The notes beneath the pieces are model-generated. The model did not search any database. It was not told the origin of the DNA and worked only from the letters and a program-made list of their open reading frames with translations. Shown here piece after piece: positions 1 to 64,000 of a stretch of DNA of 64,000 nt (positions are counted from its first letter, which is position 1; every line of letters begins with the position of its first letter). This DNA comes from Amphibalanus amphitrite (Eukaryota; Arthropoda; Thecostraca; Balanomorpha; Balanidae). A program made the position numbers and the translations under genes. The stretch spans positions 23,655 to 87,654 of the forward strand of contig NW_024883433.1 of the NCBI RefSeq assembly GCF_019059575.1, written 5' to 3'.

Positions 1-3000
1 CCAGTGAACAGATAACCACGTTGGTGTGGCATTTAGGAAGAGATTGAAATAACAAAAATGTAATACAATGCTTATCTCTGGCCTCGCGAATGTTTTCTTA
101 CTTGGCAGCAATGTTCATGACCTATTTACGCCGCACCAGGGCTGCCACAATGCCGCATTCCTCTGCATTGCACCGGGTCCCGGGGGAGGCAGCGGGGAGG
201 CGCCGCACTCCCCAACGTGACAGTGTTGTCGGTTTTTCAGCGACTAATGAACCATAAACTAGGCCAGACAAGCATTGTGGAGTGATATCGCGCGTAAATC
301 GGTGTCGGTCCGATCTGTCACAACACTGCGCCGCCGGACGGAAAGGAGTGGCTCGGGAAGGCGGCCAGATGCGCCGCTATCGCCGCCGCCAGCGGCACGC
401 CGAGACGGTAAACTGCGCTCAGTGAAATTCGGGGAGGGTGCCACAGATTTTATGGCGGAACTGGAATAATCAGTGCGGCAAGTAGGGCATCTAGTGAATA
501 TGACCCTGCCCCCTGCCTTAGAAGGCTTGCATGTTACAATTATTGATCTAATCTTGGACAATTTCTGCTTAGTACGGCAACACAATATCTAATTATTGGT
601 GTAAGTTCTGTTTCCTTTCAAAAGACTACAAACCCCAGCACCTCCATTACAAGTCAAATGCGAGCCTATAGCTGTGCTATTGTCTTTGTCTAATGGGGTT
701 CTCTCCTCGATAGGATCATTGATTCGCTGGGTTTCTCTGGTTGAGCCGAATCAAATAAGAATGGAAATCAAAATCAAAAGGTCAGCGTTATATCATTTAA
801 ACGCTTTCCAGACGTTGAAAATAGCCACGCTATCCATCCAATGAAACAGCATACTTATCGTAAGCATAAACCCTTGCATTTTTCTATCAGCTGTAGAGTA
901 TTATTTGACCCCGCGGCGGAATCCGCGAGACAGCTGCCCGGTATCGGCGCTGAATACACCTTTCACTACACCTTTCGCGAGCTGTTCGGGTCGCGCCTAA
1001 TGTCCCGACCCCCGTAAAGTCGCGTGACATAATAGAGCAGTGATCTCTGGTCGCGAGGAATGATATTCAAAAGATAAGCTCACATGAAGCCTCAGGGGGC
1101 AGCTGCTCTGCCCGAGCGACGCTATGGTTTGCACCTTATCACCCATATGGAGCAAAATGACATGACTTTGTTATCAGAGCGAAGCTGGTTGGAAGGGATT
1201 GGCCCGGCAGACAATCAATGGTCTGCGCTGAGTGCGTTTAGAGCTTTATTAAACTCCTTACGAGGTCGAAAGGTGCTTGTCGGGAGTGGCCTGAGCACCC
1301 ACTGAAAGCTTGCGGTACTTCGATAAACGAATGGGTGTTTGCACAACGGAATAATTAGCTTGTAATGTGAACATAACAAAGCTGATGGTCTGTCTGGCAA
1401 AAATATGCAGGGAATCCAAATGGATACGGCCTTTAGATTTGTCTTCAGCGGGACAATGTTACCGCGATGTAATGCCATTATGCAGCGTGCACCTGCTAGC
1501 AGTTAGTTCTTGTGATACAGCGCTGTTTGTTTTATTCGTTTGAATCATTATATTAGTGAGGTCCGTTAAACCAGTCTGGGAAAATCTTGTTGATCTCAAC
1601 TCTATCTTTAGAGCAATTCAACAGCGACAGGAAGGGAAGACAAAGAAATGCATCAACGAAAGAAACTTACACACAGAAGAGATCACAACTGCAGCAATGG
1701 ATAAGGTCATTTCAAATAAGATTAGTTATCACTACTCGCAATGGCTCATTAGGGCTCAGAAAGTAACGAAGGCATGGTCAACATTTATATTTCATTATGC
1801 TGAATCGAGTTTAGAGTTAGCTGAGTATTTTACTGTCATTTGTCAACCATTACCCAACCGAGGCATTGGATATCATCATATTTCAGAATACTCATAACAA
1901 CAACCAAGCCGAGAGTGACTCGTCTTGAAGCTTTTGAAACTCCTCAGTCTGAGAACGAAGATTTTGTATTGTTTTACGACCATATCAAGATGAAAAGTGC
2001 GGTCATTGAAAGCGGTGGTTGCAAAGTCACTTTCAGTGCTTATTGGAAACCTCAACGACCTCAGTAACTAGTTCGATTGATAAGTGTTTAATGCCGTAAT
2101 TTCGGGCGCTAATGTTGGTACAAACTCGGTCGTTGTAATATCGTCAGTTAGCGGAAACATAACGAGACAGGTCCGGACAGACGGACCCACTCGCTCGGCA
2201 CCCTGCCAATCGGCCGTCCCACGCAGCGTAAATCCAGCTGGAAAACGCTCCGAGCAGCGTTTTTGCTCAGAGTTGACGCACTACCGAACTTTGTTAGATA
2301 CTCGCATAGGCTTCAACTGCGGGTTGTTAGTCTCCTGTGCCCTTCAACTCCCCTTCCTCAACGGGAAGTTCACACCTCAGAGCCCGTCCGCCTCACGCGC
2401 TATCACTGCTATCCGATAACGAGCAAACGATTAATTACTCCTCTACGTCGTCACCGATGAAAACCACCGTGTAACGCAAGCCTCCGCCTCCGGTGCGATG
2501 TCTGGCTGGGTCTGACACGGACGTCTGATACCGCTACCGGTGCCTCTCGCCCGCGGCACTATTAGTCGGTGACGGTATATGTAAATACCGCCTCCGGGCG
2601 TACAGCACGGCGTTTTTATCACAATGAACGTTAACTGGTCCATTAGGCGCGGCCGAGCCCCTGCACCTGTTCCCCTCCTGATTTATCGTCGCCGACGCTG
2701 GAGCCCGCCGGTGACGACGCAACAATTAGTTTCAACCCTGATTCTAGTATCGGGTTTATAGTGGAGGCGCCGTGCCGGCGGCGGCGGCGGCGGCGCGGCG
2801 GCGGCGGCATTTCAGGCGAGCGGAGACGGCGCCGGCGCACGTCAGGCATGCATCACATGACGTCACAATACGGGGGATTAATGTGTCGTAGTCCGGTCGT
2901 CGACGAGGATGGGGACACATGACCGACGGCGATGCGGCGGCGAGGGGTCCGGCTCGCTCCGGCGTTGGAGTGTGATGAGGTGGATCCTCAGGCAGACAAT

Positions 3001-4654
3001 GCGTTCCTTGGTATAGACGGGACAGTTCGTCGAACGGACAGGGGAGACGAAGGAGCGGTGGTGGTCCGACGGACCGGGTGGCCCTCACGAGGTGGCGAGG
3101 GGAGAGCGTCGGGGCGATGACATCAGGTGATGACATGGGACGGAGCGGGAAGATGAACATTTGGGGACCCGTCCACCACGATGGTGATTGATGATGACCA
3201 TTATTACACTCTACAAGTGACAACATGTAAGACATTTCTTTTTTTCACAGATGTACGACCCGCCGTGAGCTGGGGGTGGCGCCACCCTGGCCGCGGCGGG
3301 GTAAGACTGGAATAGTCGACGACAGGGGCAGGCCGGCTGTGCCAATGTCCTGTCCTCGATCTGAGAGCCTCTCTCCATCGCAGCCCGCTGAGAAATGGGC
3401 AATGCCCCAGGGCGACGGCCGGTCGCCAGAAGAGCGTTTTTCTGGCCGAAAACAAAGCTCCTGTCGGCCTCAGTAAGCACGTTTCTCGGTGAACTGTCGA
3501 GGTTTCTGCAGTGGTAGGTAGTTGGGAGCTGACGTCTGATTTCTCAGCGCTCCATTCGCGCGACTTCTTACACCGGCGCGGGGTCTATTTCCACCGCGAC
3601 TAGATTTGCCTGGCATTACAATCTGATAGTGTTGAAAACGGGAAACAAGCGGCACCATTAATCGTGCGCGTCTGTTTTCGCAGGCTCTGATGTCTTCCTC
3701 TATCACGGTTGGGTTTCGCGATTAGGCCATTTGTCATCTTGTACGAGATGTTCTAGCTGTCATGGTGACGATTAACGATTTAGCGCGGCGTTGTGCCTTC
3801 TAATGAGAGCGGACAGTGGTCGGCAGTTGGTGATAGGAGGCGGGGCTGGTGCCCGGCAATCACCAGCCACCAGCCAACATCAATAGCTCGTGACAGCAGA
3901 ACAATGCACCGGCCGCGAGGACGGGGTGAGGCGTTCCCAGCTATGCGGCACAAAGGTCAGCCCGCGGAGAGGCTCGCTGCCAGAGTGAGACGTGATAGCG
4001 GTGGGAGGAAAGTGCGACGTAGGCCGTAGACGGAAAACATATGCCATGCGCTTTGATAGATCTGGAGGCACCCACCCATTCTCGAGCATAATAAAAATCG
4101 TCACCCATACATTGAACAACTGCCAGTAAAAGTATTCATATTGTGCATGAACACAAGCGATATATCTTCTTTAATTAAATGTACGCACCCGTTCCGGACA
4201 GTTTCATGACTGTATTTGTTACTTCGTCAGCGGTATCAAATTGTCCGTATCAGATGACTGCTGAGATAAAAAGTTTTTTATGCTCGTCAGAGCCACACTG
4301 ACTGTTTGCTTTGAAGCTTTTAGCGATTGATAAGAGTGACAGAATGTAGAAAACGCGTATCTTGGATTGTTGATATCGGTGACCTCGGGTCAGGTCAACT
4401 TAACAATCACTATATTTTCGACGTTTTTCGACGAAAGTCATTATGAACAGTAAGAAAAACACCATGAAACAGGCTATGATTGCATTTTGAACCAGAAAAT
4501 TGCACCTGAAGCTCCATCTTAGACAGCTGGTCATCTTAGGTGATAAAAGATAAATTACAGTTTTCGACAATGGACAATGACTTGTTTATAAATAAGCCTT
4601 ATAGTGCGATAAAAACATCGTGGATATGTTTATCTTTGTTATATGAGATCGAAT
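1..4654. other. Non-coding DNA, no gene recognised
   Basis: I see no protein of recognisable family and no RNA gene here. Open frames are short and fall in GC-rich patches (about 2.1-3.1 kb and 3.2-3.5 kb), where long frames arise by chance. It lies downstream of the minus-strand nautilus gene, so it is probably intergenic. A GCG-type trinucleotide run around 2777-2810 is the only simple repeat that stands out. Confidence 0.5.
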
Positions 4655-6378
4655 GTTTGCAGCATGTAGCCAGGCCTTTTCCGGTCAGGTCATGACCTTC
4701 AGCTTAGGTCAAACTGCCAAATTGACCTTTTAAGGTCAAATTACAATTCATTCAATGCGTCTTCAGGAGAAGAAGACGATGCCGGTAAAGTTATCGTAAT
4801 ACAAGTTTAATGTTTAACCTGGCCGGGCCCGGGGGGTAATCCCAACCACCGCAGCCCGGGGGGGCGTTTTTCGCCCCCCTGTCTAACTTCGTAAATAAGG
4901 GAGCTACGGAAACAAAAGCGATACCAAATGAAAGGTCCTTACGAGACGATTCTAAAACACCTAAAATTTTTGACCTCAGGTCAATTTTCAAGTTCAGAGG
5001 TCAAGGTCAAAGGCAAAAACCGGCACATGTGTAGTGATCTCAAAGTAAGCCTTTTAGAGGACGGCAGGTTGCATCAAACCGTCAAAATTGGGTGTCAAAC
5101 GAAAGAAGAGAATCTGAGGATTCCGAAAATGTGCTCAAAATTAAAAGTCAAGGTCAAGGTCACGCTCAAAATTGACCTCAAACTTGGCACTTTTTCGCAC
5201 ATCTTGCGTGCTAACTTTCAAGATGTTTTGAAATGTTTTGAGGCTTATCAGTTCCCTATTTGTGGTTCATCTTACGATACAAGGCTGCTCAAAGGTCAAG
5301 GTCACAGTAGAGTATCCCTGCTAGAGGCTATTTCACTGATTCAAGTTAGTGATAATAAATAAGACAATTTTGCCATCCGGAAGCTCTAAATGAAGGCTTA
5401 GAGGGAAGTAGATGCCAGATTCGTGATCAGCGGGTACAAATCCATCATAAACGACCTTTCATGTGTCAAGGTCAACCAGAGGTCATTCGAGGTCACATGA
5501 GGTCAACATAAAACTTGACCTTTTCCGAACAAAATATACATCATTCGACGCGGCTTGACAAGGTGAATGCGATGGTTACCACTGCCGTAGCTCTAGGACC
5601 ATTTTTGTCGAAGTTATTTGCGAAAAACTAAAACAACATTTCGGGGTCGTTGGCCTGACCTCTGACCTCAGGTCACCAAAACTATTTTTCTATTTTTCTC
5701 TAGGTCACACGCTACACAACCGTGCTCGTAATTTGTCTTTATCTTTAAAACTCTATTTTTAGCAGCTCTTTGAAGTTCGCGTCTGTGACGCCGAAGTTTG
5801 CCGTGCAGGGGTCTAGAAAAATGGACCTTGTGACGTCATCAAGGGGGTTATGTCCAAATTTTTTACTTTAGAAGTTGTCAAATTGATGGGAGAAAAGGTA
5901 CTGAAAGTTTCGCTTTCCTATCCCTAAGCGTTCGGGAGCTATCGCAAATATTCGCCAGGGGGGGGGGGGGGGCGAAAAGCCCCGGGCCCGCGAGGGTTAA
6001 AGTTATGGCATAAAAGCATTTTCCGCAAAAACGTTAATGTTAAGAGCTGCTGTCCTCTGTAGGCGAAACTATTCAACATAGATTAAATCTGAGAAGACTT
6101 TTAAGAAAGAACTTTAAAAGATCTGTCGAATACGCTTAGTCTGCCACGCTGTAGCTTCATTTGTTCTCCGATTCATTAAAAAGTGTTGAAATAGGTGAAA
6201 ATTGATCATTCATGATCTCTGTTGTCCTGACCTTTGACCTAATCTAAAAAAGTGGGAGATACCTTCTTCGTGATTTTGACGCTCTTTTGAACCCCTCTTA
6301 CCGTGCCATTTGATTGCTACGTTACTACGTGGCCCATAAGCCGAGTTAGACAGGGGTGTTCAGGCCCTCCCTCGACCC
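4655..6378 (+). mobile_element. Old, interrupted copy of TTAA family C
   Basis: The stretch 4655-4813 followed by 6001-6378 matches, in order and orientation, the copy at 27457-28143. Shared landmarks are the CCGGTCAGGTCATGACCTT block, the GATGCCGGTAAA block, the GACGCTGTAGCT block, the TGACCTTTGACCT block and the TACGTGGCCCA-GAGCCGAGTTAG block near the right end. The two halves are separated by the family D element at 4814-6000. The ends are degraded, so the outer limits are approximate. It contains a perfect DR1 hexamer pair at 6228-6240. Confidence 0.7.
4814..6000 (+). mobile_element. TTAA-flanked non-autonomous element, family D
   Basis: The element is bounded by TTAA at 4814-4817 and 5997-6000. 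The left end reads CCTGGCCGGGCCCGGGG after TTAA. The right end, read inward on the other strand, begins CCCTCGCGGGCCCGGGG, so the inverted ends are imperfect but clearly related. Just inside each end is a hairpin made from a G-run and a C-run with a short loop (GGGGGGGCG...CGCCCCCC near 4858-4882; a G-run then CGAAAAGCCCC near 5957-5982). The interior is rich in AGGTCA/TGACCT. TTAA target sites and ends starting CC are typical of piggyBac-type transposition; no transposase is present. The 144-codon open frame at 4928-5362 is low-complexity and probably not a gene. Confidence 0.65.
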
Positions 6379-6553
6379 GGTGAAGCGCTGGAGAATGCGT
6401 ATGGTTATTGTGGGATATTGCAACAGAGTGCGTTCCGGACAAGGCTGCATCCATTCTATATAGACGATGATTCTGTGCGAAATTCTCGAAAATATTCGTT
6501 TTTGGGTTCCGACAGACTGAGGCAGACATATTTGTTAAAAGTAATACTTAATA

Positions 6554-6830
6554 GCCATTTTCACGACGGGCTATCCGGCGAATGCACCTGATTTGACCAA
6601 ATCTGCACCTAATTTCTTTTACAGCAAATATCTTCATTTTATTAATTTATTTCAGTGTTTTAATCGATGATGCTCTCTGATAATATGACAAAGCAGGCAT
6701 ATAAGCAATTAGTGCAACCCTAGCTGATAGCTGCTAAGAGACACAGTGAACCTGATTTGACCAAATCTGCACCTAATCTGTACTGCAGATGTGCACCAAA
6801 TGTGTACCAGATGGCCGTCGTGAAAACGGC
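6554..6830. mobile_element. TA-flanked MITE, 277 bp
   Basis: Inverted ends GCCATTTTCACGACGG on the left and the complement of GCCGTTTTCACGACGG on the right differ at one base. Both are flanked by TA (6552-6553 and 6831-6832), the target duplication of Tc1/mariner-like transposons. Inside, a block reading CTGATTTGACCAAATCTGCA occurs twice (about 6590 and 6750). No coding capacity. Class is inferred only from size, ends and target site. Confidence 0.65.
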
Positions 6831-6888
6831 TAATATCTACATTTTAGCGCATTCGAAGTGAGCATAGAGCGTATCTAATGTTATGAAG

Positions 6889-6923
6889 CACAGACTTCTC
6901 TATACTGTATAGAGAAGTCTGTG
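6889..6923. repeat. Perfect 35-bp palindrome
   Basis: Two 17-base arms (CACAGACTTCTCTATAC and its complement) are separated by one base. It could form a cruciform in DNA or a stem in RNA. No T-run follows that would suggest a terminator. Confidence 0.8.
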
Positions 6924-8118
6924 TATGAAGGATGGACCTGTGCATACCGAGATCTATAGAGGTCTTTGCTTGGAGTGTCGTTGTTTCGCTTTTTCGCTTT
7001 TTAGAGTCGCTTTTTAGATTTTTCGCGTCGCTTTTTCGAGTTACTGACTTCGTTTTTTCGGCTTCGCTGCCACGGTGGAGCTAAACTAATGTCATCAAAT
7101 GAAGCTGATCGTTTACTGAAACCGAAAAAGCAAGAAAACGAAATGAAAAACCAAAGAAGTGTGCCATGGAGCCGGCACTTAAGCTTGCGCAATAAATAAT
7201 GTATGGCATGCGCCCTTTAGTGCTTCGACTCCTGTTTGATCTCTGCAACGGAACCTCCGCCTAAGAGAAGCTAGTCAATAACAAATGACATCAGCATTCA
7301 AATAGCATGTACTTTCTTCACTTTATTCCGCAATGATACAGCAAACAGAACACGATTGTCTAATCATACTTTATTACACACATAACGATTCTGTGCACAA
7401 CACGCATTTTGCATCGCTCACACATCTGTGAGCGAGAAAAGCGGGTAGGGGTCAACGCACACAGAACAATGAAACGATCTATTCACAGTATTGCAAGAGT
7501 AGAACTTCACTTCAACATGAACCAACTTGCCATCTTATGACCGAAGATTATCCGGTGCTACTGACTGGGCACCGAGAAAAGACCCATTCGCTCATGTTCT
7601 ACATATTTGGCGTTTTCTTTGTTTGGCTATCTGGCAGCAACATTCACCCAGCATATTCAAGATGTATTTAAAGCAGGTTCTTCATTGCATCGCTACCGAA
7701 TACCTGAACTAGTCTAGGACGAATATTTTAATAAATAATTGAAAACAACTGGTTTTCTAGCGCCTCTTTAGTCTTTGGTGAGGACAGATCAACAAAGCAG
7801 TACAATTTAACAAGGCACAAAGGCACTTTTCACTCAAGCTCGTTATGAAAACGTGAGTATCAAGTGTTCTCAACCCACTCCCACTCAAAATCCTCGTCAA
7901 CTCTGCCTCCACACAACATTCCCCCAATCTTTCGGCGACCAGCGCCATTGTCCTAGTCTTTCCAGCAGCACCTTCCACTAGATCACACTGTGAGTTCTCC
8001 GTGTTCGTCGTGAGGTTCACGTCGTGCACGGTCCTGTGCACTGTTCCGTGCACGCTCCTGTCACGCCGTGCACTGTCCCGCGTGCACGGTGCAGTGTGCA
8101 CAGTTCGATCGGCCACCA
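6924..8118 (-). other. Probable 3' UTR and downstream flank of nautilus
   Basis: This region lies past the nautilus stop codon on the minus strand. Candidate AATAAA poly(A) signals on that strand are at 7370-7375 and 7322-7327, roughly 750-800 bases beyond the stop. The transcript end cannot be fixed from sequence alone. The overlapping minus-strand open frame at 7757-8299 is in another frame from the nautilus exon and shows no homology. Confidence 0.35.
8024..8101. repeat. Cluster of six GTGCAC palindromes
   Basis: GTGCAC occurs at 8024, 8036, 8048, 8068, 8082 and 8096, spaced 12, 12, 20, 14 and 14 bases. It lies 18-95 bases past the nautilus stop, so in its probable 3' UTR. It may be an imperfect tandem repeat or a protein or RNA binding cluster; function unknown. 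Confidence 0.7.
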
Positions 8119-8255
8119 CTAGGGCGCGCTGTCGGTCGCCTGTTGAATGGCGGTGGTGGAGGTAGGAGATATGCTCTGGACGATCATGGAGAGACAGTCC
8201 AAGCTGGAGGTGGAGGTGGCAGTTCCAGCTGCCGTCGCCTGCTCCACGCCGCCAC
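8119..8255 (-). CDS. nau: nautilus/MyoD, last coding exon (helix III and stop)
   Basis: Read on the minus strand, the exon follows a good acceptor (TTGTGTTTCAG, ending at 8256) and ends with TAG at 8121-8119. It encodes about 44 residues including SSLDCLSMIVQSIS. This matches the short C-terminal amphipathic helix (helix III, SSLDCLSSIV-type) that is a hallmark of the MyoD/Myf5/myogenin family and contributes to chromatin remodelling and myogenic activity. The tail after it is only about 16 residues. The first two bases complete a codon begun upstream, so the previous exon should end one base into a codon. The visible HLH exon ends on a codon boundary. Either a small middle exon is unseen or a weaker in-frame acceptor (GGAGCAG, 17 bases further in) is used. 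Confidence 0.8.
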
Positions 8256-8314
8256 CTGAAACACAAGATGTCGGAGGTCAGTGCTGAGGTTAGGATCATA
8301 AGTCAGAGTCAAGA

Positions 8315-8352
8315 GGGGTCGGGTCAGGGTCGGGTCGGGTCGGGTCAGGTCA
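8315..8352. repeat. GGGTC pentanucleotide tandem repeat
   Basis: Six or seven imperfect units of GGGTC or GGGTCA in tandem, about 60 bases from the acceptor of the last nautilus exon, inside the intron. Confidence 0.8.
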
Positions 8353-8786
8353 CGAAGACATGTGTCAGCGCCACCGCAGATCACGGAAACTGCTCCTTTG
8401 TTGCTCAATGCTCATCATTTAAATCCTGCCCCGTTTTATTCCACGTTTTTGTAATTCTCAGCATGCTGATATACGTCATGAATCCGGCAGGCGCTGTTAT
8501 GTAACCGACATTCTACTATCCCGGAAAAGAAACAATAATTGACATTGTTTGTTTTAACGTAGACTACCCAGACGTGCTTTTTCTTTGTTACTGTATGCCT
8601 GGTCTATTCAAATACATTAGCCAGAGGGGTGTGGTAATAACTGGTGTAAGCAAATTGACCACGGTCAAAAATGCATTACCAGAATGCACTAAAGCCAACA
8701 TTTTGGGATGGTCTCGTTCCTAAGTCGGCTAAGAGCTTCGGTCCAGAAAATAAATTTATCGTTGGCATACAGTAAAATACATACCA

Positions 8787-8909
8787 AACTCGGCCGGTGA
8801 TAAATTTTCAAGACCTCAGTCCTTACTGATTTTTGAACTCGGCCTTCGGCCTCGTTCAAAAATCCAGTAAGGACCTCGGTCTTGAAAATTTATTTACACC
8901 GGCCTCGTT
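8787..8909. repeat. Long foldback (inverted repeat with 3-base loop)
   Basis: A left arm at 8787-8844 and a right arm at 8848-8909 are near-perfect reverse complements around the centre GGCC-TTC-GGCC. There are a few mismatches and about three extra bases in the right arm near 8891. The stem would be close to 58 bp. It lies in the large nautilus intron, so it would be transcribed and could fold as RNA. A foldback transposon relic is the simplest reading. Confidence 0.85.
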
Positions 8910-11900
8910 CAGTATTATATAATCTCACTAAGCTGACACATATCCATAAAACACCCCGTCAATGTTGAGAGGTCGGAGAGGCGGCCGAAGCCATAGAGCT
9001 GGCTTTGGGAGCCCTCGGGGTGTCAGAACAAAGTCATGTTTCCGGCCAGATTTAGGCGGATCGCGTCGTTTTTATTCTCCGCCGGGAGCAGTCCGGGCCG
9101 TATTTAACTCATGACCGGAAACTGGGCGGTGCTCGTCAGACGGCGAGGCAGCCGCCGTCACGCCGCCAATCTGGGCTGAATGACAGGCTAAGTATCTCAC
9201 TGGAAGTGTGACTAATTTAATGGAATGTGACTTAGCTAGCACAGAGGGCGTCTGCTCAGAGATTGGCTTTAGACAGAAAGAGTTACAAAAGAGGGACATT
9301 CTCACTTCCAGAATGACGTTCTCAATGGTCTTCCTGTTGTCTCTTTCTTTTTAATCTGACAAATCAAAAGTCATTTGATTTATCCCAAGTAATTTGTGCA
9401 TTACTTTCCCGCCACGGAGAGGCCGTCGGGCGATCTCTGATGTCCGGGGAGGCCCAGCCGACCGGCTCAGTGGCCAACAATCACTGGCCACCGATAAATG
9501 TTACAACAGCACGGCCCACCCGGGTGGCGGCTTCGGCTCAAAGGCGGCCGCGGCAGCTGTCACAGCGCAGCCGGCAGCTGTCTCAGCGGCTGGCCAGCTG
9601 CCGCCGCATTCCAAGGTCACCTGCAGCTGTCAGGGGTCGTCGGCACGGCCAGCAGCCGCAAGTGGGCCGCGGCCTGTCGTGTCAGGGTTACGTCAGAATC
9701 GGACGGCCATTGTTCGGGCGTCAGAGCCGAACCGTGTCGAACCGCGACAGCGCGATGGTTTTCGGGCGTTTACACGTCACGGTACTCGGGTGATCGACAG
9801 AGGAGTAGCCTCTGGGCAGCCCAGCTGGGCAGAATCCAGCGGCTAGGTCACCCGGGCCGGGTAATTTAGGAACAATAGGCCAGGTTCTGGGCGAGCGAGA
9901 AGTATGACAGGGCTTCATCGGCATGCAAACGATTGGAAAGAACGAAGGAGCTTATTTTAGGAACGTACGGTTTCAAAAAGGGGCTAACCTTTAATTGTTT
10001 CATTAATTTCCGATTTGCAATGTCCAGAAATGAGAAAGCCGAAGAATGCGCTCTGGCCCATCCACTCATTTTCCCTCAGTCTTCTGGAAACTGAGTCATG
10101 AGCCAATTCGCACTCCTTTAGCTCCCCATCCTCACCCAACACCTCCAAATCCCTCGGCACCCTCCCCTGGGGTGGAGCGGCGGGTCTCCTCGCGCCGCCG
10201 CCGTCGCGTCGGTCGGCCGCGCGCGTCGGAAGGGGCGCGTCGGAGCCGACGGCAGGGGGCCGGCGGCGGCGCGGCTCACAGGGCCAGATGTCCGCTCGCC
10301 GCCGGCGCATTCCCGCCGCGCCGATAATTTGTCTTAGCAATGAACCGCGCCGGGCCCGCCGCGAAGACGCGCTACAAAGATTTATTGACGCGGCGTTCGT
10401 GCGGACGAGCTGTGGACGCGTCGTCGCCGGAAGGAGGAGCGTGTCGCGCGTCGTCGCCACCGTCGCTGCTCGGCACGCGCGCGCCGCCGGTCAGCCGGGG
10501 AGGGGCTCAAAGTGCGCCAACTATGCCGCCGGCGCAGCGAGCGGTCCGGCACGGCGTGACAGAGTGCTGGTCACTGCTGACGGCTGCAGCAGAGTAACCG
10601 GGCATATTTGAACGGCCGGTGCCAAAGAGCGGATACATAAATTTCCAACTGAGGTGCTTTAGAGCTGAGCTGAGTGAGTGGAGTCATAGGTCGCCCATTA
10701 GACGTGTATTCAACAAGATGGGACCGAGCGTTCACATCCTGACAATATGTGTGGAATTGCAAGGAGGTGAATCTGAATTATGAAGCTGGTCAGAAGTGCG
10801 ACACATGAATAAGGTAATCAATTTCATTAATTTGTATTTATATTTGTGCTTTCTTGTGAAAAAAAGCTTAGAATTATGAATTAGAATTCGTGTGAAAAAT
10901 GCCGAGAACTATGAAGTTTTAGATGTCTTCCATTGCCTTTGATTTATCGTTCAGTTGACGAGCATCGTCCTGTAGATGTAAACGAAATATGAAATGTAGT
11001 GCTGTGAAATCCAACCCGTTCCGGGTGTTTAAGTTAATTGAGCCACCCAGTGCGGTGACACCACATTTGTCTCGGAGCTGTTGGGCGCTGACAAGCATGG
11101 AATGCCGCTCCCTCCAGCGGGCCCGTAAACAAGACGCCGTGACGCGCCGGTGCGAAAATGAGAAGAGGTGTCACTTTGTCAGATAAATAGTCCGATGACA
11201 AACATCAACACAACTGAGTGCGCTGCCATTAGCTGCTGCTTAATTAGCGAATGCAGACAATTAAGAAGGTCATCCTGCTTTATAACATGGTTGCTGATTA
11301 TTCTTGGGCATCATATGGAAGCATTGCACGTAAACTCAACGAAATGAATGTGTAAGGCAAAATTAGCTGAATGTTTAGGGAAACAAATATTTGATGTGTT
11401 GGAAATGCATGAACACTTTTATTTGGAGAAATATTAGTGGTTATAGCTATAGGTGGAAAATTGTGGGGGTGCACAAGCTCTCCCAATGCCACGCCGGCTT
11501 GGTTTGGGAGCCGTAACAGACGGCGGAGGCCAAGGTCACCGATATAGGGCGGCGGCGGATTTGCTGCGCCCGAGAACCCCCAGTACGGCACAAATCTCCA
11601 CCTATGGTCATAGCTATTAACATCTTCGTTTGTTAAAATGTGATATTTTTCATCTATTCGCGTCATCTATTCGCGTCAATTTAGAACTTCAACCACCCGT
11701 CGTGATATCTTCGTGCAAGCTTGCTACCGTTTTGATTCGTCTCTCTAGCTGCCGAACTCTTACCCTGACCTCCTGCACTGATAACCCGTCGGTACTCCCA
11801 GCAACGGATGCCTCTCTTTGCGGCACACGGCGACGCCAGACGCGTCGTGATCGTCGGACGCCAGATGCGCCACAATCACCTCCTGATGAGCCGGCTGACG

Positions 11901-14900
11901 GCGGCGGCGGATCCTCTCCCCCGGAGATGTTTGCTTTGCAATCGCAGCCAATCGAGGCGCGATTTACTTAAAACAACATGATTGATTAGTCATAGAGGCG
12001 CCGGCGACTCGATAAAGATGATGAAGCGGAGTCGGAATGGCTGTAGACGGCGAGTGGGGTGGTGCGTGGGTGTTGTGACGACGCCGTCGCGACGATAGGA
12101 GGGCCCTTTGGGACTGACGTTGTGCAGAGTGCAGTGTGCACTGTGCAGTGTGCAGCCATTGAGATGGAGGAAAAGGGGAGGGGCGACGGTGTGGAACGGC
12201 ACAGAACAGTAGCCAGAAGGAAAAGGCGATGAGGGTGTTTTGTTCAATTAGCCGTTGACTAAGATATCCTGGATCGATTCTATGCGGAACATATTTTTTT
12301 TGCAATTTTAGCGCCATTTTGTTGGCTAGGTATTAAGGCAGTCCAGTGGTTTTGAGGTCTGTGGTCGGGCAACAGTTCGCAGGTGACCTCAATTTTACAA
12401 TATATGTGTTTTAACTGAGGTCATTGTAGATGGGACGACTATAAAGCTCAGGCCGGTGAAAAATTGTGTGGGAGCGTTCACACAAAAATGTCGCACTTTT
12501 TTGCAGCAGGCAACGGGCACGGCTTTGTGATGTATCCAACAAACATTGAACGTCAAACAGTGAAATAAATGACTCCGCTCGCCATGGAATGAGGAGCTAT
12601 TTCGGCTCATTTATTACCCTTGCTTTGATCTGAGCTTGTTTGAATTGTGAGACATCAGACATTCTTCCTGTAACGAGCTCTTGCTATGACTCACTAACAA
12701 ACTCGGTCCCTGAGATCAAGAAATTATGACATTTTGAAACAAGCTAAGCGAAATGTACACATTTTTTTAGATATAACAGAAACGTGAATTTCCGTGCTAA
12801 ATCTAGAAGTGAAATACACCAGGCTCAATCTCTCACATCCTGGGAGAGAACATGAAAGCCACATCCGCCGATGGACCGTTCCCAGAGGGAGGGACAGCGT
12901 TAGTAGGTTACACTCCGTCACCAGCGAGTCGGAAGCGCGGCCGGCGGCACGGCCATAGCCGCGGTCGGGACCCGCCAATGGGCTCAGTGATGGGCCCGCG
13001 ACTTCGGTGCCAGCTAACAGCTTTCGAATGCCACCACCCGCTCATCCCAAACGTCAATTAGAGGCCGGGAGCGCCTATGAAAAACAGCCGCTCTCGAGCG
13101 CCGCTCGCGACGCTGTCGGCCGTCGCGGGCGACGCGCCGTCGACGGTGGCCGCCGAGCTGGCAGCGCACGTCGACGGCGGGTCGTCGCGGAGTCGCGTCT
13201 CTCGGGGCCTAACGGCCGACGGCTAGGTCTGCCTGAACTATGGCTGACGGCACTTACGCACACGGGCCTGTCTAACGGCGCTGAGGCTGGGCGTCCGCTC
13301 CGAGATGGCTACACCCCGAATGGCTCCGTCAGATTGAGTGGCAGACGTGTACGGCGTCCGATTGAGCTGGAGTTTGTTTGGTCTGCACTGCGTGAGCGCA
13401 TGGAAGCAACACTCTCGTCTATAGTGAGAGACAGTGCTTATTTTTCGTCTTCTGAAAGGTTTGCTCTAGCTCTTTGTCCAGGACTCTAAACGTCGTTGAT
13501 GCGTTCAACTCGCCGGATATTGTGGCAGTCTAGCTACAGTTATGATAGGACTAGCATATGTATCTCTGCTCTCGCAAGCACGAAAGGCAAACAACGTGTT
13601 TCTGAATCGCATGCTTTCTTTGACTCACGCATTTCTGCATAAAAGCAGTTTGATGGCCTCAGAACCATAATGTTTTTTATGCTTCCCAAGTTACTGTTTA
13701 GAAATAGAAATCAAGTAAATTCGATAGGCTTTGACCCTTGCAATCTGTTGCGGTCACAAAGCCAAGGCGGTGATGAGTTGTAAGAGCCAGGGCACCCACA
13801 GGCCAGTACAATCTCCCTCTGTGCGCAAGTTAGGCATTACCACTTTGATATCAATCCTGTATATACCTATTGAGAATCTGAACCTTGTAGCAGGTTAAAT
13901 TATCTTCCTCTTATTCCCCCAAAATATTCGTGATTGCTGACCGCACCGTTGCCAATATCTATGACCGGGGACCGTGCAGAAAGCTCGGCTGTTTTCTTTG
14001 GAATCTGGTGGTGTGACGTGCAACGCATCACCGCCACCAAACAATGTATTTGTCAGTGATAGCATTCGCCCTGAACACCTGTCGTTGCAGAGAAATAGCA
14101 GAATTAGATTAGGAGACTTCAGTCAAAGTTTTACCTTTGATTTCTTCGGTAGCGGCCCGGTTTTTAGGGACGTGACACCTAAGTGCTTGATAACATTTTA
14201 GACGCTTTACCACAAAGGTTAGGGTTTTACGCGTATTATACTGAAATGCCAAGGCGTTTTTGTACATGCTGGTAATTCATTTCTGAGGAACTCTCTCAAC
14301 TGACATGAATGGCTATGGTCTACATTTGAAGACATCCATGCTGTTTGTTTTGCCAGGGAAAGACTGCAATAATCCAACAACGGTGATTTTTCCCCAATCG
14401 CTGGAATTCAAACCTTTCATCAGTTCCAAGCGTGAGGGTGGTCATCAAAGAAATACTTGCGTCACAAAGCGAAACACAATCTGTGCCGCATACCGTTTTC
14501 CGACCCCAGGCCGCTCGTATTCCCGTTAAACGGCCAAAACAAACAGCAGTACAGCTCAGAGGAAGCATTAGCCGATAATACGCCGTCCGGCGCGGCGGGT
14601 GGCGGCCGACCGCCGCGGTGTCTTACCATTGGTTATTGGCGTGTAGCTGTCTGGGCTGCTATAGCTGCTCTGTCGAGTATTGTAGTAGGACGTGCCGCCG
14701 TTCTGAAACCAAAACGCACTGGTCAAGAAAAAATAGACACACGACTAGGCTACCAAGTGTTATGTTAAATGGATCGGCTCATTTCAGTATTAAAAAGTAA
14801 AGCAGGATGAAATTGGATATGAAGCACAACAAAGAAGCTGATCTTTATTACTAGCCTGATGGAAACAAGGGTAAGACAGTCAGAAAATGAGTAAGTTTAA

Positions 14901-17900
14901 CATATTTAGCGCATGATGAACAAGACATGGTTACAAATGTCCAAAGCTGTCGTTTCCAGCATTTTTCATTTAATCCACGGCATTCCCTTTCTTCCCATAC
15001 AATCAAAGTTCGCGGTCTAATCACGGCAGACATGAAGAATGCAGTCACTCTCGCTACTAGCTACATGATAGTTGATACGATGATAAACAATGTTTCCCTC
15101 CGAAGAAGAGATACCGTGGCGAATCGGAAAGGGGCGTGAAGCGGACAGGATATGAAAGTGAGACGGTTGTTCTGGCAGGTCCCACGCCTTGGAGCGTCTA
15201 ACTGACGGGCGTGACGGTGGCACGGCCATCCCGTTGATATTGTGTTGCAGTTGCGATGTTGTTTTGCCGCTGTTGTGGGCGCTAAGTGACGTTGCCAGGT
15301 GTGTTTGGCAATGTCACGCCTAAATGTTCAGACAGCCGTTGCGCAATTTCTGTATTGTGCTAAAACGAAACCATATGGTACACCTAACAAAATAAGATAT
15401 GTTTACTGTTTGGCTCGACTAGTTTGAGTTTCCTCCGTGCGTCTCTTATTGCGTGCAATTAGAGTACGATAGTCAAGTTGCATATTGATTTCAATTTTGC
15501 TTTTCAAATATGTATTATTTTCATATAAGTAAGCTAAGCATATCCTAAGCATGTAAGCCTTAACCACTTTCTAGAAGACATAAAAACAAGTATTCTCTTA
15601 TTTCTTATTCACACCCAAGCATCCATGCAACTGCCGTCATCTCATAACAAATCACTATCACCGTCCTATCTCCGTGTCTCCGCGCGGACTCTTCGTGTTG
15701 ACCCGAGCGCGCTGTCGCCGTCGACGCGGCGTGACGCGTCGGCGGCAGGTGGCGCAGCCGTCGTTACCGATGCTGCCGACGGTGGCACTAATCAGCCTTC
15801 AGCCGGCCATTGTCTGCCCGAGCCGGCCGCGTCGCTACCGGAATGGCGCAGTCGAGACGAGACGGAGCCGGTCGTCGGCACACAATGGCAACATTCAGCT
15901 CAGAGAGGCTACCGTCGAGAATAAAGTGACTGCTGAGTGCTAATGATGACGACTTGTGTGTCAAAACAGGTGAAAGTGAATTTTACTGCGTTTCAAGGAA
16001 AGTAATGCACCTTTCCGTTGTGTTGACATTACATGCATGGATCATGGAAACATTTGAAAGGCATTTTGAAAATACGACAACCGTTTAGAATCATTCATTA
16101 ATCATTTTGCTGGTTACATATCTGCTTATAAAAATTGAATGCTTTAAAAGATATTTTTGGCTTGTTTGGTGACCATGCGTTGGCGGCACTGCACTGATAG
16201 TGAATATAGCATTGGTCAGCGTCAGCCCTCCATTCATTGGCCGTTTCTCCCGTACGAATTCCCCAGCGCGGCTTGGCGACTGTACCTGGAGCGGTAGACT
16301 GTACCGCCGTACACGCGTGTCCGGCGGCACAGTATGCGCTTTCCGCCAGGCGGCGGCGGCCGGCGCACCTGCCTGTGCTCTTGACTGAAATCGGCAGCTG
16401 TTGGCGGAGGGTGAGGCCGACAAGACAGCATTCCGAGATTCATTCATTCCCTGTCCGGTAGTAGCGAGTAGAACACTCGATGTTGTTTGTAGCGAGCAAG
16501 ACTGACCTTGATTTCCACAAATAGACTCAAAGAGATCGCTGGCGTTGGAGGTGGAACATTTGTTTGCAGACGAATGCTTGGAATGGAGGCTGAAGAGTGG
16601 GGATTGCTGGCGATGCCATTCCTTATTAAGAATGTTTAAATCATTGCTATGCTATTTTTTTTTTTTTTTTTTACCAGAAGGACAGCTATCTACTTAACTT
16701 AGCTCCATGTCCTGGCTTGTAAATAGTCAAAACAAAATAAAGTATCTCCTGGCTCCATGAGTTTCACTGAAGCTCAATATTATTAATGCCTTGAAAAATG
16801 AAAATATTAAGGCGTTTTCAGTGTCAGTTCCAGTTGACGCCTGTAACCCTTCCTACTGTTACAATCCCAACATTTCCCTTCAGTCCCAGTCAGGAAACCC
16901 GGTGGTAGCGTTCCCGGTTCCCGAAAGGTGCTTCTCTCGGCAGAACCACACGTGTCCGGCCGCGCCGTGCGCCGTCCAAGGCCGGTGCTACTCCTCCCAG
17001 TGCGCTGGCGGTCACAAAAACTCTGCCTGCCTGCCCCAATCCGGCCTGGGCGGACGTTTTTCCACAAGTCGGCGGCGTCTCTGGGCGGCCACTCTGCCGG
17101 GGAGCACGGCGGGGAACACGGAGGGAGGCCCGCGGCAGCCACGGTCTCATCAGACGGCACGTGTTATGACACCGGGACGCCGGGCCGGCCCGACCGGCGC
17201 CCCTGTCCCCGGCCGGGAGCGGTGCCCCCGGAGCCCACCGGCTCACCAGTCCCCTCTCAGCGACTCAGTGGCTCAGAGCTCACCGGCGCCGGTCTCAGAC
17301 ATGACCCAGGCACCGACAACACGAGCCGCCGCGTCCGGAGCACGCCACACAGACGTCTGGCGACTCTCAGGCACGGGCGGGCAGAAACCCCTCGGTGGAG
17401 GGTTTTAGTGGAACTTTATGGGCTTCTGTGATGGCGCCGAGAAGGAGGGGCTGACGGAGTGACTCGGGTCAGTGAAAAACAGGGGATGTGCAGAAGAGAT
17501 GAGAGGACGTGACACTCCTTTGGTACTCCTTTTGAAGTCATCGCTAGAGGGTTGAACAGTGAATCTATTCAACCGCACAGCAGTGTGTGCCAGCGGTGGC
17601 TTTAATGTTTCCCACCGAGTGTTTTTGGAGCTCACGGGCATTCCCAGCCCACAGCTCGCAGGGCTGAGTCGAGTTCGTAACAAAGTTCACTCATCATAGG
17701 CGGCCGTTTTTTACCCCTTTGTCTGTCACAGCCGGGGCTTTATGGGGTGACAGATTGCAGTTTAAGTAGCTGTCTTCATTACCAAAGGGTATTTTCAGAG
17801 CAGTTTTTGCGGGCGTTTTTTATTGAGGCTGGCCTGCGAGTTTTGCTCGGTAAATACGGTCCGGCCGCTGGTCCTGAGAAAGCGTCTGGTATCTGTGTTA

Positions 17901-18328
17901 ACTCGAGCGTGGCCTAAAGTGCATAACGATGCTTCCGTCCAGACGTGTTTGTTTCAAGGTGAAGGGCTGAGTGACGACCCGCGGACTGTTTGGGTGGTGT
18001 GACTTGTTCTGTGTCAAATCAGGTTTCATTCGGAGACATGTTACATCATTCTGTCGCTCAATCATGTCGAGATCGAAAGGATGGGTGACGATAACGTGCG
18101 ATTGGTTGGCGAAGAGGGAAACAAATTTATTAACACTGAATATTTACAGCCCTAGCCTAGTTATAAGTGTAACTTTATAAATATCTTATGTTTTTTATTG
18201 TTTGTTAAGTGATTTATTTCGGGTAAAGGAAACGTAGCAACATTTTGAATGATTCATTGTAATTTAGAATACTAATGACAACATGAGTCCGACACCACCC
18301 ATTGAAGCTTCTCAACCAATCACGCTAG

Positions 18329-18354
18329 CCTCGCCTCGCCTTGCCTCGCCTGAC
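18329..18354. repeat. CTCGC-type pentanucleotide repeat
   Basis: Four or five imperfect tandem units (CCTCG/CTTGC) in the nautilus intron. Confidence 0.6.
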
Positions 18355-19419
18355 CGGCCACCTCCATTCAACCAATCCCACACTTGAAACATCCTCAAAT
18401 CGTGGCACGTGGCAACGCTCGGAGGGAGAGGGTTCCCCGTCGCGGGGAGGAGGCCGCCGACTGGGGACGGGGAGAGGGGAGGGACTGAAATTAGCGCGTC
18501 CCTCGTCGCTGACTGAGGCGCCGCCGTCCGGCTGGACTCCGGGGGTGGTCTGACGGACTCACGGCATCACTCGAGGACCCGCCGTCTGTTTTTCGCCGGT
18601 CTGTGCCGCGCCGCTGGCCGGTCAGCCGTGCGAAGTGGGCCAGCAAGGCACACAACATCAGACCACACACGCCCACGCAGGGAGAGTGACGAGGGGACGC
18701 AGTGAGAGGATGTTCAATGCTGACTGAGTGAGGAGCTAAAAAGGTAGTTCAACAGAAAATATGCGGTGAACAGAAAAATATATATATATAACAGAAATCT
18801 ATTGCTGTGATAACTTAATTAAGATGTGTCTATAAGCGAGCATACTTCTAAGTTATATCATATCATCGAAGTAAATAAATTTTAGATACTGATCAATGCC
18901 ATTTCAGATCATTCAGATAATTTACAATTATGAACTGTTCAAATAATGAATGTTTTAACATTTTGCAAATGATCAATCATTTGACGTTCTTCCATTAGCT
19001 GAAGCTGTTAGGCAAATGACGTGGATTAAATGTTTCAAGCATGTGCTGAGGTCGTCAAGGGTTAATCTGGCGAAGATTAGTCTGCCATTATGAATCCCAG
19101 CTACCACGAAATTCAAATTTAATGCAGCTGGTGTTGCGCATTCATCATTTGAATTCTCGTTCACTGCCAACTTATCACATGCGGGGGCGGCAATAGTAGA
19201 GCATCTTCTCCGAGATATGCCGAAGAAATGGAGGCGGACAGGAAGGAAAAGCAAGAGAGGAAGAGAAAGAAAAAGGAAGAATAAAGGATTAAAACAAAGA
19301 GAAAGATGATTCAATTTCATTAGCTGGAGGCCAATCAGCAACAATAGCATACTGTGTCAACAATGCGGACCAGCGCCCACATGACCTGCATACATACAGC
19401 GCTACCGCCTTCTACTCAC

Positions 19420-19638
19420 CATATTATAGCCAGAGGCCGGGTTGATGGGCGCGTCGGGGCGTGCCTCCTCGGGGGCGCCCGAGCCGGCGGCGCCCCCGGA
19501 GCCGCCGCGGGCGCCCCTCAGCATGTCCTCCAGCGCCTCTATGTACTCGATGGCCGCCCTCAGGATCTCCACCTTCGGGTACCGCTGGTTCGGGTTGGCG
19601 CACGTTCGCTTCTTGAGCATGTCGAATGCTTCGTTCAC
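19420..19638 (-). CDS. nau: nautilus/MyoD, helix-loop-helix exon
   Basis: Minus-strand exon of 73 codons. It starts after acceptor CATTCGCAG with [12 protein letters not shown] and ends at ATG just before donor GTGAGT. It contains helix 1, the loop ([10 protein letters not shown]) and helix 2 ([18 protein letters not shown]). NPNQR, PKVEILR and YIE are diagnostic of MyoD-family bHLH proteins, and the LED in helix 2 is typical of arthropod nautilus. The HLH mediates dimerisation with an E protein (daughterless type) for E-box binding. The last 30 or so residues are a Gly/Ala/Pro-rich linker. Both ends are in phase 0, so the join to the upstream exon (LKK|VNEAF) is seamless. Confidence 0.9.
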
Positions 19639-22600
19639 CTGCGAATGACGGAGCTTAGTATGATTGGGGCATATGTGTGCACAGGTGCTTTTGTTATCTA
19701 CTTATTAACATCACATTTAGGTAGGCGATAAATCATGAGATGTGTCGGTGGCGGTGCCGGGTGCATCCATGATCAGCTAAAACAAATGCAAGCATGACGA
19801 CTTTCATCGACAAGTTTACCACCTGTTGGTTCATGTGTAGTAAATTGATTGCTACCACTGTTCGCATCGTAAACTCATATCTGATTATAAGTTGACAAAT
19901 GGAACACGACGCGAGGCTGTCGGTAACATCACCCGCTCAACTGTTAGCCGTCCAACACGATTTTCATCGTGTCAGCGGCTGTTGAAATATCCGCTCATAA
20001 TTCAGCTGTTGGCTCGGACTTATCGGCTGATCCATCGGAGCTGCGTAGCATTAATGGAGCCCTCTGGATACACACGTAAATCACCCCCAGTCAAACTGTC
20101 TGTTTATTTGTCTCAGAGCGCTGCGGCGCGCCCGTTCGTCATATTGCAGAGGATTAAGGTGTGAGCGCCTCGAGCCAGGCTATCATAAAGAGCTCAGCAC
20201 TGTGTTTTTATCGGTGTTGATGGCGGGGTCTCGGCCTTGTCGTGGGAAGACCGGGCAGGAGGACGTGATTCAGTAGCGGGGAGGACGACATGTGAGATGA
20301 GATGATCCAGTAGCGGGCACATAAACATGCCGTAGAATTACGGAATATGATCAATGGGTCATGGCTGGTTGACAAAACGCCCACCCGCAGCATGGGTTGG
20401 ACCGCGGAAGAGGAGTTGGAGACGAAGACCAACAGGGCGACACATAATTCAGGGTTCTTGACTGAGTCGCAGGAGCGAAAACTTTCGAAGAGACTTGTCT
20501 TTTTCGCCGAGACAAGCGAGCAAATTTACCTACTGGATTGTGAATGCTGATGCTTGACGGTCCATTTGATATTCTTAATCTCATTTAACATTAATTGATA
20601 AACTTAATTAAGATGCATAGGAAGGTACTATTGCTTTATCTACAGACGGTAGTACCTAATCAATAAGCTATTTATTTCAAGGACATTTTGGACAGCTATT
20701 TTTTTCTAGGACAAATGTCAATTTGGACCATTATACTGCTTATTAGCACTTAGCAGTGTCATTATGATGGATCATTATTTGCACCCATTTTCAATTAATG
20801 GGTATCTGCAAAGTCCCATGCTTTTTTAGACAGAGAATAGATGTATTATAACCATAACAATGTACTTCGATATCTATAACTAATAACAGTGTAAAAAAGG
20901 TGTCCCGTCATTCTGTCTGTAAAATAAACAAACATATTTAGAGCTAAGGAACGAATTCAATTCATAATTCATATCCTGGGCTGCTGAAAAATTAGTCCAA
21001 CTGTGCCTGTCTTTTGATAGGGAGCTTACTACGACAAGACAAGCAGAGTTTATCACCGTGTTCTAATGCTCGCACCAACTGCTGTAATTATTCAGTTGGC
21101 TTCAAATTGTAATGATTATAGAGAGACATTCGCTATATTCATAAATGAGACGAAATGCTTCTGAGTCAGACCTCTGAACTAACACATTTGAAGTAATGAT
21201 AATTTACCCTACAGTTTTGCTCGAACGCGTTGCACGATGCACAATTGATGACGTTAGATCGCGGATTAGAGCACAGGTTAATCGTAGCAGCAAGTGTTGA
21301 GCATGGTGTAGATCATTGCTCGTTTTGCACAATCTCGACATCACTTTTATGTTGTTTTTTTTTTTCGCCTTAAATCGTTGCATAAAGATTAATCAATAAA
21401 AATGTCCCGTTTATGATCACATACCTACCAAGCATGGAATTGAAGAGCACAAATCCAAACCAATGTTACTGGTGTTCTAGTGCAGTAGTGAGTAGTACTC
21501 GTAGCGTAATCATTGATATTTTTTTTGCTCAATTTCTTGCACGCGAGAGAAACTTTTTGTGACTCGAAATGCATTCTAAGCAATTGCATATTTGCGAAAT
21601 ATGCGCCAATTTTGCCGTCTTGACAGATGCGACTGGTTTCCTTCGAGTCATCCCTTCCGACCAAAAAATGATATTAAATTTGTTCTGCATTGGACACTTC
21701 ATTTCTCTGCTACTCCATTTGTTTCATGGAGTGTAAATGTACAATGTACAACAAATTTCCTCTGTTATACATTTATGTATATGTATCTGCAAAGATACAA
21801 TAATACAGTCACCAAATTCTGGACACTTTACTCGTCAGTCACTACCATAATTTCGCACATGTCCGCTCCCCTCTGGTCGATGGGCGCCGCCATGTTTGCT
21901 GGCGACGGCCGGGCGTCAGTCGGTCAGAACTCGTCCGACCGAGATGGTGCGGTTTGAGGCGGAGCCAGTGAGTGCGGTTGGGAGCGGCTACAGGGCACAG
22001 AGAGTGTCTGACGTGGAACGCCCGATACCGTGCGGAACGAGCCGTGGGCGCGGATTGACAGGCCGGAGACACGGAGCCGGGTCGTCTTTGTTTTGATAGG
22101 CTAATGCAGCGCTCATTTGTGCGTGGTTGTGTTGTGGCTCATGTTGCGTGTTCATCTTTTTTGTTTGATTTGAAGGCCTAACAGTGGGAGTGATTGTGCT
22201 TGCAATATTGTCTAGACAGTATTTTGTCCTTACCGATTGTTATAACGCCCATATTGTTGAAGGGGTAGCCGATAGACAATGGTCGACGGATATTATCTTG
22301 CTGAGAAATTGCTATTGCTGTTGTTCGTGGCCAAAAATAACATTGAATGAGCCTAAATGAGATCGTTTCTGTATCGTCGCATTTCGGATTCTTCCCACAG
22401 TTAATGTTTCGTCTTATAACCAGACATGTGCACGGATCCTAGAAAATGGATCAAGAATTTGATCCCACATATCTTGAGCTAGGATCCTATCGGAGCATAT
22501 ATCCAATTCCCATTAGTCGAGAGATCCATTGGGATCATAGGTCCAATGCTATTTGTCTAGAGATCCACTAAGATCATAGATCCTTACTATTTTTTGACAA

Positions 22601-23514
22601 AAAATAATCCAGGATCACTTGTTTCAATTCGCAATGGTTCTGCTTCGGGAATACTCTGTGATTTCTCATTCCAATTCATAGTCTTGTCAGTGGTACATTT
22701 TGACATGAAACCATATAAAAAAATATGATTTCAAAGGTCACGTATGACGAGATCCACTCGGATCAGGGACATCTGTTATCGGTTTGTCGTGTGATCCGAT
22801 GGTGTCATAGATCCGTAACTTGTCGCTTGTTTTGAGCCATCCATTGAGATCACAGATCCATCGCTCAGATCCATGCCTATGTCTGGTTAAAACCGCGGTT
22901 AAAACATCGATTTCGTGTACTGTAGACGCCATTTGCACTTGACTAATTTGGGAAGAATGATGAAGAAGCTGATCATGCATTTATTATAACTTATAATATA
23001 TAGGTCTGGACACTGCACTGATTCTCTCACCTTTGTATAGCAAAAACATGTTTTATACATTCGGCAAGTGACATACCACTCCCATTAGTTTGCTTTATCG
23101 TTCAGTGTTAGATTTGTTTGAAAAAGGACACAATAGACAGCCAACGATTTGTTTGCATGAATCGAATGTTAGTCCAGGCGTTCAAATTACTTTTTACGTT
23201 AAACTATTTCGGGCTATTGAACTGACTGACTAGTGACTGCCCCGTCTCGTAAGAGGTTAGTGAATGAGGATAATCTTTCTATAGGAAAGCAATTAGCAAA
23301 TATGCATAAATCACATAAGCATTCCGTTAGAAATAGATAGAATGTAAAACAAGGTCAACTCAGCACTACGAGTACTCTCTGCCACCTGATTCTACCTGAT
23401 TGATCTGAGTCACCTGGTCCTGTGGGCTGTGACTAACTTGCAGGGACTCTTTGGAGCGTTTGCAAGGATACATGTGGTTGTGCTGCCGATGAGCTCCTCC
23501 GTCCTGACACCCAC
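19639..23514 (-). other. nautilus intron 1
   Basis: This 3.9-kb intron has donor GTGGGT at 23514 and acceptor CAG ending at 19639. It splits the bHLH domain exactly between the basic region and helix 1. It contains a GC-rich, CpG-rich patch at about 21860-22090 that could be regulatory, and the GATC-rich cluster at 22434-22872. I see no other gene in it. Confidence 0.75.
22434..22872. repeat. GATC-rich degenerate repeat cluster
   Basis: By eye 17 GATC tetramers occur in about 440 bases, where chance predicts under two. Most read (A/G)GATCC(A/T) or GGATCA. Phrases such as GAGATCCATTGGGATCATAG recur in degraded form, so this looks like an old tandem repeat of a GATC-bearing unit. Confidence 0.7.
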
Positions 23515-23898
23515 CTTTTTGAGCCGGCGTCGCTCGCGCATTGTGGCCGCCTTCCTACGGTCTATGGTCACCGATTTGCGCTTGCACGCCTTGCACGCCC
23601 AGGGCAGGCAGCGCCGCTGGCCGTGGCCGTGCGTGTGCGGCGCCAGCACGTGCGGCACGTGCTCGTCGTGCTCGGCGTGGCCGTCGTGCTCGCCGTGCTC
23701 CTCCTCGCTGAAGGCGTGCGGGTAGTCGGACTGGTCGGGGCTGAACGGTGCCGCCGTGCTGTCCGGGCCGGCGCGGAAGGCCGGGTACGGCTGGCCGTAG
23801 CCGGGGCTGCCGGCGCCGTCCCGCAGCGGGCCGTAGCCGGCCGAGAGCGGCGGGTAGGTGCCCTCCGGGAAGCGGCAGCTGCGCATGTCCATCACCAT
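23515..23898 (-). CDS. nau: nautilus/MyoD, first coding exon (N-terminus and basic region)
   Basis: Minus-strand exon of 128 codons. ATG at 23898 opens the frame; ATGs at 23892 and 23886 (codons 3 and 5) are alternatives. Residues 1-65 are Pro/Gly/Tyr-rich. Residues 67-93 form a His/Glu/Asp-rich stretch (about ten His). Residues 97-107 are [11 protein letters not shown] and 108-128 the basic region ending RERRRLKK. The Cys/His segment [12 protein letters not shown] plus [13 protein letters not shown] is diagnostic of MyoD-family myogenic factors, and SVTID before it resembles arthropod forms. The Ala-Thr pair in the basic region, required for muscle specificity in this family, is present. Donor GTGGGT follows Lys128 in phase 0. 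The protein is a nuclear E-box-binding activator of muscle genes. Confidence 0.92.
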
Positions 23899-24180
23899 AC
23901 TGCCCGGCCGGCGGCCCGCACGCCCGACCTGACCGGCCGCTCACTGCCCCACCGCGCCCGCCGACGCCAAGACTGCACGACGCGACGGTAACGACGGGGT
24001 CTCTCACGAGGAACACCTCCGCGCCGCGCCGGTCGTTTGGGCTGCGGGTTCACACGCCCGAAAGGCCGCCGGAGATGAGGACACGCCCACCTCCGGCGGC
24101 AGCCAATGAGAGACCGGGGAGGAGGCGGCGGGGCGGAGCCAAACGCTCGAGAGACGAGATGATACTGAGAGGCGATGGGA
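23899..24180 (-). promoter_or_regulatory. GC-rich upstream region and possible promoter of nautilus
   Basis: Immediately upstream of the nautilus ATG the DNA is GC- and CpG-rich. It has a CCAAT-box-like GCCAAT on the plus strand at about 24102-24107 and GC boxes (GGCGGGGCGG) near 24128-24137. No TATA box is evident on the minus strand. The transcription start is not determined. Confidence 0.3.
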
Positions 24181-24714
24181 CTGGAGGATTGAGGGACATG
24201 GTTTCTGTCCAAAATCCATGAATTTGAGTTTTTCCATTTGCACATTTCGAGTGCTGTGGTGTTCCCTGTAGCCTGTTGGTAGCATAAGTCTGGCACATGT
24301 CAAATTTGCTTACCTGAATTTGCTGATGTCTTTTGAGCTTATAAAACATATTCGACAGCTCTTCTAAAGCTTTTTTCTTATGTGTCCTCATGTCATGGCC
24401 AATATTTGGCCAAAAGTTACCGATATGGTGTTAACTCAGTTTAGCCAGCAAATACCAACAACATGGAGTTTTTTGCGGATCTTTTTTACAATAACTTTTG
24501 ATATAAATCTGGTTAGATCTTGAGTTGGCCAGCATCGTGTTTCTCTCTTCGATGCGCGTCGACCCGGCTTTTTGCACATCATCAAACGATATGTTTTGTT
24601 GTGCTGGAACATTTTAGATGATTTCATTGCTTTAAAATGTCTTATCAAATGGTATAACTAATAGCCGAAAAACTGCTGGTGACATCCTGCCGATGATAAT
24701 GATATCCTAAGCAC
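24181..24714. other. Intergenic, nothing recognised
   Basis: AT-rich sequence between the nautilus upstream region and the first TTAA element. I see no gene or repeat with a match elsewhere in the window. Confidence 0.5.
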
Positions 24715-25642
24715 TTAACCCGGCAGTTGCTGGGGTATTTCGCCACCCACCGTTTGCTGGGGGGGGGGGGGGGCGTTAAACGCCCCCAGCCGATAACTCG
24801 AGAACCAATAGGCGCAGCGAAACGCACGAGGCGGCAAACGAAAGAACGCGACGAGACGCTTCAGATGAGTACTTTAAAGTTGAATTTTGAGGTCACAGGT
24901 CAGGTCAAGGTCAGGTCAAACACCTGAAATCGGGCTTTCAGTGGCATGGACTTCAGGACTTCGCAATGGGCGGCTCTCGTCATAAACTCCGTCAAAACGG
25001 TGCACAATCCATCATATAAGGCCTACAAGAGTGTCAGCTCCATGTAGGGGTCAGTCAAGCATAGGTCAGGGTCAAGGTCAGGTCAACCGGGTAGGCACAT
25101 ATCCCCGAAAATCAAAACTGATATTCGCAGCCTGTGACACATGTTTTATGGGTAATTTGGGGCGTAGAACACGATGGTGACATTCATTTTGTCATATGTG
25201 TACGTGTTTGGCTCAAAAAGTTCAATTTAAGAAATGCATGTATCATGGTTACGAAGTAGTCACGAGAAATTGCCAAGATTCAGTTCAAGATTTTGGAAAA
25301 TGCGAATTGATAATCAATAATCGAAGATAGCCATTTGATTGTTCATGGTATTGGCAGTCTAATGGCGTTTACGGCATGTCTGTATGTCTATTCTGTGATT
25401 TTATATGATTTTTTGAACATATGCCGTTTTTGGTCGAAAACTCAGAAATCATGACGTCATTAAAACCTCGATATCTCAAAAATTTTCCGACCGATTTTTT
25501 TGAAACTTTCTCACAATACACTTCAATTAATTCCCTACAGGTACCCAAAATTTGGCGCGCCTGCGGCGCACTGTTTTTATGCTATGGCCCGGCGAAAAAA
25601 GTGGGGGCGTTTAACGCCCCCCCCCAGCAACTCGCGGGTTAA
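24715..25642 (+). mobile_element. TTAA-flanked non-autonomous element, family B (complete copy)
   Basis: TTAA at 24715-24718 and 25639-25642. The left end is CCCGGCAGTTGCTGGGG; the right end read inward is CCCGCGAGTTGCTGGGG, two differences over 17 bases. Subterminal hairpins at both ends consist of a G-run, CG, a short loop, then CGCCCC(C). The interior starts with an AACTCGAGAACCAATAGGCG block and carries many AGGTCA hexamers near 24890-25090. A second copy is at 30874 and an inverted copy surrounds 25891-26773. No transposase; the open frames inside are repeat translation. Confidence 0.75.
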
Positions 25643-25807
25643 GCAGACATGTCATGACTTTGAAACTATCTCGCGGCTTTGGCGCGTAAATACGTGAGCG
25701 TCAATTACAAACACCGAATCATTTTGTTTCCTGACTGCCAGTGTTCCTTCTGACCGCAGCCCTTTCTGCCAAATACCTAGTGAAGAGGTGAAGAAGACAC
25801 ATGCTGG

Positions 25808-26968
25808 CACTCACACATGTAGGGGATTGATCGCATCCAGTTTCGCAGTTTTGACAGCGTTTATGACGAGAGGCGCCAAGTGCGAGGGTTTTAACCCTCG
25901 CATAAGGTTGGATGGACCCCCCCCCATGGTTTTTCGCGAATAACTCGCGTAAAAAGCGGCTGATCGCGACGAAACTTTTAGTACCCTCGAGTTGATCAAT
26001 TTTACACCTACTCTGAAAATTTCATGACCCTGACCCAAGTGACCTTTGACCTGTGTGTGACCTATTTCTCGAACCCATGTGTTGCCGGAATCGCGATTCG
26101 GCGCGGTCGGCTCACATAAGTCGCACGAGCTTCTCGTGGTTTCAAACGTTCAAACATGTGATTTGATGTTGCTTCAATGCATTTGGATGGATGTCAAGGT
26201 CACCTGAAGGTCAGGTCAGGTCATTGACCTTTGGTGACCTCGGTTCACTTTTTCAAGCTATGCATGTTTCTAGGCTAGTTTTTTTTTTAGCTGAATTCGA
26301 ATTAAGAAACTATTTGAACATTTACGAAGTAGTTTTAATGCCTTCGTAACATGTTACGAAGCTGCCAGAGGCGGTTGACACGTACTACGAATACTCGTCA
26401 CGACCCCTACTGGTTGACCTGACCTGACCTGACCCGACCTGGTCTAAATACTTAAAGACATCATCTGTGATCAAAACTAACACCATATTCGTGATCAGCA
26501 CCCCAAAAACCCCCTTAGCAGCCACATTTTACGACTTTCTATCAGGTCCTGATTTTCCCGACTTTGGGTCATTGACCTGACCTGGAAGGTCAACCAATGA
26601 CCTAGGACCTTAAAATTAGGTATCATCGGCTTCCTTTGTTACGGGCAACACGCTCGTTTTATCCGCGAAGCTCTAGCTCAATCAGGGGCCAAACGGCAAG
26701 GGGGTCCAACCGACCCCCCCCCCCCCCCCTACACCTTAGAAGCTGGCAAACGCCGCACACATGCGAGGGTTAAACTTCATGCTACTGAAAGCCAAATTTC
26801 AGGTGTTATACCTGACCTTGACCCGATTTATGATCTAAAATTCAACTTTCAAATACTTAGGTATCTGAAGCGTCTCGTCGTGTTCTTTCGTCTGCCTCCT
26901 TGTGTGTTTCGCTTGTGGCGTTTAACGCCCCCCCCCCCCCCAAGCAAATGGCGGGTGGCGGGTTTTAG
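25808..26968 (-). mobile_element. Inverted family B copy, split by a family A insertion
   Basis: Sequence 25808-25890 joined to 26774-26968 corresponds, in reverse orientation, to the left part of the family B copy at 24715-25642. Shared blocks, read on the minus strand, are the G-run GCGTTAAACGCC hairpin, the GAACACGACGAGACGCTTCAG block, the CAGGTATAACACCTGAAAT block, and TCGTCATAAACGCTGTCAAAA upstream of the insertion. The terminus near 26968 is eroded (GGGTTTTA instead of GGGTTAA). The left part is truncated or very diverged. Confidence 0.65.
25891..26773 (+). mobile_element. TTAA-flanked non-autonomous element, family A (copy 1)
   Basis: TTAA at 25891-25894 and 26770-26773. The right end read inward is CCCTCGCATGTGTG; the left end begins CCCTCGCAT and has then lost most of the G-run. 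It is closely similar over its length to 50650-51546: the CGCGAATAACTCGCGTAAAA block, the TGATCAATTTTACACCTA block, the TTCGTAACATGTTACGAAGC palindrome and the right C-run. A perfect DR1 (TGACCTTTGACCT) is at 26040-26052. It sits inside an inverted family B copy. Confidence 0.8.
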
Positions 26969-27456
26969 CCTTCCACAACTGGAGTTAACTCCAGTTTATC
27001 GTTGCCAGTAATAACTATTTATCTTCGCGGTCGCTCGAATGAGCCAGACCGAGGTTTCCAACCAGTCACCACTGTTCCGTGACACACGGAAAGGCATTTC
27101 TTTCCAGGCTACATAGTACCTAACTATTCTCACGCTTCTTAAATGTTATTTTATAATTTATTCCATAGCCGTTTGGAAGTTCGTTGAAAGTTTCTTGGTT
27201 ATGCATTGTGTGTGTGGTTGTGGTTTTCATTACATACATGTCCTCTGCCAACTGAATGTTGATGCGTTTTTCCCCACTTGTAGCTGGGCTGGAAGATTTT
27301 TGTCTCGGACGGCATGCGATGCGCGGGGCAAAGTGGTCGGGGCAGTAGACACTGCACAGCTCCCAATAACCTATTCCATAAGTTATTTCCGCTTGGACAA
27401 CAAACGTTATTGATGTTGAAATATATCCTCATACATTTATCTCGGGCACTTCTCGG
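26969..27456. other. Spacer between TTAA elements, no gene recognised
   Basis: Unique-looking sequence between the inverted family B copy and the family C copy. The short open frames show no family resemblance. Confidence 0.5.
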
Positions 27457-28143
27457 TTAACCCGAGCCCTGCTGGGGGGGTGTTTGAACATGTTTGTGGT
27501 TTTTTCGCGAATATCTAAAAAAAACATGTTTGAACATCGACTGATATGCAGCATGACCCTTTCCGGTCAGGTCATGACCTTGACCTGAGGTCAAATTTTC
27601 AAGTTGACCTTTCAAGGTCAAGTTATAGTTCATTCGATGCGTCTTGACGAGAGGAACACGATGCCGGTAAAAGTAAGCTCGTACAAGGCTTGGGTCAAAA
27701 GTTATTGTAGAAAAACTGTTTCCGAAAAAATAGGCTATTTTTGCAGTTTTTGCCCCCTGCGGCCTGCAGGCAAAACCGTTGACGTTAGGTCAAATCTGAG
27801 AGAATTATTCAGAAAGGGCGTTAATAGGGCTATCGAATGCGCTTTTCTGCGACGCTGTAGCTCTATTGGTTCCCGAGTTATGCGTTGGTTTCCTGAAAAT
27901 TGTCGACATTCGACTTGAAAATCGGCGAAATTTTGCCTTCAATGACCTCTGGTGACCTGACCTTTGACCTGACCAAAAAAGTGACCGAAGTGATTTCGTC
28001 ATTATTTTTGGCGCTCTTTCGAACGCCGCCTTCCGCGTATCGCTACGTGGCCCAGGAGCCGAGTTAGAAGGGGGGGGGGTGTTCAAACACCCCCCCCCCA
28101 GCAGGGCGTGGAAATCCAGGACCCCCAGCCGGGCGCGGGTTAA
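27457..28143 (+). mobile_element. TTAA-flanked non-autonomous element, family C (complete copy)
   Basis: TTAA at 27457-27460 and 28140-28143. The left end is CCCGAGCCCTGCTGGGGG; the right end read inward is CCCGCGCCCGGCTGGGGG. Near the right end a G-run, GTGTTCAAACAC and a C-run form a strong hairpin (about 28069-28099). Near the left end, GGGGGGGTGTTTGAACA is the matching half. The interior is dense in AGGTCA/TGACCT, with a perfect DR1 at 27958-27970. It serves as the uninterrupted reference for the split copy at 4655-6378. Confidence 0.75.
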
Positions 28144-28463
28144 CATGAATTACATTTTTTTTTTACAAGAAATGCAATTCAATGCTTTTCAATAATCCAT
28201 GAATGTTCTTGCATTGTTTTTTATGTTTATCTGCCTACAGGTGGGGAGACGACAAAATAAACGTCTGTCTTCATTTAAACCTCAGCCATCAAATCCTTTT
28301 GCTGTACAATGTACCTACAGCTATCTTGTTTTTCATATTGGGCCAAAGAAGTCGCGCGGAGAGCCTTGCCCCGGGGCTGGGGTAAAAGGGGGCAAAATGC
28401 ATAGGCCTAACGTTTTGCCAATATCTCCCACATGTGCAAAAGCCTTTAGAAAGGAAACGGAGT
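28144..28463. other. Short spacer, no gene recognised
   Basis: AT-rich start with a T-run at about 28156, then mixed sequence. Nothing further recognised. Confidence 0.5.
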
Positions 28464-30276
28464 TTAAAGGTAGTGTGCCAGCTTTCTTGGACCGTATGGA
28501 GTTAATGGCCCAGATAAGGAGAACCGGATTTTTAGAACTTATCCATACCTTCAAAACTCATGGAAACGTCTTAAATTCTTCAAATTTTGAGTACCCCAGT
28601 GCGAAATTCGCCCCGACGGGTTGTCGGTCGTACCCCAACCACATTTCACACCACTATGAACAATAAATGCACACACTGAAATCGCTATTACCGATATGCT
28701 CATCCAATCAAGTTTCCATAAACCCGTTCATCATCATCTCCTGCGGTTTCGAACACGCCTGTTAGGTGGCTTCTGATGCTCGTCGAGGTCGGAATTTCCA
28801 AATACGCGTGGTGCGTCGGGCCGCGCGCTCTGACTTCGGCCAAGAAAAATGCGTCAGCTGATCATTGTCATTTCTGCCACTTGCGTGTGGTGAAATGGGG
28901 TCATAACTTATAAGACGGCTTTTTCATATCAATTATTTTACATAAAATCATATTTCAAACCATAAATAATGTTCGACAGCCAAATAAAAGAAACAATACC
29001 AATACGGGCTTACAGTTTAAGGCTCGACATTGTGTTGTCTACGATTAGACAGCTGATAACTCATTCCCGTACGTCGTATGGTCGTAACACTATAATGACC
29101 TTTGCTTATTGTCACAAGTGCGCCGCATTCGCGATTGTTGCCCGACGCCTGTTTGCAAGTGAGCCCACTACAGTTGTTATAGGGGAAGGTGGGGTAAGAC
29201 GGCCCAGCGGGGCAAGACGGACCACCAGCCCTCCCGGCTGAACCGCTGCTGGTATCTACTGCTTTATGCACTCACTATGTTTGTTTTCCTTCGTAATAAT
29301 GGCCACCTTGAGCTCATGCTGCTAGGATGCATAGCTTTTGAGTTATTGAGAAAAATGTTGTTTTTCGTCAAACCGATCTAATATAAGAGGTCTACGGGTG
29401 ATTCAATTTCGGCGTCTTTCTTGCATGATTAGTTTCTATTTTGCACTTAACTGTGAAGAACAAAGTTATAAACTTAGTTATAGTCACACTTTAGGAATGG
29501 CAAGGTTTTGCAATGTTGGGCTATTTGACATATACGTCATGATAATGACAGAATTTAGATTTGGGGCAAGACGGACCACTGTGGTCCATCTTACCCTGTG
29601 GTGGTCCATTGTACCCTGCATATGGAAAGTTCTTTTCCAAAACATTGACACAAGTTTAAGTAAGCTAATTTTTCAGGAAGGAGTCTTTGTTGCATGTGAG
29701 CCATGCATGCAAGTGCTCAGTTAGCATGCATTCATGCCAAACGACAATCAACACACATGTTCCCAGCTTTTAGCTGCACTTCCATCACACATGAGTAAAT
29801 AATAAAGGCTCATTTTGTTATTTTACCATTCTGGTTACTTTTTCTTACAAGAGTACAAAGCAGAAGTGTAACCACATGAACGGATAGCAGGCACTGCTGG
29901 GTGGTCCGTCTTACCCCACGTTTTTTCTTGTCTGAGTTTTTGACATGTCCCTCTTTAAGAGCATCCACCACCTAGATGTCTTTAATTTGAAATTTAGTCT
30001 TTACACATATCAACAGAGGAAGGATTGAGCATTCCGAAGACTATAAATAATATGAATTACGAGAGCAGTGTAGCAAGATATGCGGCCTCAAACCTTAGCT
30101 GGTCCGTCTTACCCCACCTTCCCCTACATATCTAAAAACCGAAAAACTTTTAGGCGAAAAAGGCACTATTCCAGGCCCATTTTTGATTTTTTTTGCGATA
30201 TTAGGTAAAAACAGAAGCTTCTTATCCTAGGAAAAATAAAATGGGAAATCTTTCAAAGGTGGCACACTACCTTTAA
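28464..30276. mobile_element. Putative TTAA-flanked element, family E, carrying a nested MITE
   Basis: TTAAAGGTAGTGTGCCA at 28464-28480 has its exact complement at 30260-30276. TTAA at each outer edge gives 13-base inverted ends AGGTAGTGTGCCA. The ends and interior are unlike families A-D. The interior is interrupted by the TA-flanked element at 29182-30124, so the original element would have been about 0.87 kb. No transposase is recognisable. Evidence is the matched ends only. Confidence 0.55.
29182..30124. mobile_element. TA-flanked MITE with repeated subterminal motifs
   Basis: Inverted ends beginning GGGGAAGGTGGGGTAAGAC match for about 21 bases and are flanked by TA (29180-29181 and 30125-30126). 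The motif GG(G)CAAGACGGACCAC or its complement GGTCCGTCTTACCCC recurs inside, near 29210, 29566, 29900 and 30100, with a local palindrome at 29566-29600. This suits binding sites for a TA-targeting transposase supplied in trans. Non-coding. Confidence 0.75.
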
Positions 30277-30420
30277 ATGAAAGACTATTTATTAAGGATC
30301 ATATAATGGCACAGAAAGAATACCTATTTCCAAATTCAAAAAATGAGACGTCGGCATCGAGATGTTAGGGTGTCCACTTTGCCCCGGCCTCTCCCACTGC
30401 GGCGCCGGCATTACGCTCCG

Positions 30421-30456
30421 TTGCACTATGGTTGGAAACGGCCTCACGGATGGCCG
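30421..30456 (+). repeat. Dispersed inverted repeat, arm 1
   Basis: The block from GCACTATGGTTGGAAACGGC through CTCACGGATGGCCG recurs in opposite orientation at 32612-32645. The two arms enclose the truncated family B copy and the SR-type satellite. They may be fragments of one further repeat family. Confidence 0.65.
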
Positions 30457-30873
30457 GGGGTCAACGCGAAAAAATGTTTTGCTCATAACTTGTTAATGCG
30501 TAGACCGACTGTGATGAAACTTTGCATAGGTATACCAGTGTCTTTCGTGCATCATACAGTAACTCAGAAATGACGAGGTCACGTCACGTCACGCGTGTGT
30601 GACGTCATCATTGCAAGTATGTTATAAGTCGCATATGTCTTTCGTTATGTTATCGATATCGCGAGGCATTTTGAACATGTTTTGAATACTGCTATTACTG
30701 AATGGATATTGTTGTTATGCTTTAGGGCGAGAAATATCAACGTAGTGACGCACAGTGTCTTACTAATGGTCATAAAGGGTCAAAAATTTGGAGAAAGAGT
30801 ATTTATGATTTTTTTAGATTAGGCAAAAAAGTAAGAAATAAAATGACGATTAAATGACAAAACATGCGTCAGA

Positions 30874-31641
30874 TTAACCCTGCAGTTGCTGGGGTATTTC
30901 CCCATCCGCCGTTTGCCGGGGGGGGGGGGGCGTTCAACGCCCCCAGGCGATAACTCGCGAACAAATAGGCGCAGCGAAACGCACGAGGCGCGGCAAACGA
31001 AAGAAGAACGCGACGAGACGATTCACATGAACTTTAAAGTTGAATTTCGAGGTCACAGGTCGGGTCAAGGTCAGGTCAAACACTTGAAATCGAGCTTTCA
31101 GCAGCATGGACTTTAGAACCTCGCAATCGGTGCCTCGCGTTTCGCGTTTCGATTATATCGTCATCAGTTGGTCCTAAATAAATTCAGTCATCAGTTGGTC
31201 CTATCCTATACAATCTGTCACAACTGTCACAACTGTCACAACCCTTCATATAAGTGCTAAAAGAGTGTCAGATCAATGTAGGGGTCAGTCAAACATAGGC
31301 CACTGGCCAGGGTCAAAGTCAGGTCAATCAGGTAAGCACATAACCCCGAAAATTAAAACTGGTACCTTTTCGCAGCCCATGCATGACACATGTTTTATGG
31401 GTACTTTTGGGCGTAAAATACGATGGTGACATTCATTTTATCTACGAGTACGTAGCTGGTTGAAAAAAGATCAATTTCAGAAATGCATGCATCATGGTCG
31501 TGAAGTAGTTACGAGAAATTGCCAACATTCAGTTCAAGATTTTGGAAAATGTAGAACGATGATCAAAAACCATAGATAGCCATTTGATTTGCCATGGTAT
31601 TGGCAGTGTAATGGCGTTTACAGCATGTCTGTATGTCTGCT
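30874..31641 (+). mobile_element. TTAA family B, 3'-truncated copy
   Basis: It begins with TTAA at 30874-30877 and CCCTGCAGTTGCTGGGG. It follows the 24715 copy closely: the G-run/C-run hairpin, the CAAATAGGCGCAGCGAAACG block, the AGGTCA cluster, and the CATGGTATTGGCAGTGTAATG block near the end. Similarity stops at about 31641, where tandem repeats begin, so the right third is missing. Small internal tandem repeats are present (CATCAGTTGGTCCTA twice, CACAACTGT about three times near 31160-31245). Confidence 0.7.
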
Positions 31642-31650
31642 CTGTCGGTG

Positions 31651-31709
31651 GATATCCATATCCATACTCAAGGATATCCATACACGTTTGCACGATATCC
31701 ATACTCCAG
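31651..31709. repeat. GATATCCATAC short tandem repeat
   Basis: About four imperfect copies of (G)GATATCCATAC, separated by short spacers, directly at the breakpoint of the truncated family B copy. Confidence 0.65.
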
Positions 31710-31746
31710 GTGCAGGGGCGAGCAGTTACTTCTTACGAGGGGTGCG

Positions 31747-31991
31747 GAGTCGAAGTCAGAGTCGGAGTCAGAGTCGGAGTCGGAGTCAGAGTCGCCCAGA
31801 GTCGTGGCAACGAGCCAGGAGTCGGAGTCGGAGTCGGGGTCGGTCAGGAGCCCGCAGTGGAAGTCGGAGTCGGTCCGAATCGGAACAGCTCCATCACGAC
31901 TCCGAAACACTGGCAGGGGTCCGGAGTCGGAGACAGAGTCGGCCGGAGTCATGGCAACGAGTCAGGAGTCGGAGTCGTAGTCGGAGTCGGA
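31747..31991. repeat. AGTCGG/AGTCAG hexanucleotide satellite
   Basis: Runs of GGAGTC and AGTCAG-type hexamers, interrupted by short non-repeat blocks, form a 245-base degenerate satellite. Because the unit is six bases it stays open in several frames on both strands, giving Ser-Arg, Glu-Ser or Asp-Ser dipeptide translations. I do not regard these as genes. Confidence 0.8.
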
Positions 31992-33025
31992 TTTGGCGCC
32001 ACCATGACTCCGCAACCCTGCTTCTTGCCATCATTTATTAGGATAAGCGATTGCAAGACTGACGAGCCGACCTGGTGCCAACGAAGCGACGGGTAGGTAC
32101 GCCTCGGGAGATGAAGCTTCACGGACGATTTTGCGCACAAGTGCGCAGTCTGCTTTTACGTTCCTCTTACGCAGAATTGAACAGAGATTTATTCTGCCAA
32201 AAAGCTCAATGGAGGTCGATGGAGAACTTTTTGTATGTCCAATGAAACATACACGTAATTTTGCAAATATTGCTGTGGTGACACTGCAAACAGAATGCAA
32301 TGCCGTTCCTGATTTTGAACACGCATGGGAAAAAGAGTCACTCCACTCGATAGCCAACATAACAAGGATTATTTTGATATATAATAATCCAGTTTTACAA
32401 CGTCATGGAGGTACTCCACATGCTATCACCAGCGCGGTTGTTTAAACCTTTGACGGCGCACCAAAAAAGCCACTATCAGAAACTCCCGATTCCACGTACG
32501 ATAATGGAGACTAAATGCGCAACTAAATAATTTTTTCTGCCCAATTCAAAACATTTGATCAATTTCCAACAGAATGACACCCCAAATATACATATATTCC
32601 GAAATTGCCCACGGCCATCCGTGAGGCCGTTTCCAACCATAGTGCGTTGTGAGTCTTACACGACCGTTACGCACACTGGGAGCTGACGGTGATAACTGAT
32701 ATGAGGGCTCGGCTGGTGGACCCCAGCGGCGCCGGTGTCCGCCTGGGGCGGTGGATGGGGTCAAGGGAGGCTGATACGAGCACAACCTCTGGCCGGCCCT
32801 CCATTGTTTTGACGCGGTTTTCAGGTAGGTAACCAGCGCCTCGCCCTCCACCATACTTTCCTACAGAAGTTTTACTTTTACCGCTGGCGCTGACGTGGGA
32901 TTATGCTATACAGCATATCGGATCTTTCTTTGATGATATCTATACTTACAGTACGAGTCCAATCATGACCTGACCGCTAGTCGCTAGGGCCCTCAAACTG
33001 AGCAGAGCAGATCGTCGATCCGCCG
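31992..33025. other. Spacer left of the first LTR element
   Basis: It contains the second arm of the dispersed inverted repeat (32612-32645). Otherwise no gene or RNA is recognised. Confidence 0.5.
32612..32645 (-). repeat. Dispersed inverted repeat, arm 2
   Basis: Reverse complement of the block at 30421-30456, matching for about 34 bases. Confidence 0.65.
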
Positions 33026-33030
33026 CAGAC
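33026..33030. repeat. Target-site duplication CAGAC (left)
   Basis: CAGAC here and at 37651-37655 directly flank the two LTRs, as expected from integrase-mediated insertion. Confidence 0.85.
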
Positions 33031-33208
33031 TGTCATAACCTGCTCTCGCCTCTACCGGCGGCCTCCCTCCCTCTCTCCCTCGCATACTGGTCACCCCTCT
33101 CGTCCCAGTGGACTCGCCCGGTGCCTCGGGCAGTATCTGTGACACGACCTCGGGTGAGCGGCCGGGAAGCAATACAGTTTTGAACGGGACGCCGTGCTGT
33201 CTACTTCA
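33031..33208 (+). repeat. 5' LTR of retrotransposon 1
   Basis: Begins TGTCATAAC and ends CTACTTCA. It is identical to 37473-37650 except at base 11. It is rich in CCCTCC-type runs near base 35-60. Confidence 0.95.
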
Positions 33209-33209
33209 A

Positions 33210-33220
33210 TGGCGACGAGG
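33210..33220 (+). other. Primer-binding site, tRNA-Ser(GCU)
   Basis: TGGCGACGAGG, one base after the LTR, is complementary to the 3' end CCTCGTCG plus CCA of animal tRNA-Ser(GCU). The match stops after 11 bases. The same site is used by retrotransposon 2. Confidence 0.8.
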
Positions 33221-33249
33221 CGGTGAACGTGTGCGCCGCGCGGTGATTA

Positions 33250-34140
33250 GTGGCAAGGGAAGCAGTGATAGCGTCAGTGAGCCGGGCGCCCGAGTTTGAT
33301 GCGGCAGTGGAGTCGTTCGGCGCGTACAGCAGGCGTCTCGAACAGCACTTTGTCGCCAACAGCGTCGGTGAAGATGAAGTCGAGAAGCGCCGCGCCATAC
33401 TGCTCAGCGCGGTTGGCGCCAGCACCTTCAGCCTCCTGGAGGACCTCATAGCCCCAGCCGCAGTGGGAGACAAAACGTTCAAGGAGCTTGTGAAGATATT
33501 GGTCGATCACTTTGAACCGCAACAATCTGCAATTGTCTCCAGATTTCGGTTTCACTCCTGCACTCGCGATGCTGGAGAGTCAGTGTCTTCGTTTTCGGCG
33601 AGGCTCCGCAAGCTTGCGAAGCCCTGCAAGTTTCAGCCAGGCCAGCTGGACGAGATGCTTCGTGACCGACTGGTTTGCGGTATTCAGCATGAGCGGCTGC
33701 AATCACGTCTGCTGAGCGAGCCGCGGCTGACTCTGGACACGGCTCTGGAGATCGCTCAGGCCCACGAGTCGGCAGCAGCCAGTGCAGCCGAGCTCAGCGG
33801 CCGCTCCGAGTCGTCTGCCGTCATCGGACGGGTCGATGGGACACCACGGAGGATGGTGAACGACAGCCGACCAGCCCTGGTGAACGACAGCCGGCGAGCA
33901 CTGGTGAACGACAATCGGCGTCCCCTGGACACCGGCGGGGCTGCCTCCCGCGCTCCGCCGGCGCGGGGTGCCTGCAGCCGCTGTCTCAGCCGACGGCACG
34001 TCCCGGCGGCCTGCCCCTTCCGCTCGCAGAACTGTTATGCGTGCGGAGCCGTGGGCCACACCAGAGCGGCCTGCGGAGCCGCGCCGGGTCTCAGCGTGTC
34101 CGGCTGCTGGAGGAGGAGGAGCAGCCGGAGCCGTCCGTGA
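33250..34140 (+). pseudogene. Retrotransposon 1 gag (no ATG)
   Basis: Open for about 296 codons. It contains the capsid-like region (AILLSAVGASTFSLLEDL, then a VSRFRFHSC segment) and two CCHC zinc knuckles near the end (CSRCLSRRHVPAAC and CYACGAVGHTRAAC, both CX2CX4HX4C) for RNA binding. The frame begins with GTG where the homologous start of retrotransposon 2 has ATG, and the next in-frame ATG lies far inside at about 33655. Thus either a non-AUG start is used or the start codon has been lost. A triple NDSR-type repeat at about residues 202-221 is specific to this copy. It ends in an overlap of about 100 bases with the pol frame. Confidence 0.85.
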
Positions 34141-35168
34141 CGCCTGGGACTTCTCAGAGTGGCGCGGCGCCCCACAATGACGGTGAGGACGAGCCATATT
34201 ACTTGTTCCGTGCTCAAGGGGTGCAGTTGGGAGTAGATCGTAAACCACCACTAATGGTTGATGTATGTGTGGACGGCTGCCCGCTGCGTATGGAGTTAGA
34301 TACGGGAGCTGCATTGTCTGTTTGCTCAGAGAAAGTGTTCAAGGGTACTTGGCCGGTCGGTGGGCCCCATCTTAGGCCATGTGACAAACTGTTGAAAACT
34401 TACAGCGGTGAGGTGTTAGGGGTGTGTGGTCAGGCGATGGTGGATGTTCAGTATGGCGGGCAGCGAGCACAGCTGCCGCTGGTGGTAGTTAAGGGCGAGG
34501 GACCATTTCTTTTTGGTCGAAACTGGCTGTCGACCATACGACTGGACTGGCCCTCCATATGTCAGCTTACCGACCGCTCTCGGGCTCAGACGCTCGTTCA
34601 TGAGTTTTCTGAAGTTTTCAGCGATGGTTTGGGGTGCTATCGTGGCGCTGAGGTGACCATTTCGGTGGATCCCGATGTGAAGCCGAGATTCTTCAAAGCT
34701 CGCACAGTCCCACTGGCATTCCGCGAGCAGGTGGATGCCGAGCTGGAGAAACAGATCCAGCAAGGACTGTGGGAGCCGGTGGAGCACAGTAAGTGGGCCG
34801 CCCCCCTAGTCGTCGTGCCAAAACCAGGGGGAAAGATCAGGTTATGTGGGGACTATCGCCTCACGGTCAACAGGGTGGCCAAGGTGGACCAATATCCGCT
34901 TCCACGCGTGGAAGAGCTGCTAACACGCTTAACGGGCAGTAAGGTCTTTTCAAAGATAGACCTTAAGTCCGCGTACAACCAGATGGTTCTCGATCAGAGT
35001 TCACGTGACTTTCTGACCGTAAACACCCAGAGGGGATTGCTGAGACCCACGAGACTTAGCTTCGGGTACGCTTCAGCCCCGTCCCTGTTCCAGAGAACCA
35101 TGGACACGCTGCTAGCGGGGATACAGGGTGTGTGTGTGTTCCTCGATGATGTTGTCGTGGCGGGTTAG
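34041..35168 (+). pseudogene. Retrotransposon 1 pol, part 1: protease and reverse transcriptase
   Basis: This segment is in the -1 frame relative to gag with a 100-base overlap. That arrangement could be programmed frameshifting, or a lesion, since retrotransposon 2 has gag and pol fused in one frame. It contains the aspartic protease (LDTGAALSVC, then LFGRNWL) and the reverse transcriptase fingers and palm: WAAPLVVVPK, GDYRLTVN, SKIDLKSAYNQM, FGYASAPSLFQ and catalytic FLDD. A TAG at 35166-35168, seven codons after FLDD, ends the frame in the middle of the reverse transcriptase domain. Confidence 0.9.
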
Positions 35169-35573
35169 ACTGTGGAAAGTCATGATGTAGCGCTGCGTGA
35201 GGTGTTGCGCCGGCTGCGTGAGGCGGGTCTCAGGGCGAACCGGGACAAGTGCTGTTTGGGCGTGGACAGCGTAACGTACCTGGGTCACAAGGTCAGCGGG
35301 AGCGGCGTGGAGACGACTGAGGAAAAGGTCGCTGCCATCACGGGCGCGCCAGAGCCCCGAGATGTCTCCGAGCTGCGGTGCTGGCTCGGCCTTATCAATT
35401 ACTACGGAAAATTTTTGCAGGGTTTGGCCACCACCCTTTCGCCGCTCTATGTTCTGTTACGGAAAAATCGCCCTTGGCGGTGGACGCACATTGAAAGGAG
35501 AGCTTTTGAGGATGCGAAACGTTTGCTCAAAAGCCCTCCCGTTTTGGGACATTTGACCCAAAACTCCCTGTGA
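35169..35573 (+). pseudogene. Retrotransposon 1 pol, part 2: reverse transcriptase C-terminus
   Basis: Continues in the same frame directly after the TAG. It carries the thumb and connection region: KCCLGVDSVTYLGHKVS, then WLGLINYYGKFLQGL and LYVLLRKNRPWRW. Just past the VLGH that precedes RNase H the frame runs into TGA. Homology resumes in another frame, so a one-base loss lies near 35550 in a short T-run. Confidence 0.9.
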
Positions 35574-37378
35574 TTTTGGCATGTGACGCCAGTCCAGTGG
35601 GATTGGGGTGCATTCTTAGCCAGCAAACGAGGCAAGGGGAGAGACCGATCGCGTTTTATTCGCGCTCTTTAAACGAGACTGAAAGGCGCTACTCCCAGAC
35701 CGACCGGGAGGGTTTGGCGGTGGTGGCCGGTGTAAAGAGGTTCCACTATTATCTGGCGGGCCGTCCGTTTTCAATACGGACCGATCATAAGCCCCTGCTG
35801 GGGCTGATAGGTGAGTCCAAGCCGCTCCCACTGATGGCATCGCCCCGGGTGGTCAGGTGGGCCCTTATGCTGGGAGCGTATGATTATCGCCTTGAATTCG
35901 TTCCCGGCGTTAAACAAACTCACTGTGACGCGCTCAGTCGGCTGCCCGTCCCGTCGTCGGTGGTCGGTCAGTCGAGCCCCGTTCCGGCGGAGACGATACA
36001 TTTGATGGAGTTTTTAGACGCGTCTCCGGTCACTGTGGACCACATTCGCCGGTGGACCTCTAGAGACCCTGTCTTGGCTGTCGTGCTTCAGTATATTCAG
36101 GAGGGCTGGCCGGATGACGGGGAGGTGCTGTCGCCAGATTTCCGACCTTTTAGGTCCCGTAAAGCCGAGCTGAGCATTCAGGATGGATGTATATTGTGGG
36201 GTTCGCGCGTTGTGATACCGCCACAGGGAAGGGCAAAAATTTTGAGTCTTCTACACGACGGGCACTGCGGAGAGACGCGCACCAAGTCTTTCGCAAGAAT
36301 GTATGTGTGGTGGCCTAACCTTGATCAGGACATCACATCCATTGCACAGAATTGTGGCAAATGTCAGGCTTATCGTGCCAACGTACCTGAGACTCCGCTG
36401 CACCCATGGATTTGGCCATCAAAACCATGGGAGCGTGTGCACGTAGATTATTGTGGTCCAATTGATGGCTGGTGGGTATTAATTGTCATTGACGCTCATT
36501 CAAAGTGGATGGACGTGTTTCCGTCGCGATCATGCACGTCCGAGACCACCATAGAACATTTGCGCGCTTCATTTTCCTCGTGGGGGCTGCCAAAGACTCT
36601 TGTGTCTGACAACGCACAATGTTTCTTGTCTGAGACTTTTCAGACGTTCTGTCGCTCGAATGGCATTCATCATTTGACTTCTCCTGCACTGTCTCCGAAA
36701 TCTAACGGGTTGGCGGAGCGTAGTGTTCAGACATTGAAAAACAGCATTAAAAAGCATACATCAGGCACGATTCACACCAAAATAGCGCGTTTTCTGCTGC
36801 GCTATCGCACAACGCCGCACACAACCACCCAGGTGTCCCCAGCGGCATTATTCCTTGGCAGGACGGTGCGAACCCCGCTGGATCTGGTCAGGCCTGATCT
36901 GAGTGGTAGAGTGAGGAAAAACCAGGACAAACAAAAACAGTACGCCGACAGGGGCTCCTATGAACGTTCCGTGTGCGTAGGCGATGCTGTGTTTGTGTCA
37001 GCCGTTGATCGTGTACAAAGTGCTGCTGGTTGTAAATGGCTGCCGGGTGTGATAGTGGTGCGGAAGGGAGTAAAACTGGCTGTTCAGTTGCAGGATGGGA
37101 GAGTGATCTGGAGGCATCTGGATCGGGTCCGGCCGCGCCGGACTGTGGCCGACGTACCGCCGCCGACCGCTGGACGGGCGCTGGACCTGGATCGGACGCG
37201 GCGGGACCTGTTTGATGCCGACGTACCGTCGAGGGCCGGACTGACGGCTCGGGCGGTGGCCCCGGCTGCTCCGGACGGGTCACCGTCGGTCCCGGCGGGC
37301 GGACCGCCGCCGGCACCGCGTTACAATCTGCGTCCGCGAGAGACGTTACGGCGGCCGGACCGGCTGTTGTGTGAGTGA
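35570..37378 (+). pseudogene. Retrotransposon 1 pol, part 3: RNase H and integrase
   Basis: A 602-codon open frame. It begins in RNase H (LACDASPVGLG; later DREGLAVVAGVKRFHYYLAG and TDHKPLLGL). The integrase follows, with an HHCC zinc domain (LLHDGHCGET ... NCGKCQ) and catalytic D-D-E (residues 293, 347 and 383 of this segment, the last two 35 apart). Its tail is Pro/Arg-rich and ends in RYNLRPR-type sequence, common at Ty3/gypsy integrase ends. It is intact on its own but cannot be made from the gag start without crossing the upstream breaks. Confidence 0.92.
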
Positions 37379-37460
37379 AGTTTGTGAGCTCTCCGTGCCT
37401 GATATCGTTAAAAGTGACCAGAGTTTTGTTGTTACGTTAGTTGTGATTATGTTATATTGC

Positions 37461-37472
37461 GGGGTGGAGGGA
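37461..37472 (+). other. Polypurine tract of retrotransposon 1
   Basis: GGGGTGGAGGGA lies immediately before the 3' LTR; it is the usual primer site for plus-strand DNA synthesis. One T interrupts it. Confidence 0.75.
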
Positions 37473-37650
37473 TGTCATAACCGGCTCTCGCCTCTACCGG
37501 CGGCCTCCCTCCCTCTCTCCCTCGCATACTGGTCACCCCTCTCGTCCCAGTGGACTCGCCCGGTGCCTCGGGCAGTATCTGTGACACGACCTCGGGTGAG
37601 CGGCCGGGAAGCAATACAGTTTTGAACGGGACGCCGTGCTGTCTACTTCA
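37473..37650 (+). repeat. 3' LTR of retrotransposon 1
   Basis: 178 bp, one mismatch to the 5' LTR. It is followed by CAGAC at 37651-37655, the right copy of the target duplication. Confidence 0.95.
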
Positions 37651-37655
37651 CAGAC

Positions 37656-40600
37656 CATGCGCTGATTCTTTCAAGAGGGACTACCCTGTACTCAGCCTGT
37701 GACTATCCCAGACCCTGGCTCCAGCCAAGGCTGGCCCCAGCAGAAGGCGATCGCGTTTGCTGCGCCATCTACAATACTATCAGCGCCATCGTGCGCTTCT
37801 ACTGAGAAGCTTGGCAATGGGTGACGGGAGATCAGCTGCAGCTTGGGTGTGATTAATTTCCATGGTTATCTGACGATGACACTGGTTCTGACACGACTTT
37901 TTTCAATGACATTTACCGTTAAATTGATCTGCGAATAACTTTAACACTGACCCTAGAATGCTTATTCAAGCTAGACTTACAGATGCAGGAAAAACCGGGA
38001 GAAACCAAGAGGAGAAACTAGTGCGGAAAAACCTTTGAGTTGGTAGCACTTCAGTTCTGAGTTATGCTACCAAATGTTGTCGCAAATGGGGACTTTCCTG
38101 CAATGCTTGCGACAAAAGCGCAGTTTACGCGAATATGCAATTAGTCTGCAAGGGAATAATTAGCTTCAATAAATAAAGTAATTCATTTTCAGCCGTAATA
38201 TCCTGCTCTGCTTTGTTTAATCTGAAGATCTTGGGTTTTATTGATTCGAGGCAAGTCAAAATATGATGGATGTTTTGTCTGTCTGTCGCTGTTTCATGGG
38301 CCAATGCTGAGGCTGCTCCTGCAATCGGACTTCATGACTTGTGTTTAAATCAGAATGCAATTGGAATTAATTACAGATCCCAAGGGAGGAGGATTGGTTT
38401 TAAGTTTTCATAAACGTGTTTGTTTTTAAACGATGACATTGAATTGCCACTATCCATTCCAATTGCTACTGCTTTTTTCGGCAGGAAATTACTGAAACCA
38501 TGGTCCTGAGTGGGCTAGCTTTAAACATAGATTGGCTCCATCAATGTCTTTATTTATCTACATCTAGTACCTTGCACCGTTTTGAAACAATTGAGCAAGA
38601 TGGCTTCAGCAAGATTGAGTTGTGTGATTGGCGGCTCAGGGGAGGGGGTATCTGTACTTTGGAGCGTGTGCTATTCCCCCTCCTCATCCTGCAGTCCCAA
38701 AAAGTTAGGAAAAAATTATTTACTTTTGAAGTTTTCCTCCCATAGAAAGAAAACCTAACAATTGAGCAATTTGAATTGGAAAAAAATTATTTTAAACTGC
38801 ATTGCAAGTCATATGTGGAGGTGAATTCTGATGAGTTTTAGGAAATTGGAGATACTTCCCCCACATCATCTCAAATCACCTTTCTGGATCAGTCAGTTAT
38901 TTGTTTTGTGACTCGTAATGGTAGGCTATGCTTACTGCTTAGCTGCAACTAACCTGCTTGCTAAACACATTGTTTTACCACCTATATACCAGGCCTGGGA
39001 CAAATCCCTAATTCAATATAACTTTGACTTGAGCCTTGAGGTTAGCCCACTGAACATAAGACCTTTGAGCTGGCTGTATTGAGTAATCAGTCAGTCTATT
39101 AGGTAGTTTGTCTCTAATCCAGTCCAGTGTTGTCCAATGTTTAGTCCTATTGGGAATCCTCATTTTTTTTCTTTCTCATATTTCTCCACAATCAACAAAA
39201 CACTATCTTTTCAGGTGTTTGCCACCATATCTGTCATCATTTATCGATAATCGAATGGTGTGCCATCTATGTTATGTCTATTGGACATTATGCCATCTCT
39301 GTCATCGTCGTTGTGTATCATTCGTCTTTGTCAGATACCTCTCAGGCACCTGTCGAACAGTGTGCCGTCACAGCTGCGATCCCGTCAGTACACCTTTTAC
39401 CAACCCTTTCCCCTCATTGCTGTATTCCAGAGATACGGTACCGACATGTGACTGCCGTTACCGTTGCCGGGTGGTGTGCTGAACGGACGGATACCTGAGG
39501 TGAGTACGGAGTACTGAATGGGTGCGGTCGCGGAGAGTCTGATTGTGGGGCCAGGTACCGTCTGGTGTCTGTCTGTCAAGTACCGCCGATAAGAATTGAT
39601 GTGATAGTAGACGGGGTTTCGAAGATGATGATCGATTCAATATAGGTATCGACCGATACTCACAAGTACTATGATGCATAGATGTTATCAGAGTTATTGG
39701 ATCACTGATAGTTTTTCTAAGTGGCAGTTTCGGATAGGTATAAGGGACATGTCATGTCTGAGATGTAGTTCAGACTCGTTGTTCTGAAGAAGAAGAACTG
39801 GAGAAGTGTAAAAGCAGCATGAAACCTCAACGATCTTTTCGATCGTTTTTGATCAACGATCAAACTTCTCTTTTTGGCTTTTTGTTAGTTGTTTTAGTAA
39901 ATTCACATTAAAAAATTCATTAGTTTGTAGATAAACTAGTGGGTCTAGATTCGCTATCGTTCTTAATTCTGCTTACAGAGTCGTAAGCAAATAGGCGATT
40001 TTCTCGTTTCAAAATAGTCAGTCCTCCTTTCATATAGGTATCCTCAAAAGTCAAAATGATGGGCAAAGGGAAAACGAATTCCCCAATGGTAGGCGGTGCA
40101 TGTCAAAGATGCATCAGTCGTTTCAATCTTGTTGGCTTGCAAGCTGACTCAGCTACTCGTATTCCAAAATTTAATTTCTCTAATGCTTTGATTGCATGGT
40201 CGCCGCCGTTTGGAGATGTGTTTGATTGTAATTTGTAAGTCCTTGCTTATATTTTCTGTTGTGTGTTATTAAGTATGTGGTTATTCGTTTCCTCATGCTG
40301 GCGATGAATTTATTCATATCCTGGGGCTGCAAGCATGATTTATGCTTGATGAGCGGTTATTGGGCTCGTTGATACGATGTAATAACATCAAAAAGGGCGT
40401 AGCCAGACTTCCGTATGCTTCAAGTCATCAAGCGATACGAAACGGAAGAAATACTCGTTTGTTTTGCGTTTGTCGCGCTTGAAACTTGGATTAGGCTTAT
40501 GTATGAGTGAAGCCTGGCTTAGAAACAAGTGTAAAAATGGTTATTTCCTTTTTTACCCTCGTTTCAATATTTTTATGCATCTTAGCTGCACGGCTGAGCT

Positions 40601-41634
40601 ATTAAGAATAATGTCAGATCCCAGACTAATTATCGGCATTGATAACATCACTTAATAACGGTATTGATGCCATCATTTAGATATGTAATGATGAGTAGGC
40701 ACTATTGGTACAGACGTCAGCATGGGTGCACTATCAAACTGTTCCCATCAGCAGTTACGAATCCGCACTGCGCCACAGCAGAGCGGGTTTACGGGGCTCA
40801 CTAACTACTGACTACACTCAGTTGAGCGAGCTGCACTATCAGTTCTGGACTTCCTGATGTTTCCAGCCGTCGGGAGTCCCTGCGCTGGTCAAAATGTTTG
40901 CATGGTAGCTTGATTTCCACAATTGATTAAATGTGAATGTGAACCCGCGCTTGTGATTGTTTTTTTTATACTATGTTTCTTATTTTATTGTGCTTTTAGA
41001 GTTACATCACTGGTAGACCCAGGGGATGGCGGACGGGGGTATTTGGGGCATTTACCCCTCTGCAGTTTCCGAAATCGATGAGGCATTTTTTCTGCTTAAC
41101 TTATACAATGATAAGACTCTGTATCGAATGGCCCATTAACGCTGAAAAATCAAATCCCCTAGGAGTGTTCGGCACTTTGAAATGGAGAACCTTAAGGTAG
41201 TAGTCCCCCGCAAGGTCTTACATTACCTGTCTGTATCTTCCAACGAGTTTCGTGCGAGCATGTCTTTATGGTTTTCGTATAATCTGTTCATTGTGAAATA
41301 TCGGTTTGCATGATAACAATAAAATGCCCTCAAGCATTGTTTCCTCCAAGTTATGTAACGCTAGCGATACATTCTAAGTATTCAAAATGGATTACATGAG
41401 GAATGCAAACCGACAAATGAACGTTAAATCATTTGTTTGATGTAAAGCTACATAGGCGTTCGGCGCTGGCTATGGGTGCTTGATATATTTTGCAATAGGG
41501 TTTATCATAAATGATAATGTGTCTGGCATACACATTACACGTGTCATGTGGTGCCTGCATATAGAAAGGAATAGGGGAGAAGCGGAAAGGTGTACCAATG
41601 AAGGCCGCATGAATTTATCGCCAAATTTGTCGTA
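37656..41634. other. Spacer between the two LTR elements
   Basis: About 4 kb with no recognisable gene. A short hairpin built on AACGATC/GATCGTT lies near 39828-39846. Open frames near 39.1-39.5 kb overlap in three frames and look fortuitous. Confidence 0.5.
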
Positions 41635-41638
41635 CCAT
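41635..41638. repeat. Target-site duplication CCAT (left)
   Basis: CCAT here and at 46144-46147 flank the LTRs. ACCAT could also be counted as five bases if the last LTR base is shared. Confidence 0.75.
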
Positions 41639-41791
41639 TGATATGTATAACTGTGCGGGGTCGTCTACGCAGCGCTGGGGGGCGCCGGGCGGGTGTGAGC
41701 GTGGTGAGTCGGGGAATAGAGCTCGGAACTGAAAGGTGTGTTTTGTCGGCTGTGAGGCCGGCCGGGCTGGTGGTGATCTACGGACAGATCA
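41639..41791 (+). repeat. 5' LTR of retrotransposon 2
   Basis: 153 bp, TGATATGTA...CAGATCA, identical to 45991-46143. Confidence 0.96.
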
Positions 41792-41793
41792 AG

Positions 41794-41804
41794 TGGCGAC
41801 GAGG
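41794..41804 (+). other. Primer-binding site, tRNA-Ser(GCU)
   Basis: TGGCGACGAGG, two bases after the LTR; the same 11-base complement of the tRNA-Ser(GCU) 3' end as in retrotransposon 1. Confidence 0.8.
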
Positions 41805-41848
41805 CTGAGACCGTTCTCGCCTTGCCTGTGACCGGTGGTGGAACCACC

Positions 41849-44800
41849 ATGGCGTCGGCCCTTATCGGGAGCGTCGGTGAGTACGGCGACGACGGCTCGG
41901 ACTTTAACGAGTACCTAGAGCGTTTTGAGCAGTTTTTGGCTGCTAATGCGATCTCGTCAGCGACAAGGAAACGTGCGGTGTTTCTGAGCGTCTGTGGTCC
42001 CAAAGTGTATTCAACTCTGCGCAGCATTTTCGCGCCTGATCTGCCAGCCACGAAAACTTTCGAAGAGTTGGCGGAGGCAGCGCAGCGGCATTTCGCTCCG
42101 AGACCGGCTATAATTGTGTCACGGTACCGGTTCAACCGTACCACGCAGCAAGCCGGACAAACAGTTGGAGCGTTTTTGGCAGAGCTGCGGCGCATTGCCA
42201 GAGACTGTGCCTACGGAGACCGCCTAACTGAGCAGCTTCGGGACCGGTTCGTGTGTGGGATAAGTAACCCGGGAATGCTGAAGCGGCTACTGCAGGAAGG
42301 TGACAATCTGTCGCTCGAACTGGCTGTCAAGATAGCGACTGCGATGGAGACAGCAGCCGCTGACCTGCAGGATATCGCCTCATCGGCAGCCCCGCTGGCA
42401 GGCACAGCAGTGACCGGCCCGGACCCGCTGCACGCAGTCTCCGCTGTCGCGCCTGCCGCTGCCGCGGGGCCAGCCGCGGGAGGGCTGAGGCGACGACCCC
42501 GCGCATTTCATACACGCACACGCCGGCCGGCCGAGACGGCGGCCAGTGCTGGCAGCTTGCCAAGTGATTCAGCCGGTGGTTTACCGTGCAGCCGCTGTGG
42601 CAGGCGTAGTCACCAGGCCGAGGAGTGTCCCCATAGGCGTGCGACGTGCTACGGCTGTGGCAAAGTGGGCCATCTCAGGAACGTCTGCCGAGCGGTACAC
42701 ACGGTACTGGCAGACGACACGGAGCCGGATGGCGACATGTATCAAGTAAACGCCACAAATACTCCACACCGGGTTCCTGCCTACAGGACGACGGTGGATG
42801 TCAATGGAAGGCCGCTTGTGTTCGAGGTCGACACTGGAGCGAGCCGAACGATCATCAGCGAATCTGTGTGGCGCTCAGAGCTGAAGAGCACCCCTCTGGA
42901 GCCGGGTCAAGTGGCGCTAACCACTTACACTGGAGATGCACTGCCGGTGCGCGGTCAGCTGACTGCACACGTCTCGTGCGGCGGCCAGCAGACCACACTG
43001 ACTCTGCTCGTGGTTCGGGGTGACGGCCCGTCACTTCTCGGCCGGGACTGGCTGGCCAAGCTGCGGCTACCGTGGAACGACATATTCAGTATCGCAGCAC
43101 CCCTGTGGGATCTGCAGCAGCAGTACAGGGCGCTGTTCCAGGACGACGGTGGCACCTGCAAGCAGACTGTGAGTTTGGATATCGATCCGTCGGTCTCGCC
43201 CAAGTTTTACAAGCCTCGGCCCGTCCCTCTTGCGCTGCAACCGCTGGTGAATGCGGAGCTGGACAAACAGATCGAACGGGGAATTCTACGACCCGTTAAG
43301 ACAGCGGAGTGGGCAGCGCCGGTCGTCACAGTGCTAAAGAATGACAAGAGTTCGGTGCGTATGTGCGGTAGCTATGATCTTACCGTTAACAAAGCCTCAC
43401 GGGTGGAGCAGTATCCGCTCCCTCGAATCGACGAGCTGCTTACAAAGTTGGCCGGAGGCCAAAAGTTCACGCGCCTGGATCTCAAGGAAGCGTACCTGTT
43501 GGTGCCCCTGGATGAACAAAGTCAGCGCTACACCGATATCAACACTCACCGAGGCCTGATGGCAGCCACACGCCTGGTCTATGGAATAGCATCAGCTCCA
43601 GCGGCGTTCCAGCGCATGATGGAGCAGCTGCTGGCCGGCTTGCCGCACGTGGCCGTGTTCCTCGATGATGTGTGCATCACGGGCCGCAACGATACGGAGC
43701 ACCGGCGCAATGTGGACGCGGTGCTGCGGCGTCTGCTAGACGCTGGTCTACGGCTCAACCCGAGCAAGTGTCAGTGGATGGCCAAGGAAGTGGAGTACCT
43801 GGGGTACCGGGTGGATTGTAATGGCATCCACCCCACAGCAGCCAAAGTGACGGCGATCGTGGAGGCACCGCGACCGGCGAACGTAAAACAGCTGAAGGCG
43901 TATCTCGGCCTGCTCATGTATTATTCAAAGTTCATGAACAATCTGGCCTCCGTGGCGGCGCCGCTCTACCGCCTCCTGAAGACGGGTCAGCCGTGGCGCT
44001 GGGGCCGGGCGGAGGACACGGCGTTCGCTCGCACCAAACAGCTGCTGGTGCAAGCGCCCTGCCTCGCTCACTATGACGGGACCCTGCCGCTCGTGCTGTC
44101 GGTGGATGCCAGCCCCTACGGGCTCGGGGCAGTGCTGTCCGAAGTGGACTGTTCCGGAATGGAACGGCCAGTGGCGTATGCATCGCGGAGCCTGGCAGCA
44201 GCAGAAACCAACTACAGTCAACTGGACAAAGAAGGACTGGCGGTGGTCTTTGGAGTAAAAAAGTTTCACCAGTTCTTGTGCGGTCGGCACTTCACTGTGC
44301 AGACGGACCACAAACCTCTCCTGGGTCTGCTAAGCAGCGACAAGCCTCTGCCGCTGATGGTATCGCCCAGGGTGGCCAGGTGGCGACTCGCGCTGCAAGC
44401 GTACCAGTACAAGCTGGTGTACGCCCCCTCGGCACGGCAGGCTCACAGCGACGGACTGAGCCGCCTGCCCCTGGCAGTGTGCCCTGCTAGTGTTCTAGAC
44501 CCCGGGGACATTGTCTGTCTTCTTGAGTCGGTGGACCAGATGATCCGCATCGAGCAGATCCGTCGACGCACGAACTGTGACCCCGTTTTGTCGCGCGCAT
44601 ATCAGGCGGTGATGAACGGTCGTTGGACGGAGCCAGTGGATGAGGAACTTCAACCGTTCTATCGGCGTCGCCTCGAACTCAGTGCTCAAAATGGAGTGGT
44701 CCTGTGGGGTAACAGAATCGTGTTGCCCACGGCCCTTCGGAAGCAGTGGCTCTCGCTTCTGCACGAAGGCCACCCTGGAGTGGTGGCCATGAAAGCAAAG

Positions 44801-45835
44801 GCTCGCGCCCACGCGTGGTGGCCGGGCATGGACGCAGCTATCGAGTCGACGGTTGAGAGCTGTCAGGCCTGTCAGCTGAGCCGGCCGCGGGCACCTCCGG
44901 TGTCTGAGAGTCCGTGGCCGTACCCGGATGCGCCCTGGGACCGCCTGCACATGGACTATGCGGGGCCAGTCCATGGGATGATGATCCTGGTCATCGTGGA
45001 CGCTCACTCGAAGTGGATCTCAGCGTACCTGACACCGTCGGCTACAGCAGAAGCGACCATTGAGCGGTTGCGGATGGCGTTTGCGGAGCACGGTGTCCCT
45101 CGCGTGGTGGTGAGCGATAACGCGGCGGTGTTCACGGGAGAGGCTTTGCGTCATTTTCTAGCGCGTAATGGAGTGCAGCAGGTGTTCTCCCCGCCTCTCC
45201 ACCCCAAGTCGAACGGGCAAGGAGAAAGCGCCGTAAAGGTGATCAAAACGGGGCTTCAGAAGCGGACTGATGGATCGCTGCAAACGCGTCTGAGCCGCGT
45301 TCTGTTCCATTACCGGACGACACCCCATTCAGCAACGGGAGTGACGCCCGCGGAGCTGCTCCATGGGCGCCCGCTGGTCACTCACCTGGCGCGGCTGCAG
45401 CCGGACCGCGCCCTGCTCGACCGTGTCCGAGCCAATCAGGAACGCCAAACGCTGGCCAACAACCGCCATTCGGTTGCAGTGCGACAGTTTGCGCCCGGTG
45501 ATCTGGTTTATGTGTCAGCAGTGGATCAGAGGCCCTGGCAACCGGCCGTGGTGGCATCTGTCTCCGGCAGTCAGTGTGATGTGAGGCTGCCGGATGGCCG
45601 TGTGTTCAGACGGCATCTGGATCACCTGCGAGCTCGGTCGGCCGAAGGCTCGCCGGTGGAAAGGGAGGTGTTGCCGGTTCCGGATTGTTCTACGTCACTG
45701 TCTGAGAGCGTCGCTGGTCGAGCGAGTGCTGATCGTGAGGGTGGCGGTGGTGTTGGATCCCCCAGCTCACCCTCAGTGAGTGTGAGACGCTCACACCGCG
45801 AGCGAAGGGTGCCGCTTCGGCTGCTCGAGACGTAA
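41849..45835 (+). CDS. Retrotransposon 2 gag-pol polyprotein, 1328 aa
   Basis: One uninterrupted frame from ATG in a strong context (ACCACCATGG) to TAA. Gag capsid-like region lies about residues 1-200, then an Ala/Pro-rich linker. Two CCHC zinc knuckles are at 247-260 and 267-280. Aspartic protease DTG is at 328-330. The reverse transcriptase has catalytic FLDD at 604-607. RNase H has its first Asp at 753 (SVDASPYGLG). The integrase zinc domain has His at 972 and Cys at 1005 and 1008, and catalytic D1036, D1090 and E1126, the last two with the classic 35-residue gap. The C-terminus is Ser/Arg-rich. A single fused gag-pol without a frameshift differs from many relatives, so a Gag excess must arise some other way. 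All motifs appear intact. Confidence 0.96.
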   Translation: MASALIGSVGEYGDDGSDFNEYLERFEQFLAANAISSATRKRAVFLSVCGPKVYSTLRSIFAPDLPATKTFEELAEAAQRHFAPRPAIIVSRYRFNRTTQQAGQTVGAFLAELRRIARDCAYGDRLTEQLRDRFVCGISNPGMLKRLLQEGDNLSLELAVKIATAMETAAADLQDIASSAAPLAGTAVTGPDPLHAVSAVAPAAAAGPAAGGLRRRPRAFHTRTRRPAETAASAGSLPSDSAGGLPCSRCGRRSHQAEECPHRRATCYGCGKVGHLRNVCRAVHTVLADDTEPDGDMYQVNATNTPHRVPAYRTTVDVNGRPLVFEVDTGASRTIISESVWRSELKSTPLEPGQVALTTYTGDALPVRGQLTAHVSCGGQQTTLTLLVVRGDGPSLLGRDWLAKLRLPWNDIFSIAAPLWDLQQQYRALFQDDGGTCKQTVSLDIDPSVSPKFYKPRPVPLALQPLVNAELDKQIERGILRPVKTAEWAAPVVTVLKNDKSSVRMCGSYDLTVNKASRVEQYPLPRIDELLTKLAGGQKFTRLDLKEAYLLVPLDEQSQRYTDINTHRGLMAATRLVYGIASAPAAFQRMMEQLLAGLPHVAVFLDDVCITGRNDTEHRRNVDAVLRRLLDAGLRLNPSKCQWMAKEVEYLGYRVDCNGIHPTAAKVTAIVEAPRPANVKQLKAYLGLLMYYSKFMNNLASVAAPLYRLLKTGQPWRWGRAEDTAFARTKQLLVQAPCLAHYDGTLPLVLSVDASPYGLGAVLSEVDCSGMERPVAYASRSLAAAETNYSQLDKEGLAVVFGVKKFHQFLCGRHFTVQTDHKPLLGLLSSDKPLPLMVSPRVARWRLALQAYQYKLVYAPSARQAHSDGLSRLPLAVCPASVLDPGDIVCLLESVDQMIRIEQIRRRTNCDPVLSRAYQAVMNGRWTEPVDEELQPFYRRRLELSAQNGVVLWGNRIVLPTALRKQWLSLLHEGHPGVVAMKAKARAHAWWPGMDAAIESTVESCQACQLSRPRAPPVSESPWPYPDAPWDRLHMDYAGPVHGMMILVIVDAHSKWISAYLTPSATAEATIERLRMAFAEHGVPRVVVSDNAAVFTGEALRHFLARNGVQQVFSPPLHPKSNGQGESAVKVIKTGLQKRTDGSLQTRLSRVLFHYRTTPHSATGVTPAELLHGRPLVTHLARLQPDRALLDRVRANQERQTLANNRHSVAVRQFAPGDLVYVSAVDQRPWQPAVVASVSGSQCDVRLPDGRVFRRHLDHLRARSAEGSPVEREVLPVPDCSTSLSESVAGRASADREGGGGVGSPSSPSVSVRRSHRERRVPLRLLET

Positions 45836-45980
45836 ACTGCACGGCACTAGTGGTATAGTGCTAATGCAGGTCTTTCCCCTGTGTGATGTCAATCGTTTTT
45901 TTTTTTGCAACAGCCACCGGTTTTAGTTCAGGAATGTCTAGTCCTTTGTTGCTTACTGATTTGGACTGCCTTTATCTTAC

Positions 45981-45990
45981 GGTGGAGGAG
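45981..45990 (+). other. Polypurine tract of retrotransposon 2
   Basis: GGTGGAGGAG immediately precedes the 3' LTR. It shares the GGTGGAGG core with retrotransposon 1. Confidence 0.75.
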
Positions 45991-46143
45991 TGATATGTAT
46001 AACTGTGCGGGGTCGTCTACGCAGCGCTGGGGGGCGCCGGGCGGGTGTGAGCGTGGTGAGTCGGGGAATAGAGCTCGGAACTGAAAGGTGTGTTTTGTCG
46101 GCTGTGAGGCCGGCCGGGCTGGTGGTGATCTACGGACAGATCA
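45991..46143 (+). repeat. 3' LTR of retrotransposon 2
   Basis: 153 bp, identical to the 5' LTR; followed by CCAT (46144-46147). Confidence 0.96.
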
Positions 46144-46147
46144 CCAT

Positions 46148-49100
46148 TACGTCACAGGTATATGGAATGTGAGCTTCTGTGGCAGGTCTCGATCAAGCTA
46201 CATTGAACTTTGGGTAGATTAGCAACCCATAAGCCAACCATTTCCAATCAGTCTTGCACGGTGGTGAACTGAGTGCGTCATCGATCAGATTATTACCTAA
46301 TTAAGAAGATTGCATGCACCGTCTGTAAAGGGCTGATTACTCGCACAAAGTAATTCCGGTTAACCCCTTCCTCTGGCCGGGTTTATCGAAACTGATCAAA
46401 AAATGTGACTTACAACACTGGGTTAGCGGTCAGTGTGTAGTGTAAAATGTCAGTTCAAATGTCAGCTTCCTCTCTCGTAAATCGATCCTACGTGACAGCT
46501 TCCTGCTTCCTACGCCTACCGGTTCCCGGTGTTAACCGTCAGTTTTCGCATGTATATTGTGAACGGTCTCAATGCGCTTACGTGTGATCTTTATCAGATT
46601 GTGGGACATCATTCGTGTCCCTCTGTCGTCACCTCTGTGTCTCTGACGTCATACCCGTGTATCTGACGTCACACTCGTATTCACAGACCGTCCGTAACCA
46701 GGGGTTATCTATCCATGGAGCGGGTCGGCGGCGAGATGGCCAGACAGGTAGCGCCTCCGGCGGGGTTTTCTCGCACGTACTGATGACCTCACTGACACCG
46801 TGTGCTGCCGAGTGTGTGTGGGGTGCAGCATGTGGGAGTGAGTTCCCTCAGGACAGCGCCAGCACTCGCCGCACCGCTTTCTCTACTTCACAGGGACGAG
46901 AGGCGAGAGTTTACATAGTGGGACTCGCGCAGCTTTGGTGTATGGCTGAATATGTGCGGTTTTTAGCGTTGTGTAACGGACGGAAGGAAGGCTGGGTCAC
47001 TCGTGGTAGGCTGATTTTGCATTTAAATTTGGTTTATATAAATCGCGAGTTAGTAGTTACCACATGCCGCCCACCAGGAACTATTTTTATTATTGCACGG
47101 TTGCAGGATGCAGGTTGGGCTTTTTGGCTGATTTTGACCGTGTGATACTTTGCTTTGCTAACTATTGTAACACTGGGTTTGTCACAGTGGTGACTTGTAA
47201 AGCGTCATTCGCCAGTGCTTTTGTTTGTGTGCTGTTAGGTCTTTTTTTTTTAGATAATATTTTCCCGGTTGTGAAGCTAGGTCAAGAATTTCCTCACGTC
47301 AGCTAACTCCATATAGTGCAGGCTTCAGATAAAACACTCGATGATAAAGCAGATGATTTCCTCTTTCTTATCCATGTGGGAGTCCCAACTGACTGCTTCT
47401 GATAATCTTATTCTGATAATTGATTGGCCGGTGCTTCATCGCTGATTGACTGAACAGAGGCCGGCTTCTCTATACAGTGTCTCTATCTGGGTCTGGTCGT
47501 GAGTGTGCGACTGATTGCTTTGCCATACCTTTTCTTATTGTAATTCTATGCTCTTCAGACCTGGGCCAGATAATGTTACGTCGTTAATTTAGTTCCTTGT
47601 TTTGTTTTTGCTAGATACTTTGATGCATCATAGTCACCAATTGGGTAACTGGTTTGGTCCAGCCTTGAAACATCCTTGAAGTTGCATGCTGAAAAAGAAC
47701 TCGATTATCCAGTTTTTTTTTTCTTCGCCTGAATGTGTTATGACGAGCTGTACATAGTTCAATCTATTGTGTAGCTTGGAGATGGGCCGCTGGCTAATTT
47801 CCAGCAGTTACCAGGCCCTGTTCGGTCACCAGTCAATTATCGCCTTCAGCCGTCTGACGAGTGATGCGTGGATCCCGTGTCCGTTGTGCACGGAAACCGT
47901 GCGTTCCGTGCGCTGTGACACGGGTGAACGCTGAGCCTACACGGGCATTAATAAATACCGAGCTGTCACGTCTACTGCCGAGTGGAAAAACGGGACGAGA
48001 TGTGCGCTGTACGCTGTACGCTCAGTCACGTTCGGTTATCGTGCCCTGGCCTGTATTCGTTATTGCATCACAGGGCTCAGTCGTATTCTGTGAGCGAGTG
48101 TGGGTTTGGGAGTCTCCTCTCTCCTCCCTTGGCTCTGCCCTCTCTCCCTCTTTTTGTCCGAACCACTGTCGCAAAGACGGTCATTGAGGTCTCCGGGCCG
48201 GCGCACCGCCGGCGCCCACTATACTGTGCTTTGGCTGGCAGTGAACATATAGAATAGGAGCATGGCACCAGCACTGAGAGACATAAGATGCGTCCTAAGG
48301 CATTGGGCTTCTCGAACGTATCTATAAGCTACTACGGATCAATATATCTGTACCAATGATTGTGAGACTGACGAGTCCATCTGACCCGATCACTGATAGT
48401 CTCCTGCTACATCAGTTCAGCGTCAGCATTAATCATGTCCAAATATGTTACACAATCGCACCTCGCTGGATTTGCGGCTACATCAAACACAGCACGCGTT
48501 ATATCAAAGGAGCACTCACAGTCTCACTTAGGGGCGCACCGGTCACGTCCAAATAATGAACGTAATGAATAATGATAGCGGTCAGCTAGGATATGTCAAT
48601 TGTTAAGCTCATTCGGAGCGCTATCTCTGGTTGTTGAATGCAATGACTCTGTCGCCACCCAAGCCTGGCGAGACTGGTATCTCAGCTAAACAAACCAATA
48701 TAACAGCCCAACGGGACCAGAATCCAGTCTGGGCGGCGTTATATCTGAGCTGAAATCCACTGGTATCTCAGCTCAGATAAAATAGACGTCCATCTATGCT
48801 GTTTAACCAGCGTCCCAGCTGATCGGGTCCTTCTGGCCAGCCGCCCACCTCCAACCGGGCATGGTACACCGTAGAGGTGACATGACTGCGGTCACGGCCA
48901 TTGGGCGGCGTCACGGGCGTGACCGGACAGTGTGACGGGCGTGACGGACCGTCACATTGTTCCGGGACCTCAGTGCAAACACAATGGTCCGCGTACCCCG
49001 TCGTTACGCGCCTGTGGTCACCCGGTATGTGCTGCAGAGTGGACGCGCCAGGGGTTGGCCTGGGGTCCGTGCTTGGACCGGCGATATATGTATTTATGTA

Positions 49101-49928
49101 ATTCAAATGGGAAGCTTTCCGTCATAGCGAAGAGTGCAATCGAATTTCACATTGTGGGGCTTGGAAAGATGAAAAATTACTGCACGCAAAAGCGGAGCAT
49201 TGTGGGAATATGTAAGTAGGCTCCAGCGACAACCGACACAGGCGAGAATCCAGATCCGCTTGTGTGGGTGTAATCCTACCGTTTGGTGCAGTCGCGATAC
49301 GGTCGGTCCAGGCGGGTCCGAGTGCTGGACTGGGGGGGGGGGGGGCACGACTGGGGGCCGCCTCTCGTCGTCGGCTGCGGACGGACCTCGTCGGCAGTCG
49401 GTCGGCTGAGCCCGGGGCGGCCGGTGGGTGCGGTCAGACCGGTGTGCGTGCCGCGAGAGGTGCTCTGTAGTGCCGGCGATTCACCAGGCCGTCGAATCTC
49501 GAAGCTGGACGCATTCCGTGTTGGTGTCGAATTTTTTACCCGTCCAGCAGTGCCTTGTGCTCGTGTGGCGCCTACTACAGCCCCTTCAGCAGGGGCAGAC
49601 TGCTGAGCCGTATAGCGACAGGTGAAGATTGTGAAGGCTGGATCCAGTGAGGACTGATGCTGACCGTTCGTTAGTCGGTCAAATACTGACTGCTGATCGC
49701 TGGCCGCTGACCGATTACGGCTGACCTCTGCCTGCTGAGCGCTGCCCGGCGATCGCTGACGCTGACTATCTACCAGCGCCCTCCATCTGTGCTCTGTGTC
49801 TATATCTCACGGCGCTCCGTCGATCGCTGACCATCTACTAGTTCCTATATCGGTGTCTTGTGTCAATATCTCACTACCTCCCCGTCGACTCCGACAGAGC
49901 GCGGCCCGGCGGCCGACCGTCGGCAGCC
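46148..49928 (+). other. Upstream region of the MGAT4-like gene
   Basis: About 3.8 kb with no recognised gene. The part from about 49250 onward is GC-rich, with a G-run near 49331. It probably contains the promoter and 5' UTR of the gene starting at 49929, but I see no clear TATA box or start site. A run of imperfect CTGACCGCTGATCGCTG-type units at about 49656-49770 is a degenerate tandem repeat. Confidence 0.45.
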
Positions 49929-50019
49929 ATGGGCTGTCCGCGCTCTCGGCGTCAGCTGGCCTTCTGCTTGGCCATGCTGCTGCTGCCCTTCTCGCTGATC
50001 GTGCTGCTCAACCAGCCAG
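49929..50019 (+). CDS. Mgat4: MGAT4-like GlcNAc-transferase, exon 1 (membrane anchor)
   Basis: ATG in a strong context (GCAGCCATGG) opens 30 codons plus one base before donor GTGAGT. The protein starts with a short basic cytosolic tail (MGCPRSRRQ). A single hydrophobic segment of about 18 residues (LAFCLAMLLLPFSLIVLL) follows, then NQP. That is the layout of a Golgi type II membrane enzyme. Identity comes from the downstream exons. Phase 1 at the donor matches the exon at 55693, so no exon need be missing between them. Confidence 0.75.
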
Positions 50020-50458
50020 GTGAGTGCCGTACCGCGTCTAACGAGCAAGGCAGAAACGTGTGTGGGTGTAACGCTGTTCGTTCATCTAATAATGGCACCT
50101 CAGATGTGTTCAGTGTTGCAGCGTGTACTATCCATGTGGAAGTTCCATGCTTAACAACGCAGCGCCAGTACAGCGGCAGAACAAAGGCAGTAGATCGTCA
50201 TGGTTAGAGCTGCAATCCTAACTCCTCTTGCATCAAGTTCCTTGCACCCCAAGGCTGCTTTGGCGTGTTTAGCCAAATGATCTACATTTTTATGCTCGGT
50301 ATGCATTGTTGCGAGTGATTCCGATGGCAGTGCAATGGAAAATTTGGGCTGTGCATTACTTTAGTATCTATGTGAGACACAATTATTGTTATTTTTTACC
50401 CTTGCTGATGTGACAAGTTAATTGCGTAGGTTTACAGACAGCTGGATGACAGGCATTT

Positions 50459-52600
50459 TTCAAGTTCAAGTTCAAGTTCATTTATACACGTTAAATTCAC
50501 ATAAATGCGACTTTTCATTAACGCAATGTCAAGTGATTAAAAAAGGGCACGATGTCACAGTCACACCACATGTTCATTATCACAGTGAATCGGCATACGG
50601 TCAACGTCTTCACGTCTGAGTTTGGAGCAAGTGAACTTTTACAGCTCTCTTAACCCTCGCATGTGTAGGGGGGGGGGGTCGGATGGACCCCCCCCATGGT
50701 TTTTCGCGAATAACTCGCGTAAAAAGCGGCCGATCGCGACGAAACTTTCAGTACCCTCTCATTGATCAATTTTACACCTACCCTGAAAATTTCATGACCC
50801 TGACCCAAATGACCTTTGACCTGTGACCTCTTTTCCGAGACCATGTTTGGCCGGAATCGCGATTTCGCGTATGTCGGCTCGCACTAGCCGCGTGTTTGCA
50901 AGCTTTTCGTGGTTTCAAACGTTCAAACATGTGATTTGATGTTACTCCCGTGTGTGTCAAGGTCACCTGAAGGTCAGGTCAGGTCATTGACCTTTGGTGA
51001 CCTCGGGTGACCTCGGGTCACTTTTTCGAGTTTTACATGTTTCTAGGCTAGTTTTTGGAGCTGAATTCGAATTTAGCAACCATTTGAACATTTACGAAGT
51101 AGTTTTGGTGACTTCGTAACATGTTACGAAGCTGTCAGAGGCGGTTGACACGTACTACGAATACCCGTCACGACGCCTACTGGTTGACCTGACCTGACCT
51201 GACCCGACCTGGTCTAAATGCTTCAAGACATCATCTGTGATCAAAACTAACACGATATTCGTGATCAGCACCCCGAAAAACCCCTAAGCGGCCACACTTT
51301 ACGACTTTCTAACAGGTTCCGATTTTCCCGACTTTGGGTCATTGACCTGACCTGGAAGGTCAACCAATGACCTAGGACCTTAAAATTGGGTATCATCGGC
51401 TTCCTCTCGTCACGGGCAACACGCTCGTTTTTTCCGCGAAGCTCTATCTCGATCAGGGGCCAAACGGCAAGGGGGGGGTCCAACCGACCCCCCCCCCCCC
51501 CCTACACATTAGAAGCTGGCAAACGCCGCACACATGCGAGGGTTAAATGTCATTCGCCCGTCATAAACTGCAGTGAACGCGTTGTATGCGTCCACACCAC
51601 TATACAGCAGCTGCCTTCGCCCCGTCTCAGTATGTATCCACGGTAATCGCAGTCTCTGTGCGTTGCGGGTGTCATGTCCGTGGTCTGTCGCGTTTTCAAG
51701 CTTGCACGCGATAGCAGAAGGCTGACCCGTCTGAACGATGATTCGCACGTTGCATATTCTGTGGTACAGGACTAAGTTTGTAGCGCTGAGCCACTTCAGC
51801 TCATCCAAGACATCGCTCACATGGCAATACTTCCGCCGGCCACTTAAACGCGTGCACAAAAATTCAACACTTTTTGTACCCGGTGAAGCTCAGTGGTGCT
51901 GCATGTCCCGTAAATAGATATGCAGTAGCGCAGTGCAGACAATACGAGAGAGGACACGATCGGTATCAGCGTGGACGGCGGTAACACGTTCTTCGTGTTG
52001 TTGCGCCAATAGCGATCCCGTGCCCTTTGACACGACTGGACACGACATAGCTGACAATTGACATGGCCATGATACGTCAGATGTCTGTCAATAACGAGGC
52101 CGATATTTTTGACAGATTCGGGCTCGTGAACAGTTGCATTGGCGAAGCGAATGCTACCAGAAGGCAGTCCTTTCAGCATCTGACGTGTTCCGAGTACAAT
52201 CCACGTTACAATCCACGAGTTTTTGACGCGTTCACTTTCATGTTGTTTGAGCAAAACCTTGCAAACATTCTCGTCTAGAGTCCGCTCCATTCTCAGGATT
52301 AAGCCAGCTAAGTCAGCCTTTTTACCAGATACTAAGATCTGAGTGTCATCGGCAAACTGTACGATCGGGACATCAGGGACGTGGAGACACAGATTGTTTG
52401 CGAATATGGAGAACAGCAGACAGCTGAGAGATCCCCTTGGAAAGCTTCGGATTCTATTGACAAAGACTTTGAAAGAATGACAGACCTGTCAGCTTAGCGC
52501 AATGAGCTCTAATCTGCGGAGAATTACCTTGGAGATAGTGCCTGAACCATACCGTGTCTTTTTCATGATTAATCAAATCGAAGCATCTTATTTCTGAGCT
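50459..52600 (-). mobile_element. 5'-truncated non-LTR retrotransposon (LINE), broken, interrupted
   Basis: On the minus strand the sequence encodes the C-terminal half of a LINE reverse transcriptase. There is a region near 52540-52590 resembling motif FDLINH...WFRHYL, then the catalytic FADD at 52356-52345 (QFADDTQILVSG). The thumb follows, with the conserved run VLSALRYCISIYGTCS (about 51880-51930) and the family tail LNFCARV. There is at least one stop (about 52460) and a frameshift near 51850, so it is dead. The 3' end is a CTTGAA-type tail, three to four units at 50459-50480, as in Jockey/CR1-group elements. The MITE at 50650-51546 splits its 3' part. Its 5' end is lost near 52600. Confidence 0.8.
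50650..51546 (+). mobile_element. TTAA-flanked non-autonomous element, family A (copy 2, best preserved)
   Basis: TTAA at 50650-50653 and 51543-51546, with inverted ends CCCTCGCATGTGT exact for 13 bases. Just inside each end a G-run and C-run pair around a short spacer (GGGGGTCGGATGGACCCCC on the left; GGGGGTCCAACCGACCCCC on the right). The interior carries about 17 AGGTCA/TGACCT hexamers in under 900 bases by my count, including a perfect DR1 at 50810-50822 and runs of overlapping TGACC units near 51185 and 50970. No coding capacity. It is inserted in the LINE. Confidence 0.85.
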
Positions 52601-54354
52601 AAGTGTATAATTTTACGCTTTAGGAACAGAGTCGCTGTGCGCCCATCTCGCCACCATCTTGGAGAGTTGGACCCACTTTGGTTGACCTGTAGCACACAGC
52701 TGCCGGTGTGGGTCGGGTCAGATCAAGTAACAGGTGTGTATCGGATGTCGCGTCTGACCGGTCCTGCCCGCCTCCCGACCGGACCCGGCGTGGGGGATCC
52801 GGTGTGGGGAGCTGCTGGGTCCAACGTAGTAGTGGGTTTGGCTTGTTGTTTGGTGTGCGGCTCGACGAGTGTGGGAGGAGGTTAGCATGTGGGCGGATTT
52901 TTTTTGGAGCTTATCGCTTGAGCCTGTATGCCCACTGAACAATAGACGCTAAGATTTGAGGCCTGCACACTGCACCTGGCGTTCTATCTCCAGCGGCCTG
53001 TTATTCCTCATCGAAGACCACAAGCGCACGGATCAGTTAGAGCTAGCAGTCCCAACCGGGCTTTGGACACCTGTAACCACAGGCAGCGACTGTATCACGA
53101 AACGAAACAAGGCTGCTGGGCTCCAAAGAACGAGCATTTGGGGACAAAGTCGGTATGAGCCGATCGTACGGCCACCAGTGCGGATCTTTTTGGTATACTG
53201 AACCCCAGCAGATGGTCGTTCCGCTCGCTGGGATCTGTCTTGCCTTCTGGAGTCAACAATCACCAGATATTGGCCTTGTGCGAGGATCTGCTTTGTTGTA
53301 ACACAATCCAATGCCGACCAGCTACGGGCCTGGCTTATCGCTCTGCACCCGCTCTAGATAAACAGATGGGCATCGTTAAGAACAAAAACACAGAGCAAAG
53401 TAGTGTCTGCGGTTGCTCATTTCTGACATTGAAGAAGAATGCGGGTGTGACAGTGGCTTTGCTCTGTGCCGTAGACCATTTTCTTAGAAGGGAGGGGTGG
53501 GAGGGGGGGAGAAGGGAGGCTCGCGCAGCCGCTCTTTTCTATCATTATCTGGCTCGGTGTCCCTACCTACGAAGGCCTCACGTCAAAACGATACTGGTTC
53601 ACACATTATGAGCCCTGCTGGGATCAACAGGGTCCAGTTGACGGCTGAAGGGAATGCGGCCCGTCTGAATGCCAATGACCTCACATTGTGGTCAATCATT
53701 CGTTACCTAGATAAACAATTGATTTATATATTTGCTGGTTAATGGCAGTGGCTATGTTTGTGCTCTTTTCGTCCACATTTGTATAAGCTTATTATCCCCT
53801 CTTTTCCATCACCTAGCTGCATGTAAATTCTGAAGAGTGAGACGAATACGAGCACGATACGTAGTTCGCCCGAAATAGAACGTGATTATGCTAATACTAC
53901 TGCGACATTCACAGAATGAATGCCATTGACGTAAAAAGCGTCAATGTATTGTTTTGTCCTCCGTTCCGTCACTCAATGAAGCTTTCTTTAAAAAGAATGA
54001 GCATTGAGCCGCCTTTGGAAAGCCCTAAATCAGTTGTTTGAAGTAATTGTACGTTACTGCTGAATGATTGGCAGGGATGCTGAATCAGCACGATGAGTGT
54101 TCAGTGCCGCCTAACGTTGCGTTTTCCCTTGCCTAGTGATGTAAACATCAACCCCATGGGCCAGGCCTGTGACCATTCGTGACCTCTTGATGCTGACGTT
54201 TACCCCTACATGCTGATCAGGGATGGGAGGCCGGGTGGTGTGGAGACGACATGGCCATCACGTTCATCTGCTGGTGAATGCCGGCCTCGTAACGCTAAAT
54301 CACCAAAGTTACAAGTAAATTGGCTCTGCTTCTGGAAATGCGTCTGACTGAGCG

Positions 54355-54652
54355 ACTGTACTGGGCTGTAGCTGTACTGGGCTGTAATTGGGTAATCTGG
54401 GTGACCGGGGAAGACTGTGACTGAGTGACCCGACCTAACTCTGATTGGTTGACTAGACCCTGTGGTGATTTGATGGCCTCGCCTGTACTAACCGGGTGAC
54501 CTGGCTCAGCGGTGGCTGGGTGACAAGTCCTGTAGTAACTGGGTGACCCGGCCTAACTCTGGCTGAATGACCCGTCATTCCTCTGATTGGGTGGCCCGAC
54601 CCTGCGGTGGTTCGATGACCCGACCTATCGGTGACTGGGTGAACCGGGCCCA
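54355..54652. repeat. Degenerate minisatellite (CTGGGTGACC-type)
   Basis: Units containing TGGGTGACC(C/T)G, GGTTGACTAG or TGAATGACCCG recur roughly every 30-37 bases with heavy divergence. Confidence 0.6.
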
Positions 54653-55692
54653 CAGCCACAAGGACACACAGCTGAATGGGGGCAGGATCCGGCGCCCGGC
54701 GGGCCGGGCCAAAATAGACACTTGTCGCCGTAATGGCCGGCCCAGCGGACTTAGCCGCTTCATAAGTGGCGTCGGATCGCTGAGCCCTTACAGGCAGCCG
54801 CTGGCCGTTTGCCAAGCTAGGAATAGCCGGCTGGGGGGTATTATCCGCATACGTATGATGCTCAAAGTAGGCGATATTTTAAACTTGGAACTGTGTTTCA
54901 TGGCTGGCGGCGACACGGGCTGTAGTTAAAATGGTCCGTCTTAAAGTTACCATCTCTGCCAGATTTCACTCTAGCGGGAAGCCAACAGCTGGCTGAAATA
55001 GAATGTGCACCATCTAATTAACAAATCGCGTTATTTGTGAATCTAATGAAGATGGAAGGCGAAGAAGTGCCTACTTGAATTAATTGGAGCAAGGAATTCA
55101 TCAGCACGCAATTTGTAGAATTATGTTCCGTGCTGCGATTTTTTGCTTGGATTCTCCAAATATTACTTTTTCGACGAAAAAATCATATTTCACGATGTTT
55201 TGTTAATAAATTCACCTATCCCTCTTCCATCATAGCATTTTATGCTAACCCATCCAACACCTTGCCTGTTCCTTCAGATCCTTCGGACTGTACCGGCAGG
55301 GGTCTTCCGTCAGGGAGTGATAAAACAGGTGCGTTTTATCTTCTTCGCAAACGTAGTTTTGATGTGCAGTTGGACATTGTTCTACCTTCATCGACATTAG
55401 ACACGCCTCTATGTTTATGAAAGTGAAAATAATTAAGACCCTAAATAAATGCGAGTTTAAGTCCTGACCTGATCTGCTTGCTCTCTTTGCGCCCTTCGGC
55501 CTGCGCCCTGACCTGCGCGCTGTGACCCGCGCCCTGACCTGTACCCTGCTCCCCGCGCCCTGACCTGCTCTCTTCACCCCGCTCCCCGCGCCCCGTACCC
55601 TGACTTGCTCTCTCTGCTCCCCGCTTCTCTGCGTGTTGACCTGGTCACTGCACCACCACCCTGACCTGCTGTTCTGTGACCTCTGGCCGCAG

Positions 55693-55833
55693 TGGACACC
55701 CGGCTGGAACGGACGCTGGTTCAGCAGCTGGCGGAGCTGCGCCAGCGCGTGCAGCACGCCGAAATGACCAACAGGGAGCGGCGGAAAGACGTGATGGTGC
55801 TCAACAGACAGCTGGACACCTACGGCGCCGCCG
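55693..55833 (+). CDS. Mgat4: MGAT4-like GlcNAc-transferase, exon 2 (stem, coiled coil)
   Basis: Acceptor GGCCGCAG, donor GTGAGT at 55834; the exon is read in phase 1 at both ends. It encodes residues 31-77, beginning VDTRLERTLVQQLAELRQRV and ending VLNRQLDTYGAA. The heptad-like Leu spacing predicts a coiled coil, as in the lumenal stem of vertebrate MGAT4 proteins, which also have a predicted helical stem after the anchor. The minus-strand open frame over this exon is an antisense shadow. Confidence 0.75.
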
Positions 55834-56418
55834 GTGAGTGAGAGCAGGGAGACGGGTGGGGATCGGGGCATAGCTGGGGTACGGGGACGAGGGCGGGGAC
55901 AGTGAAGCGCCGTTCGGTGTCTTTTTATCAGCACGCTGTCGGTTTTCTCAATATGGTAGTTCGTTGCTGGCGTTTCTTGGGCTCTCATTGATGAATTATG
56001 AAACGCAAAGACTGCGTGATTTCGACTTATGAGGAGCCGAAAAACTAATAGTGGTTCGCCACTTACCACCACCACTTATACTAACACCATTTCTATTTTC
56101 TATCAGCAAGCTAGTAGCCTGCTTTATTAAAAAGACGGCGATCGAACAGCGTCCGGGAATGGGATAAGGATGGAGACAGAAACGAGGATAAGCCTAAGAT
56201 CGGGGTGATCGGTGATTATGACGGTGACGGTGAGTCGTGGAGGACTGGAGGAGGACTCGCCTATGACCGGTGAATGTAGGGGCAGCTCTCTACCCCGAGG
56301 GGGGATAGAGGGTTACGGAGACGATCCATTGATAATGGATTGACCCAGCTAGGAACGAATCTGAGATGGGGAGTGACGGCGACAGTGATTGAGACGGAGA
56401 GGCGAGTGTCGGGACTGA

Positions 56419-56466
56419 CGGAGACGGAGACGGAGACGGAGACGGAGACGGAGACGGAGACGGAGA
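56419..56466. repeat. GGAGAC hexanucleotide microsatellite
   Basis: About eight near-perfect tandem units of CGGAGA. Confidence 0.9.
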
Positions 56467-57950
56467 TGAGAGGGGAGGGGACGAAGATGGGTGGGGACGG
56501 AGGTGGCTGAATGGTCGGTCCGACTCGGTGGTGACTGGTGAGGTAAATGAAACATAGGAGAGGTTGTGCTGCCTCTAAGGCCTGTGGCGAAATTTGAAAA
56601 TGAAAATAATTGTGCAGGTACGGGCGACCTGTAACTTCATCCCAGCTCGGTACTCCAGGGGGGGGGGGGGGCGGACTACGCCACGCACTAAGCTAATTCC
56701 GAGCCAACCGGCTGTTGCATAACCATTGAAAGTGTCTGGCAGGCATATGAATGCACCACACATGTGCGTACTTTTATTCAAAGTGCAGGAACCATTAGAT
56801 TGGTCTATTGTTATTAGTGGCTGACTCAGCGTCTCTGTTTCCGGCCATCTGATTGTGTTGGCAAGCCACATGCATTGTGCGTGTGGCAATAAGTGGCATG
56901 CTTTTGGCAGGTCTTTATTCACTAATGATTTAAATTAGTTCAATATTTCGCAAGTTGAACTGTTATTTGGTAAAGCTCGGGTCACTATTTAAATATTTGG
57001 CATGGGTAAATGAATAAGCCTTGCAATAAATATTCCGCTTTTTAGTTGTATTTTGCATTTGAAAATTTAAATATCTTTTCTTCATTTTGACTTGCTATTT
57101 TCCCAAATATTTTTGTTTTATGCTAGTTTTCTTTCCATTGTCGTAGTGGTAGCTGCCTACATTTTCGTCAAGCGCTAATGTGGAGCAAGCGCAATGGCTT
57201 TGATTCCGTTGTTTTGTGCCGTCTGTGTCGCAATATGTTATCGTCCTGCATTTTCTGTTTCTACCGTTGTTTTTCCTTGTGCAGGAAAAAGCCACCATGC
57301 TCAATTAACTTAATCTGCCCTGTGTTTGCCATCATGTATCCAGTGTTTACCATCACCAAAGTGGTCGGTATTTGTAGGACAGGTGTGTCGTTGGGCGCTC
57401 GATACCCTGGGGATCGGCCCGCTGTGGGTCGGGGGGGGGGGGTCGTACGACGTGCGTGTGGAGGTATCCGGGTGTTGGGGGCGTGGTCCCCCTGTTGACC
57501 TTCAACCGCTGACTCGTTAGTTATTGGTGCTGATGGTGGTGATTGTAGGGGGGGGGCGTGAGAGCCGAGGGAGGGCGGGGCTGACGCCAGTGACCCGGGA
57601 TCGACCAGGCTCCAGTCGACACGTCCCATGCGCTACTACCCAACCCGCCCTACAAATCCTGGCTTAGTACGAGCGCCTCTGACACGCCGTGGGTAGTGCA
57701 CCACGAGTGCCTCCGACGCGGCGCAAACGGCGCGCCATGGTCGTCTCCGGCGCGCCGGAAATGGAGCTGGCCTGTACTAGCGCCGCTGGGGCTCGGCTGA
57801 GCCGCGCTCGATCGAGTGAGAGGAATAAAGCTGCCGCCCAGCCGAGCTCAGCTCCGAAATAAAACGGCGACGGGAGCGGGACGGCGCGGCTGTAACTTCA
57901 GCCGTGGCGCGTCAGCGCCCCCTCCCGTCCCACGTCCAAATGTAATTGCT

Positions 57951-58065
57951 TTTTATAGTTATTAACGAATTAAACCTCAGATCCTATCGAAGGGATACTC
58001 CTTAACGAAATTAAATGTTATTGGTGCCACACAATTACGGAAAAAGTGATACTCGTGTGGGCCAT
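57951..58065 (+). repeat. Direct repeat R1, copy 1
   Basis: Matches 58617-58731 at most positions: AATTAAACCT(C/G)AGATCC, ATCGAAGGGA and GTTATTGGT(G/A)CCACACA are shared landmarks. It ends in CGTGTGGGCCAT. Confidence 0.75.
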
Positions 58066-58139
58066 GGCACTGAGCTGTGCTATGTTATTGTCAACCATTG
58101 ATCGATATGTCGGTACTATGTTGCACGGTGCTCGTCGTG

Positions 58140-58267
58140 ATGTATTGAGGAATTGGAGTAGGTGTCAATCATAGTTGATTGCTACATTTCGGTAGGTGTC
58201 AATTGATGTATTGATGCATTGGAGTAGGTGCCAATCATAAGTAATTGCTACATTTCGGTAGTTGTCG
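58140..58267 (+). repeat. Tandem duplication, two units of about 64 bp
   Basis: Units ATTGGAGTAGGTG(T/C)CAATCATA ... TTGCTACATTTCGGTAG repeat back to back with a few differences. Confidence 0.8.
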
Positions 58268-58616
58268 TGCGTGTTTTATTGATGGCTTCAAACATGCGAT
58301 TTTCATTTCCTTATGCTTATGCTGCTAGTCTTGGGGAGGATGGTGATAGTAAATTATGTGCTTATTTTATCATTTACTTAATGGGGAGGGTTTAATGTTA
58401 AATTGAGCACTGCTATTTATGGTAGCAACAACTTGTGATCAGTGTTTCAAAGAATGTTATCCGCGCGTTCTCCATCTCTGTTCCCATAAATGAATGTTTG
58501 AAATGGTCACTCTGAAGAAGCCACAAGAATGAAATGTCAGTCTCTTTTATATAAATTCTGTTTTCCTTCATTTTTCTAAGAATTTTGAGCAAAGTATTTC
58601 ATCGATCTCACTATAG

Positions 58617-58731
58617 TTTTATAATTATCAATGAATTAAACCTGAGATCCCATCGAAGGGACGCTCTTTACTAAATGAATTGTTATTGGTACCACACAGT
58701 TACGGAAAAAGCGATACTACGTGTGGGCCAT
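58617..58731 (+). repeat. Direct repeat R1, copy 2
   Basis: Diverged second copy of 57951-58065. It is followed by a short tandem CATCACCTACCTACTGTGTG repeated twice. Confidence 0.75.
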
Positions 58732-59395
58732 CACCTACCTACTGTGTGTCATCACCTACCTACTGTGTGTGTTGACACAATTATGAGCTACTTATCTGTC
58801 GTACCTGTCTGTCCCTTTTCCCAATGCCTTTCGACGAGTAGCTACGGACGACACGTATTGATTCTTCTCATAATCGTGGGATGGACTGTGGGTCCGTGTA
58901 TATTGGCTGAATACAGATCGACTGAATACAAACGAATTGGGCGGGCGGGGCACTGCCACTGTATTGTAGTAATGCGAGGGGCGAGCCTGTTGTTGGCGTG
59001 TCGTCGTCATACATGCCGTGAGGCTATTGGCGCAATGGCGCGCATAGCTGGGTAGGTGTATGAATATGTCAGGGCTCACATTGTTTGGCGTTGGTAAAGT
59101 CGGGCATTTTTAATTTGTTTCCATTGGAGGTGTTATTTTAGTTTCTTTGATTCTGCATTATTTCGGTAAAAGTGAACCTTTGCGTGTAGCCTGACGGATT
59201 AGTTTGCCTACTGTGGCTGGTGCAGTAGGGTTGACATTGATCAGCGCTATGACGCTAGCCCATCTTACGTTGTTTGCTAGTGCGAGTGGCCCTTGCTCGT
59301 GTGTTCCTCCCTCATTCATCCCGATGCGTCAGCCCGCCGTCATACGCAATCATATCCGCTGTCGCTGTGCCAACATTGCCAATCTCCTCCCTCAG

Positions 59396-59607
59396 CTGTG
59401 AAAGCGCCGTCCCAGCAGCAGCAGCGGCAGCAGGAGGAGGGACCTCCAGTGCTACCTCCGTCGCAGCAGCAGCTGGCGCAGCTCGCGCCGCCACATGAGC
59501 TGAACGACACGACGACCCCGCGAGGTCGGACGGTGCCCGGAGCGCTGCCAGCAGCTGTTTCCGGGGTGCCGCTCACTCATCTGCAGGAGATCAACAGCGA
59601 TATGGAG
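59396..59607 (+). CDS. Mgat4: MGAT4-like GlcNAc-transferase, exon 3 (Gln/Pro-rich stem)
   Basis: Acceptor CCTCCCTCAG, donor GTAGGC; enters in phase 1 and leaves in phase 0. It encodes residues 78-148: a Gln-rich stretch (QQQQRQQEE, QQQLAQL), Pro-rich linkers, one N-glycosylation sequon (NDT), and a segment VPLTHLQEINSDME. The low complexity fits a flexible Golgi stem. It makes this stem longer than in vertebrate MGAT4A/B. Support is the open frame plus phases that fit both neighbours, not homology, so certainty is lower than for exon 4. Confidence 0.7.
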
Positions 59608-60706
59608 GTAGGCAAGCTTGATGTGACACGGGAAGTGCACGATTATAGGACGCGGTGCGGCACTTCTGGGACTTGTCTTAAAATTTAAGCGACTTCCTGT
59701 AACATCAATAATTCAAGCTGGCATTCACAGTACCTACTTGTTATGGCCGTGACACCGTCAGCATTTTCCGAAACTTCCAGCAGGCACGTACAGCCCACCG
59801 CTAAAGTAATGTAGGGTTTTACCAATCTCAACGATTGGCTTTGACTGGCGATTGTTTAATGCGGAGTGATCGAAAAGAAGATGTCAATAGCTAAAGTTGC
59901 AGCTGCAAGGGTGACGATACATATAAGCTACATTCAAAGTTTCATTGTAGTCTGGCTAATCGTTCCTAAGCTTCAGAAGCAGAACATACCCATGACTGAA
60001 ACCCCACATTACTTCTGCTGTGGACTGTACCTAGGATTTGGCCAAGGGGGGGGGGGGGTGGTGGAGGGAACGGAGGAATCCCGGGGGCCTCCCCTCTACA
60101 GAGGGCCTCCTTTCTATTGAGAGCCTCTTCTCTAAAGGGGCATCCTCACTACAGAGGACTTCCTACCTACAGAGGGCCTCCTCTCTACTGAGGAGTTAGA
60201 TGGACCCTAGCGGTCAGACACAGACACTAGCGGCTATTTACAGGAGGCCCAGAAGGACCCTAGTTGTCATGCTGGTCAGAGGGCTCTGATTGTCCTGACG
60301 CGATTTTTGGGATTTCCGTGAATTTCGTTCGCCTCGGACGTGATTTTGGCCAACGTAGGCCTTCGGCCCGCGGGGGCCCTGATTCCATCCGGAAGCCCTG
60401 AAAACCCCAAGGGGGGAGGCGAGGCGCCCCGTCCGCCGTCTCCCGCCCTGGGTACGTCCCTGACTCCCAGTATTGATGAAATATCGCAGGATGGGGATTT
60501 TCAATGTTGAGATAGAAGTGGAAAGTACATGTATGTATTTTGTGGAAAGTGGAAGTTTAAGTGCGAAGTGTATGTATTTTTATTGGATCTCGCTCTTTAT
60601 CCAAATTGATAGATTGTGTTATACTGCTGCCCGCTCCATATTTCTCCTGACAACTATCCTGTCGGCTCTCACCCAGCCTCTAACCGCTCACCTCTGACCC
60701 CACCAG
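59608..60706 (+). other. MGAT4-like intron 3
   Basis: 1.1 kb. It includes a G-run near 60046 and the minisatellite at 60077-60200. A segment near 60350-60470, whose complement begins CAGGGACGTACCCAGG, resembles ends common in marine-invertebrate transposons, but no partner end is seen. Confidence 0.65.
60077..60200. repeat. Minisatellite, unit about 27-30 bp
   Basis: Imperfect repeats of CTACAGAGGGCCTCCTTTCT-type units, four to five copies. Confidence 0.75.
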
Positions 60707-60932
60707 GTGCCCGGTCTTCTCACCTACCTACCGCACCTGCTGGGCCGGCCCGACGCGCTGACACCGGCGCTACACGTCAGTCAGGGTCGGCGGGACGTGA
60801 CTGTGGTCATGGGACTGCCCACAGTCAAACGTGAGGTGCAAAACTACCTCATATCGACACTGAAAAACCTCATCGACTCTATGTCTGAGTCGGAGAGGCT
60901 GGAGACGCTCATTGTTGTCTTCATTGCCGAGA
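60707..60932 (+). CDS. Mgat4: MGAT4-like GlcNAc-transferase, exon 4 (start of catalytic domain)
   Basis: Acceptor CCCCACCAG; encodes residues 149-223 plus one base. YLPHLLGRPDAL and then VTVVMGLPTVKREVQNYLIS, LKNLIDSM and LIVVFIAE match the entry to the catalytic domain of alpha-1,3-mannosyl-glycoprotein 4-beta-N-acetylglucosaminyltransferases, where VMGIPTVKREV is a family signature. The enzyme adds a beta-1,4 GlcNAc to the alpha-1,3 mannose arm of N-glycans in the Golgi to start a third antenna. The only nearby GT donor (60933) follows GAG plus one base, and that phase does not fit exon 5. The donor sits directly against a GTGA microsatellite. Confidence 0.9.
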
Positions 60933-61134
60933 GTGAGTGAGTGAGTGAGTGAGTGAGTGAGTGAGTGAGTGAGTGAGTGAGTGAGTGAGTGAGTGAGTGG
61001 TGAGTGAGTGAGTGAGTGAGTGAGTGAGTGAGTGAGGAGTGAGTGAGTGAGTGAGTGAGTGAGTGAGTGAGTGAGTGAGTGAGTGAGTGAGTGAGTGAGT
61101 GAGTGAGTGAGTGAGTGAGTGAGTGAGTGAGTGA
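60933..61134. repeat. GTGA tetranucleotide microsatellite
   Basis: About 200 bases of GTGA with two single-unit defects, starting exactly at the exon 4 donor. It is open in a minus-strand frame as a Ser-Leu-Thr-His repeat, which is not a gene. Confidence 0.95.
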
Positions 61135-61933
61135 ATCAGTCGAAATTTTTCTGAAAGTTTTAGTAGGCTTTGCAATGTGCTGAAGTCAATACCATATTTT
61201 TTTTTTTACCTCGTTTATTTCCCAGGCGTGATGCACTGCTCACCTAAAAGCCTTTTTTGCGGCACTTTGTTAAATTGATTGATGTTTGGTTCTCGTGCCG
61301 TTTTCTGTCCCCAGTGACCAAGTAGTTCCACAGCATTGCTGTCAGAATGCGACAACATACGTCATTTGCGTTGTACATTTGCGTGACAAACGTCGGCCTT
61401 TTGCCTGTAAATAACCATAAAGCTACATTGCTGAGCACGCAACCTCAAGGCTAAAGGCTCCCTGTCATGCGCCGCACCCGGGCCCGCTGCCCTTCTGTTG
61501 GTCTGTTTCTATGACGCTTGGATTAAAGTCCTGTAATTTTAGTGTGAGATGTGTGTTGGCGCGTTGTCATGGTTTCCTGCGTGTTGAACACAAGCTGGGT
61601 GGGGGACTGATAAACTATGAATTTCCAATCTGAAGCGTCCTGTATCGCCGGCTCGTAATGCCGCTATCTTGTTTCAGAAATTCGTAATAAGTCTGGCTAG
61701 AATGAGCCGTTCTGCAGTCGCTTCCTGACAACCATTGTTTCTTTTTCTTTGATTGTGATGTTTTTAGCATTGGTGTCCATAGCTACGCCATAGCTGAACC
61801 TTGGGTCGTGACTATATTTTTTCAGCGACGTTCCGAGTGTCGCCGTTGCTATTCTATCGCGTTGTGAAGCGTTTCCCGTCTGTCCGTCCCCTCCACTCCA
61901 CTGCTTGCATCTAATCTGTTTTCGTTCCCTCAG
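61135..61933 (+). other. Rest of MGAT4-like intron 4
   Basis: Non-coding sequence up to acceptor TTCCCTCAG at 61933. Nothing else recognised. Confidence 0.65.
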
Positions 61934-61980
61934 ACGGATGCGGAGTACTGCAGCCGGACGGCACAGGAAATCCAGGACAA
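61934..61980 (+). CDS. Mgat4: MGAT4-like GlcNAc-transferase, exon 5
   Basis: A 47-base exon between TTCCCTCAG and GTGAGT, encoding TDAEYCSRTAQEIQD plus two bases. In family members FIGE is followed by TD-x-x-Y and a helix, so this frame continues exon 4 as FIAE-TDAEY. The homologous frame starts in phase 0, whereas GT-AG splicing from the visible exon 4 donor would deliver phase 1. The catalytic EDD motif and the rest of the protein must lie beyond the right edge. Confidence 0.7.
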
Positions 61981-64000
61981 GTGAGTGATCACGATAGGCC
62001 AACTCTCGGCGTTACACTCAGGGTTCTGTGGCTGTTTGGGAGTGATGAGGTCGGACGTGACTGCTGCGTCGGGCCGGTAGGGAGGCGGGCGTGTTTGGGA
62101 TACGGTGGTTTACCGCTTGTTTGATTGGCGGGCCTCGCGTGCAGTGCCGTCACACCACCTGGGAAGTTTGTTGTATCGACCCGTGCTGGCCGTAGGCCGG
62201 ATGCGGCATCACCTGTGCCAAACAGCCGGGCTCGACGCCATCCGATTTCTCGGAGCTCGTCCCTCATCCTTGTTCCGGCTGCTGAAAACCCTCCTCTGTT
62301 TTGGTACGTCGCTAGTGCCGCAATACCCCTCACTTCGGTATTATTCCTACATTACCATTACGACAGTCTACCCCACCAGCGTCTGACGTGGGCACTGGAT
62401 AGAACAGCGCCCCGATTGTTCTATGAATGGCCCTGCTCGACCCGTTCCATCAGCCGCCACTACGCTGAGGGACGGCACTGCTGTGTCAATGAGCACCTGC
62501 ACGAAGCTGTTAGCACCTGCCGGCGATGGTAGTTCCCTCTGAATGAGTTCGCAGCTCTGGCACCTGGTTTTTGGTCGATGAAAGTCCGCAAAGCTTAAAC
62601 ACCTGCAAGAGGTTTAGCGCGGCAGTGAAGCGGCCGGCGTTTGCGGAATTGATGTGAACCAAACTGAAGCGGCGAGCAAGTCTTTTGATTGATGTGGGCG
62701 TGGGGGAACTTTACATTTTGGATAACGGGACAGGATGAATGGAACAGTTTCCGATGTTCGTGCATTGTCAAAAGGGTTGTCGAGGTGACTAGAGCAGTGC
62801 TTATAGTTCCTTGTTTTCGATACAACGGCGCTGATGAAGTCGTAGAGACGAAACCGGTACGCCATTCATGTAATTGTTTTTTGATAATTGTATCGTGAAT
62901 TTCATAAGGTACTCTCAATACAATAGAGCAGTGCTAAATGTTTGCCTCGGTTGTATGCATGCAAGTTGAAACAATGGTGGTAGTGGTATTAATTTTACAA
63001 CTCCCTCCTGCAGTTTGTCCGTCGCTGTCATGTGCTAGAATATGAACGATGGTATGATAAAACGGCGGTGTTTGTGTTTTAGTAACACGTAAAGAATCTG
63101 ATTAATCTTGCTAGGAATGACGCTTGTCACGGTGTTATACGCTGGTTTACCTTTAGCCATGAAATTTGTAGCAATTACATCCGTTATGGCGGAAATCCTC
63201 ATCAGTGTATGTGGGAAATTTAGTGATCGAGCAGTCCTTTGTACCGGACAGTTTTATGCTGATCCACTGCGATAACTAGTGCATTCATCGCTCCTATACC
63301 GTGAAAAGGCAACTTAGGGATTGAGTGTTGTGTATGACATCACCGTTAGAAAGTACCCTAACGTGCAGTCGGTCGCGCATTCAGTCACATGTGGGAGGCT
63401 ATTGATCATGCAAGTCCGCTGCTAGCCTACTTCGTGCCACTCAGCATTTTTGCCCCACGAAAGTTTTGTATTCCCTATAGAACCCTATGGAAATGTTCCG
63501 TTTGCACACATGGTTGCCATGCAACAGATTGCGCGTGTGTTGCAACGTTTTGTCTATAGGCCTACTGGACCGTAGTCTTTGACCTTTTTTCTGCACTGCC
63601 GGTGTTTTCATTGAAGGCCGGTGCTTTGAACGTCCATGGTATGTTTTCATCGCTGGCGCTGGAACACTCGGCCACCGAGAAGGCGGTCGCTGAGCTGGTG
63701 TGTCGGTAATCGCTGCTGACCCGGCGCTACGTCCCGCCCCCTCCCTCCATCCCCCTCCCCCCGGTCGGCGGCCCGCTCGCAGTCCCCATCAGCACAGTAC
63801 AGGGGCGGGCCGCCACAGCGGTAATAACACGGCTCCCACGGCATTTTTATGGACGGCGAGCCGCCGGCTGCCGGACGTCCTGCTCGTGAATTGGGCCCGT
63901 GAGCTGACGCCGATCGTGACCGGCGCTCGTGGTCGTGAGCTCGTGACCCGGGGTCAGGATTGGAGTGGCTTAGGGTCACGGGAGGTTGATGAGCAGACCT
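61981..64000 (+). other. MGAT4-like intron 5 (start), no further exon seen
   Basis: I find no continuation of the catalytic domain here (no EDD or YYPDL-like coding). A GC-rich patch near 63710-63950 is open on the minus strand but has no family resemblance. Confidence 0.5.

Follow-up and report, generated by a model that had tools for sequence, protein, structure and literature searches.

The window, which is the whole stretch of 64,000 nucleotides of Amphibalanus amphitrite DNA that we have analyzed, contains four families of elements (A to D) bounded by TTAA. With a probability of about 0.8, we consider them DNA transposons of the piggyBac superfamily, non-autonomous and with bipartite asymmetric ends, whose subterminal palindromes are putative docking sites. 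We have observed TTAA boundaries, nested insertions at TTAA, a short and a long end in each full-length element, a register at bp 14 and 41, and compensated palindrome cores. The original prediction of TTAA elements of piggyBac type is supported, and membership in the superfamily is probable.

Element copies and their insertion sites

The elements of all four families are present where they had been predicted. Family A has two full-length copies on the plus strand, 88.3% identical. A2 (50650..51546) has its short (LE-like) end on the left and its long (RE-like) end on the right, its termini are TTAACCC and GGGTTAA, and its terminal inverted repeat is the 13-bp CCCTCGCATGTGT. A1 (25891..26773) has lost the G-run of its short end, which was assigned by likeness to A2. 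B1 (24715..25642, minus strand) is full length, with the long end on the left and the short end on the right. B2 (30874..31645, minus strand) is incomplete: Only the left part with the long end is present, 82.7–87.8% identical to B1 when aligned piecewise. An inverted B copy (25808..26968, plus strand) has truncated ends and is interrupted by A1. C1 (27457..28143, plus strand) is full length, short end left and long end right. The other C copy (4655..6378, plus strand), recognized by empty-site alignment to C1, has no intact ends and is interrupted by D (4814..6000, minus strand), a full-length element with the long end left and the short end right.

All five full-length elements, which cover the four families, have TTAA on both sides, start with TTAACC and end with GGTTAA. 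The tip is CCC or CCT in all 11 element ends retained, in keeping with the original description of ends starting with CC. Empty-site alignment shows two nested insertions at TTAA, D within the C copy and A1 within the inverted B copy. When the flanks of the latter are fused via one TTAA, they align to B1 and B2 over the junction. The full-length elements have 687–1187 bp, a size larger than that of many MITEs. They may be classed as such: They are short, have terminal inverted repeats, and show no coding capacity in the five open reading frames tested.

Register and palindromes of the two ends

In every full-length element, a short end is paired with a long one, an asymmetry which the original prediction had overlooked. 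The G-run starts at bp 14–15 in four of the five short ends (that of A1 is lost), and at bp 41 in all six measurable long ends; a seventh one, that of the inverted B copy, lacks its tip and is outside this count. The starts are bp 15 (left) and 41 (right) in A2, 14 and 41 (left) and 14 (right) in both B1 and D, 14 and 41 (left) in B2, and 14 (left) and 14 and 41 (right) in C1. GGGG is also found at bp 14 in four of the six long ends (B1, B2, C1, D). Measured by G-run start (14 or 15 against 41), the placement at the two ends agrees with a difference of about 27–28 bp. This register is rare: Only 11 of the 436 TTAA strand-sites of the window have four or more G in a run that starts at bp 13–15 or 40–42, and 10 of these are element ends, which is beyond chance; the other one is at 57965 on the minus strand. 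Ten of the 11 retained ends have this register, the exception being A1 left, without its G-run.

The same shift may be looked for in the tips. We have matched bp 5–13 of each short end along the long end of the same element, with shuffles as control. The best shift is 26 in A2 (7/9), 27 in B1 (6/9) and 27 in C1 (8/9), while D has a tie between 28 and 35 (6/9); taken alone, this test falls short of significance for B (shuffle p 0.07) and for D (p 0.41). With the letters which we take to be those of the piggyBac ends, the same script gives 27 (7/9, shuffle p 0.09).

The palindromes consist of a G-run, a core and a C-run. In A2 they are G11-TCGGATGGA-C8 at the short end (50668..50695, plus strand) and G15-TCGGTTGGA-C8 at the long end (51471..51502, minus strand); A1 has G16-TCGGTTGGA-C5 at its long end (26700..26729, minus strand). 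B1 has G15-CGTTAAACG-C5 at the long end (24759..24787, plus strand) and G9-CGTTAAACG-C5 at the short end (25603..25625, minus strand), the long end of B2 has G13-CGTTCAACG-C5 (30918–30944), and the inverted B copy keeps G14-CGTTAAACG at its long end. In C1, the long end has G10-TGTTTGAACA-C10 (28070..28099, minus strand), and the short end has G7-TGTTTGAACA (27474..27490, plus strand), with its C-run lost. A second copy of TGTTTGAACA is found in C1 at 27527–27536. The long end of D has G7-CGTTTTTCG-C6 (4858..4879, plus strand), and its short end a weak palindrome, G4-CTTTTCG-C15 (5958..5983, minus strand).

Palindromes at both ends are thus present in A2, B1 and C1, the short one of C1 without C-run; that of D short is weak and that of A1 short is lost. 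Hairpins had been predicted at both ends of the complete B and D copies and of A2: The palindromes of B1 and A2 agree with this, but the hairpin at the right end of D is weak. Family C had been described with a hairpin at the right end only; the C-run of the left end is indeed lost, but its core is retained.

The cores differ among families, while their palindromy is kept. The pairs next to the runs are T-A then C-G in A, C-G then G-C in B, T-A then G-C in C, and C-G then G-C in D. Counting the pairs directly, and omitting A1 short, which has no G-run, both hold in 10 of the 11 ends examined; in D short the second one fails. The core pairs change together between families, as expected from compensation in the hairpin arms, and these compensated changes comprise two pair positions only. 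The four families are possibly not independent. Taken together, these features support the prediction of four families with one common architecture.

Run lengths vary independently, from 4 to 16 in the G-run and from 0 to 15 in the C-run. Palindrome centres are not fixed: They are found at about 21–30 in short ends and 52–61 in long ends (for C1 short, 25.5 by its core, where the scan of our script chose 30.5). Because G-run length varies, the centre moves by some 9 bases, an argument against strict spacing; in piggyBac, by comparison, a 5-bp insertion in the RE about halves activity (PMC7351741). The piggyBac palindrome, which we take to be TGCGT..ACGCA, differs from those of elements A to D: It has no G-run or C-run arms, and its centres, computed on our presumed end letters, are fixed at 25 and 53. 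Since the centre is not fixed in our elements, the claim of a docking geometry identical to that of piggyBac is weakened.

Interiors and coding capacity

The interior had been described as rich in AGGTCA, and this is confirmed: There are 82 copies in 6,184 element bases and 40 elsewhere in the window, an 18.8-fold enrichment (with a pseudocount of one). We have also compared interiors after masking AGGTCA-type words, with the best of 60 shuffles as the bar. Five of the 16 comparisons beat the shuffles (A2 self-reverse, C1 self-reverse, A2-B1 reverse, A2-D reverse and C1-D direct), and the other 11 are within shuffle range. In a further comparison, one family at a time was left out, with seed modules picked by eye. 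The best E values to the left-out family were 5.9e-6 (D), 0.0012 and 0.0015 (A), 0.0091 (C), and 0.51 and 1.1 (B). The best non-element match had E 0.4 in the run lacking A, 3.2 in that lacking D and 3.7 in that lacking C; in the run lacking B, no such match was listed up to E 10. Of the two seed modules of the left-out family, the runs lacking C and D each recovered only one. These similarities weakly suggest an interior module shared among families.

We have found no transposase or transposase remnant in five element open reading frames (one each in D, B1 and A2, two in C1; those of A1 and B2 are outside this set). PF13843 is the Pfam family of piggyBac-type transposases; no Pfam match above the curated cutoff was obtained in these five frames. 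A DUF2913 match to a C1 frame (E 0.07, below the Pfam cutoff) was taken as chance. No hits were obtained in the window with Rfam (gathering thresholds) or in a tRNA scan. Pattern searches of viral contigs for the palindrome matched 3 and 14 stretches, none of these 17 with TTAACC before or GGTTAA after the palindrome (60 bases before and 45 after were inspected). Ten of the 14 have one near-identical context, terminator-like by eye, with a TTAACC that lies behind the palindrome and faces away from it. The long-end pattern is absent from the viral contigs and prokaryote genomes searched, which are poor places for an animal element.

Known transposons and alternative explanations

Subterminal palindromes were thought to be undescribed for piggyBac-type elements. 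This is not the case, because they have already been described in piggyBac, piggyBat and MER85. According to the structural report on piggyBac of the moth Trichoplusia ni (PMC7351741), its ends are shifted by 27 bases, and a dimer of cysteine-rich domains (CRDs) sits on a 19-bp palindromic internal repeat; the solvers of the structure call the end asymmetry enigmatic. Our elements resemble it in several features: TTAA, the CCC tip, an asymmetry of the ends, an internal repeat that is palindromic, and a long end that repeats the short-end block 27 bp inward (PMC7351741). On the other hand, piggyBac has a transposase gene, and none has been found in elements A to D. In piggyBat of Myotis lucifugus, GCGGGA occupies bp 11–16, and behind it lies an imperfect palindrome to which CRDs bind (PMC11707139). 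A similar arrangement, a G-containing motif around these positions and then a palindrome, is found here: B1, B2 and C1 have GCTGGGG at bp 11–17. Unlike our elements, piggyBat is described with palindromes on one end only, three repeats, and motifs 44 bp apart (PMC11707139). MER85, linked to PGBD3, is likewise a non-autonomous piggyBac element, with TTAA, a 13-bp TIR and a 16-bp imperfect palindrome immediately inside the 5' TIR, which the transposase binds; it differs in its size of 140 bp and in that binding is reported at the 5' palindrome, and the excerpts of that report mention no G/C runs (PMC3459987). Coral CMITEs are likewise TTAA MITE families with differing tips of the CC[C/T]T type and a common interior; they have only about 100 bp, and asymmetric palindromes are not described in the excerpts on them (PMC2872659).

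The palindromes look like transposase-recognition sites, as had been suggested. We infer that the transposase of these elements is of piggyBac type, and that the palindrome would be the CRD site of this transposase. The transposase core would read the tip, a stretch of some 13 bp behind TTAA, and a dimer of two cysteine-rich C-terminal domains would bind the palindrome behind it. At the short end, the palindrome would directly follow the tip; at the long end, the tip motif would be repeated about 27 bp inward, with the palindrome after the second copy, a layout that would let two transposase dimers dock, one outer and one inner. On this view the "hairpin" would work as a palindrome in duplex DNA rather than as an extruded hairpin, and the long G-runs probably arose mostly by slippage growth from a short GGGG motif.

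Alternatively, the G-run/C-run arms themselves might form a nucleic-acid structure, be it a G-quadruplex, an extruded hairpin or an R-loop, by which the ends are marked for cutting. We regard this as unlikely, and a G-quadruplex or R-loop role has found no positive support. Runs reach 16 G, and G4-type motifs are found at D right, B1 left, A1 right and A2 right, but these are only four of the 10 full-length element ends, and four of the 14 G4-motif sites of the window; terminal runs score as such because a single run of 15–16 G matches the motif alone. Besides, the palindromic non-G cores are kept, and a G4 does not need them. Folded as single-strand DNA, D right does no better than 140 of 200 shuffles, and A1 left, A1 right, B1 right and D left (z -1.06 to -1.45) are not clearly beyond them. 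Because five of the 11 ends fail in this way, we have dropped hairpin folding as proof. Perfect arms by themselves are weaker evidence than the G-run register: At 413 control sites, where TTAA precedes letters other than CC, they reach at most 8 bp, and only three of the 11 element ends exceed this control range (10, 10 and 13 bp), while the other eight (5–8 bp) are within it. There is a precedent in Tetrahymena, where G-rich inverted repeats, with A5G5 about 45 bp from the boundary and bound by Lia3p, define where a domesticated piggyBac protein excises; as described there, these repeats sit in the flanks, not within the element (PMC6547420).

Two other explanations appear even harder to accept. 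TTAA duplications are not unique to piggyBac, they are also produced by Kolobok, so the elements might belong to another such superfamily, with end likeness to piggyBac by convergence. The lack of a transposase in the five frames tested would agree with this, but the CC[C/T] tip, the 13-bp tip, the palindrome and the 27-bp shift jointly fit piggyBac, and we find such an origin very unlikely. It is highly improbable that the palindromes are functionless, with G-tracts due to slippage and inverted repeats within ends due to duplication. The free variation of both runs could be so explained, and five of the 18 G/C runs of at least 8 in the window (49332, 56658, 57431, 57548 and 60046) fall outside elements. 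Against this, G-run starts are fixed and cores compensated across four families, and nine of the 16 plus-strand G-run/C-run sites are element-end palindromes (one more is inside the B2 end, and six are outside).

In summary, piggyBac-type elements with putative docking palindromes are the reading we favor, and what may be new is the combination of G-run/C-run arms with a register common to four diverged families. A bolder proposal, which we offer with little confidence, is that a diverse piggyBac lineage of this genome keeps the 14/41 bp register while the palindrome that is read changes. G-tracts would be part of the recognition site, and several MITE families would be moved, by register more than by sequence, either by a single transposase common to them or by a set whose cysteine-rich domains change fast. 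If four diverged families have the 27-bp register of moth piggyBac, this would point to a general rule for piggyBac-type transposons. If general, it would allow left and right ends to be assigned in copies without genes, and the natural palindrome variants would help to study how cysteine-rich domains choose their sites.

Elements and their interiors

We have checked the elements by direct sequence reading, self-comparison of the window and a scan of all TTAA sites. The predicted four TTAA-bounded families (A to D) with structures inside their ends are confirmed at the positions given in the prediction. Full-length copies are A1 (25891-26773), A2 (50650-51546), B1 (24715-25642), C1 (27457-28143) and D (4814-6000). 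Three more copies are incomplete: B2 (from 30874), a B copy in inverted orientation (25808-26968) which contains A1, and a C copy (4655-6378) which contains D. When the sequence flanking D is rejoined with a single TTAA, it aligns to C1 across the junction without gaps. For A1, alignment of the rejoined flanks to B1 and to B2 leaves a gap of one base beside the junction. D and A1 are insertions at TTAA, with TTAA retained on both sides.

The interiors are AGGTCA-rich, as predicted: the motif is 18.8-fold enriched in elements (82 vs 40 outside, within the window). It resembles a nuclear-receptor half-site. By eye, AGGTCA clusters are spaced very roughly 140-205 bp in the A2, B1, C1 and D interiors. 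Leave-one-family-out searches point to a weak common module behind the ends: A, C and D outscore everything outside elements in the same run, while for B the best match has E 0.51, with nothing outside elements among the matches listed. Masked interiors compared directly are above shuffles in 5 of 16 cases. None of five element ORFs tested for family matches scored above the curated cutoff.

Other features are found in the same region. Self-matches and ORFs show imperfect short tandem repeats at 31700-32000, directly past the truncation of B2. A further inverted-repeat element (29180-30126), with 29-base ends beginning TAGGGGAAGGTGGGG that match at 96.6%, could be a TA-duplicating MITE, judged by eye. 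Two Ty3/gypsy-like ORF sets were also recognized by eye, at 33247-37378 and 41777-45835, the latter a single open frame of 1352 aa. The minus strand at 23413-23940 encodes a myogenic basic domain (Pfam PF01586, E 4.9e-12) of the type found in MyoD-like bHLH genes. This domain and the Ty3-like ORFs suggest that the DNA is of animal origin.

Register of the ends

With bp 1 set at the first base beyond TTAA, the near-end palindrome (G-run, core, C-run) has its G-run starting at bp 15 in A2 and at bp 14 in B1, C1 and D. At the opposite end the G-run starts at bp 41 in all six measurable cases (A1, A2, B1, B2, C1, D); the inverted B copy, whose long end is unmeasurable after loss of its tip, was left out. 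By these starts, bp 14/15 vs 41, a short end is paired with a long end in every full-length element. The A1 near end has lost its G-run, and was assigned as short by likeness to A2. An additional GGGG is found at bp 14 of the far end in B1, B2, C1 and D, where a strong palindrome is absent. The window has 436 TTAA strand-sites; a G-run begins at bp 13-15 or 40-42 in 11 of them, ten of which are element ends. Short-end bases 5-13 find their best long-end match at a shift of 26 in A2 (shuffle p 0.0044) and 27 in B1 (p 0.073) and C1 (p 0.0028); in D, shifts 28 and 35 are tied (p 0.41).

Palindromes, folding and spacing

As the first two core pairs inside the runs, family A has T-A followed by C-G, B and D share C-G followed by G-C, and C has T-A followed by G-C. 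Both pairs are intact in 10 of the 11 ends examined, the exception being the second pair of the D short end; the A1 short end, without a G-run, was left out. Two further T-A pairs are present in B and C and absent from A and D. Such compensated changes between families fit the pattern expected of a dimer-binding palindrome, though they involve no more than two varying pair positions across the four families. A second C palindrome, TGTTTGAACA, lies at 27527-27536 behind the C1 short end; the two copies together make up a long inverted repeat.

The original prediction described these structures as hairpins. Folded as single strands, 6 of 11 ends do better than nearly all shuffles (both ends of A2 and C1, left ends of B1 and B2), the C1 left fold being built on a different, longer inverted repeat. 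The other five do not (both ends of A1 and D, right end of B1). Judged by perfect arm length alone, just three of the 11 ends stand out against control TTAA sites. G-runs measure 4-16 and C-runs 0-15, with palindrome centres at about 21-30 and 52-61. Since the centres vary with run lengths, the ends depart from strict piggyBac-like phasing, unless the runs were lengthened or shortened after insertion.

Comparison with piggyBac-type systems

According to PMC7351741, piggyBac ends are asymmetric, with LE bp 7-35 nearly identical to RE bp 34-63. A cysteine-rich domain dimer binds their palindromic 19-bp internal repeat, the groove narrows near bp 25, and a second, inner transposase dimer has been modelled. 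In cells, native transposase gives excision plus integration from the asymmetric pair only. Two other papers describe GCGGGA at bp 11-16 of piggyBat, followed by an imperfect palindrome (PMC11707139), and a 16-bp imperfect palindrome bound by PGBD3 inside the 5' TIR of MER85, a non-autonomous human piggyBac element (PMC3459987). Subterminal palindromes are therefore already known for the superfamily, which speaks against the suggestion that such hairpins were undescribed. In searches of open-licence papers, mainly at the level of listings, we have found no description of G-run/C-run arms or of this bp 14/41 register in piggyBac MITEs. The elements are real, and they are best read as non-autonomous members of the piggyBac type whose asymmetric ends would carry palindromes for docking: a known kind in a variant form.
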